Shown here: positions 1 through 64,000 of the stretch, piece by piece | Layout of the letters: every line of letters begins with the position of its first letter | How positions within the stretch are numbered: position 1 is the first letter of the stretch | The notes under the pieces: generated by a model | Told to the model about the DNA's origin: nothing | Database searches by the model: none | Seen by the model: only the letters and a program-made list of their open reading frames with translations | Assembly (NCBI RefSeq): GCF_026151205.1 | Contig: NC_087079.1 | Coordinates: 124,001 to 188,000 of the forward strand | Direction of reading: 5' to 3' | DNA: 64,000 nucleotides | DNA from: Bolinopsis microptera | Lineage: Eukaryota > Ctenophora > Tentaculata > Lobata > Bolinopsidae | Program-made: the position numbers and the translations under genes

Positions 1-52
1 AAGAATTCAAATTCCGTCATCAACAAATTTCTAACGTGTCCCCATGTTTCAG

Positions 53-117
53 TGCTAGCAGAGGACGCAATCAAAGCAGCTATCGCAGACTACAGGACTA
101 AGAATACCAAAGAATGA
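53..117 (+). CDS. Acyl-CoA-binding protein, last exon only (tandem paralogue 1)
   Basis: A terminal exon opens after a TTTCAG acceptor (AG at 51-52) and ends in TGA at 115-117. Read in phase 1 it gives LAEDAIKAAIADYRTKNTKE, which matches helix 4 of acyl-CoA-binding proteins (the family's K-E-D-A-M-K-A-Y-I region). The rest of the gene lies left of the window. The exon occupies the same place and phase as the last exon of the complete ACBP gene at 983-2408, so the two are tandem paralogues. ACBP binds long-chain acyl-CoA esters in the cytosol; that role is family knowledge, not visible here. Confidence 0.75.
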
Positions 118-982
118 GATATTGAGAGCCGACCCTCCACATTTGCACTGATCGTCAAAGAATTAATTAGACCCTCTTAAAACTTTTGACTTTATGTGAT
201 AATTTGATACCATAGCCATTGCATGTTTGTTTATCTATTGTATTTGAATTCACAAAATGTGATGCTACGGTTAATTTATTACATGGGTGACAGTGTTCCT
301 TACTAAACAAAAGATTATTGCCATAAAATTGTTCAACATTTTAACAAGTTTTAGCAAATATTACACGCATTTCATTTCTCTTTGGATTGTTTTGTGAACA
401 AGACGTTAAGACTGTGTAACAATCAAAGATTCCAACAAAATTCTTTGTTTACGAATTTGTTTAAAGGAGAAAAGTACAGACCTGCTTTCACCTTATATAA
501 TTTCTCTTCGTTAAAACTTATTTGCATCCTGTAAGTGTAAGTCCTCTTCTGTATCCAGACCTACCCTCGGGCAGTCATGAACCCTGTTATAACAGTAACT
601 GCAGCACTGTACCATAGAGAGAGAGAGAGAGAGAGGTATTATATAAGTCACACCATTACTCCACACACCGCACTGCGGTCTATACAGCACGATCAAGCCA
701 AAGTAATAACTAATACGGTTATTGTAGCGGAGGCAGTGCACGTGCTCTGATTGTGACTTTACCCCCGTGGTATCTGTACAGCATTGTGTTCGCTATTGTA
801 TCGCTCCTACACCCTGTAAATACTTGATTGGTCGAGTCTTCGTACTAGTAGAACAATAGCGGTGGCTTTTCTCCACAAGCCAAACTTTGAGTTTACTGAC
901 CGTTACAGTGTTTGTTCCGTTGCGTCTCTGATTACATTCAATTTGAAGTGGAGATACCCGCCAGTACAGTTCAGCTTTAATA
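118..982. other. Intergenic stretch with a (GA)n microsatellite
   Basis: I see no coding exon. There is a GA microsatellite at about 616-635. This stretch must hold the 3' end of the first ACBP gene and the promoter of the second. Confidence 0.5.
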
Positions 983-2408
983 ATGACAGACACCGCAGCT
1001 CTAGTCAAGGTCAGGCCCCCAGATTAAAGATTATACTCATATCCTACAAGACTTCTTGTATTGTTTCTTAAAACAGATAGCGATTCTCCTATCAGATTGC
1101 TGTCATCTGACACCGACTCTTCATCACTGCTGTTTTAATGTGTCCTTCGAACAATAACACCGAGCTACATCACGTTACCAGGAGTTTGAAGCAGCTTGTA
1201 AGAGTATAGAGAACGCGGGGGAACCCGTGCGAACCAAGATCAGCATGAGGGACCTGCTGGAACTGTACGCTCTCTTCAAGCAGTCCAAAGTAGGCGACTG
1301 CAATACAGGTTTATATAAATACAGGTTTATATAAATACAGGTTTATATAAATACAGGTTTATATAAATACAGGTTTATATAAATACAGGTTTATATAAAT
1401 ACAGGTTTATATAAATACAGGTTTATATAAATACAGGTTTATATAAATACAGGTTTATATAAATACAGGTTTATATAAATACAGGTTTATATAAATACAG
1501 GTTTATATAAATACAGGTTTATATAAATACAGGTTTATATAAATACAGGTTTATATAAATACAGGTTTATATAAATACAGGTTTATATAAATACAGGTTT
1601 ATATAAATACAGGTTTATATAAATACAGGTTTATATAAATACAGGTTTATATAGATACAGGTTTATATAAATACAGGTTTATATAAATACAGGTTTATAT
1701 AAATACAGGTTTATATAAATACAGGTTTATATAAATACAGGTTTATATAAATACAGGTTTATATAAATACAGGTTTATATAAATACAGGTTTATATAAAT
1801 ACAGGTTTATATAAATACAGGTTTATATAAATACAGGTTTATATAGATACAGGTTTATATAAATACAGGTTTATATAAATACAGGTTTATATAAATACAG
1901 GTTTAACTACGAGTACGATCTGTTAGGTTCATGTCAGGATATTTTTTAGGGAGCGTGATTATTCTTTCACTGATTCAAGATGAAAGGGTCCCCACTCCCC
2001 TTAGTTCAGGCAAAATTGATATATCGTATAATTATTTGAACGTATTTATATATGAATTACCTTTCAGCTCGGCCGAGATACCCAAACTTTAAAGGAATGT
2101 CGCAGTGGGACGCCTGGAAGAGTAAAACAGGTTCCAGCGACCAGCACATTATTATCATCACGATTTCTATTTAGAATATTATAATAATTTCATAATATTA
2201 AAAACATAACGGTAAGTTTCATAAGAGCTAATCACGCTTTTATAAAAGAAAAGCCAACTTTGAAATGTGAATTAACGCGCCCATAATAAGAACGATTTTA
2301 TACTTATGATTTTGATTGCCTAAAATTTCAGGGATGACAAAAGAGGAAACGATGACAGGTTACTGTGATCTTGTGAAGAATATATTCATAACAATAGAGT
2401 CCGAGTAG
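983..2408 (+). CDS. Acyl-CoA-binding protein (ACBP), 4 exons, complete
   Basis: Exons 983-1009, 1182-1308, 2068-2130 and 2332-2408 all have GT-AG borders and compatible phases (27+127+63+77 = 294 nt, 97 aa plus stop; typical ACBPs are about 86-90 aa). Exon 2 carries the family hallmark LLELYALFKQSKVGDCNT, with Tyr38 and Lys42 matching acyl-CoA-binding positions. Exon 3 gives the FKG and WDAW signature, and exon 4 the last helix. The residue just before WDAW, usually Lys, is Gln64, which may alter contact with the CoA phosphate. The product should be a small cytosolic carrier of acyl-CoA. The 9-residue first exon (MTDTAALVK) is the least certain part; it was chosen for a good donor (AAG/GTCAGG) and the right phase. 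Intron 2 is largely a tandem repeat (1309-1900). Confidence 0.85.
1309..1900 (+). repeat. 37 x 16-bp minisatellite derived from a splice donor
   Basis: Unit GTTTATATAAATACAG is repeated 37 times without gaps, followed by a partial unit (GTTTA). Two units carry an A-to-G change (ATAGATACAG). The array begins exactly at the first intron base of the ACBP gene, and the last exon bases (AATACAG) equal the end of the unit. Each unit therefore restates the exon-intron border CAG/GTTTAT. Confidence 0.97.
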
Positions 2409-3652
2409 TGTTTAATATTGTTCATTAATTGCACATTCATGTGCGACCAAAATAAGATAGAACTATAATGAGCTCACAAACACCAAGGTTTAAATAATGC
2501 AATGTATAAAAACTTTAAGTTTTATTTCTTTATGTGTGACCGCAGTGATGAATTTAGTCGTTTTATACGGCAGTTTGCCATTTTGAAAAATTACGTTCTA
2601 AGCTGTGATCTCAGAACGGTGCTTTTCCATTTTCGTGGGACAAACCTTGATGAAAAAGTTTTACGTTAATGCTCATGTCTATAAGTATATTTTAAATGTG
2701 ATGGGCAGTCAATGGTAACCTTAGATTTAGAATTGCGACGCTCGAAAACATTGCAGCTTATTATGATATTATGATACGATGTCTGAGCGCTGTTTGACGG
2801 CATTAAGCTTTTACTTTCAATTTATTATTTGTTTATATTTAAGGGTTGTGACTAGTCCATTTTGAAACTGACATTTAAGTAATTGAAAAAGAAGAAGTTT
2901 GTTTTTTAAACAATCATAGAATTCAAATCAAATGAAAACAGAGCAAACAACTCAAAATATCCGTAAATTATCAGCAACTTTTTATTCCAATTCCTCATTG
3001 GATTACTAAACTGCAGTCTCAACTCTCAGACTAGACTTAATACTACCAAGAAGAAGCAAGAGTATTTTATGATTCTCAAAACTGAAAACCTTCCACATTA
3101 GAAATAAAGTTACTAACCTCATATATAAAATAAATACTACTTTCGTATCGGCCCTAATGAGAACAGCCTTGGTGCCTATAATATATGAATAACGATTCGG
3201 ACGGCAATGGGATGGTTTCAATTATATATTATTATTACTTATCTGCAAAATTACAGATTGGAAATTCCGGTCGCATATCCAATAAAAATATTGTGCGGTA
3301 AGGCTTGTCGTTTAACAAGAGCCGTTCGAATCAGGGCCGAATAAGTTAATATAAATTATCTACTTACTTCAGCTTATCAGTATAAAATAATCAAACAGTC
3401 AACACTGCAATAGATAGCTTAAATAAGAAAGTTACTCCATTGTGAGTGTATCTGATAGAGCTACTAGAGTCAAAGTAATAGTCAAACTGAATACTAGCCA
3501 AGTATCTTGCTCTATTTCTTCCATTTTAACTCAAATACCCAGATAAAGGTATTCTGATAAGGTAATACACGTGACCGACGGTCAACAAGCTCAGTAACAA
3601 ATAAAATAAATCACCAATGTAAAGATCAAAGCTAATAACAAACTACCCCACT
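2409..3652. other. Intergenic AT-rich stretch
   Basis: This lies between the convergent 3' ends of the ACBP gene (plus) and EMC1 (minus). I see no convincing exon; the short ORF at 3006-3221 has no recognisable content. Confidence 0.5.
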
Positions 3653-6600
3653 TTATTTCCACTTTTTATTCAAAGCTTTATTTTCAGCTAGAGCTTGAGT
3701 CACTATCGTGGCGAAGCAAAGTCCCAGTAAAACTAGTCCTATAAGATAATAGTCGAAATCTTCGTTCAACATGTCGAATGTCTTGGCTGGAGTCACCTGA
3801 AAATAGAACTAGGTTAGGGATGATTGAGGTAATTTAAGGTTGATTGTCTTCATTAATTAGATAACATAAAAGAGAGATCTCCCCATCTTTTTTATATTTT
3901 TTTATATTTACTTTATTTACAATTGAAACTTCAAACTCAGCGCCATTGTATTCCAAATGAATCTTAATCAGCCGAGACTAAGGTGCTCTAGAATTAGATG
4001 CTAATGGTCTAGTTCTACTTTATTTTAATGTCACCAGGACAAACATCCGGACTTCAGTTGATTTCACTGGCCGAGAGTCTCTTAACTATTTGCAAGTGTC
4101 CACCCGCTGTCCTATATCAATCTAAAGGCAGCTGTGTTGACAGACGAGCCGGAACGAATTATGAAGTAGAAATTAATGAACTAGTACAGGTGTCTACTTG
4201 TTTTTACAACAAATAACAATTAACAAAATGAGAATGGAGATAATGACAAGGGATCTGGAGGTGCCTCGTGGGGTCGGCTTTTTAATGAAGACAAACTAAT
4301 ACCCAACTATAGAGTTTAATTAAAGGCTAGCTATTAAAGTCAAGGAGCACAGTTTATTGTATTATATATTGTTAAGTTCGCTGTTAGTACTTTGGCTTGA
4401 TCCGAGGAGATGCTGGGGAGAAGTAACTTTTGTCGAATCGCCTTAGTTGTGTTTGCAGCCTTACTGGCCATTTATACAACAAATAATGGTGAGCATATAA
4501 TTAGCAACTAATTAATTAACCTTCTAATCTTAATACCAAGCATCTAGGAGCGCAACGTAGAAAATATTGTGCACACAGTTTCCAAACCTGTATTTATTTT
4601 CCGTATTTGATTGCCTGGATTATCATAAAGGAATAAAACATAGCAATGTGCTGAGCAGCTATATTTTTGACAGGTCCATCACGAAAATCAATATTTCAGA
4701 GTGGAGAGATGTTTCCTTCGGGGAATATCTAGATGTGGAAATAGACCAAGGGTTAGAAATAAAGATACTGTACAATCCAGAGGATCCTAACAAGGTCGTC
4801 AGAGTTTACTTCTGTAACTCAGAAATAAACTGTTACTTTTTCGAGCTTCAGCTCGGTAGCGGTTTATACTTGTATCACGGATGTACTGAAGGCTACCTTG
4901 ATCTGCCAAAAGATGAAGAAAACAAACCTTGGATTCTCAAGATCTACAGAAGAAAAGCTCGGTTGATGATAGACTTGAATGGAGTAAACAGACTAGAGCA
5001 CGACACAACATTAGGAAGCTGTTCCGAATTCTGGAAAGCAAGTCAGATTTCCAATGTGAAGTTCGATGCAATCTCTCAAAACGTGATGACACAGTACAGG
5101 ATAGCAGTGCCACAGCAGAACGAGGATTTTACAGGTAAAATATACATTTTAAAATACTGAAAGTTAAGGAGGTAACGAAGGAGGGACGGATTTAGCAGGT
5201 CAACACTATACAAAATTATTAACATGGGCGGCATAGTATTAAAAGTGTCGATTCCTTCAGCAGGGAATAAAAAACAACCTTAACACAGATACTTTTAACA
5301 TAACCCCTTATATAATAGAGCAGCAGTAATTTAACACGTTTTACATCCTTCTCGTGAACCAAGCAGAGACACAAGTTCTTAATACACAAGCACGTATCTG
5401 GACGGAGGTGGCTTTAAGAGGGGCCGGGAGTGACACTTCGAGGAGGGAGCAGAACCTGTCTCCAAAGAGACTGAAGGAAGAGTGCACTGTAAGATGATGC
5501 AGCACAGAAATAGATCAGGTTAGCAGATATTCTAATTACTTTTTTGAGTTTACTCAGTGAACATCACACAAGGCTGATCTTTACTATTGCTACAAGGCCG
5601 GTCAGGGTCCCAATCTACAAAACTTTAAATACTATTTATTGGGGACACAGCACCTGAAACTAACTCTTATTTCAGGGGTTAAGACTGTTTGGAGAGAAGA
5701 AAGTATATGTTTAGAGAGAAGATAGGAACTCTTTGGAGTGAAGATGGGAACAACTGTAGGGTACAGACAGTGGTAACACTACAAAATACAGCACTGTTCA
5801 ACTAACTGATATTATCAGACTGTTTATATGAACATAAATCTGAGGTTGCAAATGATTTAATGACGAGTGCTTAAAGGACCATTGAATACGGGTTTTATTG
5901 TGGTTATATGACAGTATAAGTGTTTGTTATAGATTGTTCTAGTACATTTGCAGTTCTGTTTTGCGACATTTGTTGTTGCTTTTCCGTTCATTCAGAGGGT
6001 AAAACTTATTTTGAGTGCACTAAAGGATTTATAAACTTTGCTCTTAATTATTTGCTTGCGTAACATCTTAATACGATATAGTTAAGTTACTATTGGGGTT
6101 ACTATTATATACTCATACTGAAAATCCCCCGAGTTTCAATTAGACATATTATATCAATTAAAGTATCATACTTATGATTCCTTTTTGAATCATATGTATA
6201 TCAACTGTGGACACGTACCCTTGCAAAATAGAGGTCAGTTCCGTAAGCGAAGAGGAGAGATGTGGACTCAAGACCGGTAACACCCGTAACCATGCCAGTG
6301 ATATCTTGTAGCTGAAATCAGTACATATCATATCAGTCAACTACAGCAAACAGATAGATTTCAAATTTATCTAAAACATTATCTGATCTGTCAGTGAATA
6401 TCATGTGACATAATTGATTCCATTATTTATTGTGATCGAAGTAAATAACACAATTCAGAGTACCGTACCGTTTTGTTGTAGGTAACGTAAGACATGGGAG
6501 CTAGAGCGAGTTGCGGGGTGTAGGGTACCAGCTGTTCTTGTCTGTCCTCAGCTGTGGGGATGGTGGGTCTGCGGGGGTCCAGTAGGGCCTTGGGTACCAG

Positions 6601-9600
6601 AGCTATCCTGCCTCCTGATTCAGCAACTGAGCAGAGTTAGTAGTGTTAGTAGTGTTAGTAGTGTAGTTACCATGATTACGTGGTAGTTACCATGGTTACG
6701 TGGTGTGTAGAATGTGAAACTGGCTTACACAAGGTGTGTTTGACTTAAGTTGCTGGAAGTTCAGGGAGCATTTATTAACCCAGCTGTACTTATTGAGGGC
6801 TTGGAGTAATCCTTCAGTATAGTTTATTGACTACTACATGACATGACTTACAAAGTACAGCCCGGTTAGTGATGGACTTGAGAGTAGTTGTAACAGCGAC
6901 AGCAGAGAGAGGGGAGGTTGCGATGTAAGCTTGTTGGATTGAGAAGGAGGGGGTCCGGGGGAACAGGGACGAAAACTCAGTCCTGAGGGAAGGAGTAGTA
7001 TTAGTGAGGTACTGTTAGGTACAATAGTTACAAACTGTGGTTTATAGTTTCATTACACGGAGAAGTGAAATAATCTATTATTAAGTAATCAGATTTTTTC
7101 CGTTCACCCTTCTGTAAAAAGGCAATAGTGAAAGGTTACGAATGGACGTTTTTGCAGAAAAACGTGGATTTTGGAGATAGCGATAGGCGGGTCTGAATAT
7201 GTTGTCATCTGTCCTTACTTCCGTCCGTTACCATGACAACCAGCGCGCAGTGCAGCGCGCGAGGATTGCTTGCGGAGATGTGATATATAGATAGCCTGTG
7301 GTCAATGAATGCGCGGCGCGACTGTATTTCAATGTATATAACGGTGTAATGTATTGTATTAGGTTATAAGCCCAATTTGTACGTGGCATGCGTAGTATAA
7401 TGTACTAATGTGTATCAATATTATTATTATGAAGTGAGCTGATTGGAGCTTATATTTATAGTTAATGTTATAGTGAACGGAAATCTAGCGTCCGCCAAAA
7501 CGAAACATCGGGCGCAATTCTTGTTAAATTTTGAGAACTTAAGAAATACATAGCACAAACTTGTTATATAATATAAATAGCACTTAATAATAATGTGCTA
7601 GTATAAAAGCTAATTTAACTGCTACATACGTGTTAGGAGCGCTGGGTAGGAAGAACTCCACGACCACCACCTCGTATCTCCTCAGCTTGCTGCACCAGAT
7701 GTGGTAAAGTAACCAGTTCTCCACCACCAGGAGGTGCACTGGACCAGAGTACTGTTTGTGTCGGGCGTGGTACAGCTGGGTGCCGGATATCATGTCGTAC
7801 AGCTGCACGTCCACCAGAACTGAGAGGTGGAGTTAGTTTACTGGGGGGCCGGGGGGGGGGGGGGGGTTAGTTTAGCGGGGGGGCTGGTATTTAGCGGGGG
7901 ATTCTAGCCTACTTTAACAGACATAAAGGTGAGATTCAACATTTAGACCAATGTTGTGTTTCAGATATTCAAGCAAATCTACAGGTCAAATATAAGAACT
8001 TGTTATGCTTAAAAGGAAATTAAAAAAAAGTAAAAACCCTTATCTCCAGCTCCTGACTCTACTGCAACAGCCATCACATTGGGGTTGATGTACTTGTGAA
8101 GAACGGACCTGTCCCCTAGTACTCTACCTTGAGAGTAAACTGCGTCTGTGGTACAATGGGAATGTTAGATTAATACAGGCAAGAGCTGCAGTTATAATTT
8201 GTTGAGTGTTAAATGGGCAACTAGATACTAAGATACCTTGTACCGGAGCGCTGATGGGATTTAATTGTAATTATCATCTGTGTTTAAAACTAACCATTAG
8301 TAGCTTTACTTTTCACATCTAATATCTTGTCTCCTCTCAGATGAGCTGACCAAGTTTCTTCAACTCTTGTTCCTGCGATTAGAACGTTACTTACTATTTA
8401 CAGTGGCTATGATAGGCAAATTAGAACTATCAAAAGAAACCTCCAACAGTTTGTGCTATCTTATCAATAATCCATACATTACAAATTCAAACTCATCCAC
8501 AATCGACCAACCAAAAGCTGGCCCTGTTTTTTGCAACTTAAAACTTATATGATCAGCTTTTTCAGTCCTCTTCATTCTTTTCCTTAAATGTTGTTCCTAC
8601 CTTTGAGGAAAAATCCCTTGAGTTCCATCTGGTCAGGGTATACGAGAGTGAAATAGAGTGGGAGATGTTCCACTAGCTTGTGAAGTCGGGGAGGGTAGGT
8701 GTGTACCTGGAGTAATTAGTTAATTAGTTAATTAGTCTAGTTAATGAGTTAATTGTACGATATGCTAATTAGTTAATTAGTTAATTGGATGATAAGTCGA
8801 TTATATAATGAATGTGTAGATCATGGCCATATCTACTTTAATCAATTAGAAAATATCATCGCAATTTTAGGTTCTAACTATGTCTCATTATGCAAGACAT
8901 TTATGACATATTCTTTAATAGAAAGTTCTATTCAAAATGTAAAAAACCAGTACCTCGTTGTCATCCGTAAGAATCAGCATGACCTTGGCGAACTCATTAT
9001 CTTCTACAGCAGTCAGCTGAATCTGAAACCATATAAAATTAGAAAATTATGTAGATCAGTAGTTTAATTTCTAAACGACAAAATAGGAATAGCTTAATTC
9101 GACAACGAATTGAACACCGTTAAATCGTTAATAGTATTAACAACAATATTGTGTTGAATAAATAATATTGTGTTGTATAAAAAGACAGTTTCTATGTCTA
9201 AACCTGAGCTAGTTTAGACTCGAACTCTTGTCTGTACTGCAGTGATCCATCAAGGGGGTTCAGAACCGTCAGAACTGCTTTCTTACTGTCCTGTGGTAAC
9301 AGTGTTACGATGTAGAACACAGATAATTTAAGATTGAATGATTATGAAAATGTGTAACTAGCATCATCAAGGAGGGAATAACAACAACATTTAAAAAGGT
9401 TCCAACTAGAAGTAACTCACTAAAGAAGTGCCCAACACAGCAACCAGGGCTGGGAGAGGATAGTGAGAAGCTGATCTGATCATGTGCACTTGGTACTGTC
9501 CGTTGGAGAGCGGGGCGATGTTATCTAGATACCTGACAGGGGTTTGGTTGGTATTTTGGGGGTATTTAGCAGAGATTTTAGAGAGGTGGGAATTTATTTT

Positions 9601-12600
9601 GAAGTGAAAAGAAGTTGCAGAAGATTAGCTAAGGAGGTCATCTTATTGTGCCTATTCTACAACACAATGATAATCTTATCCCTGTACAACCAACAGCTTG
9701 ATCCAGAACACACGCTTTAAAAAACAAACCTGCTCCAAATAATACGAGCAGTGCCGGAATGCAGCACGTGCACTTTTCCACAGGTGGAGATTGCAAAGAT
9801 CAACTTGTTGAGGTTGAAAGAGTCCCGCTCCATCTCCGGAGACACATCAATAAGTGCCGTTCCAAAGTACAGGTTTATGAACTTCTGTTAGGGGAAAAGA
9901 GTTAAATTAATACTACTGTTAAAGGAAATACTACTCATTGGTTGAACATTCATATTTAGCAAACTTTTATTTGGATTAGCATTTTTATTTACTCTGGGTT
10001 ATCAGCAAACTCGCAGGTACCAAAGAAGACGACGATACCTAAATGAAATTAACAGAGAAACATGGAAACCTGGAGATCTTGCAGCTGCATGGTGATTCGT
10101 TCAGTCCACAGCTTGATAGGGTTAGTGTGGCGGTGAAGACTGACAGGGATAAAGGAGCTGGCAGGAAGGTCCAGTAAAGTAGCCGATACAACTGGGATAG
10201 TTTATACATTATACATTATTCACTTACACGAAACACAGTAAAGTAGCCGATACAACTGGGATAGTTTATACATTTACACAAAACACAAATGTTATGAATT
10301 ATAATCCTTCAATCTGGGACACTACACTTAAATGTCATGAATTTGAGAGAAGACAGCTACAAAAGGATGAAAATTGAGAAAAGACAGCTAAAAAAGACTG
10401 ACCAGAAGAGAGACTCTCCTCCCTGATCCAGCCACAAGTTTTGTTACTTCCAACAACTGTCACAGACTGATCCTTCCAAGTGAGGAACAAACCTGGCACC
10501 CTCACTGTTGTCACTGAGGGTACAGGTAAGTGAGGGGGGATTGATAGTCTAATTTGGTTAATCTATAGCTGCTACTCAATGATAATTTTAACTAGATCGT
10601 CGTAGCACATTTTTGGTTAAATAAGGCTGGATATGACGTACTCAGACTACAAGGATGAGAGGCAGTAAGAGTAGTCATGCTGAGAACACCTCCTCTTCCC
10701 TCTGCTAACTCTCCTAGAGAGTAGGAGTGAGCTTCGAACCCGTTAGAGAGCTGAACTAGAGACACAGTGTGATCTGCACGGGACACGAGGGCGATGTGAT
10801 CTGATCCTACCACTTGTCCTATAACGTCCTGAGGAATTTGTAGAAATTAGGAAATATTTCTCTTTAATTTCTGTGGAGAATTACCTTATTATGGATTAGT
10901 CTTTACAAGACCGTTAATTCGGAGGGAAATACTTTTTCCTATTTGCGAAAAAATGAATTTTGAAGGTAACAAAAAGTAAGGATATAGGGATAAGTTGACT
11001 GGAACACATGTGATCGTGAGGAGTAGATTAGTAGATAATATTCTTCTATTAGTAGATAATATTCTTCTATAAAATCTCCATTTTATTAACAGCTTTTCTG
11101 CGCAGGAAACTGTTGAAATATCTTAAACCCGGCATAAAGGAATATTCCATGTATAAAGCTGAATTTAACTCCTAAAACCAATTTCTATGATTTCAGTATA
11201 TATTTCAAAACCAACTTATCAACACGCTGCTATCAATTATTGGTTATCTCAATAACAATTAAGGTTTCCTGGCACGAGCTGACATAACCTGATAACCCCA
11301 CCTAAACTCAATCCTTTGAACTCCAACCTGACCAACAATCTTACCTCAATCTAACATTGGCCCCTTCTGAGTCGGGATGTTTCCATTTTATTTCATAGAA
11401 TATAATCTGGTAGGACAGACAAAGTTTATCAATTAATTTTCCTCGTTCAGTTTGTAATGCACAGTGATCTGGTGAGGAGATGTGTTTATCTTAAAACTGT
11501 GAGGTATAAAAACCTTGCAATTTCTTATCCGACTTTTTAAACTCCTTATCTCACGCCGCCGACCATTACAAATTGTTCTAAATCTGTCTCAGTCTACGTC
11601 ACTTGCATGACTTCAACAACTAATGAAATTCCACTCAATAAAACTATTGGCAAAGGTAACCTGACCTGTACTATACGGCTGTGTGCTTCAAAGATCATAT
11701 TGCAGTCTGGTAACCACGTTTTTCGTTTCAATGTAAGCCTCTGACACTAGAATCACATACATGTACATGTATTAAGACGCAATGAAACTACCGGACTACG
11801 ATATATGGGGACTTGCCACCCCATGGCAACATTAAAATATATCGACTCTGTTACATCGTTTCCTCAAATTATTTGTTATATAGTAGTGTTGAAAGTATTG
11901 ACTAGAATCACATACATTGTACATGCACCTTGTCCATGTCAACATCCACTTTAAACACACACACGCAGCTTGTCAAGGTGTCTTTATTCCTATTTAACAT
12001 TCCTTGACAGAGTTGTAACAGGTTGTACAGTAGTAAGAGTGTTAAGTTGTAGGTATCTAGAACTAGTGGGCATTGTGCGTATCAAGTAGGGTTTCTGTGC
12101 AGCTAGTACACATTGCACATCTTCTACTGTTCATTGTGCTGTATAGATCATTTTATTTTGAGGGACCATGTTTGTTCACTGGTTGCGGTATTTCTTGCTC
12201 TTCGTTTGACAATATTAAAATTCCTCTTTAAATTAGTCCGCCTTGGATTTTTTACAAGTCGTTGTACATAGTACATACATAAGAAAGTCTTATTATGTTA
12301 ATTTTTACAGTAACTGTATCGTTATTTCTAACATTTAAATTCGTCCCACAATGTTCATTATTTCTCGTTCAACACACATGTTAAGAGAATGCAAGGAAGC
12401 ATGCTAAGAATGTAACTTTATTTAATACACCCCTTGCAAACTGACCCCTCTACTCTTTATATTATGTGTAAAATGAGATGACGCTAAACACTTGAGTTAT
12501 CTTATTTCCCGTGAGTAATTCATTTAGATTTGTGTGTGTGTCGGCGTGTAGGAGTGTTTGCTGTTCCTATTAGTACTCTATTTGTTGTGTTGGCAACCCT

Positions 12601-15600
12601 GACCAGGAATGATGAAATGTACATACCTTCAATTCCTGAGAGTTCTGGCTATTCTTATTGTTATTTTGTTCATTACTTGTACTGCTGGATAAAAACATAT
12701 GTCCTGATGCTGGTACATAACGCCGACGCTGGGCTGTTGTACTACCTTTTGTGTTGATGCTATTTTAATTTTTAGGAAATTCGAGTTATTCAGAAATCTG
12801 TACACCTTATTCTAACAGATTTTAATGCTATATGACGTGACTGATGTGATCTGGTTTTGCTAAAAATAGCCGCTCTGATCACGTACTCTTTTACTCCCGG
12901 ATATTCAACCCTAAATAAGCGGCAATACATTTCAGTTTTCAGAACCTTAAATTACAAATTGAATTGGAAGTTGAGTAGGAGATTTTCTCATTCTCGTGGC
13001 AATGATTTAAATAATACGAGTCATAAGACAAAGTGACAATTAGGACATCATCTGTTTGCCTGTCATTTCATTTTGACTAAGTTGCTGCATTTAATCGTAT
13101 AACCTGTCAGAATTTTCCTACTATATTTAAATACTATCTTTTGTTGTCACGAACAGACGATTTTTCGGCAAATTTTTGATTTGTTATAACGCCAATCCAA
13201 TCACAAACGGCGAGCCAACAACTTAATAATATAGAAGTGCTATGTTACCCTATACCTGCAAGGGTAACCACTTCAGATCCTCATCACCACTTTTATCAGG
13301 CCATGTTCCAACTTGTGCTGCTAAGTTGTCTTTTAGTTCGGATACACAGTATACGAGATAGCGGCTTTTACTTACTGGATGAAAACAAGGAGTACACTAA
13401 CAATGGACTTCTCATTGCAGACAAGATCTCTCATCATATGGTGAATATTTGTGTTAGTGTTGTTATTGGTGTTAGTGTTGTTAGTAAATGTGCATTACCA
13501 CAACGTTATCATAGCTGAAGACAGTGAGATAATTGTTAGTCACTAATAATTATCTCACTAATAATGTTAGTGGTTTTTATTCGTGTTGCATGTCCCCTCA
13601 CTCCTTACTAATCCCCACCAAGAATCCTGACCAACAGATAGGTTCAGTGTGTGATGACAACTTTGACGACACGGCAGCCACCGTGATCTGTAGGGAGATG
13701 AAATTCAACACTTCTATATCCTTCGCTTCTGGGTCCAACACGGAGTACACTAGCTGGAGGATGAAGAAAGACTTTGATATCGTACTAGACGACATTACTT
13801 GTGAAGATCCAGGTACCTGGTACACGGTTGCTTTACGGCTGAACATAACCATCAACCATTCCATCATATTAATTAAATTTCATAGAGCTGTATAGAGCAC
13901 AACCCTCCTACCCCCATATTTGTAGCCCTGAATAACCCTCTCTCCCCAGATTTGTTGCGCCGAATAACCCTTCAATCCCAGATTTGTAGCCCTCAATAAC
14001 CATCTCTCCCCAGATTTGTAGCGCCGAATAACCCTTCAACCCCAGATTTGTAGCCCTGAATAACCCTCTCTTCCCAGATCTGTAGCGCCGAATAACCCTT
14101 CAACCCCAGATTTGTAGCCCTGAATAACCCTCTCTTCCCAGATCTGTAGCGCCGAATAACCCTTCAACCCTAGATTTGTAGCCCTGAATAACCCTCTCTT
14201 CCCAGATCTGTAGCGCCGAATAACCCTTCAACCCCAGATTTGTAGCCCTGAATAACCCTCTCTCCCCAGATTTGTTGCGCCGAATAACCCTTCAATCCCA
14301 GATTTGTAGCCCTCAATAACCATCTCTCCCCAGATCTGTAGCGCCGAATAACCCTTCAACCCAAGATTTGTAGCCCTGAATAACCATCTCTCCCCAGATC
14401 TGTAGCGCCGAATAACCCTTCAACCCAAGATTTGTAGCCCTGAATAACCCTCTCTCCCCAGATCTGTAGCGCCGAATAACCCTTCCACCCTAGATTTGTA
14501 GCCCTGAATAACCCTCTCTTCCCAGATCTGTAGCGCCGAATAACCCTTCCACCCTAGATTTGTAGCCCTGAATAACCCTCTCTCCCCAGATTTGTTGCGC
14601 CGAATAACCCTTCCACCCAAGATATGTAGCCCTGAATAACCCTCTCTTCCCAGATCTGTAGCGCCGAATAACCCTTCAACCCAAGATATGTAGCCCTGAA
14701 TAACCATCTCTCCCCAGATTTGCCGTTCTCCAGCTGTTCGATAGTAACAGAGCACGACTGCCAACACAAGCACGAGCAGGTGTTCCTGTGGTGCGGGTGT
14801 ACCCCTGGTGATTATGTGCGGCCCCAATATAAGGGTTGTGCTCCGTGCCCTGAGCAATCTGTGGGGTCTCAGGATGACATCATGTCTTGTGTTTGTGGGG
14901 TGGGGACAGTCTGGGAGTACGAGGCGTGAGTTATATATATTGTTAATTAAATAGGAAACTGGAGGGACAAGTAATCTTTTATTCAAAGTCCTTTGGCAAA
15001 TATCAAACTTATTTGAGTTTAAAATGAAAAATGAGAGTTCTTTGTCCAAAGCAGTAAGCATGTTTCAATAAACCGGCCCCCACTCTCAGTTGTAACGAAT
15101 GTCCAGTAGACACGTACAAAGACGCTGTAGACGAGTCAGCGTGTCAGAGCTGTCCGGAACACTCCACCTCTGAACCAGGAGCCGAGATCTGTACATGTGA
15201 TGCGAGCTATTTCTGGAACAACGGGAACTGCTTCAAGTGCCCTGCTCACACTGTTAGTTCTAGGGGCAGCAAGGCACTTATAGAGTGTATCAGGTACAAC
15301 TAGTCAAGTCTACTTTATTACATTGTAACATCAGGAGCTGTGTGATTTAAGTTATAATGTGATTTAAGTTATAACATATATGTATAATGTCCTGACACGC
15401 AGTGAACCTCACACCCCCTAACTGCCCAGTTGTCCGAGTGGAAGTTCCCCGATACACGGCAGTACAGCGTGCAGCTGTGCAGCAGGGCTGTACTGGAACA
15501 CTACACACTGTACCACGTGTGGTGTTAACACTTACAGTACACAACACTCTACTGCCTGCTCTCAGTGCCCGCAGAACACTGTGTCTGAAGCTGGTTAGTG

Positions 15601-18600
15601 GGATATTAACTATAGTAACTATAGTCACACTTCACATTTCACATGTTATCCTTTTAAACCAGTATTAAACCAACTATTTCATTGGATATTTCTCCCAAAA
15701 CCATATCTTGTAAGTTGTATTTTATCGATATAAAGTGGATCAGGTGAAAGTAAACCTGACAATTCCACAGGATCAGCACACTGTACGTACTGCCCACAAG
15801 GTCATGTTTGGCAGGACTACTCCTGTGTTAGCTGTCAGGACCTGGATCACGACTCCTGTCCGAGATGTCCTCCAGGGTACAGCATCACTCCAGGTAACCT
15901 GAACTAACACCTTAGTAACACCTTAGTAACACCTTAGTAACACCTTAGTAACACCTTACCCCACACGTCTGATTTATTAACAACCACTTGAGTTCTTATA
16001 ACCAACAAGTTCTGTTTCTCCCAATATTGGATAGTTGTATTTATTAATGCGTCCTTGTTTTAAGGTAACATGTGTATAGAAGACAGGGTGCCCGGACCCG
16101 AGAAACACAAGGCTGCTGCTAAGAACTGGTCCACAATAGTGCTGGGAATTGCACTTGTTGTGTTATTAGCATTCGTTATTATTCTAGTCTTCATGTGAGT
16201 GCAACACACAAATAACTTCTTTCTTATATGCAGCTATTCAAACACCAAATATACAAAACAATGGTCCCTACATCTTCTTGCAATTAAAATAACATACATC
16301 CAACACCTCTAACCATTTTCAGTTGAAAAAGTAATAAAACCCCTAAATCCTAACCCTACACCACTTATCCAGGTTGTTTAGAAACAGGAGACGAAGTCCC
16401 CCTAAGTCAGCAGCCCCGCTAGTTCCCTACCATGTAGTACGAGAGTCTGAGTCCTACTCTCCCTACGAGGAACCAATCTACGAGCGGCCTAATGCACCTG
16501 ATCAAAATGTCATATACGACGATCCACGAGCAGTGCAGTACGTAGAACCAGATGCAGATCCAATGTATGTGCAGAGTGATAGGGGGGAAGTGACTGAATA
16601 TGTGCAGGCAGAGACATGTGGTGAGCCGGGGTATTCTGTGTTCTGTGGTAATGCACAGGAACCTCAAGGGAACGGCTTTACTGACATAGATAATATCTAT
16701 GACAACATTTGAGAGCAATGGCGAGGAGGGGATTTTTAATTTTAACTTGAACGTTTTTATTTTTATCGCAAGGCGAAATTACTTTTGTATTATTGTGTAA
16801 ATTTTTTGTGTTTGAATGTTTGTTTTTATCTTATGTGTAAAACTGTTGAGGTTTTGTAGCTTTTAAAAGAATGTTTTAATGCATGAATAAAACCCAAGAA
16901 TTAAACTTTCAGGTCAGAATATTTAAGGTTTACTAGACGCAAACTCAAATTCATCGTGATTGACTACACATAACTCAAATGATGCGTTTTACTACTAGAA
17001 GGATAAGCAGAGAATACTCTCTTAGTTGAAGACGTTCACTGCAGATATAATATGTAGATAAATTCACAGTAAACGTAAAAAGTAGAATAACGATCACAAC
17101 TGACCTTGCTGATAGCTTTGACGGCCCGCATAGCTCCGTCCATAACAGCGATAACAGCAGACATTTGCTTTCCAGACACAATGTAAGTGGACTTTCCCGC
17201 AGCGCTAATCGAATCTACACTCCATGTAATACCTGAAAGTGAGCAGTAAAAAGACCCCATTTTCCTTTCTTAACACCGAATGTTTTATTCATAGACACTT
17301 TCAACTATCCAACAGAATTTAAAACTTACCAATATCTGAGAGTTTTACTTCAAGGAAGGAGTCTTCGCCGATCGTTTTGTAGAAAACTGAGTCACCTTGT
17401 AAACCGGCAATACTGTCTTCTGATGTCACAAGCCTGATTAGTGGTCAATTTTAGAAATAATTCCGGACCGTGTCCCGTGAATGCTAAGATATCTTGAAAA
17501 ACGGCATAAACTTCCATTTCAAATTATACAGCAACGAGCAGTGACATAATTATTGGCGTACAAACGTACGTGCGCGCGGACCTAGTACATACGGCTCTTA
17601 CATATCTAGAAAAACGTTTTCGCGTGTTCCTGAACAGAAGTACTTGAGACCAGAATTGCCGGATTTTTGCCGGATAATCGCGCTGCAAATTTCCCAAACT
17701 TTTCCAAAATATCACTTGAAATCATGGCCAACTGTCCGCAAAACTCGGCAAATATTTACAGGACAATACCAACTTCCACATACACCACTGTGAAGTAATA
17801 TAGACATAGCGATCACTAGGTAATACCTGAAACACAAGGATAAGTTTTGTTATTTGGCGCTGATTTTTTTGCCGGATTCTTGAATAACGGAAAATCGTAT
17901 TGATAGATTTTCTTTAAACTCTTCAAATAGTTAGAGCATTATAATACGGTCAATTTCAGGGAGTATAAAAAAATTTCTTCGTCTGTGAGTGGAGATACAA
18001 GGTCAAACACAAGAAAATATCTTCATTTGGCCAGAATTTTTGCCGGATTCTTGAATAACGGAAAATTTTATTGATAAATGTTCTTTAAACTCTTCAAATA
18101 GTTAGAGCACTATAATACAGTCAATTTCAGGGAGTATAAAAAAATTTCTTCGTCTGTGAGTGGAGATACAAGGTCAAACACAAGAAAATATCTTCATTTG
18201 GCCAGAATTTTTGCCGGATTCTTGAATAACGGAAAATTGTATTAATAAATGTTCTTTAAACTCTTCAAATAGTTAGAGCACTATAATACGGTCAATTTCA
18301 GGGAGTATAAAAAAATTTCTTCGTCTGTGAGTGGAGATACAAGGTCAAACACAAGAAAATATCTTCATTTGGCCAGAATTTTTGCCGGATTCTTGAATAA
18401 CGGAAAATTGTATTGATAAATGTTCTTTAAACTCTTCAAATAGTTAGAGCACTATAATACGGTCAATTTCAGGGAGTATAAAAAAATTTCTTCGTCTGTG
18501 AGTGGAGATACAAGGTCAAACACAAGAAAATATCTTCATTTGGCCAGAATTTTTGCCGGATTCTTGAATAACGGAAAATTTTATTGATAAATGTTCTTTA

Positions 18601-21600
18601 AACTCTTCAAATAGTTAGAGCACTATAATACAGTCAATTTCAGGGAGTATAAAAAAATTTCTTCGTCTGTGAGTGGAGATACAAGGTCAAACACAAGAAA
18701 ATATCTTCATTTGGCCAGAATTTTTGCCGGATTCTTGAATAACGGAAAATTGTATTAATAAATGTTCTTTAAACTCTTCAAATAGTTAGAGCACTATAAT
18801 ACGGTCAATTTCAGGGAGTATAAAAAAATTTCTTCGTCTGTGAGTGGAGATACAAGGTCAAACACAAGAAAATATCTTCATTTGGCCAGAATTTTTGCCG
18901 GATTCTTGAATAACGGAAAATTGTATTGATAAATGTTCTTTAAACTCTTCAAATAGTTAGAGCACTATAATACGGTCAATTTCAGGGAGTATAAAAAAAT
19001 TTCTTCGTCTGTGAGTGGAGATACAAGGTCAAACACAAGAAAATATCTTCATTTGGCCAGAATTTTTGCCGGATTCTTGAATAACGGAAAATTTTATTGA
19101 TAAATGTTCTTTAAACTCTTCAAATAGTTAGAGCACTATAATACAGTCAATTTCAGGGAGTATAAAAAAATTTCTTCGTCTGTGAGTGGAGATACAAGGT
19201 CAAACACAAGAAAATATCTTCATTTGGCCAGAATTTTTGCCGGATTCTTGAATAACGGAAAATTGTATTGATAAATGTTCTACGATGGCATCTGATACAA
19301 TACAATACAATAAGTGGAGCACAGAAAGATAAAACCGTATGTGTAACAGATTAATCTTGCCTTGTTTACTCTAAACAATGTGTAATCCTTTGTTGGGTCA
19401 TATTCCACTAAGGACTGAGGTTACCACAAACACGATGGCATCATTGTTTGGAATTGCCCTTGTACAGGCAACAATGTTACCAGATTGATAATTTGTTTAC
19501 CCATGCACAATAGAGGTACTGGAAGCTGTATATCCGGAGTAAACTTTGATGGAGGGAAAATTTTGAAAATGTCCTACCGATAGGACATTTTCAGATTTCA
19601 GCTTTCCGCGGCCCAAATTTCACTGTTTTCACTGAATTTTTCCTGAATGGCCATCTAGTAAAGTCACTGAGGATGGTACAAGACACGATTGAGGTACTGA
19701 AAGTTCTATTTCCAAAGAAAGGCTTCATAAACGGGAATTCATTAGAATAAAAGAAGAGATTTTGAGAGATTTTTTAAGAGAAGCTTTCCTGCTGTCTCCT
19801 TGACCAAAATATCGCGGTTTTGGCTAAAAAAGGACTGGAACCTGTATATATCCGGTAAAAACTTTGATGGAAGGAAAATTTTGAAAATTTCCTACCGGTA
19901 TAGCAGGACATTTTCAGATTTCAGCTTTCCGTGACCCAAATTTCACTGTTTTAACCAGTGGCGTAGTGTAGGGCCCCGCTGACCCCGCTGTGCGGAGGGC
20001 GCCATCTTTAATACTTTCAACACTACTATATAACAAATAATTTGAGGTATGAGATATGATAGACGAGCGTAAGTGTTGACGTGCAAAGGACTGCTGTGAG
20101 TGTACTTGAAGATTACTCATCCTCCTCCTTCTCATCAAAACTATTCTCATCAAAACTACTATCTGGACTGAAGGTTTTGCGTTTACAGTGTTTATTGTGC
20201 TTCTGAACATTGAACTCTTGATAATATAACTATGTCAAATAATCAGAGCTCAGACACTAGTCTCCACTCTTGTGAGCGCCCTTTAGAACATTTGAACTTT
20301 TCATTCCAGTCTGAAAAATCAGAGAACTGTAACAATTGTCTGTCAAAAGACATCAAGATTAACTTTTTAGAAAAAAAGTTGTCTTTATTGAATGAAATTA
20401 TCAGAACTAGTGATCTCATTGCTCAGTACAATGATAGTCTCATATCAGATCAAACTCAAATACAAGAACAGAGTTTTAAGTGTGAAAATTTGCTGCTAAA
20501 CTTATCAGAGGAGATTGAATGTGAGATCATAACCATTACCCCTCAGTCACACGTTGTTATCAATCAAGTAGAAGCGTTTGATGTAGATGACATTGTTGTG
20601 GAAGATGTTGTATCGGACAGTTTGTTTGTTGACAACGATGTCGTGGACAAGGTTGTTCCACAGGAGGTTGTTGGAAACGAGATTGTTATCAGTGAGATTG
20701 TTGTTCACGAGGTTATGGCAGACGAGGATGATGTGTCTGATCTCCCTGTATCTACTGCTACTGGTGAATCACGGATCAACACCCCTAAGCCCAGAGACAA
20801 ATATCCAAACTTGGTCCCTGCCCCTGTCTACGATCCTATAACACCGGGGCCAATGAATATATCTGTAACTTGCTCCCCATCACCAGTGAAACCAGTTACC
20901 CTACTAGATGATGGTCCATTCTCTAAATTTTCACTTGATCTATTAATGGAAGAACTTGAGTTCAGTCACGGTTTTAAAAACAGGAAATCGGTTTATTTTG
21001 GTGACTTTCCCTATGAGTATTCAGGTGCAACACATGACCCAAAAAGTGTACACAATGATTCCTACCTTGCTAAACTCAGCTCCTACATTAATGTGATATT
21101 ACCCAATTTCAGACACAATAGTATTCTCGTCAATCTATATGAAACTGGAGCAGAGTTCATGCCAGCTCATAGCGATTCTGAATCATGTATTGTAGAACAC
21201 TCTGATATTGTAACCATTTCACTTGGTGCGACGAGAATACTGCAAATTAGATCAAACGGCAGCAATGAAGTTGTGGGCTCTGTGCAGCTTCAGCATGGAG
21301 ATGTCTTCATTATGTCCAAATTGTCTCAGGCTGACTTTCAACATGAGATACTGCCAGACGAAATGTGTGATGAACCCCGGATCAGCATCACTCCAAGACT
21401 GATGAAGCCCCCTAGGATCACTCAGTCAACTGAGTTTGGTCTGCGTTCACCGCCCCCACCCATCCCTCATTCAGGACACAAACTGACAGACTCTTCTTCA
21501 CCTGCACTCTCAGTTTGCAAACAGTCAGCTAAAGCTTCACAAAAGTCTGTCCTATTCATAAGCAGCTCTATGTTCAGGTTTCTTGATGCGGACAAGTTAT

Positions 21601-24600
21601 CATCGTCCACTGTTAGTGCTAGTAAACTGTTTTATCCTGGGGCTGATGCCAAAGTAATGTTAAATAAACTAAAAACTGACCTACACTCTGTTCCATCCCC
21701 ATCTATTATTTATATTATGACAGGAACTAATATAATGTGAACACAGTCTATTTTGGCTCAAAGTCACTGAAGGATGCAGCGGGTGACATTAGTAATCTCT
21801 TAAATTATCTCAAGTCAGTGTATCCGAATGCAACAATTAATGTTCTCAATATTCTTCCCAGGAGTACAAAAGGCCGCAATGATGTTGTGGCAGAGCTGAA
21901 TAAGGTTATTCAGGATATGTGTAGCAAAGATTCTTGTTTTAATTACATTAGCACCCATAATTTATTTAACTATAATAGAAGTGGATTCAGGAAAGAATTT
22001 TATTTTGCCAGACCATCTGCAAAAATATCTGATAACTGTCACCTCAATACAAGCGGTGTTATTCGACTCAGTGGCGTAACTTTGCCTGTTGGCGCCCCCC
22101 TGCCGAAAAAAGCGCCCCCCTGTTGGCGCCCCTCTCCCCTTTTGGTGCCCCTCACTAAAATTGAACAAATTAGGTGATTTTAGGGGATACGCCGGTAAAA
22201 TCTCTAAAAAAATGTGTATCTAGAGCAAAACGCGCAGTTTTGCTAGTACTTTAGTTAAGTTTTCGAAATTGTCCCACATTCAAACGACGATTTGGCGCCC
22301 CCCTAAGACGGCGCCCCCCTGCACAGCGGGGTCAGCGGGGCCCTTCGTTACGCCACTGATTCGACTTGCTAAATTTCTGAAGTATTGGGCCCATAAGCAA
22401 GTTTGAATTTTCAGAAAGATTGTTACCATTTATTTCATCTAGATAAGGGATAATTACACATTGTTCCTCATGTTTATTGAAGTTTTAGAAAGTTTTGTTA
22501 TTATCTCATACAAATTTGCCAGTTCTGCAATTTATCTTATTCTGACAAGTTTATAGCAGCATAAATTGGAAAAATTTTCATGCTCTCACAGCAGTTCTTG
22601 CATTAACCCGTGCATTAGTAAAATCACAGTTTCATACCATGCCAAAAAGCTTGCAGTGGGACATTGCAACATGCAGGGAGGACTAACAGGTATGCCAAAA
22701 TGTCTTGAAATCCAAGATCTAATCTGGAAAGAGAAATTAGATGTTTTATGCCTGAATGAAACAAATCTTAAGTCGGATATTGACTCAGCCAGTCTAAACC
22801 TACCCAAGAATTTTACTTTTATCCGCAAAGACCGTTCTAACGACAATGGTCATGGGGGATGTGGCATTCTCATCAGTGAGCACATAAAGTTTAAAATGAT
22901 TCAACTAAACTTAGTTTTGCAATATGACCAAATCGAGGCTATTTGGATCCATCTTACAGATTGCAATATTTTCATCTGCTGTTTCTACAGATCTGAGTTG
23001 TTTAGTCCTCTTGACAAATTTTTAGATTATATGACAGACTGCATGATGAGTATAGGAAGTAAGAATGTTATTTGGCTGGGTGATGTAAATGTAGACCAAA
23101 ACAACATCAGCAGTATGAACTATAAGAAATTAGACATTACAATGAAAATGTTTGGAATGGTACAGGTAGTTCAGGATATTACCCGCATTGCTAAACTAGG
23201 AAACAGAATCACAAAGACCACAATCGATGTTGTCATAACAAACACTTACTCCAAGTTTCTTGACTGCAAAGTCCTTGATGATTGTATAGGAGATCATCAG
23301 GTCGTAAAGTTCATTGTCGATTTCAATGTGCATAAGGCCTCAAAATTCAAGAAGTTACTAATAAGAGATCACAGCAAAATGAATGTTACTGCTCTTAAAG
23401 AATTTTTGGAAACTTGTGATTATAGACCAATAATAGATTCAACTAGTCTGAATGATGCAGTTGATGGTTTAAACGAACATATTGATCACTACTATGATCA
23501 CTTCTGTCCAATTAAACAAATTAAGTGCCATAGTGATTACATCCATAAGCCATCTCCAGAATTTTTAGAAAGTAAGAAATTGAAAGGGAAACTTTACCGT
23601 AAATTTTTAACACACAACAAGAACAGACGTATACATCCAAATGGTCTTATACACTGTAATAAATGTGACTCATTATGGATGGCATATAAACGGCAGAGAA
23701 ACGATTCAACCTATTTGTCTAGAATTATTAGGAAGACTAACTTAGCAACAGAACTGAAAGCCAAGTGTGCCATGAATGATCTAAAGGGTGTATGGAAAAC
23801 GATAAAAACAGCATCAAATCTGCCTGTTAAAGCTAACAATATCAATAACAATCTTGATGCTGAAACCACCAATAAATATTTTGCTGAAATAGGTCCAAAG
23901 ATCCAAGCAGAAGTGCAGCTGGAAAATGAAAATGAATTTCTATCTTATCTACAAAATGAGCAGATTGACAACGAGACCAGCTTGAATAGCTTTACTGAAA
24001 TAACTGAGTCCAATATCTTAGACTATGTGGCAAGTATCCCTTGTAGCAAATCCACTAATGATCATATACCATTGAGAGTGTTTAGACAAATTTTACCTGC
24101 ATTTATTGCTCCATTAACACATCTTGTAAATTTGAGTTTATCCAGTGGCATCATGCCAAACAGCTGCAAGGTTGCAAAAGTCACCCCAATCCATAAGGAT
24201 GGTGATACTGAGAATCCTAGTAATTATCGACCAATCTCAATTTTACCGATTCTTGGAAAGTGCATCGAATTTTGTGTGAACTCCCAACTGACTCAATATC
24301 TTGATGAAAAGGGAATACTTTCAGAGCATCAATATGGTTTCCGTTAAGATCACTCTACAACTTATCTCATGTTAGATCTGTTTGATCGTATATTTACTGC
24401 TAAGAACAGTGCCAAGCATCCTGCAATTATCTTCCTGGACATCAGAAAGGCATTTGATACTGTTAACCATGATATTCTAATTCAAAAGCTGAAGCATTAT
24501 GGAATAAAAGATACTGCATTGAGCTGGTTTAGGAGCTTCCTCACAGATAGATTACAGCAAACTAGAGTTGGGAGTAGGATAAGCAGTGTACATTCATTGA

Positions 24601-27600
24601 ACTCTGGAGTGCCTCAAGGAAGTATATTAGGACCAATTCTATTCAGCATTTTTATCAATGACCTGCCTAATGCATGCCTATATTCTAAACCTTATCTATT
24701 TGCTGATGACGGTGCATTATATTTTGACAATATATCTAGAGGAAACTATGGTAACATCAAACAAGAGTTGAAATTAGTTATCAGATGGCTTCAGGCTAAT
24801 AAACTATCCCTGAATAATGAAAAAACAAAACTAATGATCCTTGACTCTAAGCCTAACCTTGATGCCATCCTTGTTGAATTTGTGATGACCTTACTTTGAT
24901 AATCTGTGAAACTAAATCCCATAAGTACCTTGGACTTATAGTTGACAGCAGATTGACATTTAATGAACATATTGATTACATTAAGAAAAAGATATCCAAA
25001 AGAATTGGTGCTATGTATAGATCAAAAAAACTTCTCCCTCTTAAGTTCAGGAAGATGTTTGCTAATGCACTTATGTTGCCACATTTTGACTACTTAGACA
25101 CCATCTGGTCAAGAACATATAAAAAACGACTAGGAGAGTTAGATATCATGTACAAAAAGGTTGCTAAAATAGCCCTAGATGTAAACATCAGAGAGAGGTC
25201 GGTTAATGTATACAAAAATATGGGATGGCTTCCTCTCCATTTGAGACGACAGGTTCATCTTAGCTCATATATGTACCGTATAATCAATGAAACATGTCCA
25301 AAGCATTTTATCAGGAAATTCTCGTATATTTCTGGTGGATCACGTGAGGCAGAAAACTGCAATCTTTATACTCCTAAATCAAGATCTCACAAGGAGTTTA
25401 ACTATCTAGGAACTAAGGCCTGGAACATATTACCAAAGTCCCTTAGAGAGTGTGACGACGTTAAGAAATTTTCTAAGTTATACAAAGAAACTCTTATGAA
25501 TATGGTGCTAACTGATGAGAATTACCAAGGGGATAACTCTTACGATAAATTCATGATCCCACCCAACACTAGCCAATGTATCTAGGCAGTTATGTTATTT
25601 CAGTTAAGTTATCTCAGTACATAAGTGAATCCAATCCAGCCCCTGCAATCAAAGTATTTCCATGCCTATTAAGCTATTACAGGAAATTAGGAACATCAGT
25701 GGAAAGGTGCACTGTCAATCATTATTGCTCCATACCTCCAGTCCTCCTGTTATGTGCAATTCTCACTGCTATGTATGCTCCTCATTTGTATCAATTATAT
25801 TGATGCTACATTGTTATAGAATATGAAATAATTTTCAACCGGTTTAATTTATTAACTTAGTGTAAATAGCAAGTTTGACAAAGGGATTACGTTTATTTTA
25901 CGCGGAGTTCGTTTAAGTTTAGTATTGTAAATAGTTAATTTGACGAAGGGAATACGTCTATTTTACCCTGAGTTATGTTTTAGTTCAATCTTGACACAAT
26001 TTTGAAATCATAATTTAATTATTTTATATATTATATGTATTGTCCATAACTAGGGTGGCCTGCTAACAGAACCATGATCTGCCTTGATTCATCCTTCAGC
26101 ACAGAGAAAAGCTCCTTTTTTTATACATTATGATTACAGAGGATCTGATATTTAGATATATATTGCTGTGCTGTAAAAATTGACTTTATTTATTTATTTA
26201 TTTATTTAGGGTGGCGCCAAATCGTCGTTTAAATGTGGGACAACTTTGAAAAATTTAACTGCAGTACTAGCAAAACGTTTCGATCTAGAAACACACTTTT
26301 TAAAAGATTTTACCAGTTTATCCTCTAAAATCACCTAATTTGTCCAATTTTACGTTTCTACTCTAAGAGGGGGAGGGGCGTTAACAGGGAGGCGCTTTTT
26401 CAGCGGGGGGCGCCAAAATGCAACGTTACTGCACTGGTTTTGACTGAATTTTTCTTGAATGATCGTCTATAAATATCACTGAGGATGGCACAAGACACGT
26501 TTGAGGTACTGGAAGTCAATACCTCAGTGCAGTGTGCGGTGTGTGTTCGATAAATAAAGTTCAACTTACTTAATCCCCTGAGTGGTCGACGGCAATGCAG
26601 CTTCAGCGACTTGTACAGTATCATGATTTGCATCGTATTTAATGCTCACTCCTTGAGCTGTTGAAGGGTCGAACAGAAATCCCTCAACTTTAGATCCGGA
26701 TCGCATAAATCCCGCAAACTTCATACTGGGCCTAAAAGAGGAAATAGCTGTGATACAGTGCAATTATTATGTTTACTAGTCTATAATCTGTTACATCAAA
26801 AAAAGGGGGGAAAAATCAAATGAATTTAAGACATCAGTTGATAGAACAGAATCTAAATTTGTAATAATTTACTCACGAGATATCGATAGGAGAAGAGCCA
26901 ATGTTATCATTTTTGCCCCAGTAAACATTGTTACGAGTGACCCTTATCATCTTTTCATACGACAGGGAGGCGTAGAAGAGGAGACCATCTTCTTCGTGGT
27001 GTGGTGTATCCAGTGTTAACATTCCTGGAGGAGAATATACATGATTTAAATTTAATTTGTTTTCAACAAAATGAACTACAGTGTTTTTAGAATCTTGATA
27101 TTATCCTTTTAAAAGTAATGTCAACTCACTGTCATAATACAAAGTAACACTTGTGCCACGTCGACAGTAGTCACATCTATGCAGTAAACGCTTGACTATT
27201 GTTGCAGGCAGGCTCATCAAATAGAATAGATGAGTTTTTACTGCCACATTCGAAACAAATCTATTTCATTTATGTCTGTACCCGAATGCCTACCTGTTAA
27301 GATATCCCAATGTCTGTACCGGTTGGTACTGTGGTATGTTACCACCTCCTCTCCGCATATCACAGGATCCACCGTCACTGTGTCCTCCTCATTGAACTTG
27401 CGTCTCCACATGATGGCACCAGTTTTTGGGTGCAGTGCTGCAAGGATGTTCTTCTTGGTAATCACTACAATAGCACGGGAGTCTGCAATGCGGTGCTCCA
27501 CTGCTCCCACATATCGCTGGTGCCTGAATAGAGTTGAATTTTAGATATGTACTATACAATCTAGATCCAGATACTTTCAGTGACTTAAATTATTTCTCGA

Positions 27601-27732
27601 CAGTAGAACATTCAGGATTTTAAAATAGAAAAATTAATTAACTAACCAGTCATAGAGCCCAATCTGATCCTCGTAGATAGATTGTACAACGGCTATTAGG
27701 ACCAGAACTAGAAGGACAGTCCTTTTGAACAT
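3653..27732 (-). CDS. EMC1: ER membrane protein complex subunit 1 (EMC1), 20 exons, complete
   Basis: Exons in transcript order: 27732-27647, 27523-27294, 27024-26877, 26731-26570, 17433-17330, 17232-17105, 10828-10651, 10513-10403, 10191-10070, 9884-9730, 9532-9421, 9290-9204, 9022-8954, 8706-8601, 8127-8038, 7819-7630, 6982-6852, 6626-6469, 6311-6219, 3796-3653. All junctions are GT-AG and in phase; the sum is 2604 nt (867 aa). The start gives a signal peptide ([18 protein letters not shown]) and then [10 protein letters not shown], as in EMC1. [16 protein letters not shown] is a propeller repeat, and [17 protein letters not shown] and [14 protein letters not shown] belong to the conserved C-terminal domain. 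The last exon supplies a membrane segment (about 836-852) and a basic end (NKKWK). EMC1 is the large lumenal subunit of the complex that inserts tail-anchored and multipass proteins into the ER. Human EMC1 is about 990 aa, so a small exon could be missing, but none is needed for frame. Introns 4 (9.1 kb), 6 (6.3 kb) and 19 (2.4 kb) are enlarged by transposons or nested genes. Confidence 0.93.
4410..5134 (+). CDS. Secreted protein of unknown family (5' exons), nested in EMC1 intron 19
   Basis: Exon 1 (4410-4488) starts [19 protein letters not shown], a clear signal peptide, and ends at AATG/GTGAGC in phase 1. Exon 2 (4631-5134) follows a CATAAAG acceptor and runs 504 nt to ACAG/GTAAAA. The encoded part is about 194 aa and still open; the 3' end was not found with confidence. 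The mature part alternates hydrophobic and polar residues as in a beta-sandwich (for example [20 protein letters not shown], then paired Cys in [16 protein letters not shown]), and it has six Cys after the signal peptide. I do not recognise the family; a lectin-like or methyltransferase-FA-like sandwich is only a guess. The gene is antisense to EMC1. Confidence 0.55.
5135..6218. other. Rest of EMC1 intron 19; possible 3' exon of the nested gene
   Basis: An open stretch around 5416-5520 between an AAG acceptor-like site and a CAG/GTTAGC donor could belong to the nested secreted-protein gene, but phase and content are inconclusive. Otherwise I see nothing. Confidence 0.3.
7851..7866 (+). repeat. 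G16 homopolymer in EMC1 intron 15
   Basis: Sixteen consecutive G, preceded by another G6 run (7843-7848), lie 32 bp upstream of exon 16 on the EMC1 strand, where they read as a C tract close to the 3' splice site. Confidence 0.9.
10174..10273 (-). repeat. Duplicated 3' splice site of EMC1 exon 9
   Basis: About 38 bp at 10174-10211 is repeated nearly exactly at 10236-10273, offset by about 62 bp. On the EMC1 (minus) strand the repeat contains the acceptor ACTATCCCAG and the first 21 or so bases of exon 9. The upstream copy is thus a second full acceptor. If used, it reads [10 protein letters not shown] and then TAA. Confidence 0.85.
10829..13302. other. EMC1 intron 6, 5' half of the host intron before the nested receptor
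   Basis: I found no exon of either strand. The ORF at 12530-12757 has no family signature and weak codon structure. The promoter of the nested receptor gene should lie in the right part of this stretch. Confidence 0.45.
13303..16712 (+). CDS. SRCR / Cys-rich single-pass receptor with tyrosine-rich tail, nested in EMC1 intron 6
   Basis: Exons 13303-13440, 13623-13812, 14718-14925, 15090-15293, 15430-15593, 15771-15893, 16065-16194 and 16373-16712 have matching phases and total 1497 nt (498 aa). A signal peptide ([16 protein letters not shown]) is followed by a scavenger-receptor Cys-rich domain: [20 protein letters not shown], then DDITCED and [12 protein letters not shown] across the exon 2/3 border. 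Next come four Cys-rich modules of the GCC2/GCC3 (ephrin-receptor-like) type, with patterns such as CPQNTVSE and [11 protein letters not shown] 21-residue membrane helix (about 366-386) and an RNRRR stop-transfer lead to a 112-residue cytoplasmic tail. The tail has YEEP, YERP, YDDP and YVEP (YxxP, Crk-type SH2 sites) and ends in YDNI (a pYxN Grb2-type site). I infer a cell-surface signalling receptor, ligand unknown. An upstream in-frame ATG at 13237 exists, but 13303 gives the clean signal peptide. Confidence 0.85.
13896..14723 (+). repeat. About 26 x 32-bp minisatellite made of splice acceptors
   Basis: Two alternating 32-bp forms (..AATAACCCTCTCTCCCCAGAT.. and ..AATAACCCTTCAACCCCAGAT..) repeat from intron 2 of the nested receptor up to and into exon 3. 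The last unit is the real acceptor (CTCTCCCCAG at 14708-14717) plus the first five exon bases ATTTG. Each unit therefore carries a polypyrimidine-AG/ATYTG junction. Confidence 0.95.
15905..15959 (+). repeat. 5 x 11-bp tandem repeat just after a splice donor
   Basis: Unit TAACACCTTAG starts 11 bp downstream of the exon 6 donor of the nested receptor. Confidence 0.85.
16886..16891 (+). terminator. Poly(A) signal of the nested receptor
   Basis: AATAAA lies 174 bp after the TGA at 16710-16712, before EMC1 exon 6 begins on the other strand. Confidence 0.6.
17871..19281 (+). repeat. 171-bp satellite, 8 full units plus a partial, with a 3-unit higher-order repeat
   Basis: The start GCCGGATTCTTGAATAACGG recurs at 17871, 18042, 18213, 18384, 18555, 18726, 18897, 19068 and 19239, always 171 bp apart. 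Diagnostic bases (TTTTATTG with ATACAGTC; TTGTATTAA with ATACGGTC; TTGTATTGA with ATACGGTC) cycle every three units, so the copies were last amplified as 513-bp blocks. The first unit is the most divergent and the last is cut short. The array lies in EMC1 intron 4. Confidence 0.97.
19515..19955 (+). repeat. Imperfect ~320-bp direct duplication, second copy split by nested transposons
   Basis: The block at about 19515-19720 (CTGTATATCCGG .. TTTCAGCTTTCC .. CACTGTTTTCACTGAATTTTT) recurs at about 19838-19955 and resumes at 26437-26515, after the MITE/LINE insertion. The order of the pieces shows that the duplication is older than the insertions. Confidence 0.75.
19956..20008 (+). mobile_element. 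hAT-type MITE copy 1, left piece
   Basis: It starts CAGTGGCGTAGTG, preceded by the 8-bp GTTTTAAC. It matches, reversed, the right end of the intact MITE at 22069-22358 (GTGCGG..GGCGCC), and is cut at about 20008 by LINE A. The other piece is at 26206-26436. Confidence 0.85.
20232..22415 (+). pseudogene. LINE A ORF1: AlkB-like dioxygenase + SGNH hydrolase (broken)
   Basis: The N-terminal 230 residues are low in structure, with short coiled-coil-like stretches and a Cys pair (NCNNC). Residues about 235-395 form an AlkB-type 2OG/Fe(II) domain: metal ligands His313-x-Asp315 (AHSDSE) and His371 (FQHEI), and the family-specific R-x-N/S-x-T-x-R motif as RISITPR (Arg383 to Arg389). An SGNH-hydrolase follows (VLFISSSMF as block I, MTGTN as block III); a frameshift at about 21735 breaks it right after GTN, and it continues in another frame to DNCHLN (D-x-x-H). 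A 290-bp MITE (22069-22358) then interrupts the last residues, after which the frame resumes as RLAKFLKYW. The domain order equals that of LINEs B and C. Confidence 0.85.
22069..22358 (+). mobile_element. hAT-type MITE copy 2, intact, inside LINE A ORF1
   Basis: Terminal inverted repeats CAGTGGCGTAAC / GTTACGCCACTG are flanked by perfect 8-bp duplications ATTCGACT (22061-22068 and 22359-22366). The inside is rich in GGCGCCCCCC blocks. It has no coding capacity. The 8-bp duplications and CAG ends point to a hAT transposase acting in trans. Confidence 0.95.
22566..25585 (+). pseudogene. LINE A ORF2: APE endonuclease + reverse transcriptase (broken)
   Basis: The endonuclease domain opens with [10 protein letters not shown] and has LNETNL and WLGDVNVD blocks. 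The reverse transcriptase has [37 protein letters not shown] and FADD (24699-24710). A TAA at 24345-24347 replaces a sense codon between QYGFR and DHSTTYL, and a frameshift near 24890-24900 separates the thumb from [13 protein letters not shown]. About 1,000 residues would be encoded if it were intact. The product would nick DNA and reverse-transcribe the element. Confidence 0.92.
26206..26436 (+). mobile_element. hAT-type MITE copy 1, right piece
   Basis: It resumes with GGTGGCGCCAAATCGTCG, the continuation of the left piece, and ends GTTACTGCACTG, followed by GTTTTGAC (26437-26444). That matches the left flank GTTTTAAC with one mismatch, so the two pieces are one old MITE split by LINE A. 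Confidence 0.88.
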
Positions 27733-28369
27733 CCTAAGAAAAGCTCGAGATAAATAATAAATCTGAGTGAGAGGTTAAATCCTATATTTTCTGTTTAAAT
27801 GATTTAAAGCAAAAGACTGACATTAAAAAACTCTGGCTAAAATTATTAACTAATGCTAAAAATATGTTTCATCAATGTGTTGTCTAAAAAAAATCAGAGA
27901 AGGATTGTGACTATTTGTTCTAGCAACACTTTTTTAAATATACATTAGCTTTTATGAAAAACATCTTGAAAAATCTACAGGATGAAGAAAGGTGACCAGT
28001 AACTCTGTTCATGTTGGTCTTGTAAAATTACTCATGTAATAAATATTGCCTTGACATGATTAATTTGAGTAGGCCAGGACTTCAATCTTACTATATTATT
28101 TTTGGATTCGCCCTGCAAAAAATGTAACTGAGAGCCACTCTCCCGGCCCTGGCAAGCCATAGATCTTTCTGGTTAATGATTTTGTTGTACAATCAACATC
28201 TAAAGGGACTGGTCAAAAACCCCAATTAAAGGGAAGCTCAAAAAGGTCTACTTAAAAGTCAGTGACATGGAACAAATTATAACGTTCAAGAATATAAATC
28301 TACTAATTGTGGGTATATTAAAGTATATTAAAATGTAGGTTTTTTTTCCGATTTTGACCCGGGGATATA
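27733..28369. other. Upstream region of EMC1
   Basis: AT-rich, no ORF of note. It should contain the EMC1 promoter on the minus strand; no TATA box or other motif stands out clearly. Confidence 0.4.
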
Positions 28370-29355
28370 CAGGGTGGGCCAAAAGTCAGAGGGCATACGT
28401 TGGCCTTAATAGCTCCGCCGTGTTTTATATTTGAGAGCTGTTGCTTTGCAGATGGCATACTGTACTTACTGGTTCGAGGATTCTGTCGTCAAAATTTGAA
28501 AATTCGAATATTTTAGACCACGCCCATTCAATATTAAAACACCTACCTTACTCGGGAATATAATGACTGGGATAAAATGGTGGGTTTTGGAAAATTCCGC
28601 CATATTTTTCCCGGTCATTAATTTTCCCAGTCATAAATTAACCCGCTATAATGTTCCCGAGTAATGTAAACTAATAGTAATACATTTTGATGCTTGGTGG
28701 GCTTTGGAAAATTCCGCCATATTTTTCCCGTCATTAATTTTCCCAGTCATAAATTAACCCGCTATAATATTCCCGAGTAAGGTATAGGCCATATTGTTTT
28801 CTCTGAACATGCTGAACGCCTAATTTTTTCAGAGACAGTAGATTATTAAATGTTGCTTATGATCTGAAAACATGAGGCAAAACGGATTAGAAATGACGAA
28901 GTTATCAAGCATTTTCGGCATTGTGACACGACACCGTGACACAACACCTTAATTCGGCACCCTTAACAATTCCCATAACATTTTACGGGTGGTTAATTGG
29001 GTCACCTAATCACGTGATTAGGTAAACCAATCACCTGATCACACGTCATGAATAAACTTGTTATGCTTCATATCTCAGTCATCTGAGAAGCTACAATTCT
29101 TTTTCCAGGACAAACGTATTTCGAATGGCCAAACACAATTCATTAAAATTTAGCTTGATCCGACTATTCAAACTATCAAATAAATGCAAAAATGAACCTT
29201 CATTTGAAAAAAAAAATGAACTCGAATATTTTTCGATTTGACAAATTCCTCGAACCAGTGGTGGTAAGTCATACCAGAAAGAATTGTTTCAAATGGGCAC
29301 TCAGTGACTGAGCTATTAAGGCCAACATATGTCCACTGACTTTTGGCCCACCCTG
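28370..29355 (+). mobile_element. Mariner-like non-autonomous element, 986 bp
   Basis: Terminal inverted repeats of about 50 bp (CAGGGTGGGCCAAAAGTCAG... and its complement) are flanked by TA on both sides (28368-28369, 29356-29357). There is no transposase ORF. It holds an internal direct repeat of about 100 bp (about 28570-28670 and 28695-28790, each with CCGCCATATTTTTCCC). A 160-bp end fragment of the same family lies at 58795-58954. Confidence 0.9.
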
Positions 29356-29684
29356 TACTTTAACATGGTTGCCCATATTAATTAAGCGAACTAAGGTGGT
29401 CTCAACAAGTATGAGACAAGAAATCAAATTTATAACAATGAAATGCTCATTTTGTGAATTAACTTTCTGTCTTTGACTGTTAATTGGGTTGTGAAAGGAT
29501 AGGCAACAAACGGTACAAGGAATTCGCGGGCCTGAAAGCTTTAGTACACACTAAAACGCTAGTCAAGATGAGTTTTTGGAGACAAGGCTCTTACTTGGAC
29601 CAGATAACAACTGTTGGGAAAGATAAATTGTTGTTTCTAAAGAATGGCAGTTTTGTTGTGACAGAAGGTCGACACTCAATTTTT

Positions 29685-30190
29685 CAGGAGGTGACCGGGA
29701 CATGATTTCAGGCCTGACCAGGACCGGGACCGGGATACAAAATGTGACTTGACCGGGACAAGGACCGGGACCGGGACTGAGATTTAGTGAGATTATCAAT
29801 TTACCGGGACCGGGACCGGGATGAAAAATGGTACTTGACCGGGACCAGGACCGGGATAGCTCAAAATTGCCAATCCCGGTACCGGGAATTCCAGTCAATT
29901 ACTGGTTAATTTGTGATCATAATTTATTACTCAAACTTGTTTAGCAATTTTAAACATTGTTTGGCTCAGAGGATGTTTAAAGATGAAATTCACAATGAAT
30001 GAAAGGAAAAACTTAGAATCACAGTGAATGAAATTATGTTAAAGATCCCGGTCAAAATCCCGGCAATTTTGAGTGATTGACCGGGACCGGGACCGGAATG
30101 AAAAATGTGACTTGACCGGGACCGGGATAGCTCAAAATTGCCAATCCCGGTACCGGGATTCCCGGAACCGGGAATCCCGGTCACCTCCTG
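29685..30190 (+). mobile_element. hAT-type MITE built of CCGGGA repeats
   Basis: Inverted ends CAGGAGGTGACCGGGA / TCCCGGTCACCTCCTG are flanked by perfect 8-bp duplications CAATTTTT (29677-29684 and 30191-30198). Most of the interior is interrupted (ACCGGG)n and its complement, so either strand can fold on itself. It has no genuine coding capacity; the ORFs read across it are products of the repeat. Confidence 0.93.
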
Positions 30191-30288
30191 CAATTTTTTT
30201 CATTCAAGGCTATAAAATGCAACTTGGAGGTGAAGGGCTGGTGGAATATTACATACATGTTACATGGCGAGATCTCCATCCAAAAGGA

Positions 30289-33200
30289 TTAGTCTGCGTC
30301 GACTGCGTCATTACTTTGTATTATACAACTTCGGCGGGTAACATTTCTCCATCCCTTTCGGTCTGCAGCTAATCTTCTCATACAATCAATCGTGAGTCCA
30401 TTACGATCCAATCTCTGCTCAGCATCCTCAATGAATACATCATTTAAGCTCTTCCTAGGCCTGCCTCTTGATCTCTTCCCATGCTTGGGTTTCCATTCAA
30501 GTAAATAGTTGGGCAACCGATCTTCAGGCATTCTACTGACATGTCCAAACCAACGCAGCCGTTTTGTTGTTATTATGTCAGCAAGGGCAGTTATTGATGC
30601 CCTTCTTAAAACATCCTCATTACTTACTCGATGGAACCACCTCACTCTCAGGATTCTTCTTAAGCAGTACTGATGAAAAGACTCCAATCTTCTTGTCTGC
30701 ACTTGAGTCGTGTTCCATATCTCACATCCATAGGTCAGAATGGTAAGAACAGCTGCGATGTAGATTCGCATTTTGTTGTTAATGCTTATGTTCTTATTCT
30801 TCCAAATGTTGTTGAGTTGGTTAAAAGCTCCGGTTGCTTTTCCAATCCTGACACTTATTTCTTTATCAATCTTGCCATCTGATGTAATTTTGGCACCCAA
30901 ATAAGTGAATTGAGTGACCTGCTTTGCAGAGTTTCCATCGACAGTTATATCTATGGTCCTATTCTCTGGGAGTGGGTGCTGCGATGTATCTTTCCCAATG
31001 ACCATGATCTCTGTTTTCTTTGCGTTCATCTTTAAACCCCCAAGTCCACAGTATTTCGCAATATTGTCCGTAGTTTCTTGCAGTCCTTCAACAGTGTCAT
31101 CCATTCCTGCGATGTCATCAGCATAGTCAAGATCAATGACACATTTTTCCGGTTGTCTGGAACTTTGTCTGTACTGAAGTGTAAAACCACGGGATATATT
31201 CTTAAACTTCTCTGCAAGTTCTAATCCCCAGTTAAGTACAAGATTAAAAATAGGGGGCCCTTGCACATCACCTTGTCCAGTCCCCGAATCGACATCAAAC
31301 CATCTTGTCAATTCTCCATTGACACGAACTGCACTTTCAGTTGCTCTAAAGAACGCTTTGAAAACATTGATATATTTTGTCGGAAGACCATAATGTTCAA
31401 AAGCTTTCCAAATAAAGTCACGATTGATTGAATCAAAAGCAGCTTTAAAATCAATAAAGTTTATGTACAAAGGGACGTTGAATTCTATACAATTGTGTAT
31501 TATACAATGAAGTGAGTACAGCTGATCTATACAAGAACGGTTTCTCCTGAAACCACACTGATTCTCTCTGAGTAATTTTTCAAGCCCATTACTCAGTCTT
31601 TTTAACAACACAATTTGGAATAACTTTGATATAGTTGAGCGTAAAGTTATACCTCTGTTATTGTTGCAATATGTGAGGTCCCCTTTCTTTGGGATGATGG
31701 TGATTATTCCTTTTCTCCAATCATTAGGAATATCCTCACTTTTCCACACAGTTTCAAAAAGATCCTTTAACCAAGGCAGAAGTCCAGGAGAACCGTACTT
31801 TAACTGCTCATTTGAAATTTCATCAATTCCAGCACTCTTGTAGTTCTTCAACTTCTTGATAGCTTCCTCAATTTCAAACAAGGACGGTGGTTCATCATCA
31901 TTACTAAGGTATTCAAAAGAAAGTAACTTTTCATCCTGATCCAATATAGAGAAATCCACCGCATTTGCTGCTGGCGTCAAGAGTTCTTCAAAATATTCGG
32001 CCCAGCGATGTGATTGAGCTTCGGGATCTGATATAAGCGTCCCATTCTTATCCCGCACTGCCGCAGATCTGTTTACCCTCTTGTTTGTTAGGGATTTTAT
32101 TTTCTGCCAAACATCTCTTTGTTGACCCTGCTTGGCAGCATCTTCTAATTCCTCAGCTATTCTAACAGCCCAAGCATTATCATCTCTTTTACAGTTCTGC
32201 CTAACAAGACCGTTAATCCGTGAGTACTTAGCACGGTTCTCAGCAGTACTGGGTTTCTTTTTAATCTCCCCTCGTTCTTTTAGGAGATTCTTAGTATCCC
32301 TTGAGAGATGTTCTGTTCTCTTTTTCCGGCCCCTTTCACCCAGAACTTCAAATGAAACATCAGTTATTATATCTCTTAAATTTTGCCACTGTTCTTCTAA
32401 AGGAGAGTTTTCATGCTCCTGATCGTTGTTATAGTACTCTTCAGCTATTCTGTTACTATATTCCTGGCTCTTAGATCTATCACGCAGGTGCTCTAAAGCA
32501 GGCTGTCTTACACGCTTCTTTCTTTTCTGAGGACACTTAAGTTTAATAGATACATATCCTCTAACCAGATAGTGAGTAGTATTTATATCTGCTCCTCTCA
32601 TGCTCCTGACATCAAGCAAAGAATGGCTCCATCTCGTCGAAATACACATATGGTCAATTTGAGTGACGGTGTTACCATTTGGGGATCTCCATGTTGTCTT
32701 GTGGATATCCTTGTGTTCAAAGAGTGTGCCTCCAATCGTCAGCTGGTGCATAGTACAGAAATCTAGCATCCGTTTTCCGTTATCATTTGATTCTGTGTGA
32801 TATGAGTGTTTTCCTATAACACCAGGGTGAGCATCAGTATCCCTTCTAACACAAGCATTAAAATCTCCTAAAACTATTTTTATATCATGAGCAGGTAGTC
32901 CCGATTGAACATCATTCAATTCCTTGTAGAAAGAGTCTTTTAAACTGATTTCTGCATCCTCAGTTGGAGCATACACAACTGTAACACTAATGTTGATGTG
33001 TTTGCTATGTAAACGGGCAGTCATAACCCGTCCTGATACAGGGGTGTATGATATGAGAGTATTCTTCATCTTTTTGGAAAGAACAACACCAACTCCTTCT
33101 CTCCGTACTCCATCGCTCCTGCCAGAATAAACCAAAACAGCACCATTGCTCAAAGTCTGAGTTCCTGATCCAGCCATATGTGTTTCAGTTACCCCAAGGA

Positions 33201-33617
33201 GCTCTAGTCCATAATCATCAACACCTTTTCCTAATTGATAATCTTACTGGAATTACTGACAAGAGAAGTAACATTCCATGTACTGATACAGAGAGGATTC
33301 TTTACAATATTTACAGGATTAGACATACTTGACTGTCTGTTTACAAATGACAAATCTGATGAAGGAATTCTGTATTTACAGTGTTTACGTCGGCTCTTAC
33401 GGGAGTTGCAAACAGACATCAAGCTACTAGGGTCCTTTCGGCTTTGCCTAGTTGCCGTCATCACTCCACCTGCGCCTCCACGTATAATACTATTGAATGA
33501 CACTGTAGACGTTTCTGTAGCGGTTTGATTTAAGGTGGATGGTTTGCCGGACCTTCGCACCCGATCCAGAGGCAGCACCGACATCAAGAAGTTAGCGCTC
33601 CGTCCAGACACCAGCAA
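30289..33617 (-). pseudogene. RTE-like LINE: APE endonuclease + reverse transcriptase, one frameshift
   Basis: The main frame (33177-30289, 962 codons) holds most of the endonuclease (VLGDFNACVRRD; a DHM block) and a full reverse transcriptase (NNRGITLRSTISKLF, FIDFKAAFDSINRDF, GTGQGDVQGPPIFN, LDYADDIAGMDD) with a long C-terminus ending near TIDCMRRLAADR. The endonuclease start (LCISTWNVTSLVS) lies in the frame 33617-33231. The two frames join as SKII / QLGKGVDDYG by a single lost base near 33233. No ORF1 precedes it, as in the RTE clade. Otherwise it is uninterrupted, so the lesion looks recent. Confidence 0.9.
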
Positions 33618-33854
33618 GCTGGTGGTTAGGTTCGATACGTTAAATTAAAGCATGAAGAGCTTCTGAAGCCCATAGGGAATCAAAATTAAACCGTAAGTGA
33701 TCATGTCAGAGACAAGATCACCAAGCAAATGCTCGATTACACAGGGCAACCAAGACTTGGACAAAATGGTGAACCGTGAGTGACACACAGATGACCCTGC
33801 CACAAGACAGCATCACCGAGCACCACCCAGCAATTGCATCCTCTCGCCACCAAT

Positions 33855-34138
33855 ATTATGGGCTTTGTATCAATGGTTATAATAATTAAAATAAAGTTAA
33901 ACTATTTGCTGATGACCTTAAATTAATCGGCAATGCTGCCATTGCGAAAGAGCGAACAAATCTTCTGTTTGTAACGATTTTGTAGAGCCAATCCGAGATA
34001 TCGTGCTGAACAAAAAGTGAAACAAATTTTTTGTCATTCAAGGATATAAAATGCAACTTGAAGTTGAAGGGCTGGTGAAATATTATGGGCTTTGTATCAA
34101 TGGTTATAATAATTAAAATAAAAAATAAAGTTAAACTA
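33855..34138. repeat. Duplicated ~50-bp block around a receptor-gene fragment
   Basis: ATTATGGGCTTTGTATCAAT and the following ~30 bp occur at 33855-33903 and again at 34081-34138. Another block (TATAAAATGCAACTTG..GGGCTGGT) at about 34040-34085 matches 30204-30252 on the far side of the RTE-like LINE with a few mismatches. This is a patchwork of short duplicated pieces. Confidence 0.75.
33945..34020 (-). pseudogene. Fragment of a 7TM-receptor last exon
   Basis: On the minus strand it reads LFVQHDISDWLYKIVTN and RFVRSF, nearly identical to membrane helix 7 of the receptor gene ending at 51550 (LFVQHDILDWLYKIVTN). Only about 75 bp is retained and there is no exon context. Confidence 0.8.
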
Positions 34139-34140
34139 TA

Positions 34141-35003
34141 TAGTAGAGGCTCTTACGGGCAAAAAGACGTGTTTTCTGCTACGAGTTTAGAGACCTAACC
34201 GCTAATTGGACACAATAGTATGATGTCTAAGAATCGATAATATGTTAAGAAGTATAAATTTGGCCTTATTAGTCACGTGCTATACCAATGCGCGTTTTAA
34301 ACTTTGACAGTCTATTACTCTAAGGCAAATAAAGTAATTATATTCATATTTTGTCAGCAATAAGATTACATTGTTTTCTATTTGGTGTGAAAATATGAGC
34401 TAGAACGGACATAATCTCGCTGAGTTATAGCTGTTTGAAATTTATGATGAACGCGCGGATGCCAATTGATAACAACTAAATGCTTTTGAGCGTAGTGCGC
34501 GTCGAAAATTTGGCAAAAACGCTTGCGGAGTGACAATATTCAAGAAACTTCGATAAAGTATATGAAGTGGGTACTTCTCGGAAAGGAAAAATTCAGGCAA
34601 ACACGATGTGACTATTTTTGGGTTGATTTAATACAACTGCAAAAAATTATTCAAACTTCAAGCAAAAAAGTCAAAATTTTTACCACTTTTTTGGATTTTT
34701 ACCCCAAAAAAATAGAGGGATTTTTCAAATTTTTAAACCATCTTGTGCGGCTGTGTTTTAGCTATCTCCATGCAAGTTTTGCCGACATGCCAACAAAATT
34801 AACTTGTTCAAAATATCAAAAAACATGGTTTTTTGGCCTATTTTTTGGCCAAAAATCGGTTTTTTGCGATTTTACCCCCAAAAAGTCAGTCCAATCATCT
34901 TAAAACTACTTTTAATCGATTCTACGGTCAAAAATACGTATAGTAGGGTGTATCTGGGGTCCCTAGCGTATCAAGCAGACAATGCCCGTAAGAGCCTCTA
35001 CTA
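34141..35003 (+). mobile_element. Non-autonomous DNA element with 21-bp inverted ends
   Basis: TAGTAGAGGCTCTTACGGGC at 34141 is the exact complement of the end at 34984-35003. TA is at both borders, so a TA target is possible. The 126-codon ORF inside (34523-34903) has no recognisable content. Confidence 0.8.
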
Positions 35004-35247
35004 ATATTAGAAATCTAATATTTGGTCACTGAGATTTAACCCATCTAAATATGAATAAAATATTCAAACAATATACACATAATATAGCAATGACCCTATA
35101 TAAAATTCTGTAAAAATGGTACAAATTTAAAAACTGAGGTAAAAATAAAAATAAAACCCTTTGTAATAATATATATAAAATCCACTAAATCACATCACAA
35201 CAAAAAGCAGTTTAGACCCCCATCCAACTAGAGCACTCCATGACCTT

Positions 35248-36385
35248 TTAGGGTTTAAGAGTGTTGATCAGGTTAAGGTCCAAATCACTTATTGCCGTGG
35301 GTGGAAGGGTTCTGGTACCTCTGTACCCCCTGATAGAGATTATACAGGTTCTGAGTAGATCAAAACGCAGTCTGCGTCTGACAAATGACATCACATCACA
35401 ATACCGTTGGCCTTTCTTTAGGCTGATCTTTTCAGCGAGATGTTTTAGAAACTGTGAAGCCTCAGTTGCCATTCCTCCTGTAGTACTGAACACCAGTGGC
35501 GTGAATGTAGCCTTTTCAACATTGAGGACTCTGTCATTGTACTCACGTTTTTTGCTTTTCTCGTGAGATTGGTACATCTGTGAGATGCTCTTGTCACTGT
35601 TGGACTGGGCTTGAGGGTGAAGTACCCTTACATCTGTGAATGCCCTGTCCAGCGGCGACCAAAACGATCTCGCACTGATGTCCAGTCTTGCACCATCCTG
35701 TCTATTTGTTCCATTAGATAGTTCAAGTGTGTGAGGAACGGAGAGAAGCTGGGGCGGGGTTCTGTTTCAACGTCTTTGCAAACAGTGGTTAGGAGTTCAG
35801 CTATTGTATCTCTTAGTGAATTGTGTCTAAGTGAAACGTAGCCTCCAATTTTGCAGGTTAGAGTATGGTTGATATGATTTTGATTTCCACATACACATAG
35901 GGGACTTATGTTAGCTGTAGACAGTGTAAGATTATATCTGAGTGAGAGGGCATCAAAGAATTCTTGTTTGTTAAGGACGTACCCACATGCTTTTAGAGGG
36001 AGTGTGGATAACCAAATGGATGCTCCTTTTTCACTAAGGAGTTCTAATTGCCTTTGAGTTGATGGGGATACCTCATTCATAATAGTTTCACGTTGGTGTT
36101 TGTAAAGCTCTTCCTTACGCTTCTTTACTTCACTTATGATGTCATGCTGCAGTTCTTCGTTTAGTTGGAAAGTAGTAAGCTGTTGGAAAACTGCTTCTGT
36201 GAGCTGTTTTGTAGCATTTACTGAGTTAGTGTACTCCATCTCTGCTGTTGATGTGCAGTCTGGAATTCTCAGCCCGCCCATTCCTGCAGGAAGTGAAGCT
36301 ATTTGTCTGATTTGATCAGGCACAAAACTTTTGCCCATAATGGCTGGTATAAAGTCTTCCTTGACACAATATTCCAAGTGTTTAA
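35248..36385 (-). pseudogene. LINE D, 3' part: zinc knuckle + nuclease-like C-terminus
   Basis: Frame 36377-35628 begins LEYCVKEDFIPAIMG, contains SLPAGMGGLRIPD, a CVCGNQNHINHTLTC zinc knuckle and GGYVSLRHNSLRD. After a frameshift near 35690 it continues as DGARLDISARSFW..FTDVRVLHP, then YNDRVLNVEKATFTPLVFST and a stop at 35248. The Cys-His knuckle followed by an LD-x-DV pattern resembles LINEs that use a restriction-like endonuclease, but I hold the clade open. It continues LINE D's reverse transcriptase at 48971-49571, the two halves being split by LINE C. Confidence 0.8.
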
Positions 36386-36419
36386 GTAAAACAAAATTTT
36401 TAAGTAAAACAAAATTTAA

Positions 36420-37905
36420 ATTTTATTGCCATTACAATGAATAATGATATCATAATAAATATAAGTAGACATCCGATAATAAACTTGTTACATCCAGTAC
36501 AACCCAAGATGTCAGCCGACGCGACTTACAAAAATAAAGAAAGCTAGCATGTTATGTTCATTGTTCATAGTTTTTCTAACGAGCATGCTTAGCACTTAGG
36601 CTGTACTACGGAAATAGCTTTAATTCTACGTCATATTAAAAACTTTACATCATTTTTGAGATACAAAAATAAATTTTAAAATAAATAACTCTTTTGCTAT
36701 TTAGGCGCGGCACCGCGCTTGACCCACATGCTATACAGTGTGTAGCAACACAGCGCTGAAAACAGAAGCTGAATGAGCTATAACATATAAGCGGTGCGTG
36801 CGCCGCGCCTAAACCTAAAACCATAAACTTTAAATATTGTCAAGATATTAAACGAGTTTTGCAAAATAATATAGCATGCTGACTTCGTAGGATATTACAA
36901 TTATACCAGTGCCAGTTCCAAATGTGAGTCAGCGCTTAAACCAAAAGCAGTTGGCAAAAGGAGCCAGTTGCCTGCAAGAGCTTTACTAGCACCCGATTTA
37001 CCACTTTTGGAGCACAAACTCAAACCTAAAACCGGCCAAGCACAAAAATATGTTATCGCCACGATTGGGTGGATTGATTCCCAGAATATTTATCAGCATG
37101 CTGATAAATATTCTGCTGCAGCACGCGGCACTAATAGTATATGAAGTTCATTATCGAATTTTAGATATGCCCTGGATCGTTTAACACATATATAAAAGGT
37201 TATTAAAGAATAATTAATGTTTGGTTCGTATATAAATCGATATTAATCAATTATTTAAAATAGTATTTGTGTTTGTTATTATTAACTATTGAGTTGCGTT
37301 CGATTTAAATATTAAAACACTACTACAATACATTTCACAAAACAAAACGACGGGGACACAGAAAGGAGAAGGACAACACATCACACGTAAGGAAACTGCT
37401 GCTGTTGACGAGTATCTGATTATATTAATTATGGGTCTTTTGTTCATTAAAATAAGTGTGATCATACTTCTAGAGTATATTGGGCTGACACAGTTGCTGC
37501 AAGGTTAACATTGGGGTCCAAAACCGGGAGTGTGATACAACTTAATTTCGCGTTACGTAGTAATAATATAAGAGATACAAAATATAAAATATAAGTCACT
37601 GTAGGTTCACGGATATAGCGCGGCTTCATTTCATTATTCTGGCGCGGTAAATCACGCTGGGTAATGAAATGATAGAGTTATACAATATTTAAGTTTCGCG
37701 CGCTACGTTTACACAATATATTTGTGAGTCCGTCCCATGTTCCAGACGAACACTCCAGACAAGTCCAGACACCAGTGTAAAGCGGATGATCAGTGTTCTG
37801 TGTTATATGTGTGAATATATAGTTTCTATGTTTGACTGTGGTGTGTATTGTGTGTGTTATTTTGTGTGTGTAGTATGAAATCTATATGGACTAGTTTGTG
37901 TGTTC
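36420..37905. other. Non-coding 3' region attributed to LINE C
   Basis: I see no gene. It contains a 34-bp perfect palindrome (37082-37115) and a smaller inverted pair TTTAGGCGCGGC / GCCGCGCCTAAA at about 36702-36815, which may be separate small insertions. Confidence 0.45.
37082..37115. repeat. 34-bp perfect palindrome
   Basis: CAGAATATTTATCAGCA is directly followed by its exact reverse complement with no loop. Confidence 0.97.
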
Positions 37906-38095
37906 TTAATTATAGGCACATGTCATTTCCATCAAAGTTGAGTTCTGACCATTCATCAGTGTTTCCAGCTTTTTGAGCATTGAGTAGCATAGATTTAATG
38001 CGACCTTTAACAAGTGCAATTGGGGACGAGAAGTCAATCTTACTAGAAGGTTTAAGGAATTTATTCCACATATTCGAGGTTTTATATACAAACAA
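37906..38095 (-). pseudogene. C-terminal end of LINE C ORF2, cut off by LINE B
   Basis: It reads NLFVYKTSNMWNKFLKPSSK and ends in TAA. This is the usual C-terminal tail after the RRDNYFINP block, which is where LINE C's ORF2 breaks off at about 43500. A run of As (LINE B's tail in minus orientation, 38100-38110) abuts it. Confidence 0.8.
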
Positions 38096-38516
38096 ATTGG
38101 TTTTTTTTTATTAAATACTTTTCAAATTTTACAGAGTACAGCAATAGATGAATATAAAATAGAATCGTTCAAAATATCGCCCCCATCTGTAAAATATGAT
38201 GGGCACCCAAACACGGTAAACACATAGTGAACTATGTCCGCAGTAACTTGGACCCATTACATCGAATTAATCTAAATCCAAAAATTTATGAAAAACTATT
38301 TAATAACAAACAAATCCATGGTGAATAACTGTGGATATATAGTCAAAATTGGTATTTCAATACGTCAAATTCCAGATACATTAGATACAGGTCTGATATG
38401 GTCATTAATGTGTGAGGTGTGCGGGTGAAGTGTGATATGATGTTGAAAGTATAGGAAGGTAGATAAAAAATTAATAAAACAAAAATAATAATAATATGGG
38501 GAGAAAAGAGACTAGG

Positions 38517-41500
38517 CTAGGCTGTTGTTTCACTATCCAATAAACATTTCCATAGATGCTTAGTGACCTCAGCTTTGAAAACACTAGTAGACACAATCTG
38601 TCTTACCTGTAAAGGGAGTCCATTCCACAGTATATGAGTTCTGTAGAAAAATGATTTTGCCAGTGGGCTATTTGAGGTACATAAGGTGTGTGAATTCTGA
38701 CTTAACTTAGGTAAAATTGATGACACAATAGACAGACTGTCGAGGTGGCAACGTCTTAGTCGAGAAGTGCCCTGATATAAAGTGAGATAGTGAGGCAGCG
38801 ATACAGGAATTAGATTGTTCAGAACTTTGTGGAAAAAAATAAGATCATTCAAGTCAAACTTTTGAGACAAAGGGAGAATGTCGACAAGCTTGCACTTTTT
38901 GACATATTGCTCAGGTGGATAACTGCGGCCCTCTTCAGACAGAATCCATTTAATAGCTCTCTTTTGGAGACTTTCTAATTTATCACTAAGTGATTTATTA
39001 CAAGGGCGCCAGATTATGGAACAATTTTCGAATTGGCTACGAACTAGGGAGAGGTAAAGCGCCCGGCGACGTTTCAGATCAATGACAATATGGCCATCTC
39101 TTCTGACCATACCAAGTTGTTGGCAGGCCTTAGTATAAATTCTGTCGCACTGACTATTCCAACTTAGCTTAGGAGTAACATCGACTCCAAGATCTTTTTC
39201 TAACTCTACATACACAAGAGGAGAGCCATCAAGATTATATGCGAATGGAGGAGATAAAGATGGTTTTCCTGAAACAATAAGCACTTTACATTTTGCTGGA
39301 TGGAATCGCATTTTGTTTCTAAGTGCCCAGTCAGAGAGATAGTCTATATCCATTTGTAAATTGGTATTATCAGAAGATGAATGTATTTTACGCCAGATTT
39401 TTGTATCATCGGCATACAAAACAATATCAGTATTATCTGAAAGGCCAAGAGGAATATCATTGATAAACAATACAAAAAGTAAGGGACCAAGGATAGAGCC
39501 CTGGGGGACACCAGAATTAACTGAGAGGGTAGATGACATCTCATTACCAATAACCACTCTTTGGTAACGGCCTTGAAGGTAATTGGTAAGAAATTTGAGA
39601 AGTGTACCATCAATGTTATATAAGGTCTTTAGCTTATGAAGAAGGATATCATGATTTACAGAATCAAATGCCTTAGCAAAATCAAAATACACAACATGAT
39701 TGATAATGTTTTCGTTAAGAGACAATGCCAGGCTATCACAAAAATCAACCATATTGGTTGTGCATGACTTGTGCTCTAGAAAACCATGCTGCCTGGGATC
39801 AAGAAGGGTACTTGTCAAAGAAAGCAGTTTACGTTTAACAATGCGCTCAAAAACTTTCATGACTAAACAAGTAAGGGATATTGGTCTATAGTTTTCAACC
39901 TCACTTTTCTTACCTTTCTTAAATATTGGGACAACATTTGCAAGTTTCCATTCTTGTGGAATGTAGCCGCTGTTGTAGGATCCACGAAAAATGCATGTTA
40001 GAGGGTAAGCTAAACCTACGGAACAATTTTTTAGAATTTTACCGTGTATGCCATCTGGTCCCTGGGCTTTATTTGAATTAATATTTGAAAGAAGCTTACG
40101 AACATCCCGATGATCGAAGTCAATATCAAAATCAACATCATTGACATAGGAGATGTCAGTGTCATAAAGTGAAGGATCCGAAAACTGGTTATAAAAGAAA
40201 GAATTGAAAAGTTCAGCTTGATCTTTGGGATTGAACCGAAGCTGTCCAGAATAACTAACACAATTAGGAATACGGCAGGAGTTAGATTTATACTTAACAT
40301 GTGACCAAAACTTCTTAGTTATAAGCGCTGGATCATCACTATTAAAAAGATTATCTCTTATTTTGGCTGATGAGAGCCTCTTAAAATCTTTACGGCTAGT
40401 AACAAACTTTAACTCATCAGAAATAGAACCAGAAATTTTAAATTTAGCTCTGAGTCTATCTTTTTTACGGCATGAAGAAAAAAGTTCACTATCGAACCAC
40501 GGGGGTTGGAACTCTGATTTAATAATTACTTTAGGAATATGTATATCAACTAAATTCATAATGCAGTCTTTAACTAACTTCCAAGACGAATCAGGATCTA
40601 GGCATTCTAGGACTTGCCAATTAATCGAGCATAATTCACGATTAATCATGTCCCAGTTTGCTTTCTTAAAATTATAGATTTTACGTTTAGGAGTTTTCTT
40701 ACGGGAAAAGGAGCTTTTAATTGAAAAAGTGACAGGAAAATGATCAGATTTGCACACGGAATGAGGATCACAGACATTCAAGTTATCGATTGTGTTATCA
40801 TAATTACTGAGAAGAATGTCTAATGTATTACCACTTTTATGGGTGGGTGATGTGATCAACTGGGAGAGAGAAAGATCACTGAAAGAGTCTATGAAGGATT
40901 GCTCAATAGGTACGGTACTGGATGAAGATAGCCAGTCTGTATGGGGGAGATTAAAATCACCAATAACATAGATTTTAGGGGGATTCTTTTTGGAAACTAG
41001 CTTGCGAATATAACTAACTATGACATCATGATTAGGTAACCCAAGAGTTCCTACTCTATAACAAGTACAGATTACAATACTCTCTTTGTTAGGAAAAGAA
41101 ATTTTAACGGCAAGCATTTCTGCACCTAGGCTAACTGGTAGTCGGGTTGTAGTGGCGTCGAGATCAGACCGAACAGCCAAAAGAACACCACCTCCATTTT
41201 CCCTAAACTTTTTAGGGTTATTAGGATCTTGAGGATGAGTCTTTCTCGTGCGGTCATTGCGGAAGATTTCATATTGAGAAGAAGGAAAGATTTCGTTGCT
41301 AGAAATAGATTTTTTGAGCCAAGTCTCATTTAGGGCAATTATGTCAGGCTGCTCTATGTTAGCAAAGGATTGAAGTTCGGAAATCTTATTACCATCAAGA
41401 AGGGGATGGGAGGAGCTTAGGTTACTGAAAGGAATGAGACCTTGGACATTTTGGTAGAGTACAGATAGGGAGTTGGGACCTGGATTAAGCATAGAAGGAT

Positions 41501-42032
41501 TAACAAGAGTTATCAAAAGAAAGTTAAGAGAGAAAACCCAAAGAATGAATAAAGAGACTAGACGCCTGAGGCGGCTGGAATACTTGACTCTATTCATCTT
41601 ACCAGGGAGAAGAACATTTCTTATAAACCATGAGGAGATAATTACAAAGAAAAGTTTGATGTGGGAGCAAGCAAGAGATGGTATAAGATAACGTGGGCTG
41701 TCAAGGAGTAGAGAGGAATGATTATTAGAATCTAGGGGGAATACGGTGTTCATGGACCTAACCGTGGAGAGAAGAATTGGGAGAAAGTAAGTCATGATGA
41801 GAGAATAGAAGAGAAACATATGATTATGATAATTGTAGTTGATGTGTGGGGTGTATGGAGACTTAAATGTGTAAATTTTGTTAGGTATAAACGTGTTGAT
41901 ATGTATAAGTGCATTTCTTGACTGTGTACGAGGCCTTTTGCATGCAAAAAGACCTATTCTAAGTCTAAACGATTCATTGTCTAACATATTGGAAAATGGA
42001 CAGTGACCGAATGTACCTGAAATGGGAGGCAT
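38517..42032 (-). CDS. LINE B ORF2: hydrophobic leader, NPGP motif, APE endonuclease, reverse transcriptase
   Basis: 1171 codons, no lesion. Residues 1-180 are unusual for a LINE: three strongly hydrophobic stretches (about 72-90, 124-142, 157-177). They are followed by LNPGP (NPGP at 183-186), the core of a 2A-type ribosome-skipping site, directly before the endonuclease (SVLYQNVQGL, ALNETWL, VIGDFNLPHTDW, SDHFPVTF). The reverse transcriptase has [46 protein letters not shown] and YADD (873-876), then a normal thumb and WNGLPLQVR end. The upstream 2A residues (D-V/I-E) are not conserved here, so skipping is only possible, not shown. Its start is about 98 bp after the ORF1 stop. Confidence 0.95.
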   Translation of the reverse strand: MPPISGTFGHCPFSNMLDNESFRLRIGLFACKRPRTQSRNALIHINTFIPNKIYTFKSPYTPHINYNYHNHMFLFYSLIMTYFLPILLSTVRSMNTVFPLDSNNHSSLLLDSPRYLIPSLACSHIKLFFVIISSWFIRNVLLPGKMNRVKYSSRLRRLVSLFILWVFSLNFLLITLVNPSMLNPGPNSLSVLYQNVQGLIPFSNLSSSHPLLDGNKISELQSFANIEQPDIIALNETWLKKSISSNEIFPSSQYEIFRNDRTRKTHPQDPNNPKKFRENGGGVLLAVRSDLDATTTRLPVSLGAEMLAVKISFPNKESIVICTCYRVGTLGLPNHDVIVSYIRKLVSKKNPPKIYVIGDFNLPHTDWLSSSSTVPIEQSFIDSFSDLSLSQLITSPTHKSGNTLDILLSNYDNTIDNLNVCDPHSVCKSDHFPVTFSIKSSFSRKKTPKRKIYNFKKANWDMINRELCSINWQVLECLDPDSSWKLVKDCIMNLVDIHIPKVIIKSEFQPPWFDSELFSSCRKKDRLRAKFKISGSISDELKFVTSRKDFKRLSSAKIRDNLFNSDDPALITKKFWSHVKYKSNSCRIPNCVSYSGQLRFNPKDQAELFNSFFYNQFSDPSLYDTDISYVNDVDFDIDFDHRDVRKLLSNINSNKAQGPDGIHGKILKNCSVGLAYPLTCIFRGSYNSGYIPQEWKLANVVPIFKKGKKSEVENYRPISLTCLVMKVFERIVKRKLLSLTSTLLDPRQHGFLEHKSCTTNMVDFCDSLALSLNENIINHVVYFDFAKAFDSVNHDILLHKLKTLYNIDGTLLKFLTNYLQGRYQRVVIGNEMSSTLSVNSGVPQGSILGPLLFVLFINDIPLGLSDNTDIVLYADDTKIWRKIHSSSDNTNLQMDIDYLSDWALRNKMRFHPAKCKVLIVSGKPSLSPPFAYNLDGSPLVYVELEKDLGVDVTPKLSWNSQCDRIYTKACQQLGMVRRDGHIVIDLKRRRALYLSLVRSQFENCSIIWRPCNKSLSDKLESLQKRAIKWILSEEGRSYPPEQYVKKCKLVDILPLSQKFDLNDLIFFHKVLNNLIPVSLPHYLTLYQGTSRLRRCHLDSLSIVSSILPKLSQNSHTLCTSNSPLAKSFFYRTHILWNGLPLQVRQIVSTSVFKAEVTKHLWKCLLDSETTA

Positions 42033-42129
42033 AAAATTGAGAAAAAGATTAAATCAGAGATTTGTTTGAGTTTTAATTTTAGGCGCAACGTCTTAATCAA
42101 AATATTAAATGGAAGAAAAGATCAAAGAT

Positions 42130-43428
42130 TTAAATTCCCAGAAGATTATTTACAACCCTGTCAAAACTGTGTTCGTTTACAACAAACTTAAGCCAAGTGG
42201 ACAGTAAACCTACTCCTCTCATGTTGAGATGAAGCCAATCATGGTATAGAAGTTCATTACATGATCTAAAGTCTCGAGTTAAAAAGACTGAGAAACAGTC
42301 TAAGAACACGCAATTATTATTTAGGCATAAGTCTTTAAGTAGATTATTAAAATCTAGAACATTCTTTGCTATGTAGGAATATAAACATTTAATAGGAAGA
42401 CAACATTGGATAATTATAATTGCAGCGGGAAATAACTGCTTAGTGGTGTCAATTAATTCAGTAAGATACTTCCTAAGGAACTGAACCCCATACTTAGAAT
42501 GTTTAATGTCATTTGTACCAACACTCAATATAATTTTTTCAATATCGTCAGCTTCTGCAGCTGCATGAGTTTTATGAAAATTATGAATGTTTTCAGTGAT
42601 GTCTCTAATTTTTGCACCACTTTGAGACACATTGATTACTTTCCTTCCCCGGAATCCCAACTTATTTGTCCGTACGAATTTTGTCATTGACGTACCAAAC
42701 AGGACAGTGGTTTTCCTGCTCTTCGGTTTTCTTGGAGTATTTCGGTAGTAAAGGGTTGGTGTTGAGGTGGTGGTGGGCGGCATAGGAATTGTAGTGCGGG
42801 CAATCTGCTCCTTGACTACATTTGTATCTGTCTTCGGTATCTGGCAGCGAAAAGATAAGCTATACCGAGTCCCCTTAACTGAGCTCTCTGCACGAACCTT
42901 GTGAAGACAATATTCCTGACACCCCGGTTTCATAATATACAAACTACAGTCCTTTGGGGTGATATAGCATTTACTGTTACATCGCTTATCCCCATTTTCT
43001 GGAATTATGTCGATGGTCCTCTCAGCTCCAAATGAAACTACATAAATACCTTGCGACTGGTCAAGAGACACCTCGTCGTCGTTGTGGTACCTAGTTGCAC
43101 AAGAACCAGACTTGTACATGCTTGCTAGGCATGAGTTTAGCTTGCAGCCAAACTTGGAGTTGATATCATGCATAAGCTCTGATATCCCAGGATAATTTAA
43201 AATATCGATTGGCTCCTTAGTCGTGGTGTGTCCATTTGAGGAAGACCATACATATTCTTCTCCAGTGGAAGTGAGCCACTTTGTGGCAGTTTTCACAGCA
43301 GTTTGCTTGGCCATAAGTGTTTCAAGTTCAGACATCAACGTGCCATGTTGAACACTCTTGTTCTGAACAAAATCTGAATGCAACTCCAAGAAGTCCTCGC
43401 ATTTAACAGAATTTCTCTTAAGTTTCAT
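42130..43428 (-). CDS. LINE B ORF1: AlkB-like dioxygenase + SGNH hydrolase, intact
   Basis: The open frame runs from 43521 but the first ATG is at 43428; the codons before that come in part from LINE C, so I use 43428. Numbering from 43521: a helical N-terminus (about 17-80) precedes an AlkB fold with YHND (His146, Asp148), His207 (CLHKV) and RYSLSFR (Arg219 and Arg225, the R-x-S-x-S-x-R form of the AlkB signature). Then comes an SGNH-hydrolase with all four catalytic blocks: FGTSMT (Ser278), a Gly at 302, GTND (335-338) and HDWLH (Asp428, His431). A Pro/Thr-rich linker (about 245-265) joins the two domains. Such an ORF1 could act on nucleic-acid methyl marks and on an ester or acetyl group, but the substrates are unknown. 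It is possibly 5'-truncated. Confidence 0.92.
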   Translation of the reverse strand: MKLKRNSVKCEDFLELHSDFVQNKSVQHGTLMSELETLMAKQTAVKTATKWLTSTGEEYVWSSSNGHTTTKEPIDILNYPGISELMHDINSKFGCKLNSCLASMYKSGSCATRYHNDDEVSLDQSQGIYVVSFGAERTIDIIPENGDKRCNSKCYITPKDCSLYIMKPGCQEYCLHKVRAESSVKGTRYSLSFRCQIPKTDTNVVKEQIARTTIPMPPTTTSTPTLYYRNTPRKPKSRKTTVLFGTSMTKFVRTNKLGFRGRKVINVSQSGAKIRDITENIHNFHKTHAAAEADDIEKIILSVGTNDIKHSKYGVQFLRKYLTELIDTTKQLFPAAIIIIQCCLPIKCLYSYIAKNVLDFNNLLKDLCLNNNCVFLDCFSVFLTRDFRSCNELLYHDWLHLNMRGVGLLSTWLKFVVNEHSFDRVVNNLLGI

Positions 43429-43462
43429 GACATTCTCAACACTGGCCTTGAGAGCTTTCAGC

Positions 43463-46400
43463 TCATTTAATGAAAACGAGTTTAAACCCCGTTGCAGCGG
43501 GGTTAATAAAGTAGTTATCACGTCGGGGTGACTTTTGAAATAAATTGTACATCGGTATTGGAGTGTGAAGTTTGATTATTTTAAACATTTCAAGTAGACA
43601 GTGGTACTTATACAAATTATGCACGCAGAGTATTTTGTTTCTGCTGAGAAGGGGTTTACTTGATTCTCGTTTATAGAAGTCGGCTCCAAGTTTTTGGGAT
43701 CCAATTGGGCGGGTTCTAGCACATGTTTTGAACTTATTACTGTATGCCTCTTGATCACCAAATAGAATACGAGTGCACTTTTTTTGAATTTTAAATATTG
43801 GTTCAAGCCTATTGTTCGATATGCCTCCCCACACTGAGATCCCATATCCTAGATGAGATTCGAAGAGGGTGTGGTAGAGGTCATTATACAGCTCTTTAGG
43901 TATAAATCTTCTCATACGGCAGAGTTTACCGACTTCACACTTTAATTTAGAACTAAGATATGCAGTATGAGGTTTCCAGTTAAGGTTTTTATCTATAATA
44001 ACGCCGAGGAATTTAGTTTCATCAACACGTTTAATGACTGTGTTATTCAACGTTAAAATAAGATCATTACTATTACTACTACTACTAGTTACATCCTTCT
44101 TTCCTGGTGTAAAGTGAATGTAACAGCATTTCTTGATGTTAATGTGGAGAAGATTGCATTCCATATAATTGTAAACAGAATTCATTATAGTATTAGCTTT
44201 TTGGTAGAGATTCTGGACAGATTTGTCGACTACAAATATATTGGTGTCATCAGCGAAAAGTATAAATTTTCCTAGGTCTGATGAGTTATAGATATCGTTT
44301 ATGTAAATTATAAACAGTAGCGGTCCTAAAACACTACCTTGTGGTACTCCACAAATAACAGGGAGTTTATCAGATTCCTCACCTAAAACTGAAACGTACT
44401 GCTGTCTGTTAGATAGGTAACTTCCAATAAGCTCGTTTGCGTTACCTCTTATACCATATTTGTCAAGTTTTATGAGAAGTTTATCGTGACTGATAGTGTC
44501 AAATGCCTTTGATAAGTCGATAAAGATACCTAATACATGTTGCTTTTCCTTTATATGGGAGTTTACATAGTCAACTGAGTAATTAAGGGCGTGGTTAGTT
44601 GAGTGACTCTTCCTAAAACCAAACTGGTTCTCAAACAAAACGTTCTGCGACACAAGAAAACTGTACAAACGGGAGTAGATTACTTTCTCAAATAACTTTC
44701 CGAACACAGCTAGGGTAGATACTGGCCTATAGTTTTCGAGATATTCTGTACCGTCTTTTTTGTATATAGGGCTAATTTTACCAATTTTCAGTCGGTCTGG
44801 AAAAGTTCCATTTCTCATGTGTTCATTAAATAATACTGACAGGAGTGGGCTTATAATCTTAGACGTTCGTTTGATGACGTGAATAGGGATGTCACTAGCT
44901 TTTCCATTCTTGAGTTCGCTAATGATTTTCTCTATTTCTTCTGGTGTACAATCGCTGAGAAATATACTTGAGGTATTTGGCCTTGGTAAGTAGTCCGTAA
45001 AGCATTGAATTGGACTTAGTCTAATTTGACCGGTTGTACTGTATGATTCATTCAACTTAGGGGCAAGAGATACAAAGTAATTGTTAAATTCGTTAGCTAT
45101 AATTCTACGGTTCATTATTTTCTCATTATTAATAACAAACGGGGGTTTAATTTCTCGTTTCCCTTTGCCGCGTATCTTATTGATTAGTTGCCATGTTTTC
45201 TTACTGTCACCTTGAACTTCATTAAATTTACCCATATTGTACGAAGTTTGAGCCTTTTCACGTATAACTTTGAGTTCTTTTCTATAATATTTATAAGTTA
45301 AGTACTCACTGCGCTTTTTGTTACATACTGCGCAGTGACAGAAGCCACCTTTTGTGTCAGTATCTCCTAGATTACACTTGACTTTGCGAGCTTTGACCCA
45401 GTTTTCGTATAGTTCGTGACAGTGATTTATTGATGTTATAATTGCTGGTGTAATCCATGGATTGTTTTGCATAGTGCGTTTTGTACATTTCGGGGTTTCT
45501 AACTTGAAACATTCGTCAAAAGCAACGTTAAATGTGTCAGCAAAGGTATCAAAACAATTTATTACAGTGTTATCAAGACTATTTGATAGTTTGTCGGTGA
45601 ACTTATCTACGTTAGAGTTACAGTAGTCATAGAACTGTTCATACTTAATCTTGCAATCGTTCTGGTCAAGGTGTGTGTTGAGTGCTAAGAATATGGGGTG
45701 ATGATGTGTGATTTTGTCTTTGAATGTGCCAGATGTTATAATGTTGTCTAAATCATTGGTAATGATGTTATCGATGCATGAAGGAATACAGCCGGGTTTT
45801 TCATGGGTCATTACAGATATGAGAGGATAGAAGCCTCGACTGTAAAGAACGTGTTCATATTTAGCAACCTTGTTGCTGTCGCCGTGAAGATTGATGTTAA
45901 AGTCACCAGCTATATACGAGTGTCTGGGGACTTTGTCCAGAGTGTCGGCTAGTTCACTTAGCGCTAAGTCAAAATTGCCACTCGGAGGGCGGTATAAAAC
46001 TCCAACAAAGGTGCTTGAGTTACCATTGTTGAATCTTAAAAATAGGATTTCTAGGTTTTCACTTACATAGGAGAGGGTATTATCGATTGTTGCATTTAGT
46101 GACTGGTGGATATAAATTGCAACTCCGGTGCCCTTCTTTTTCTCTCGAAAGGTTGCTTGGTAAAAACTATTGTATTCGGTTAATTGATACAAGCTACTTA
46201 ATTCAGGTCCTACATTTGTTTCAGCAAGTGCAATTATGGAAAACTTTTTGTTATATCGGCGAAGATCTATACACATAGTATCAAAGTTACTTTTGTTACC
46301 GTCTATGTTTTGAAACATCATTGACATTTGACCTTCGGTTAAAGTTTCTAGAGTTTGATTAATTTGACTTCTGTTAAGCTGAGAACAGCAGTTTAAAATT

Positions 46401-46651
46401 TGCGAGAGCTTAGTTATCGTATCGTCTAGATCGATTTCTTCGTCGGAGATATCATATTTGAACGGGTTGTATCGTTTAACAGCAAGATTTACACATGTAT
46501 TGCAGAGAAAGTTACCGCATAAATCGGTATTGACAATATTGTAGCATTTATGATGAGTTGCATGGTTACATTCGGAACACTCGACTATGGCTTGGCCCAC
46601 ATAGATACCCTTGCAGCAGTGTTTACATACCTCTTTAGTTAGAGTAGTCAT
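43463..46651 (-). pseudogene. LINE C ORF2: PHD finger, APE endonuclease, reverse transcriptase (3' end displaced)
   Basis: 1062 codons. The N-terminus has a PHD-like zinc finger (CKHCCKG..CSECNHATHHKC..CNTC), then endonuclease blocks (MMFQNIDGNKSN, LAETNVG, AGDFNINL, THHHPIF). The reverse transcriptase has YRPVSTLAVFGKLFE, FIDLSKAFDTISHDKL, CGVPQGSVLGPLLF and FADD (799-802). The start overlaps the ORF1 stop as ATGA (46648-46651), so ORF2 is probably made by stop-and-restart on the same RNA. The frame's last eleven codons belong to the junction with LINE B; the true end of the protein is at 37906-38095. Confidence 0.92.
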
Positions 46652-48876
46652 GACGGTTGGTAGCCGTCAGGATCACCAGATACTCGTTTATCAGCAGGAA
46701 GAGAGCGTGCAGTTATGTCACGAAATGATGTGGAGTCCACCTGATTCCCCCCTCGTCCAGCTCTGCGTCTGTCTCGACCACCATTAACTCTAAGAAGAAT
46801 AGTATTTTTAATGATTGCTGCTAACTTTGCAACCCCCCTCCAATTGAGGTGTAAGTAATCAGGTTTCTGGAACTTCGTCAACCTTTTTGACAAGTGTTGG
46901 CTTAATAGCCCGTTCTCATCAGCAAAGCTTGGAAACCCTTCTACCAGTCTCACACCAAAGTTGAAAGGGAGAAGCTGGGTTTGAATCAGATAGTTAAAGA
47001 AATTGACTCTTCTATTTAAATCAATACATTTAGTTGGCAGCAGCGGACATATATAAACATTAGTTTTTTTATTGACAGCTTGAATTTCAGCAATTTTACT
47101 AGTAAATTTATTGAACACTTGTTTGATGTCAGATGGAGTTTTGACATTATCCTGCCTAATATCATTGAGTCCGCAGAGAATGACAGTGTTTTTGTAGCCG
47201 CAGGATTCGTATGGGTCAATGTGGTCTACAGTAGGTGCGAAGACTTGTTTTCCAGGAAGGAACTTTCCAAAGGATCACTTAGGATCAAGTCCAAATTTAA
47301 GTCCACCAGTGTTCGAATCTCCCATGATGCATGTAGAAGCACGGTTTAGAGCACTAACAGATCTGAGGGTCACAGAGTATCGGACACCGGAGTCGACAGA
47401 TCCTGGTTCAATTCTGTGTTCGTACAAATCCTGACTTGCCCTGGTCATAGTGTATAGTGATCGTGGTGGACAAGACTGGTTGTGATAGGGTTCTGTGGTG
47501 CCAGTCTTGCTGAAAGTGACTGTGCAATGGTGACCTAGTGAAAGTGTATGTACTGATGAGTCAGGGTGAATGAGGGGTTCGTTGTCTGAGTGTTGTGGAA
47601 GGAAGCTTAAGTGACCATCATACCGATTGATGAGAATGCTGTTGACAGGTGGAGAGTTTGGATGATCATTGTTCAGTTGTGTTATGAGTGATTGGAGTTG
47701 GTCTGGCAGTTGGTCGGATGAGGGTAATGATTTTGTGCCAGTGTAGTGATATCTTTCTCCAAAAGCCAGAACAGATCGTCCATTCTCATTCTTGAACTCA
47801 GATGTGCGAGAATCAAGCAGTTCTATGAGATCCTTCTCTGTCTCCTCATCAATAAAATCGAGAGTGTGTTTAGAGACAGGCGGGCGACTGTGTGGGGGCA
47901 GCTGGGTTACAACCTGGGTGTTGAGCTCTTGTAATCCAGGGATGGTCAGTGGATGCTCTGAGGAATGCTGCAGATTTGCTGTTGATTGCTTCAGCTCCTG
48001 CTTGCATACCTCTCTGAGCTCTTGTGACACCCGTTCAAGGAGCTTGTCAGATTGATCTGATGTTGGTGAGGTGGTCATGTCTGATGATAGGGATGTGACT
48101 TGCTGTTTGAGTTCATTTAGTTGGTTGGTGAGTGAGTGGAAAGTCTTGTCATGAGTTTGTAAGGCAGTTGTGAGGTTTTCAATTGTGGTGTTGAGTGGTG
48201 GTGTGGGTGATTTATCCAGGGTAGTGGCCAACTGGTCTGAAAGGAGCTTTATATCTGAGTCTAAGGATTTCCAGGGCTGGTCTTTCAGGAGGAGGTGCTT
48301 AAGGCGTTGGTCAAATTGGCCAAGTGTGTCAATTCTGTTACTGAATTGAACAAAGTCAATATCCTTAATGAGCTTGCAACAATTGGCTAAGGGTTCTAGT
48401 TGTGATGAAATGAGTGCTGTTTCTGCTTCCAGGTTTGTCTGCTGTAGTGATAAAGTGTTTCTGCAGACGTGACAGACGTCAACTTGGGTGGATATAGTAG
48501 TAATAGGTGATACAAAACAAAAGGGACAGGGCCATTGTGTGAGATCATTGAGCATCTTACTATTTAGTCCATTAAGGCCTACGCAGTTCGCATGCCAGTA
48601 CTGTCCACACTTGGCACAGTCTAGTTTCCACGACGATTCCAGTGACTGGTCGCAGGGACATTTCCTCTTATCTCTGTGGGAGTGCTGGATGGCTGGCATT
48701 GCAATGTGTGGTGTAAGGTCCAGCTGGGGCGCTATTGAAGAAGCATCTAACTCTGATAGGGATGATGATGTGTGCTTCTTAGCAGTTTTTGTTTTATGTT
48801 GAGCTGGTGTAGAACTGGAACTGGAACTGGCGGAGAGGGCTTTGTTTCTCCCTTGCCTCTTAGCAATACCAGACAT
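46648..48876 (-). pseudogene. LINE C ORF1: PHD + coiled coil + AlkB-like + SGNH, one TGA
   Basis: 743 codons with a single in-frame TGA at 47275-47277 (after FGLDPK); the frame continues SFGKFLPGKQVF without shift. A PHD finger (about 73-123: CPCD..CAKCGQYWHANC..CPFC) is followed by a long coiled-coil region (about 145-300) and an AlkB domain with QHSDN (His429, Asp431), YEHRI (His487) and RYSVTLR (Arg499, Arg505). The SGNH-hydrolase has MGDSNTGG (Ser521), CGLNDI as block III and DYLHLN as the D-x-x-H block. It is the longest and most complete of the three AlkB-SGNH ORF1s here. PHD plus esterase ORF1s are established for CR1-type LINEs; the AlkB domain is the addition. Confidence 0.9.
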
Positions 48877-48970
48877 AGTAGAAATCAGCTATATCTATGA
48901 TCTAAAATAAACACAAGTGTGCAGCGGTAATGCAGTAAGAGCTTTCACAGCCAACAAAACAACGAAAACA

Positions 48971-49571
48971 GATGGTCGGAAATCCCTGGGGTTGTACGGC
49001 AAACAAAATTCCATCTTTTGGAGGTTCCGTAGATGAAAGCGGAGTAGGCTAGCTGGGGTTCGTTTGCAGCTATTTCGACGAGTCCAAGAATGTCTGCTTT
49101 CCAACTTTCGGTCTCCTTTAGTATGAACTCTTTTACCCCTTCTTCTGATCCAATATATGACCCAAGATAACGGTGGCCTTTGGTAGTGATCTGAACATCT
49201 GGAAAGAGTTCCTTAGCTTTGGTTGCATGCTCTGGTTTCACTATCAACCATGTCTTGCTGGGTTTTGGGTATTACCCATACATGGGACCATGATCTTTAA
49301 GGTCCTCCCACCATTTCGTGAGTTGATCAAGTTTACCCCCTGCTGCTGAGTCGTCAGCATACCAAACTTGTTTGGGATAAGTGTTTGGTTCCCTGTCTGA
49401 TTCTGGTTCTGTTTCAGCTTCTGTCTGTTTAACCTGGACTTCTCTGAGCAGAGGCATTAGGCTCAGTGCATACCATCCGAGTGCACAGGTATCTCCCTGT
49501 GTAGTTCCTTCCTGAGATTGTAAGTGGTCATCACTGTTGGCAATAACCCATCTAAATGCAAAGTAATGCAT
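48971..49571 (-). pseudogene. LINE D, 5' part: reverse transcriptase fragment
   Basis: It reads EGTTQGDTCALGWYALSLMPL, then VWYADDSAAGG, KWWEDLKDHGPMYG, an in-frame TAA, YPKPSKTWLIVKPEH, HRYLGSYIGSEEGVK and RTTPGISD. This is a palm-thumb piece of a reverse transcriptase unlike those of LINEs A-C. It breaks off at about 48971 and continues at 36385-35248. The 5' side is cut at about 49571, where a plus-strand LINE fragment begins. Confidence 0.8.
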
Positions 49572-50063
49572 ATTGATCTTAATGATAATCCTAATTTAAA
49601 TTATTCTCTGGGTGGTTTTATTTTATGAACCTCAGAACAGGAGAAGGATTTGGGTGTTGTTACACGTGTGTCAGTGAAATGGGATGAGCAGATTAAGTCT
49701 ATATCTAAGGCTAACCAAATGATATGTCGGATAGTCAGGAATTTGATTACTAGAGATAAAACTGTGATGTTAACAATTTATAAATCTTTGATAAGAAATC
49801 ATTTTGAATACTGTGTACAGTTGTGGAATCCATCTGCTGCTCATGGTAGTTGGCTAATCATTTTTGCGTTGGAACCTGTCCGGTTTACTCGAATCAAATG
49901 GCAAATGCTTTTCAAAATAAAAAATATGGATCCGACCTACCTTCCTCAATATTTAAAAAAAACTACGAAACGGAATTTAACGGGTGATACTTGTAAAATA
50001 CTTGTTTCATTTATTAGGGACCGTCGACGAGTCCAACTCGGCGTGCGTCCTCGTAAGTTATAA
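49572..50063 (+). pseudogene. LINE E, 3' fragment of a reverse transcriptase ORF
   Basis: It reads EKDLGVVTRVSVKWDEQI, MICRIVRNLITRDK and LYKSLIRNHFEYCVQLW-type residues (as IYKSLIRNHFEYCVQLW) with a stop at 50063: the thumb and C-terminus of a Jockey-superfamily LINE, 5'-truncated on insertion. Confidence 0.8.
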
Positions 50064-51549
50064 ACCTACAAAATGGAATTTGCAACTTGAATTTTTTAAA
50101 TTATTGTATCCAGTATTCACGCGTTAAATATTCTAATGCTTCTACAGACCTACACAAATGCAAGTAAGTAGGTAAATATTTCATGCTAGGCATGTGGCAC
50201 CCATTACGGTGACCAGTTATTGAATTTTTGCTTTTTCGCCGTACTATTGCCCTTCACTTGTTTCACAAGTCAAGGCGCGGCGTGAGGCGGGCGTGTGCTA
50301 CTGCAAAAGCAAGGGCTCTGGATAAAGCAACCATTGCCCAGCTCCCCATTTAACCCTCACACACGATTTCTCGAAATAAAATTAATATAATATTTATGAA
50401 TTAAATTAAGAATGACTTAATTTTGTGTAGCTACAAGCTAATTGGCTTGGATTTAAATTTTTATAAAAATTGAAATAAAACCTAAATTAAAAATTAAACA
50501 ACAAATGATAAAAACGACAAAAATTTGTTTATGATTTTATTTATTTTCACTTGGGGACCTCTTGTCATACGTTGTATGACCCGCCGCGCACGAAGTGCGC
50601 GGCTCCCCCTGTAGCGTCGAAGACGCTACTATAGTGAAGCGACCGTGGGGGTCACCACGTGATACAAGGGACCTCAGGCTATTATGTTCATAAATAGAAA
50701 TTTGGCGGAATGACAGGCTGAGCGCGGCCCACTAAATTAATTTCTGTAGGTTTAGATGACCCGCGGGTCGAATTGATTCGTACACGTAACTCATTGACAA
50801 TGTTAATAATACCAATTAAATTGCAATATCACCCGTTCAAATAAATTTTATTTTAAACATTCAGTAGTTTCGCGCGCTTATTAATGATTAAGGCACGGCC
50901 ACGGATAACATATTTGTTAGATTATATATTCATACATGGTTTATAAATGAATGCATGAGCAAATATTCATGCACGAAAAAAAATATTGTATTGCAATGTA
51001 TAGTACTGCACTACTGCATATTAGGTTGCGCCGCGCATCAAAAATGTTTATTGCAACCCCAAATTACTATTAAGTCGGTACGAGCTGTATAAAATAAACA
51101 TCGTCAATCAATGTAATGATCTCAAGACTAGAAAATACAACTTTTCGCTTATTTTATATTTGTCTATCAAATTGGTTTTACATTAATACAGCATCACTTT
51201 AAAATTATTTTGAATTTAAAAACATATTTATATTTCATTCAATATAGTGAACTACAATTGAAAAACTGTGCATTGAGTAGCTAATTAAAGTGCATTCAGC
51301 ATTAGTGATTAGAGAATCAACAATAATCAAACGTTAATTTCTTTATGTAGCCAATTTTGGATGATGTGTCAACTTTGAACTTATACTAACTAGATCTCTG
51401 AACCAATAACTTTTGTTGTAAGGAATCGTAGATGTTAAAAGTTAAGGAATAAGTTGGTGGCCGTTATTGTAACACCAGGCACTGCATGTCTGCTTTTATA
51501 TAGGGTCAAATTTGTTACAGTCTAACTGACTCAAATTGAGAACGCAGAT
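50064..51549. other. Intergenic, AT-rich
   Basis: I see no gene. It contains a cluster of three short hairpins (50564-50629) and lies downstream of the 7TM receptor gene's 3' end. Confidence 0.45.
50564..50629. repeat. Three consecutive perfect hairpins with 3-base loops
   Basis: GTCATAC-GTT-GTATGAC (50564-50580), GCCGCGCAC-GAA-GTGCGCGGC (50583-50603) and GTAGCGTC-GAA-GACGCTAC (50611-50629). The octamer GGGACCTC lies on both sides (50554-50561 and about 50669-50676). Function unknown; it could be an element end or a structured RNA. Confidence 0.85.
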
Positions 51550-54500
51550 TTAGATTGAAGGTCGATCAGCAGCTGTTTCAGAGTGGTCGTTGGAAGGTTC
51601 ATGTAAAATGTCATTGTTCGTATTTCCTTGTTCTACCATTGTGAAAGAGCGAACAAAACTTCTGTTTGTAACGATTTTGTAGAGCCAATCCAAGATATCG
51701 TGCTGAACAAAAAGCAGGGTGGCTGTTTGGATGAAGGTTTCTATTGTTAGTGTCAACTGAACATACCTGAAATTGTATGAGAAAAGTTTTTAGTACTAAT
51801 GCTACAACAATATTTTACTGTTGTTTTTCATTGAAACTGAATTTTATAAAGATTAATGACCTTGACCATAATTAGGAATATGGTCATGGCCATAAAGTAG
51901 TATTTAGTAGTATTAAGTGAGTAACAGAAATAAAATGACTCACATTGGATAATATCGGAGTGCCATATAAAGATTTTGGCCTACGTAGTCAAAATCATTT
52001 TTCAGGACCGAGCTTACATAATGATAATAGAACAATCCAACATAGTAATCATTCTGAAAGATTTTGTCAGTTACTGTTATCAAAAATATTTTTTTGTTTG
52101 GTCTAATGTAGAATTGTATAGATGGTCAATTATTAGTATCATTCAGGATCACAATCATCACCAGTTTTAAATAGCTCCAATTTAATTTATGTAAAGCATG
52201 ATTGTCATTTGATAGGGACAACATGACTGTCAACTATTAACTGACTGTCTACAAATTAACCCACCAAATCATCTGAATTCAGCATCCATTTTACCCCTTC
52301 TTCACAGTTGTATATGAAATAAAATAACCATATTGGACCTTCACACAATAAGAATATAACTGTGTATATCAGGATAATTATCAGCTTGGTAGAATCAGTG
52401 TGCTCTCTTGTTTCTCTTTCTTTTCGCTGTAGGATGTACCTGCAGGAAATATCATGCAATGACATGTTTTTTGAGAGGCTAAGGATACTGGATTGGGATC
52501 GTGTGGATCTCTCTATACCCCTTTTGTTCCTGAGGAGTCCAGTTTAAAGAATTTTCAATGTAAATATAAAAATATCTTATTTTGAAACATATTAAATTAC
52601 TGGTAAAGTAAGACCACAAGCATCACTAGGATGATTGCACAGCTTATAAGCGGGGGCAAGCAGAAGAGGAAAACTCCAATGCCAGGAAATGTCTTGTTTT
52701 CTGTAGTGTAGCAAAATCCAGATAAATTGTCCATGTAATACGCTTCTGAGACCACATAAGTACACAGCGCCCCAGTAACACTACAAAGTGGGTAGTTTAG
52801 TTTACATAGACTAAGAATAAGGAATTCAATAACTTTCCAAAAGTAGGATTCATTCTTAGAGTGTGTTATTCATAGTAGGGCCTGTCGTGATATCATGGAT
52901 CGCTTGGGTTCCACCAGGATCTGGTAGTCCTCATAATTCTGCGGCCTCTATGTGTCGTCATCTCGCACAACTCCGAAAAACCGTTGTGAGTTTGGCATGT
53001 GAAAATTTGCAGCCTTCCAGACATCGATTGGGTTAACGAGTAGTCGTACGTCACCTCAAGATCGGGTGACAGGGGGCTGAACAGGCCAGAACCCAATTGA
53101 TTGGGTCTGAGGTCACGTGATTATGAGCCTGAGGTCACGTGACTATGACGTCACCAGAGCTCGTTCTCCGTTTCCCGCTCTTTGGACCAGGTGAGCTTGC
53201 ATGCATGTGAAAGTGGGTGTAAGTACAGCTGTACTGTAGTTACATCCAATTACCCCTAATAGAACGAAGATTTATTTTCTGACAGAAAGCTAGAAATTTA
53301 CCAAAATATCGACTTTGTTCAAAATTTATTTTGATGACCACTCCTGACCTAAAATTGCACGAGAAATCGATTAAACTTGGTTTCAGAACTCAACAATGCT
53401 TCCTATTATGCCTTAAAATCCATGTTTTATCGATACAATAAACATTTTGATCCTGTGGATTAATTAGTAACAGGTAACAAATGCACAGAAAAAACCATCG
53501 CACTTACATTGCATTCTTAACGGGTCGATTTCGAGTGACCAATAATCGTCGTGATGATATTTATACGTCATGCGTTCCTGATCATCATCAGCAATCAAGA
53601 GAAAGGAGCGGCGGTTGCTTCAAATCAATGGTTTACGTTATTTTTGTGAATTCGACCCCTGTTTAACGGTTATAATCAGACTTTGTAATTGAATGTATTG
53701 AGGATATCTTTACAAATAAGAGGACCAGTAAATAAAATTGCCACAAGTGTTTCTCTCACTCACTTTCGATAAGACACAATGAAAATTCTTACTTAACCAT
53801 AAGATTCGGAATTTTTCAACCGTTGAAGAATATCGGAATTTTATAAAATGTAAGTTCAATTTTTACAAAAAATCAACGAATCGTATAAAATTCCATCTTA
53901 CACTCAGCTCTTATGGCAATTCTACACTCAAACTAGAACATTCTAAAAGATCGATTATTACGCTAAAACCCTGCTGTAAACAGTAAAACAGCGTACCAAA
54001 TTGGCCACTGTGTATGTGCTTGTAGTGATATTATATATAATATGTGTGAAAAGATGCCGATAATACTTCCAGATTATTTCTCGAATAAATTCATAAGTTA
54101 CTTTATAAAATAAATCATTATATTATTTTAAAAAGTAGTTGTCTTTTCCATTTATATTGTACCAATCGCCGACTCACTTTTTCCAATTAGCCTCACCAGC
54201 GCAACGTGAATTTTATTAGAAATCGTTAACAACATATTTTACTAAAATAGATCTGCTGGATTTGCAAAGTGCTAGTAACAATCGGGGATCGGATTGCCGG
54301 ATTTTAAAATTCAAAAAATTCCTAGGTAGTAGGTTTACGAAAATTGAAAAAACAGACACTTTAAAAAGCTGCCCAACTGAAATTGCACAAATTGCAATAC
54401 AATACTACCGTTTTCTCAGAAAAGGCAGTAAGTCCATATTTGCCATTTCGAGATATTGCGACTTTTGCGTTTATGGTTTTTTCTCCGCTTACTTTTTGCG

Positions 54501-56881
54501 TAAGATCGAAGGTAAACACGTTGAGTTATCAATAATTAGTCAAATTTTAATTTGTCAAAAAAATTAAAGCTTTGAGCCGTCCATAAGCTTAGATATAACC
54601 ATTTTTATGCCAAATAATCGAGCTTATTTTTGGACTTACTGCCTTTTCTGAGAAAACGGCAGAATACAAAGATATCATTGGAAATAACCGTCGCGTCATT
54701 CTAACAACTCATTCCTCATTTAACTGCCACCTAAAGGTTTTTATACATATAACTGATAAGACAATTGCAGCGGTATCATTCACAATTTTTCGATTAACCG
54801 TTCAAAGGTTGATAAGTGTGATTAGATTTTATAAAATTCCGATATTCTTCAACGGTTGAAAAATTCCGAATCTTATGGTTAAGCAAGAATTTTCATTGTG
54901 TCTTATCGAAAGTGAGTGAGAGAAACACTTGTGGCAATTTTATTTACTGGTCCTCTTATTTGTAAAGATATCCTCAATACATTCAATTACAAAGTCTGAT
55001 TATAACCGTTAAACAGGGGTCGAATTCACAAAAATAACGTAAACCATTGATTTGAAGCAACCGCCGCTCCTTTCTCTTGATTGCTGATGATGATCAGGAA
55101 CGCATGACGTATAAATATCATCACGACGATTATTGGTCACTCGAAATCGACCCGTTAAGAATGCAATGTAAGTGCGATGGTTTTTTCTGTGCATTTGTTA
55201 CCTGTTACTAATTAATCCACAGGATCAAAATGTTTATTGTATCGATAAAACATGGATTTTAAGGCATAAGGAAGCATTGTTGAGTTCTGAAACCAAGTTT
55301 AATCGATTTCTCGTGCAATTTTAGGTCAGGAGTGGTCATCAAAATAAATTTTGAACAAAGTCGATATTTTGGTAAATTTCTAGCTTTCTGTCAGAAAATA
55401 AATCTTCGTTCTATTAGGGGTAATTGGATGTAACTGCAGTACAGCTGTACTTACACCCACTTCCACATGCATGCAAGCTCACCTGGTCCAAAGAGCGGGA
55501 AACGGAGAACGAGCTCTGGTGACGTCATAGTCACGTGACCTCAGGCTCATAATCACGTGACCTCAGACCCAATCAATTGGGTTCTGGCCTGTTCAGCCCC
55601 CTGTCACCCGATCTTGAGGTGACGTACGACTACTCGTTAACCCAATCGATGTCTGGAAGGCTGCAAATTTTCACATGCCAAACTCACAACGGTTTTTCGG
55701 AGTTGTGCGAGATGACGACACATAGAGGCCGCAGAATTATGAGGACTACCAGATCCTGGTGGAACCTAAGCGATCCATGATATCACGACAGGCCCTATAT
55801 TCATAGCTCACCTGATTATCCAGCTACACGAAATGATGATATTAGCTAAGTATTTTCTTCTCCTCAAAATACTGCGGATATATTGAGAGTACCTGTCTAA
55901 AACCTTAAAGCAGACAAGGCAGCTCAAGAGTAGCACCCCCTGAAAGTTAGATGAGGTTATCTAAACAGTAGTATACTAGCACAATTGTGACATTCCTTCA
56001 ATTTACAAATTCCAGATCAGATTCAATCGGTATCTCAATATCTCAATATCGTATGTAAGTAAGATGCATTTATCATAATTACCTGCACTATTACAATGCT
56101 TTGAATGGGTCCCATAACATTGCAATATACAAAACTGTTATTGTTCTTCATGGTGGAGATTGATCTCTCTTGAACTTTGTAGTAGGTGGATGATACCCAA
56201 TTCGTTTGTAGAGCCAAACCTCCATGAAGCAAAGCAACAATGGACTGAAAAAATAAAAACAGCATAAAATTGACCCAACAAAACTCCCTACTTATACAAA
56301 ATAAATTAGTTGCAAAATTATTATACTTACCTCATAGTTGTCTACCCTAAATACGTTGAAGTGTGATCAGATACTACTACACAGTGAATATACCTTCACT
56401 AGATTGTTGAAGGTAAGGTGAGTGTACAGAGTGGTGCCAAAATCTCCCGTCTTTGTGAACCACTGCTTTCTCAGATAAGCCAAACCGAGCAGAGAATTGA
56501 AGATTACTCCTGCAATATGGAATTGTAGAGGAAGTTATTCATTAGGTTGTCATTTGTCTCTTCTTGGTGTGCAATATGTTTCACATCTTCACTGCTGTAC
56601 AGCATTGTACAAGAATGCTAGTCTCCATTACACTGATCTTAAATTATGATATTGTTCTTACTGCTCAGTAAATCAAAAGTGTAGATTTGTGTCTCAGTGG
56701 TTTCAATTGCAAATCGATCGCAATGTAGGGAATATATGGACTAGGGAAACACCGATAGTATAAGAATATTAATTAATCACTCACCAAACAGTGCCATTAT
56801 TGTAATGAAGAACATGTAAAATCTATCCAGTGCTTTGTAAGTCGACAGTTCTATTCCGTAGTAGTTTTGATAGTAGGTCAT
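51550..56881 (-). CDS. Rhodopsin-like 7TM receptor, 8 exons, complete
   Basis: Exons in transcript order: 56881-56785, 56509-56394, 56244-56083, 55939-55893, 55871-55812, 52780-52601, 52439-52265, 51756-51550. Phases match and the total is 1044 nt (347 aa). Helix 1 is FYMFFITIMALFGVIFNSLL and helix 2 starts LYTHLTFNNLV. Helix 3 has the disulphide Cys in FVYCNVMG and ends FKVLDR, a DRY-like motif. RRRKYLANIIISCSWII is helix 4 with its Trp, GVFLFCLPPLISCAIILVML is helix 5, and a KERETREH basic loop leads to helix 6 (FLLCEGPIWLF). Helix 7 ends DILDWLYKIVTN in place of NPxxY. I place it in a divergent, orphan rhodopsin-like group. The N-terminus is short; an upstream exon is possible because an acceptor-like TTTACAG lies 12 bp before the ATG. 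Intron 5 holds a foldback transposon. Confidence 0.85.
52876..55797. mobile_element. Foldback transposon, 2.9 kb, with ~973-bp inverted repeats
   Basis: The left arm 52876-53849 and right arm 54826-55797 are near-identical in inverse orientation, starting TAGGGCCTGTCGTGATATCA. Perfect 9-bp duplications TATTCATAG flank it (52867-52875 and 55798-55806), as for Mutator-like and foldback elements. The middle (about 976 bp) is unrelated to the arms and contains its own perfect 29-bp inverted repeat (54408-54436 and 54631-54659). The ORFs within the arms have no recognisable domains and exist twice only because the arms do. No transposase is seen. Confidence 0.97.
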
Positions 56882-57780
56882 ATCTATTGTGCTGTAAAGA
56901 GTACCAAGTAAATAATTACATTATCATTTTATCGAACTACCTGCTTATACAAAGAAAAACAGCACCAAACGGAGAAATCCGATTTTCAACAAAAGTCTAA
57001 CATCATAACGGTGAGGCCCACTGAATAAAAAGAAAGCAGGAAAGAAGTATGATTAAGAGTCTTATGTTTTTACTTGACATGCGAAAAATGCAAGACAATC
57101 ATTCCAGCAAAATAGTTGTATAGTCTTGTATTTCACATAATATCAGGTTTTATCATCAGGAATTTAATTATTTTGCGATTTTCCGGGTTAGTTTCTTGAT
57201 AAACATTATTTGACATAAAGACGACCTTTTGCCTCTAAACAGTTTCCAACCGCTAACCAGGCATGGTAAAGTCCCTCACTAAACGACCAATTCTGCAAAA
57301 CAGATCAAACTGGAATATGGATTATGAGTATAATATTTGTATTGATATTATGCAATATGAAAGCTTATTTTGATCCCAGATTCGACCACAAGTATAATAT
57401 ATTATAATTGCTATATATTGCTATATATATTATTATTGCTATATATAGCAAAGTAAGTACTGATCCGAGAGAAACTACTATATAATGTAAAATAAATTCA
57501 TAAGTGTATTATTATGAATATAATTTTGAATAGCATTTACTCATTATCCACCTTACAATTTAACATCTGCCCAACTTTAATCCAGCTTCTTGCTAAAGAT
57601 AGGTATCGAGTGGTAAAATTAGTCTAATCTTGGTTTTATGATTGCTTGCCAAAGAGCCCCCTCCCCCCCCCCCCCTCTCCCTCCCCTCCAGACATATGTT
57701 ACACAATTAGCGTGTACTGTGTAAGGATAACATGTTATGTCCTCTAATTAATCCCAACTAACTTAACTATTGCAGTATTC
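56882..57780. other. Intergenic between divergent receptor and ABCC genes
   Basis: The stretch is AT-rich, with a CT-rich tract dominated by C runs at about 57660-57690. It separates two genes transcribed away from each other and should hold both promoters. I see no exon. Confidence 0.5.
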
Positions 57781-58299
57781 ATGACAAGTCCTAAAGACAA
57801 TGAAGCTACAACACTGCGTCCTAACCCGGAGGAAAATGCTAATTTTTTCAGCAGATGTGTTTTCTGGTGGATTCAGGATATCCTAAAAAAGGGTTACAAA
57901 GCTCCGCTACAAGAATCCGACGTATTTGCCTGCCACACTAAATATAAATCAAAAACTATCACCGACCGCACAAAGTACTACTGGGACAAAGAACTGAAGA
58001 AAAGTTCACCTTCATTAACCAGAGCGTTGTTCAAGTCCAATGCCAAGGAACTCTGCATTATTCTCGCGCAATGTTTTCTGGAAGGTTTCTTCTTCCTGGC
58101 CCCACCTGTACTCATCGGCAGGATTTCCTCCTATTTCGACCCAGCCTCTACCACAACTCAAAAGGAAGCCCTAATGTACGGTGGAATGATGTTTATAGCT
58201 AACATTCTCTTTATAGGTCTGCGCAATTTCTTGTATTGGAACCTCCATACACTTGGACCTTCTCTGAGAATCCAACTGTCCTCTCTGGTCTACAACAAG
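57781..58299 (+). CDS. ABCC (MRP)-type transporter, first coding exon, copy 1
   Basis: The exon is 519 bp, from ATG to AAG/GTAGGA, and encodes 173 residues. NFFSRCVFWWIQDILKKGYK and PLQESDVF match the N-terminal linker of short ABCC transporters (MRP4-like), SLTRALFKSN is the elbow region, and two hydrophobic segments (about 97-117, 138-158) are helices 1 and 2 of the first membrane domain. It ends LSSLVYNK at the same intron position as copy 2 (63220-63738). No following ABCC exon (helices 3-12 or Walker motifs) is visible before copy 2, so it is either an alternative first exon spliced far downstream or an orphaned duplicate. Confidence 0.85.
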
Positions 58300-59549
58300 G
58301 TAGGATCTTTATAAATGAAGTTTTTGTTCATTTGTTGTGAAGATAGTCAACATATTTTAGTCTAATAAAAATAAATGTACTTTTATTGTTGTTAAATAAT
58401 TTTAACATAATAAATACAAATTAATCTTGATCCAAAATCTCGTTAAGTAATCATACATAGGTCACAATTTTTCAATTTTTGACAATTTTGTTCATCGCCT
58501 ATAAGTAAGTGGTGTGTCCTGAGTACATGATGCGTCTCTCTTCAACACAGAACTAAAATAATCAAATTACTAGATATATAACCTAATAAAAATGTAACAA
58601 ATTCGATCTACGCTAGATAACCCTCTTTATAATTAGTTTTATGTTTTGATGACTTCTCCATAATTACTATATATCCATATAATCTATATATAAGTCATTA
58701 TTGTAGCCTGAACGGAACCCTTCGGTTTCAGTTCCTTGTTTAACACTGCCGTACTGTTTCGCATCAGAGTTCTCAGTTCCTCTTTAGAGTTTGTCCCAAC
58801 TTCGTCTGAAATATTCGAATTTTTAAATTTTGACGACGGAATCCTCAAACCAGAAGGCACAGTATGCTATCTGCCAAGCAACAGCTCTCAAATATAAAAC
58901 ACGGCGGAGCTATTAAGGCCAACGTATGCCCACTAACTTTTGGCCCACCCTGTAAATTAATCAAATTATTCCGCAGACTTACAACTTAACAAAAATATAA
59001 CAAAATCCGATCTACGCTAGGTAACCCTGTCTATAATTAGTTTATACACTATATATAGCGACATTATATTATTTTATATCCTAATATATTGTTTTTGTAA
59101 CAGGTAGCTTTTGCCACATGTAAGTTGGTCTGCACGGAGCCCCATAGTTTCAATTTCTTGCTTAACTAGCCGTACAGCAAGGATATCCACTGTGTTCACC
59201 AGGTTGGGCACATAACCAACTCTTCCCTGCCAAAGTCAACTATATACTATGGTTTTCTCGAAAGTATTTCCTTGTATTTGACTTTCGTCAAGAAAATAAT
59301 GTTACTTTCGGTTCAGATGTTATATAAGCTAGCCTTTATGTGGTGAGCTTATCATCGTTAAGTAACATACACAAATAGCTATGTCCCAGTCGGCCTTGTT
59401 TTTGCTCTCGTTTTTATATCCTCTTTTGTAAATTGTGTGACAACCTTGATAGGCTACCAGTAGGCCAACCCCCTCCCTCCCTCTACCCCCCCCCCCCCCC
59501 CCGCTACCATTCACCTTGTCCTGTCGTGAGATATCCAGCACCATATGAC
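58300..59549. other. Region after ABCC exon copy 1
   Basis: No ABCC continuation was found. It holds a mariner-like end fragment and, at about 59485-59503, a long C run. Related stretches with TATACACTATATA-type AT repeats occur around 58670-58690 and 59040-59085. Confidence 0.45.
58795..58954 (-). mobile_element. End fragment of the mariner-like element
   Basis: It ends GGCCCACCCTG at 58954. About 160 bp upstream of that is the reverse complement of the first part of the element at 28370 (GGCGGAGCTATTAAGGCCAA; GACGACGGAATCCTCAAACC). The other end is missing. Confidence 0.85.
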
Positions 59550-60517
59550 TTACTGACTGACTTAAGGCGGGTGGTATTCCCGAGATCCATTGACAACAGT
59601 TCTCCACAGCTTTCTGTCCTCCATCAGTCTAGCTATCTCATCTACTGACTTCAGCCCAGTATCTGCTTTTAGGTTATCTAGTAGTGTTAAATGAGGTCGC
59701 CCCCTGTTAGTATGCCCATGACTCGGCTTCCAGAGGATCAGTTTGTTCAGTGTCAGCTCCGGATGTCGGTGAGCATGACCTGCAAGTCTGAGCCTTCGTT
59801 GGGTTATCTTGGAGCTGACTTTGGGAAGATCACCGTACAGGCTGTGGTTGCTGACATGGTCTCGATATTGGTTGATGTTAAGGGCCATTCTTAACATTCG
59901 CGTATAGCAACCATCAACCATCTTCTCTAGCCTTTTCGTCATTGTCCAAGTCTCGGAACCGTACAGTAGCACCGACTCCACTAGTGCTGTAAACACTCTG
60001 ATCTTGATAGACTTTCTAAGCTTAGAATTCCAAAGCTTTTTGAGTGTGTGGCATGCTCCCCATGCTCTTCCTTTCCTAACCCTGATATCACTCTCACTGT
60101 CTCTGATTCTAGAACCCAGATAAGTGAAGTCTTCCACATGCTCTATTGTACTGTTACCCAGGGACTTGATGGTATCAGGGTTCTCGATGTTCTGAGTAAT
60201 GAATTTGGTTTTCCCTTCATTCATTCTAAGTCCCACTGTAGCAGCAACCCTTTCTACCTCTAGCATCAGCGTCTCTGCCTCCTTTACAGTATCTGCTATC
60301 AGAGCAATGTCATCTGCAAAACCAGTGTTTTGCAGGGGATCTAGGGGTGCACCCCTAGATCCGCTGTGTTCAGTTACAACTCCATCACTGAAGTTGCATG
60401 CAGCCCCACCTCGAGCAGGATGTGGCTCTTCACCACGCACAGACGGTCTGAATGTACAGAGTTGAATCTGCAGCATCCTAGGTTTACCCGTAATAGAGCA
60501 AAACCTTTGGGGCCAAA
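59550..60517 (-). pseudogene. LINE fragment: reverse transcriptase 3' half
   Basis: From about 60335 it reads GFADDIALIADTVKEAETL, VEDFTYLGSRIRDSESDI, VLLYGSETWTMTKRLEK, RLRLAGHAHRH and a GRPHLTLLDNL end. This is the C-terminal half of a LINE polymerase related in style to, but distinct from, the RTE-like element at 30289. AGCACCATATG occurs on both sides (59539-59549 and 60518-60528) and is probably the target-site duplication. Sequence 5' of the FADD motif lacks the usual palm motifs, so it is truncated or internally deleted. Confidence 0.8.
60337..60362. repeat. 26-bp perfect palindrome
   Basis: GGATCTAGGGGTG is followed directly by its exact reverse complement. It sits just upstream of the FADD codons of the LINE fragment, at the likely deletion or rearrangement point. 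Confidence 0.95.
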
Positions 60518-60669
60518 GCACCATATGCGACATCTGAAAAAATGGATATTATGAACGAATTTATGAATTGAAGTTTGGCTATTCTTGAAATCACGAATTA
60601 TTAATTAAGCAACAAAAATTGTTGATGGTTTAACTGTCAACATCCATCCTGAGAGAGGAAAGGTTCAAT

Positions 60670-61372
60670 CAGGGGTGTAGGAATGATTTTCTTCATTTTT
60701 TCTTCGCCACAGCCTTTTTTTTTTTTTTTTTGGCGCCAGAGCCTGAATTTCGAGGGTAAGGACAAAAGGAAATTGCAGCATGTGCGGTATTGCGATTTTT
60801 CACGTTTGCCGCGATAAAACGCGATTTTCAGATCCTGGCCTTCCTTTAAATCTGAGGACTAAATATCACGTTTTCTATAATTAGTATATGAAACCAATCA
60901 GTATCACATCCACAACCTTCCGAATATAGGTACGGACTTTAAAAAACCGAAAAATATACATATTTTCGGCTCAGAATGATCAGGGTAGCATGAAACATGA
61001 ACAAAAGTAATTTCCAGAAAAACTTTGAAAAATTTTGACTTAGAAAATTTTCGGTCCGAGTCATTCTCGATACGTACCTCTGAAAGCAGAGCTCCCGCTT
61101 CCGAGCTCGTATTGCGAAGGGGAGGCCTGCCTTCCGAGATCGCATTACAAATGAACCCTCGAATATCGAACTTCGAAAACCGAAAAAAATATTTTTGGCT
61201 CATAATGATCAGGGTAGCATATGAAACATGAACAAAAGTAGTTTCCAAGAAAACTTTGAAAATTTTTTTTCCCAAAAATTTTTTGAAACCTAAATTAAAA
61301 AGTTGGCCCTTTTTGGCCCCTTGTCCAGATTTCAGGGCCCCCCCCCCCTGCCCCCCGCTTCCTACACCCCTG
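60670..61372 (+). mobile_element. hAT-type non-autonomous element, 703 bp
   Basis: Inverted ends CAGGGGTGTAGGAA / TTCCTACACCCCTG are flanked by perfect 8-bp duplications GGTTCAAT (60662-60669 and 61373-61380). A block of about 110 bp is repeated inside (about 60931-61040 and 61172-61275). The ORFs on either strand are by-products of these repeats. Confidence 0.95.
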
Positions 61373-61514
61373 GGTTCAATGATAGCTTTATTAACAATAA
61401 CTGGAGCTTTCATAATGCTGATAGTTCATTTAATTTATTTTCTCTTGACGATGAATCATTTTGAGGTTTCAACATAAAGTCGTTAGCGGTTTCTCAATAT
61501 CCTGTTCCTATGCA

Positions 61515-61803
61515 ACGTCTCAAACTATTTTCGTTTAGCAGTCTGTATTTTAATCTGACAGTGAGATGCGGCACCTGTAGCCAGGGCTACGTCTCAAACT
61601 ATTTTCGTTTAGCAGTCTGTATTTTAATCTGACAGTGAGATGCGGCACCTGTAGCCAGGGCTACGTCTCAAACTATTTTCGTTTAGCAGTCTGTATTTTA
61701 ATCTGACAGTGAGATGCGGCACCTGTAGCCAGGGCTACTATTTTCGTTTAGCAGTCTGTATTTTAATCTGACAGTGAGATGCGGCACCTGTAGCCAGGGC
61801 TAC
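61515..61803 (+). repeat. 4 x 74-bp tandem repeat
   Basis: The unit starts ACGTCTCAAACTATTTTCG and ends GTAGCCAGGGCT. Three full units and a fourth missing about 9 bp of its start; the copies are otherwise nearly identical. Confidence 0.95.
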
Positions 61804-63219
61804 GTCACAAGACTTGGTTTTATGAAGCTCTGGTACTGTCTGTTTTTATCAATCATTACATAATCTAAATACAATAATTTGGGTTCATTCTATTTGTGTC
61901 TATTTCTTCATTCTAAAATTTCTATTTTTTCAATTTGAAGATCTCGACGTTATTTTAAAACATGTTGTAATTTAGCTGGTTTGACTGAAAAGTGAGGAGA
62001 ACCAAAGAAACACGCTGTTAATAAATAATCAACTAATTATTTATTTGGTTACTTGGATCAAATCAAACATTTTAAAAACACAAATTTGTGACACACCATG
62101 CCATTTTTGCCGACCTTCCTAGATCACAACTTTAGATCACACCTTCACTGTTCAATATTAAATAGTGAAGTTGTGATCACCTACTATCGTTGATGCGTAG
62201 GAGATAATTTCAAGTGCAAAGACTATATTTTTCACTATTTACTTGACGTCAACCCGTCTTTTCCACTCTAAAGATCACAGCGCCCACCCTATTTCCATGG
62301 TAACTTAGGTAATATTAGTTTATTTGGTAGGTACAGCGTATATTATACTAGTCTGTTCTGGTTGCACGTGCAAATCTGACTACCTATTTCATTATTTACT
62401 TGACGTCATATTACGGATATTGGAGTTTTGGTTTGAATTTTGTGATTAAATATATTATGATTAAATTAGGAAAAATTCACTACTTCAGAAGACAATTTTT
62501 GCAGCATTCGTCACTTTTTTGGAAATCTTTCTCGTTTATAGTGTTGGAAGCTTGGCTATTTGTAGAGTATTAATGATTATAAAACCGTTATCGTAACTGT
62601 TCAACTCAAATCTTCATCGAAACCATTCTTCAGATATCCCAGTCTGCTTTTAATTTATATCATAGGCTTTTCAATGTAAAGGTATAAATTAATGAGAACA
62701 GTGTTGATTATCCTCATGAATAATCATGCCCTACATTATTATTTACAATAATATGTTGATACTAATATCATACTTTTTGTAAAATAGTTGTAAATATTAC
62801 CCTCTCAATCATAAATTCTCAACTGCTCAAACCTCTAAACGATGATAGATAGGTATTGTCAGAGTGTAAAATTTAAGATAAAATCTAAAATACCAAATTA
62901 AAAGTGTAGCAGTAAAGTAACAATGCCTTTATACCTGGGTTCAGAAAGGATTGCTATTCACGCGACTAGAGAGGATCATATTTCAGGCTTCACAGAAAAT
63001 ACTGCTCAAATTTGCTTTTTTTGTTTGTTCTTTGCCATGTTTATTGTTTAATAGTATCGATTATCCTTTGTAGTTTATAGTTTGTAACAGTCAATCTAGT
63101 GGGTCGCTGTCCACTGAACATTTAGAATCTCCTTTACTGTTCACAGTAATCACTGATCTATCTCCGCTTGATTGTCTAACCTCAAGCAATTACTCCTTTC
63201 ACAGCGTGGATATTTACTG
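61804..63219. other. Region upstream of ABCC exon copy 2
   Basis: AT-rich, no exon seen; it should contain the promoter and 5' UTR of copy 2. A block at about 62280-62370 (CCATGGTAACTTAGGTAATA..TTATTTGGTAGGTAC) recurs at about 63885-63965, just after that exon. Confidence 0.5.
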
Positions 63220-63738
63220 ATGACTTCTCAAGAAAAAGAAATCCACCCTTCCCACCCTACTAATCCTGAACAGAGTGCTACTTTTCTCAGTCGCATCCTT
63301 TTTTTGTGGATACAAGATCTCATGAAGAAGGGTTACAGAGCTCCACTACAAGAATCTGATATATTTCCCTGTCACCCTAACCTCCAATCTAGACGTGTCA
63401 CAGACCTTGTTAAATATTACTGGAATGTTGAGCTGAAGAAGAAATCCCCCTCTCTACCTAGAGCTTTTTTAAAAGCTAATGCTAAGCTTATCTTTCCTAT
63501 TACACTAATGTGTTTATCGCAGAGTTTCTTCTTTCTTGCTCCTGCTTTTTTAGTTTCCAAAGTTTCCTCTTATTTTGACTCTGCATCAAAGTTGACCTGC
63601 AGTGAAGTTGTGATTTACTGTTGTGCCATGTGTCTCATAAATCTTCTTTACATTGGTCTCAAAAGTGTGATGCACTGGAATTTGGAGAAGTTAGGCAAAG
63701 TTTTAAGAAACCAGGCCTCTGCTCTAGTCTACGATAAG
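63220..63738 (+). CDS. ABCC (MRP)-type transporter, first coding exon, copy 2
   Basis: This exon is 519 bp like copy 1 and aligns with it from start (MTSQEKEI against MTSPKDNE) to donor (ALVYDK/GTAAAT), without a length difference. FLSRILFLWIQDLMKKGYRA and PLQESDIF are the conserved linker, and two hydrophobic segments follow. The frame stays open upstream to 63172, but 63220 is the ATG that aligns with copy 1. The rest of the gene lies to the right of the window. The ABCC family exports organic anions, conjugates and cyclic nucleotides; the substrate cannot be told from this piece. Confidence 0.88.
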
Positions 63739-64000
63739 GTAAATTCAACACTCGCTGTTTTTTGCAAGGATAAGATTAACTTATCAAATTTTTAAACTGT
63801 TCATTGGTGGATCCCAGAGCTTAATTATGTGTTATGTGCACTAAAAACCCGTGTTTACCACCCTTGATATCCCAGCTCCCACTCTATTACCATGGTAAAT
63901 TAGGTAATATTCGGTTATTTGGTAGGTACCTGGAACAGGGTATATAATCCTAATCTGTTCTGATGGCATTTAATTTTTACAATTTCACAAAATTGAGTCA
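63739..64000. other. Start of the following ABCC intron
   Basis: It contains the second copy of the ~85-bp block seen at 62280-62370. No exon was recognised before the window ends. Confidence 0.5.

Follow-up and report, generated by a model that had tools for sequence, protein, structure and literature searches.

Many LINE families of one genome, together with a Helitron-type transposon, encode an AlkB domain joined to an SGNH domain. We found this fusion in ORF1 of at least four LINE lineages (A-like, B-like, C-like and L025-like). LINE A, LINE B and LINE C lie in the window, the whole 64,000-nucleotide stretch of DNA analyzed here. ORF2 of these LINEs encodes an APE-type endonuclease and a reverse transcriptase (RT).

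Three LINEs of the window carry AlkB and SGNH in ORF1

LINE A carries AlkB followed by SGNH, as originally predicted for an ORF1 at 20232-22415, but not in a single frame, as a stop at 21740 leaves SGNH to go on in 21731-22177.

20232..21740, + strand: first frame of LINE A ORF1, with AlkB and the beginning of SGNH, closed by a premature stop
21012..21398, + strand: AlkB of LINE A (aa 261-389), with HxD at 21168, the distal His at 21342 and RISITPR at 21378-21398
21731..22177, + strand: LINE A ORF1 second frame, remaining SGNH including the DNCHLN block; continues into the inserted element
22069..22358, + strand: insertion of a short element within LINE A ORF1, bounded by inverted ends CAGTGGCGTAAC and with target duplication ATTCGACT
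22557..25585, + strand: LINE A ORF2 (endonuclease-RT), split over three frames

The Pfam family PF13532 matches aa 261-389 of LINE A ORF1 (E 3.1e-17), and its AlkB matches ALKBH3 (E 1.3e-13). Read from the sequence, the insertion measures 290 bp; its inverted ends are 12 bp long and the target duplication 8 bp. Positions 26206-26436 of the window are 80% similar to the insertion.

LINE B is nested in ORF2 of LINE C, whose C-terminus picks up at about 38074. It begins at 43486, being 5' truncated within the ninth codon as judged against the copy L035.

42130..43486, - strand: LINE B ORF1, frame open apart from the start missing through 5' truncation
42835..43407, - strand: AlkB of LINE B (model residues 8-198), with HxD at 43086, the distal His at 42903 and RYSLSFR from 42867
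42169..42720, - strand: SGNH of LINE B (model residues 237-420), from PF13472 (2.7e-12) and the predicted fold
38517..42032, - strand: ORF2 of LINE B (1171 aa), encoding endonuclease and RT

Against Pfam alone the LINE B AlkB gives only a weak match (PF03171, E 0.0045), while ALKBH3 in the PDB (E 6.5e-8) and the PHROG family 'alkylated DNA repair' (E 9.2e-18, aa 18-195) are matched clearly. A search of viral contigs confirmed no relatives, either for LINE B ORF1 or for a three-row AlkB alignment. LINE B and L035 agree at all but 2 of 1372 bases, and 27 near-full-length LINE B ORF1 frames without stops, the window copy counted, are 95-100% identical; from these sequences, LINE B appears to have been recently active. 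In five B-like families, the start of ORF2 shares 39-45% identity with LINE B ORF2.

In LINE C, for which an ORF1 at 46648-48876 had been proposed, the order PHD (weak), AlkB, SGNH stands, spread over two frames (48876-47275 and 47274-46648).

47275..48876, - strand: first frame of LINE C ORF1, with PHD, helical linker, AlkB and the beginning of SGNH
48514..48663, - strand: weak PHD finger of LINE C (aa 72-121); E 0.017-0.03 alone; matches PHD chains, best 0.014
47362..47760, - strand: LINE C AlkB domain, aa 373-505, PF13532 2.8e-13; HxD at 47592, distal His at 47418, RYSVTLR from 47382
46648..47274, - strand: LINE C ORF1 second frame, remaining SGNH; its TGA overlaps the ORF2 ATG (ATGA)
43466..46651, - strand: LINE C ORF2 (PHD/C1-like finger, endonuclease, RT), split by LINE B
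37910..38074, - strand: LINE C ORF2 C-terminus past the LINE B insertion, start approximate

The PHD finger scores better in L022, a relative of LINE C (5.4e-4 versus 0.017-0.03).

The SGNH blocks, expected in all three, are clear in LINE B (PF13472 2.7e-12, or 4.4e-13 when run alone; PDB 4c1b, 1e-5), and the pieces of LINE A and LINE C score weakly alone against PF13472 (E 0.042 and 0.022) with blocks still readable. The 4c1b entry is named 'ORF1-encoded protein', and we take it to be the ZfL2-1 esterase. In an alignment of 19 rows that does not include LINE A and LINE C, the catalytic Ser, Asn and His are all present in 18 (by eye); in the exception, Hel_L027, the frame ends and block V is absent. 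The catalytic Asp is absent in L030, L031 and L043 and shifted in L029, L032 and L033. At the position of ZfL2-1 His191, four before the block III Asn, LINE A, B and C have no His; by eye, a His stands there in one of the 19 rows (L040), and in L044 beyond the alignment. The SGNH tree has weak support at depth.

Across dispersed copies, AlkB and SGNH share one open frame. This contradicts a chance resemblance or a misassembly that would have set host ALKBH fragments beside LINEs, an explanation for which we found no supporting evidence and which we regard as almost certainly wrong; three host-like AlkBs also differ from those of the elements, carrying RxN in place of RxS.

The element AlkBs are closest to ALKBH3 and ALKBH2

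The AlkB domain predicted in all three ORF1s was confirmed by PF13532 for LINE A and LINE C and by ALKBH3 and PHROG matches for LINE B, and the predicted HxD, distal His and RxSx[TS]xR motifs were located in each. A joint pattern of these motifs, drawn up after all three had been seen, hits the LINE A, B and C sites only in six frames of the window, and is found in 0 of 200 mononucleotide shuffles. Two observations had been named that would speak against AlkB, and neither was made. Profile and fold comparisons gave AlkB and not another fold: Pfam for LINE A and LINE C, and the PDB, PHROG and the predicted structure for LINE B. Nor are the ligands lost in related copies. In 21/21 element sequences, the iron and Arg ligands (H, D, H, R, R) are intact, as is the HxDxE Glu; these rows came from a motif search requiring these residues, yet no locus was dropped at the motif step. 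That step was passed by all 30 AlkB-profile loci, taken from a list of the best 150 of 587 candidates and thus biased to well-preserved copies, and by the B-like families L029-L033, recruited on SGNH alone. In ALKBH2/3, the Glu of HxDxE touches the methylated base.

The N-x-Y contact to 2-oxoglutarate is less uniform, with Tyr in 20/21 sequences and Asn in 11/21, otherwise T, S or I. Such variation would suit a catalytically idle AlkB fold acting as a single-strand nucleic-acid binding module in place of the RRM missing from esterase-type ORF1p; RepBase esterase-type ORF1ps lack structural RNA-binding domains, leaving their RNA binding unexplained (PMC3905857, partial text). We consider this improbable, as the iron and both Arg ligands are intact in all 21 sequences, which is not easily accounted for unless the enzyme turns over or at the least binds metal and co-substrate.

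A profile of 18 element AlkBs (17 LINE, one Helitron and no host rows) scored 121 bits to ALKBH3, 95 to ALKBH2, 48 to E. coli AlkB and 43 to ALKBH8, then 25 to a DNA 6mA demethylase, 24 to ALKBH6, 18 to ALKBH1 and 16 to ALKBH5; the nearest match is ALKBH3, not ALKBH5 or FTO. The structure predicted for LINE B ORF1 from a 17-row alignment has an AlkB fold with ALKBH2/3 bound to 1meA or 3mC DNA among its nearest matches. It supersedes a 5-row model (pLDDT 56) whose Foldseek matches were headed by ABH2 and ALKBH3. Judged by ligands and predicted fold, the element AlkBs are Fe(II)/2-oxoglutarate dioxygenases of the ALKBH2/ALKBH3 kind.

These comparisons bear on two other roles. AlkB could serve epitranscriptomic counter-defense. 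Its targets would then be not RT-blocking lesions but regulatory m6A or m1A, placed by the host on element RNA so that it decays or is poorly translated. The predicted LINE B fold also matches FTO and ALKBH5, an ALKBH5-like ORF of an orchid Gypsy element demethylates m6A in ssRNA in vitro (PMC9289625, partial text), and L1 is influenced by m6A (PMC7873242, partial text). We nevertheless find this rather unlikely given 121 bits to ALKBH3 against 16 to ALKBH5, and ALKBH5 suppresses L1 in human cells, so that erasing m6A would harm at least L1 (PMC7873242, partial text). Less likely again, the enzyme could act on host or element DNA (6mA, cDNA or target-site lesions), protecting or unsilencing new copies. 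This would fit the DNA repair function of ALKBH2/3, the 1meA/3mC DNA structures among the nearest folds and a Helitron version with no RNA template to rely on, but sits poorly with the weak score of the DNA 6mA demethylase.

AlkB is old in these elements and kept by selection

The fusion is old and, as predicted, under selection: dN/dS of AlkB is 0.046-0.20 over eight LINE pairs and 0.21 for one Helitron pair, the nine countable among thirteen non-independent pairs tried, with AlkB saturated in three (L015/LINE A, L029/L032 and L029/L033). The LINE B/L035 pair is uninformative for AlkB, with no replacement and almost no change, and its 'rest' value (0.52) is too high because it takes in unrelated sequence upstream of the truncation. 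We dropped the idea that AlkB is always the tightest part, which held in 4/8 pairs. Since AlkB is kept by selection, these data suggest that it helps the elements copy themselves.

Helitrons share AlkB and SGNH with LINEs

In the Helitron lineage, AlkB and SGNH stand in reversed order relative to LINEs. L013 has one 2459-aa frame with Rep (Helitron_like_N) and a PIF1 helicase, L023 has PIF1 in a different frame, with Rep absent from those scanned, and L027 has DUF6570 alone; by equal frame length, six Helitron frames are shared with AlkB. In the AlkB tree, Helitrons group with A/B/C-like LINEs (98/97) and L025/L028 fall outside. Constraining all LINEs together was just rejected (p-AU 0.040), and A/B/C-like LINEs together without Helitrons was not (p-AU 0.234); support for the element AlkBs as one group against host rows is only 87/77. 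C-like AlkBs do not form a single clade (one change in 0% of bootstrap trees) while C-like endonucleases do (98/99, both ORF2 trees with long-branch warnings), which may reflect either poor resolution or some swapping of ORF1 between LINEs. L043, too, stands apart from the A-like group.

LINEs and Helitrons have a single-stranded intermediate in common, and we propose that this stage links the presence of AlkB on both. Tentatively, AlkB-SGNH may be a mobility module common to LINEs (class I) and Helitrons (class II) of one lineage, passed between classes that share only the single-stranded stage, whose intermediates an ALKBH3-like enzyme would keep copyable.

A proposed role in keeping templates readable

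For the activity, substrate and role of AlkB in LINEs, we infer action in cis within the ORF1p-RNA particle, a reading that we favor while rating it somewhat short of probable. The enzyme would oxidatively strip Watson-Crick-face methyls (m1A, m3C), whether damage or host marks, from single-stranded element RNA and perhaps from element cDNA as a second substrate, so that RT is not stopped. m1A halts or mutates cDNA, and ALKBH3 removes m1A from mRNA (PMC9141559, partial text). The Helitron lineage would apply AlkB to its single-stranded DNA intermediate. The interpretation first offered, a demethylase that could repair or unmark the RNA or cDNA of its element or strip host methyl marks, is partly supported. 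SGNH would probably serve particle assembly or membrane localization, after the proposal for fish ZfL2-1 ORF1p.

If the activity is true, these would be, to our knowledge, the first LINE and Helitron known to carry their own nucleic-acid demethylase. This opens the way to testing whether transposition is limited by methyl groups that element RNA or ssDNA acquires through damage or defense, and the many young open-frame copies make biochemistry feasible.

Comparison with known systems

Plant flexiviruses carry AlkB domains and resemble these LINEs as RNA-based elements with their own AlkB, but they are RNA viruses without RT or SGNH. A platyfish Helitron reportedly holds a captured SGNH gene. 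Rotifer LTR and Penelope-like elements carry SGNH/GDSL ORFs (PMC5408684, partial text, in which 'AlkB' does not occur); with that Helitron, they likewise represent capture of SGNH by unrelated element classes.

The esterase-type (type IV) ORF1 of CR1/L2/RTEX, such as zebrafish ZfL2-1, ends in an SGNH domain and precedes an ORF2 with endonuclease and RT, as here (PMC3905857, PMC4120745, partial texts). In contrast to ZfL2-1-type ORF1, AlkB lies upstream of SGNH in our elements, and LINE A, B and C lack the transposon-specific His191; 'AlkB' is absent from the main text of both sources.

The Phalaenopsis Ty3/Gypsy element with an ALKBH5-like ORF2 likewise encodes an AlkB-type dioxygenase with intact ligands in a retroelement, and its demethylase activity was demonstrated in vitro (PMC9289625, partial text). 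That case is an LTR element of one plant genus with a recently acquired, separate ORF of the ALKBH5 type acting on m6A, whereas in the one genome studied here an old, SGNH-fused AlkB nearest to ALKBH3/2 is carried by non-LTR and Helitron-type elements.

The AlkB-SGNH fusion in the genome

Profile searches covered the 264.65-Mb genome (232 contigs; the window is C8:124001-188000), and matches concentrate on contigs C1-C13, twelve of which are 15-26 Mb each. The AlkB profile gave at least 151 matches at E <= 1e-3 (genome contigs; best 150 of 587 candidates scored). We fetched the surroundings of 30 of the 150 rows: the 20 best (L009-L028) and ten picked to represent other score groups (L036-L045). 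AlkB is followed by SGNH at 24 of these loci, which extends the fusion proposed for the window LINEs to a genome-wide pattern; three loci are Helitron-type and three resemble host genes (L009-L011), with no endonuclease-RT frame seen there. A single family accounts for 11 of the 24 (L012, L014-L021, L024, L026); its copies are nearly identical, and ORF1 is broken in L012 and L018. ORF2 is present at 14 AlkB-SGNH loci within L009-L028, by Pfam at L015, L022, L025 and L028 and by DNA identity to L015 at ten others. Among L036-L045, an ORF2 start was visible by eye at seven loci, L036 and L037 belong to the L025/L028 family, and L043 has no long frame after AlkB-SGNH within the fetched stretch. 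Pfam recognized SGNH at L015 (8e-6), L022 (0.003) and L028 (0.008) and gave no SGNH match at L025; in the remaining families it was recognized by reading conserved blocks.

We also started from a GDSL list that does not select for AlkB (best 150 of 424 candidates scored), fetching a single frame per frame-length group, seven in all (L029-L035). AlkB with all ligands precedes SGNH in six, the sole exception being L034, which has no AlkB. The six comprise a copy of LINE B and five new families, whose ORF2 is 39-45% identical to that of LINE B over the aligned part. None of the three ORF2 queries matched the sequence next to L034. L034 and L051 (C1:7074000-7077300) form a LINE-like family with an SGNH ORF1 lacking AlkB and, by eye, a different endonuclease-like frame downstream.

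Selection, age and mobility

The iron ligands, the arginine ligands and the HxDxE glutamate are retained in 21 of 21 element sequences. Every element sequence reads RxS, and the three host-like AlkBs read RxN. By the NG86 method, AlkB dN/dS was 0.049 (L025/L028), 0.048 (L028/L036) and 0.046 (L025/L037) in the L025 family, 0.12 for L015/L041 (dS 1.8), 0.17 for L041/LINE A (dS 2.3), 0.20 for L022/L038, 0.18 for both L022/L039 and L030/L031, and 0.21 for the Helitron pair L013/L023. Across these nine pairs (0.046-0.21), AlkB is kept by selection. Outside AlkB and SGNH, dN/dS was 0.10-0.66 in the eight pairs comparable with AlkB. In four of the eight (three of the L025 family and the Helitron pair), AlkB is the most constrained part. 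For L022/L038, L022/L039 and L030/L031, SGNH equals or exceeds AlkB in constraint, and for L015/L041 the remainder (0.098) is as constrained as AlkB. An RT tree of eight rows groups L025 with L028, LINE C with L022 and LINE A with L015, with LINE B apart; in the AlkB tree the B-like rows, the L025-like rows and most of the A-like ones are recovered as well, and the C-like rows do not form a clade. The fusion is thus old, as originally predicted, and it has mostly, if perhaps not always, moved along with its element.

Judging by sequence, the elements have been mobile recently. Over long stretches, F1 copies share ~97-99% identity with L015, and LINE B ORF1 has at least 27 near-full-length stop-free frames, window copy included, that are 95-100% identical (99 matches; best 97 of 908 candidates scored). 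Separately, three different decayed LINE B-like ORF1s (11-24 stops) recur on three chromosomes, with spacing and scores unchanged from one to the next; apparently a block of 50 kb or more was duplicated recently:

C10:7598938-7649489, decayed LINE B-like ORF1 block
C12:1364478-1415029, decayed LINE B-like ORF1 block
C13:15319248-15369799, decayed LINE B-like ORF1 block

The window copies

Some of these copies are damaged.

LINE A, plus strand, ORF1 frame broken at 21740, ORF2 split over three frames
LINE C, minus strand, ORF1 frame broken at 47275, ORF2 interrupted by nested LINE B

LINE B keeps an open ORF1 that has lost its start, the cut falling inside the ninth codon. A short repeat with inverted ends occurs twice (copies ~80% alike): inserted into LINE A ORF1 at 22069-22358, where it has an 8-bp target duplication, and at 26206-26436. 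In LINE C, the stop codon of ORF1 overlaps the start codon of ORF2 (ATGA, 46648-46651, minus strand), which suggests coupled termination and re-initiation. B-clade ORF2 (38517-42032, minus strand; L046-L050) begins with segments that look membrane-spanning and, by eye, a 2A-like NPGP motif, ahead of the endonuclease. LINE D (30289-33177, minus strand) is an open 962-aa endonuclease-RT frame with no AlkB match beside it.

Elsewhere in the window are tandem arrays at 17830-19281 (period ~171-175 bases) and 13901-14722 (~64 bases), and an inverted repeat at 52861-53853 and 54822-55811 (arms ~990 bases, 98.8% identical). Two similar frames at 57781-58314 and 63172-63795 resemble an ABC transporter N-terminus by eye; Pfam gave nothing above cut-off for them, and they are probably host exons.

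AlkB in Helitrons

At L013 (C12:2467280-2477230), one 2459-aa frame (L013:1023-8399) encodes SGNH, AlkB, DUF6570, Helitron_like_N (Rep) and PIF1 in that order. SGNH comes first in Helitrons, whereas AlkB comes first in LINEs. L023 and L027 carry an SGNH-AlkB frame as in L013, with a PIF1 frame at L023 and DUF6570 at L027; Rep was not found in the frames scanned at either. Genome-wide, Helitron_like_N has 41 matches (51 of 51 candidates scored). By table comparison, at least six have an AlkB match a few kb upstream on the same strand with the same frame length (2225, 2459, 3226, 3321, 3366 and 3388 aa), the AlkB side being the best 150 of 587 candidates.

A putative role, and known systems

m1A causes cDNA truncation or miscoding, and ALKBH3 strips it from mRNA (PMC9141559). 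A profile of 18 element AlkB domains, excluding host rows, scored 121 bits with ALKBH3, 95 with ALKBH2, 48 with E. coli AlkB and 43 with ALKBH8, followed by DNA 6mA demethylase (25), ALKBH6 (24), ALKBH1 (18) and ALKBH5 (16). LINE C AlkB alone prefers ALKBH6 and ALKBH8, and by predicted fold FTO and ALKBH5 also match, lower. ALKBH2/3 act on m1A and m3C, and ALKBH3 prefers single strands; both LINEs, with an RNA template and cDNA, and Helitrons, with rolling-circle ssDNA, pass through a single-stranded stage. The ALKBH3/2-like scores, the effects of m1A on cDNA and this common stage together suggest a putative role in which the enzyme would keep the single-stranded stage of both element types copyable.

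The word AlkB does not occur in the main texts of PMC4120745 (ORF1 types, Jockey superfamily), PMC3905857 (the esterase of the zebrafish element ZfL2-1) or PMC5408684 (rotifer elements), and among the open-licence titles listed (12 of 15), none reports a Helitron with AlkB. Our scope was open-licence papers, and AlkB-bearing LINEs or Helitrons may have been described earlier, Repbase and Dfam included. Among the papers listed, the only retroelement reported to encode an AlkB is an orchid Gypsy element (PMC9289625), which in this respect resembles the LINEs described here.
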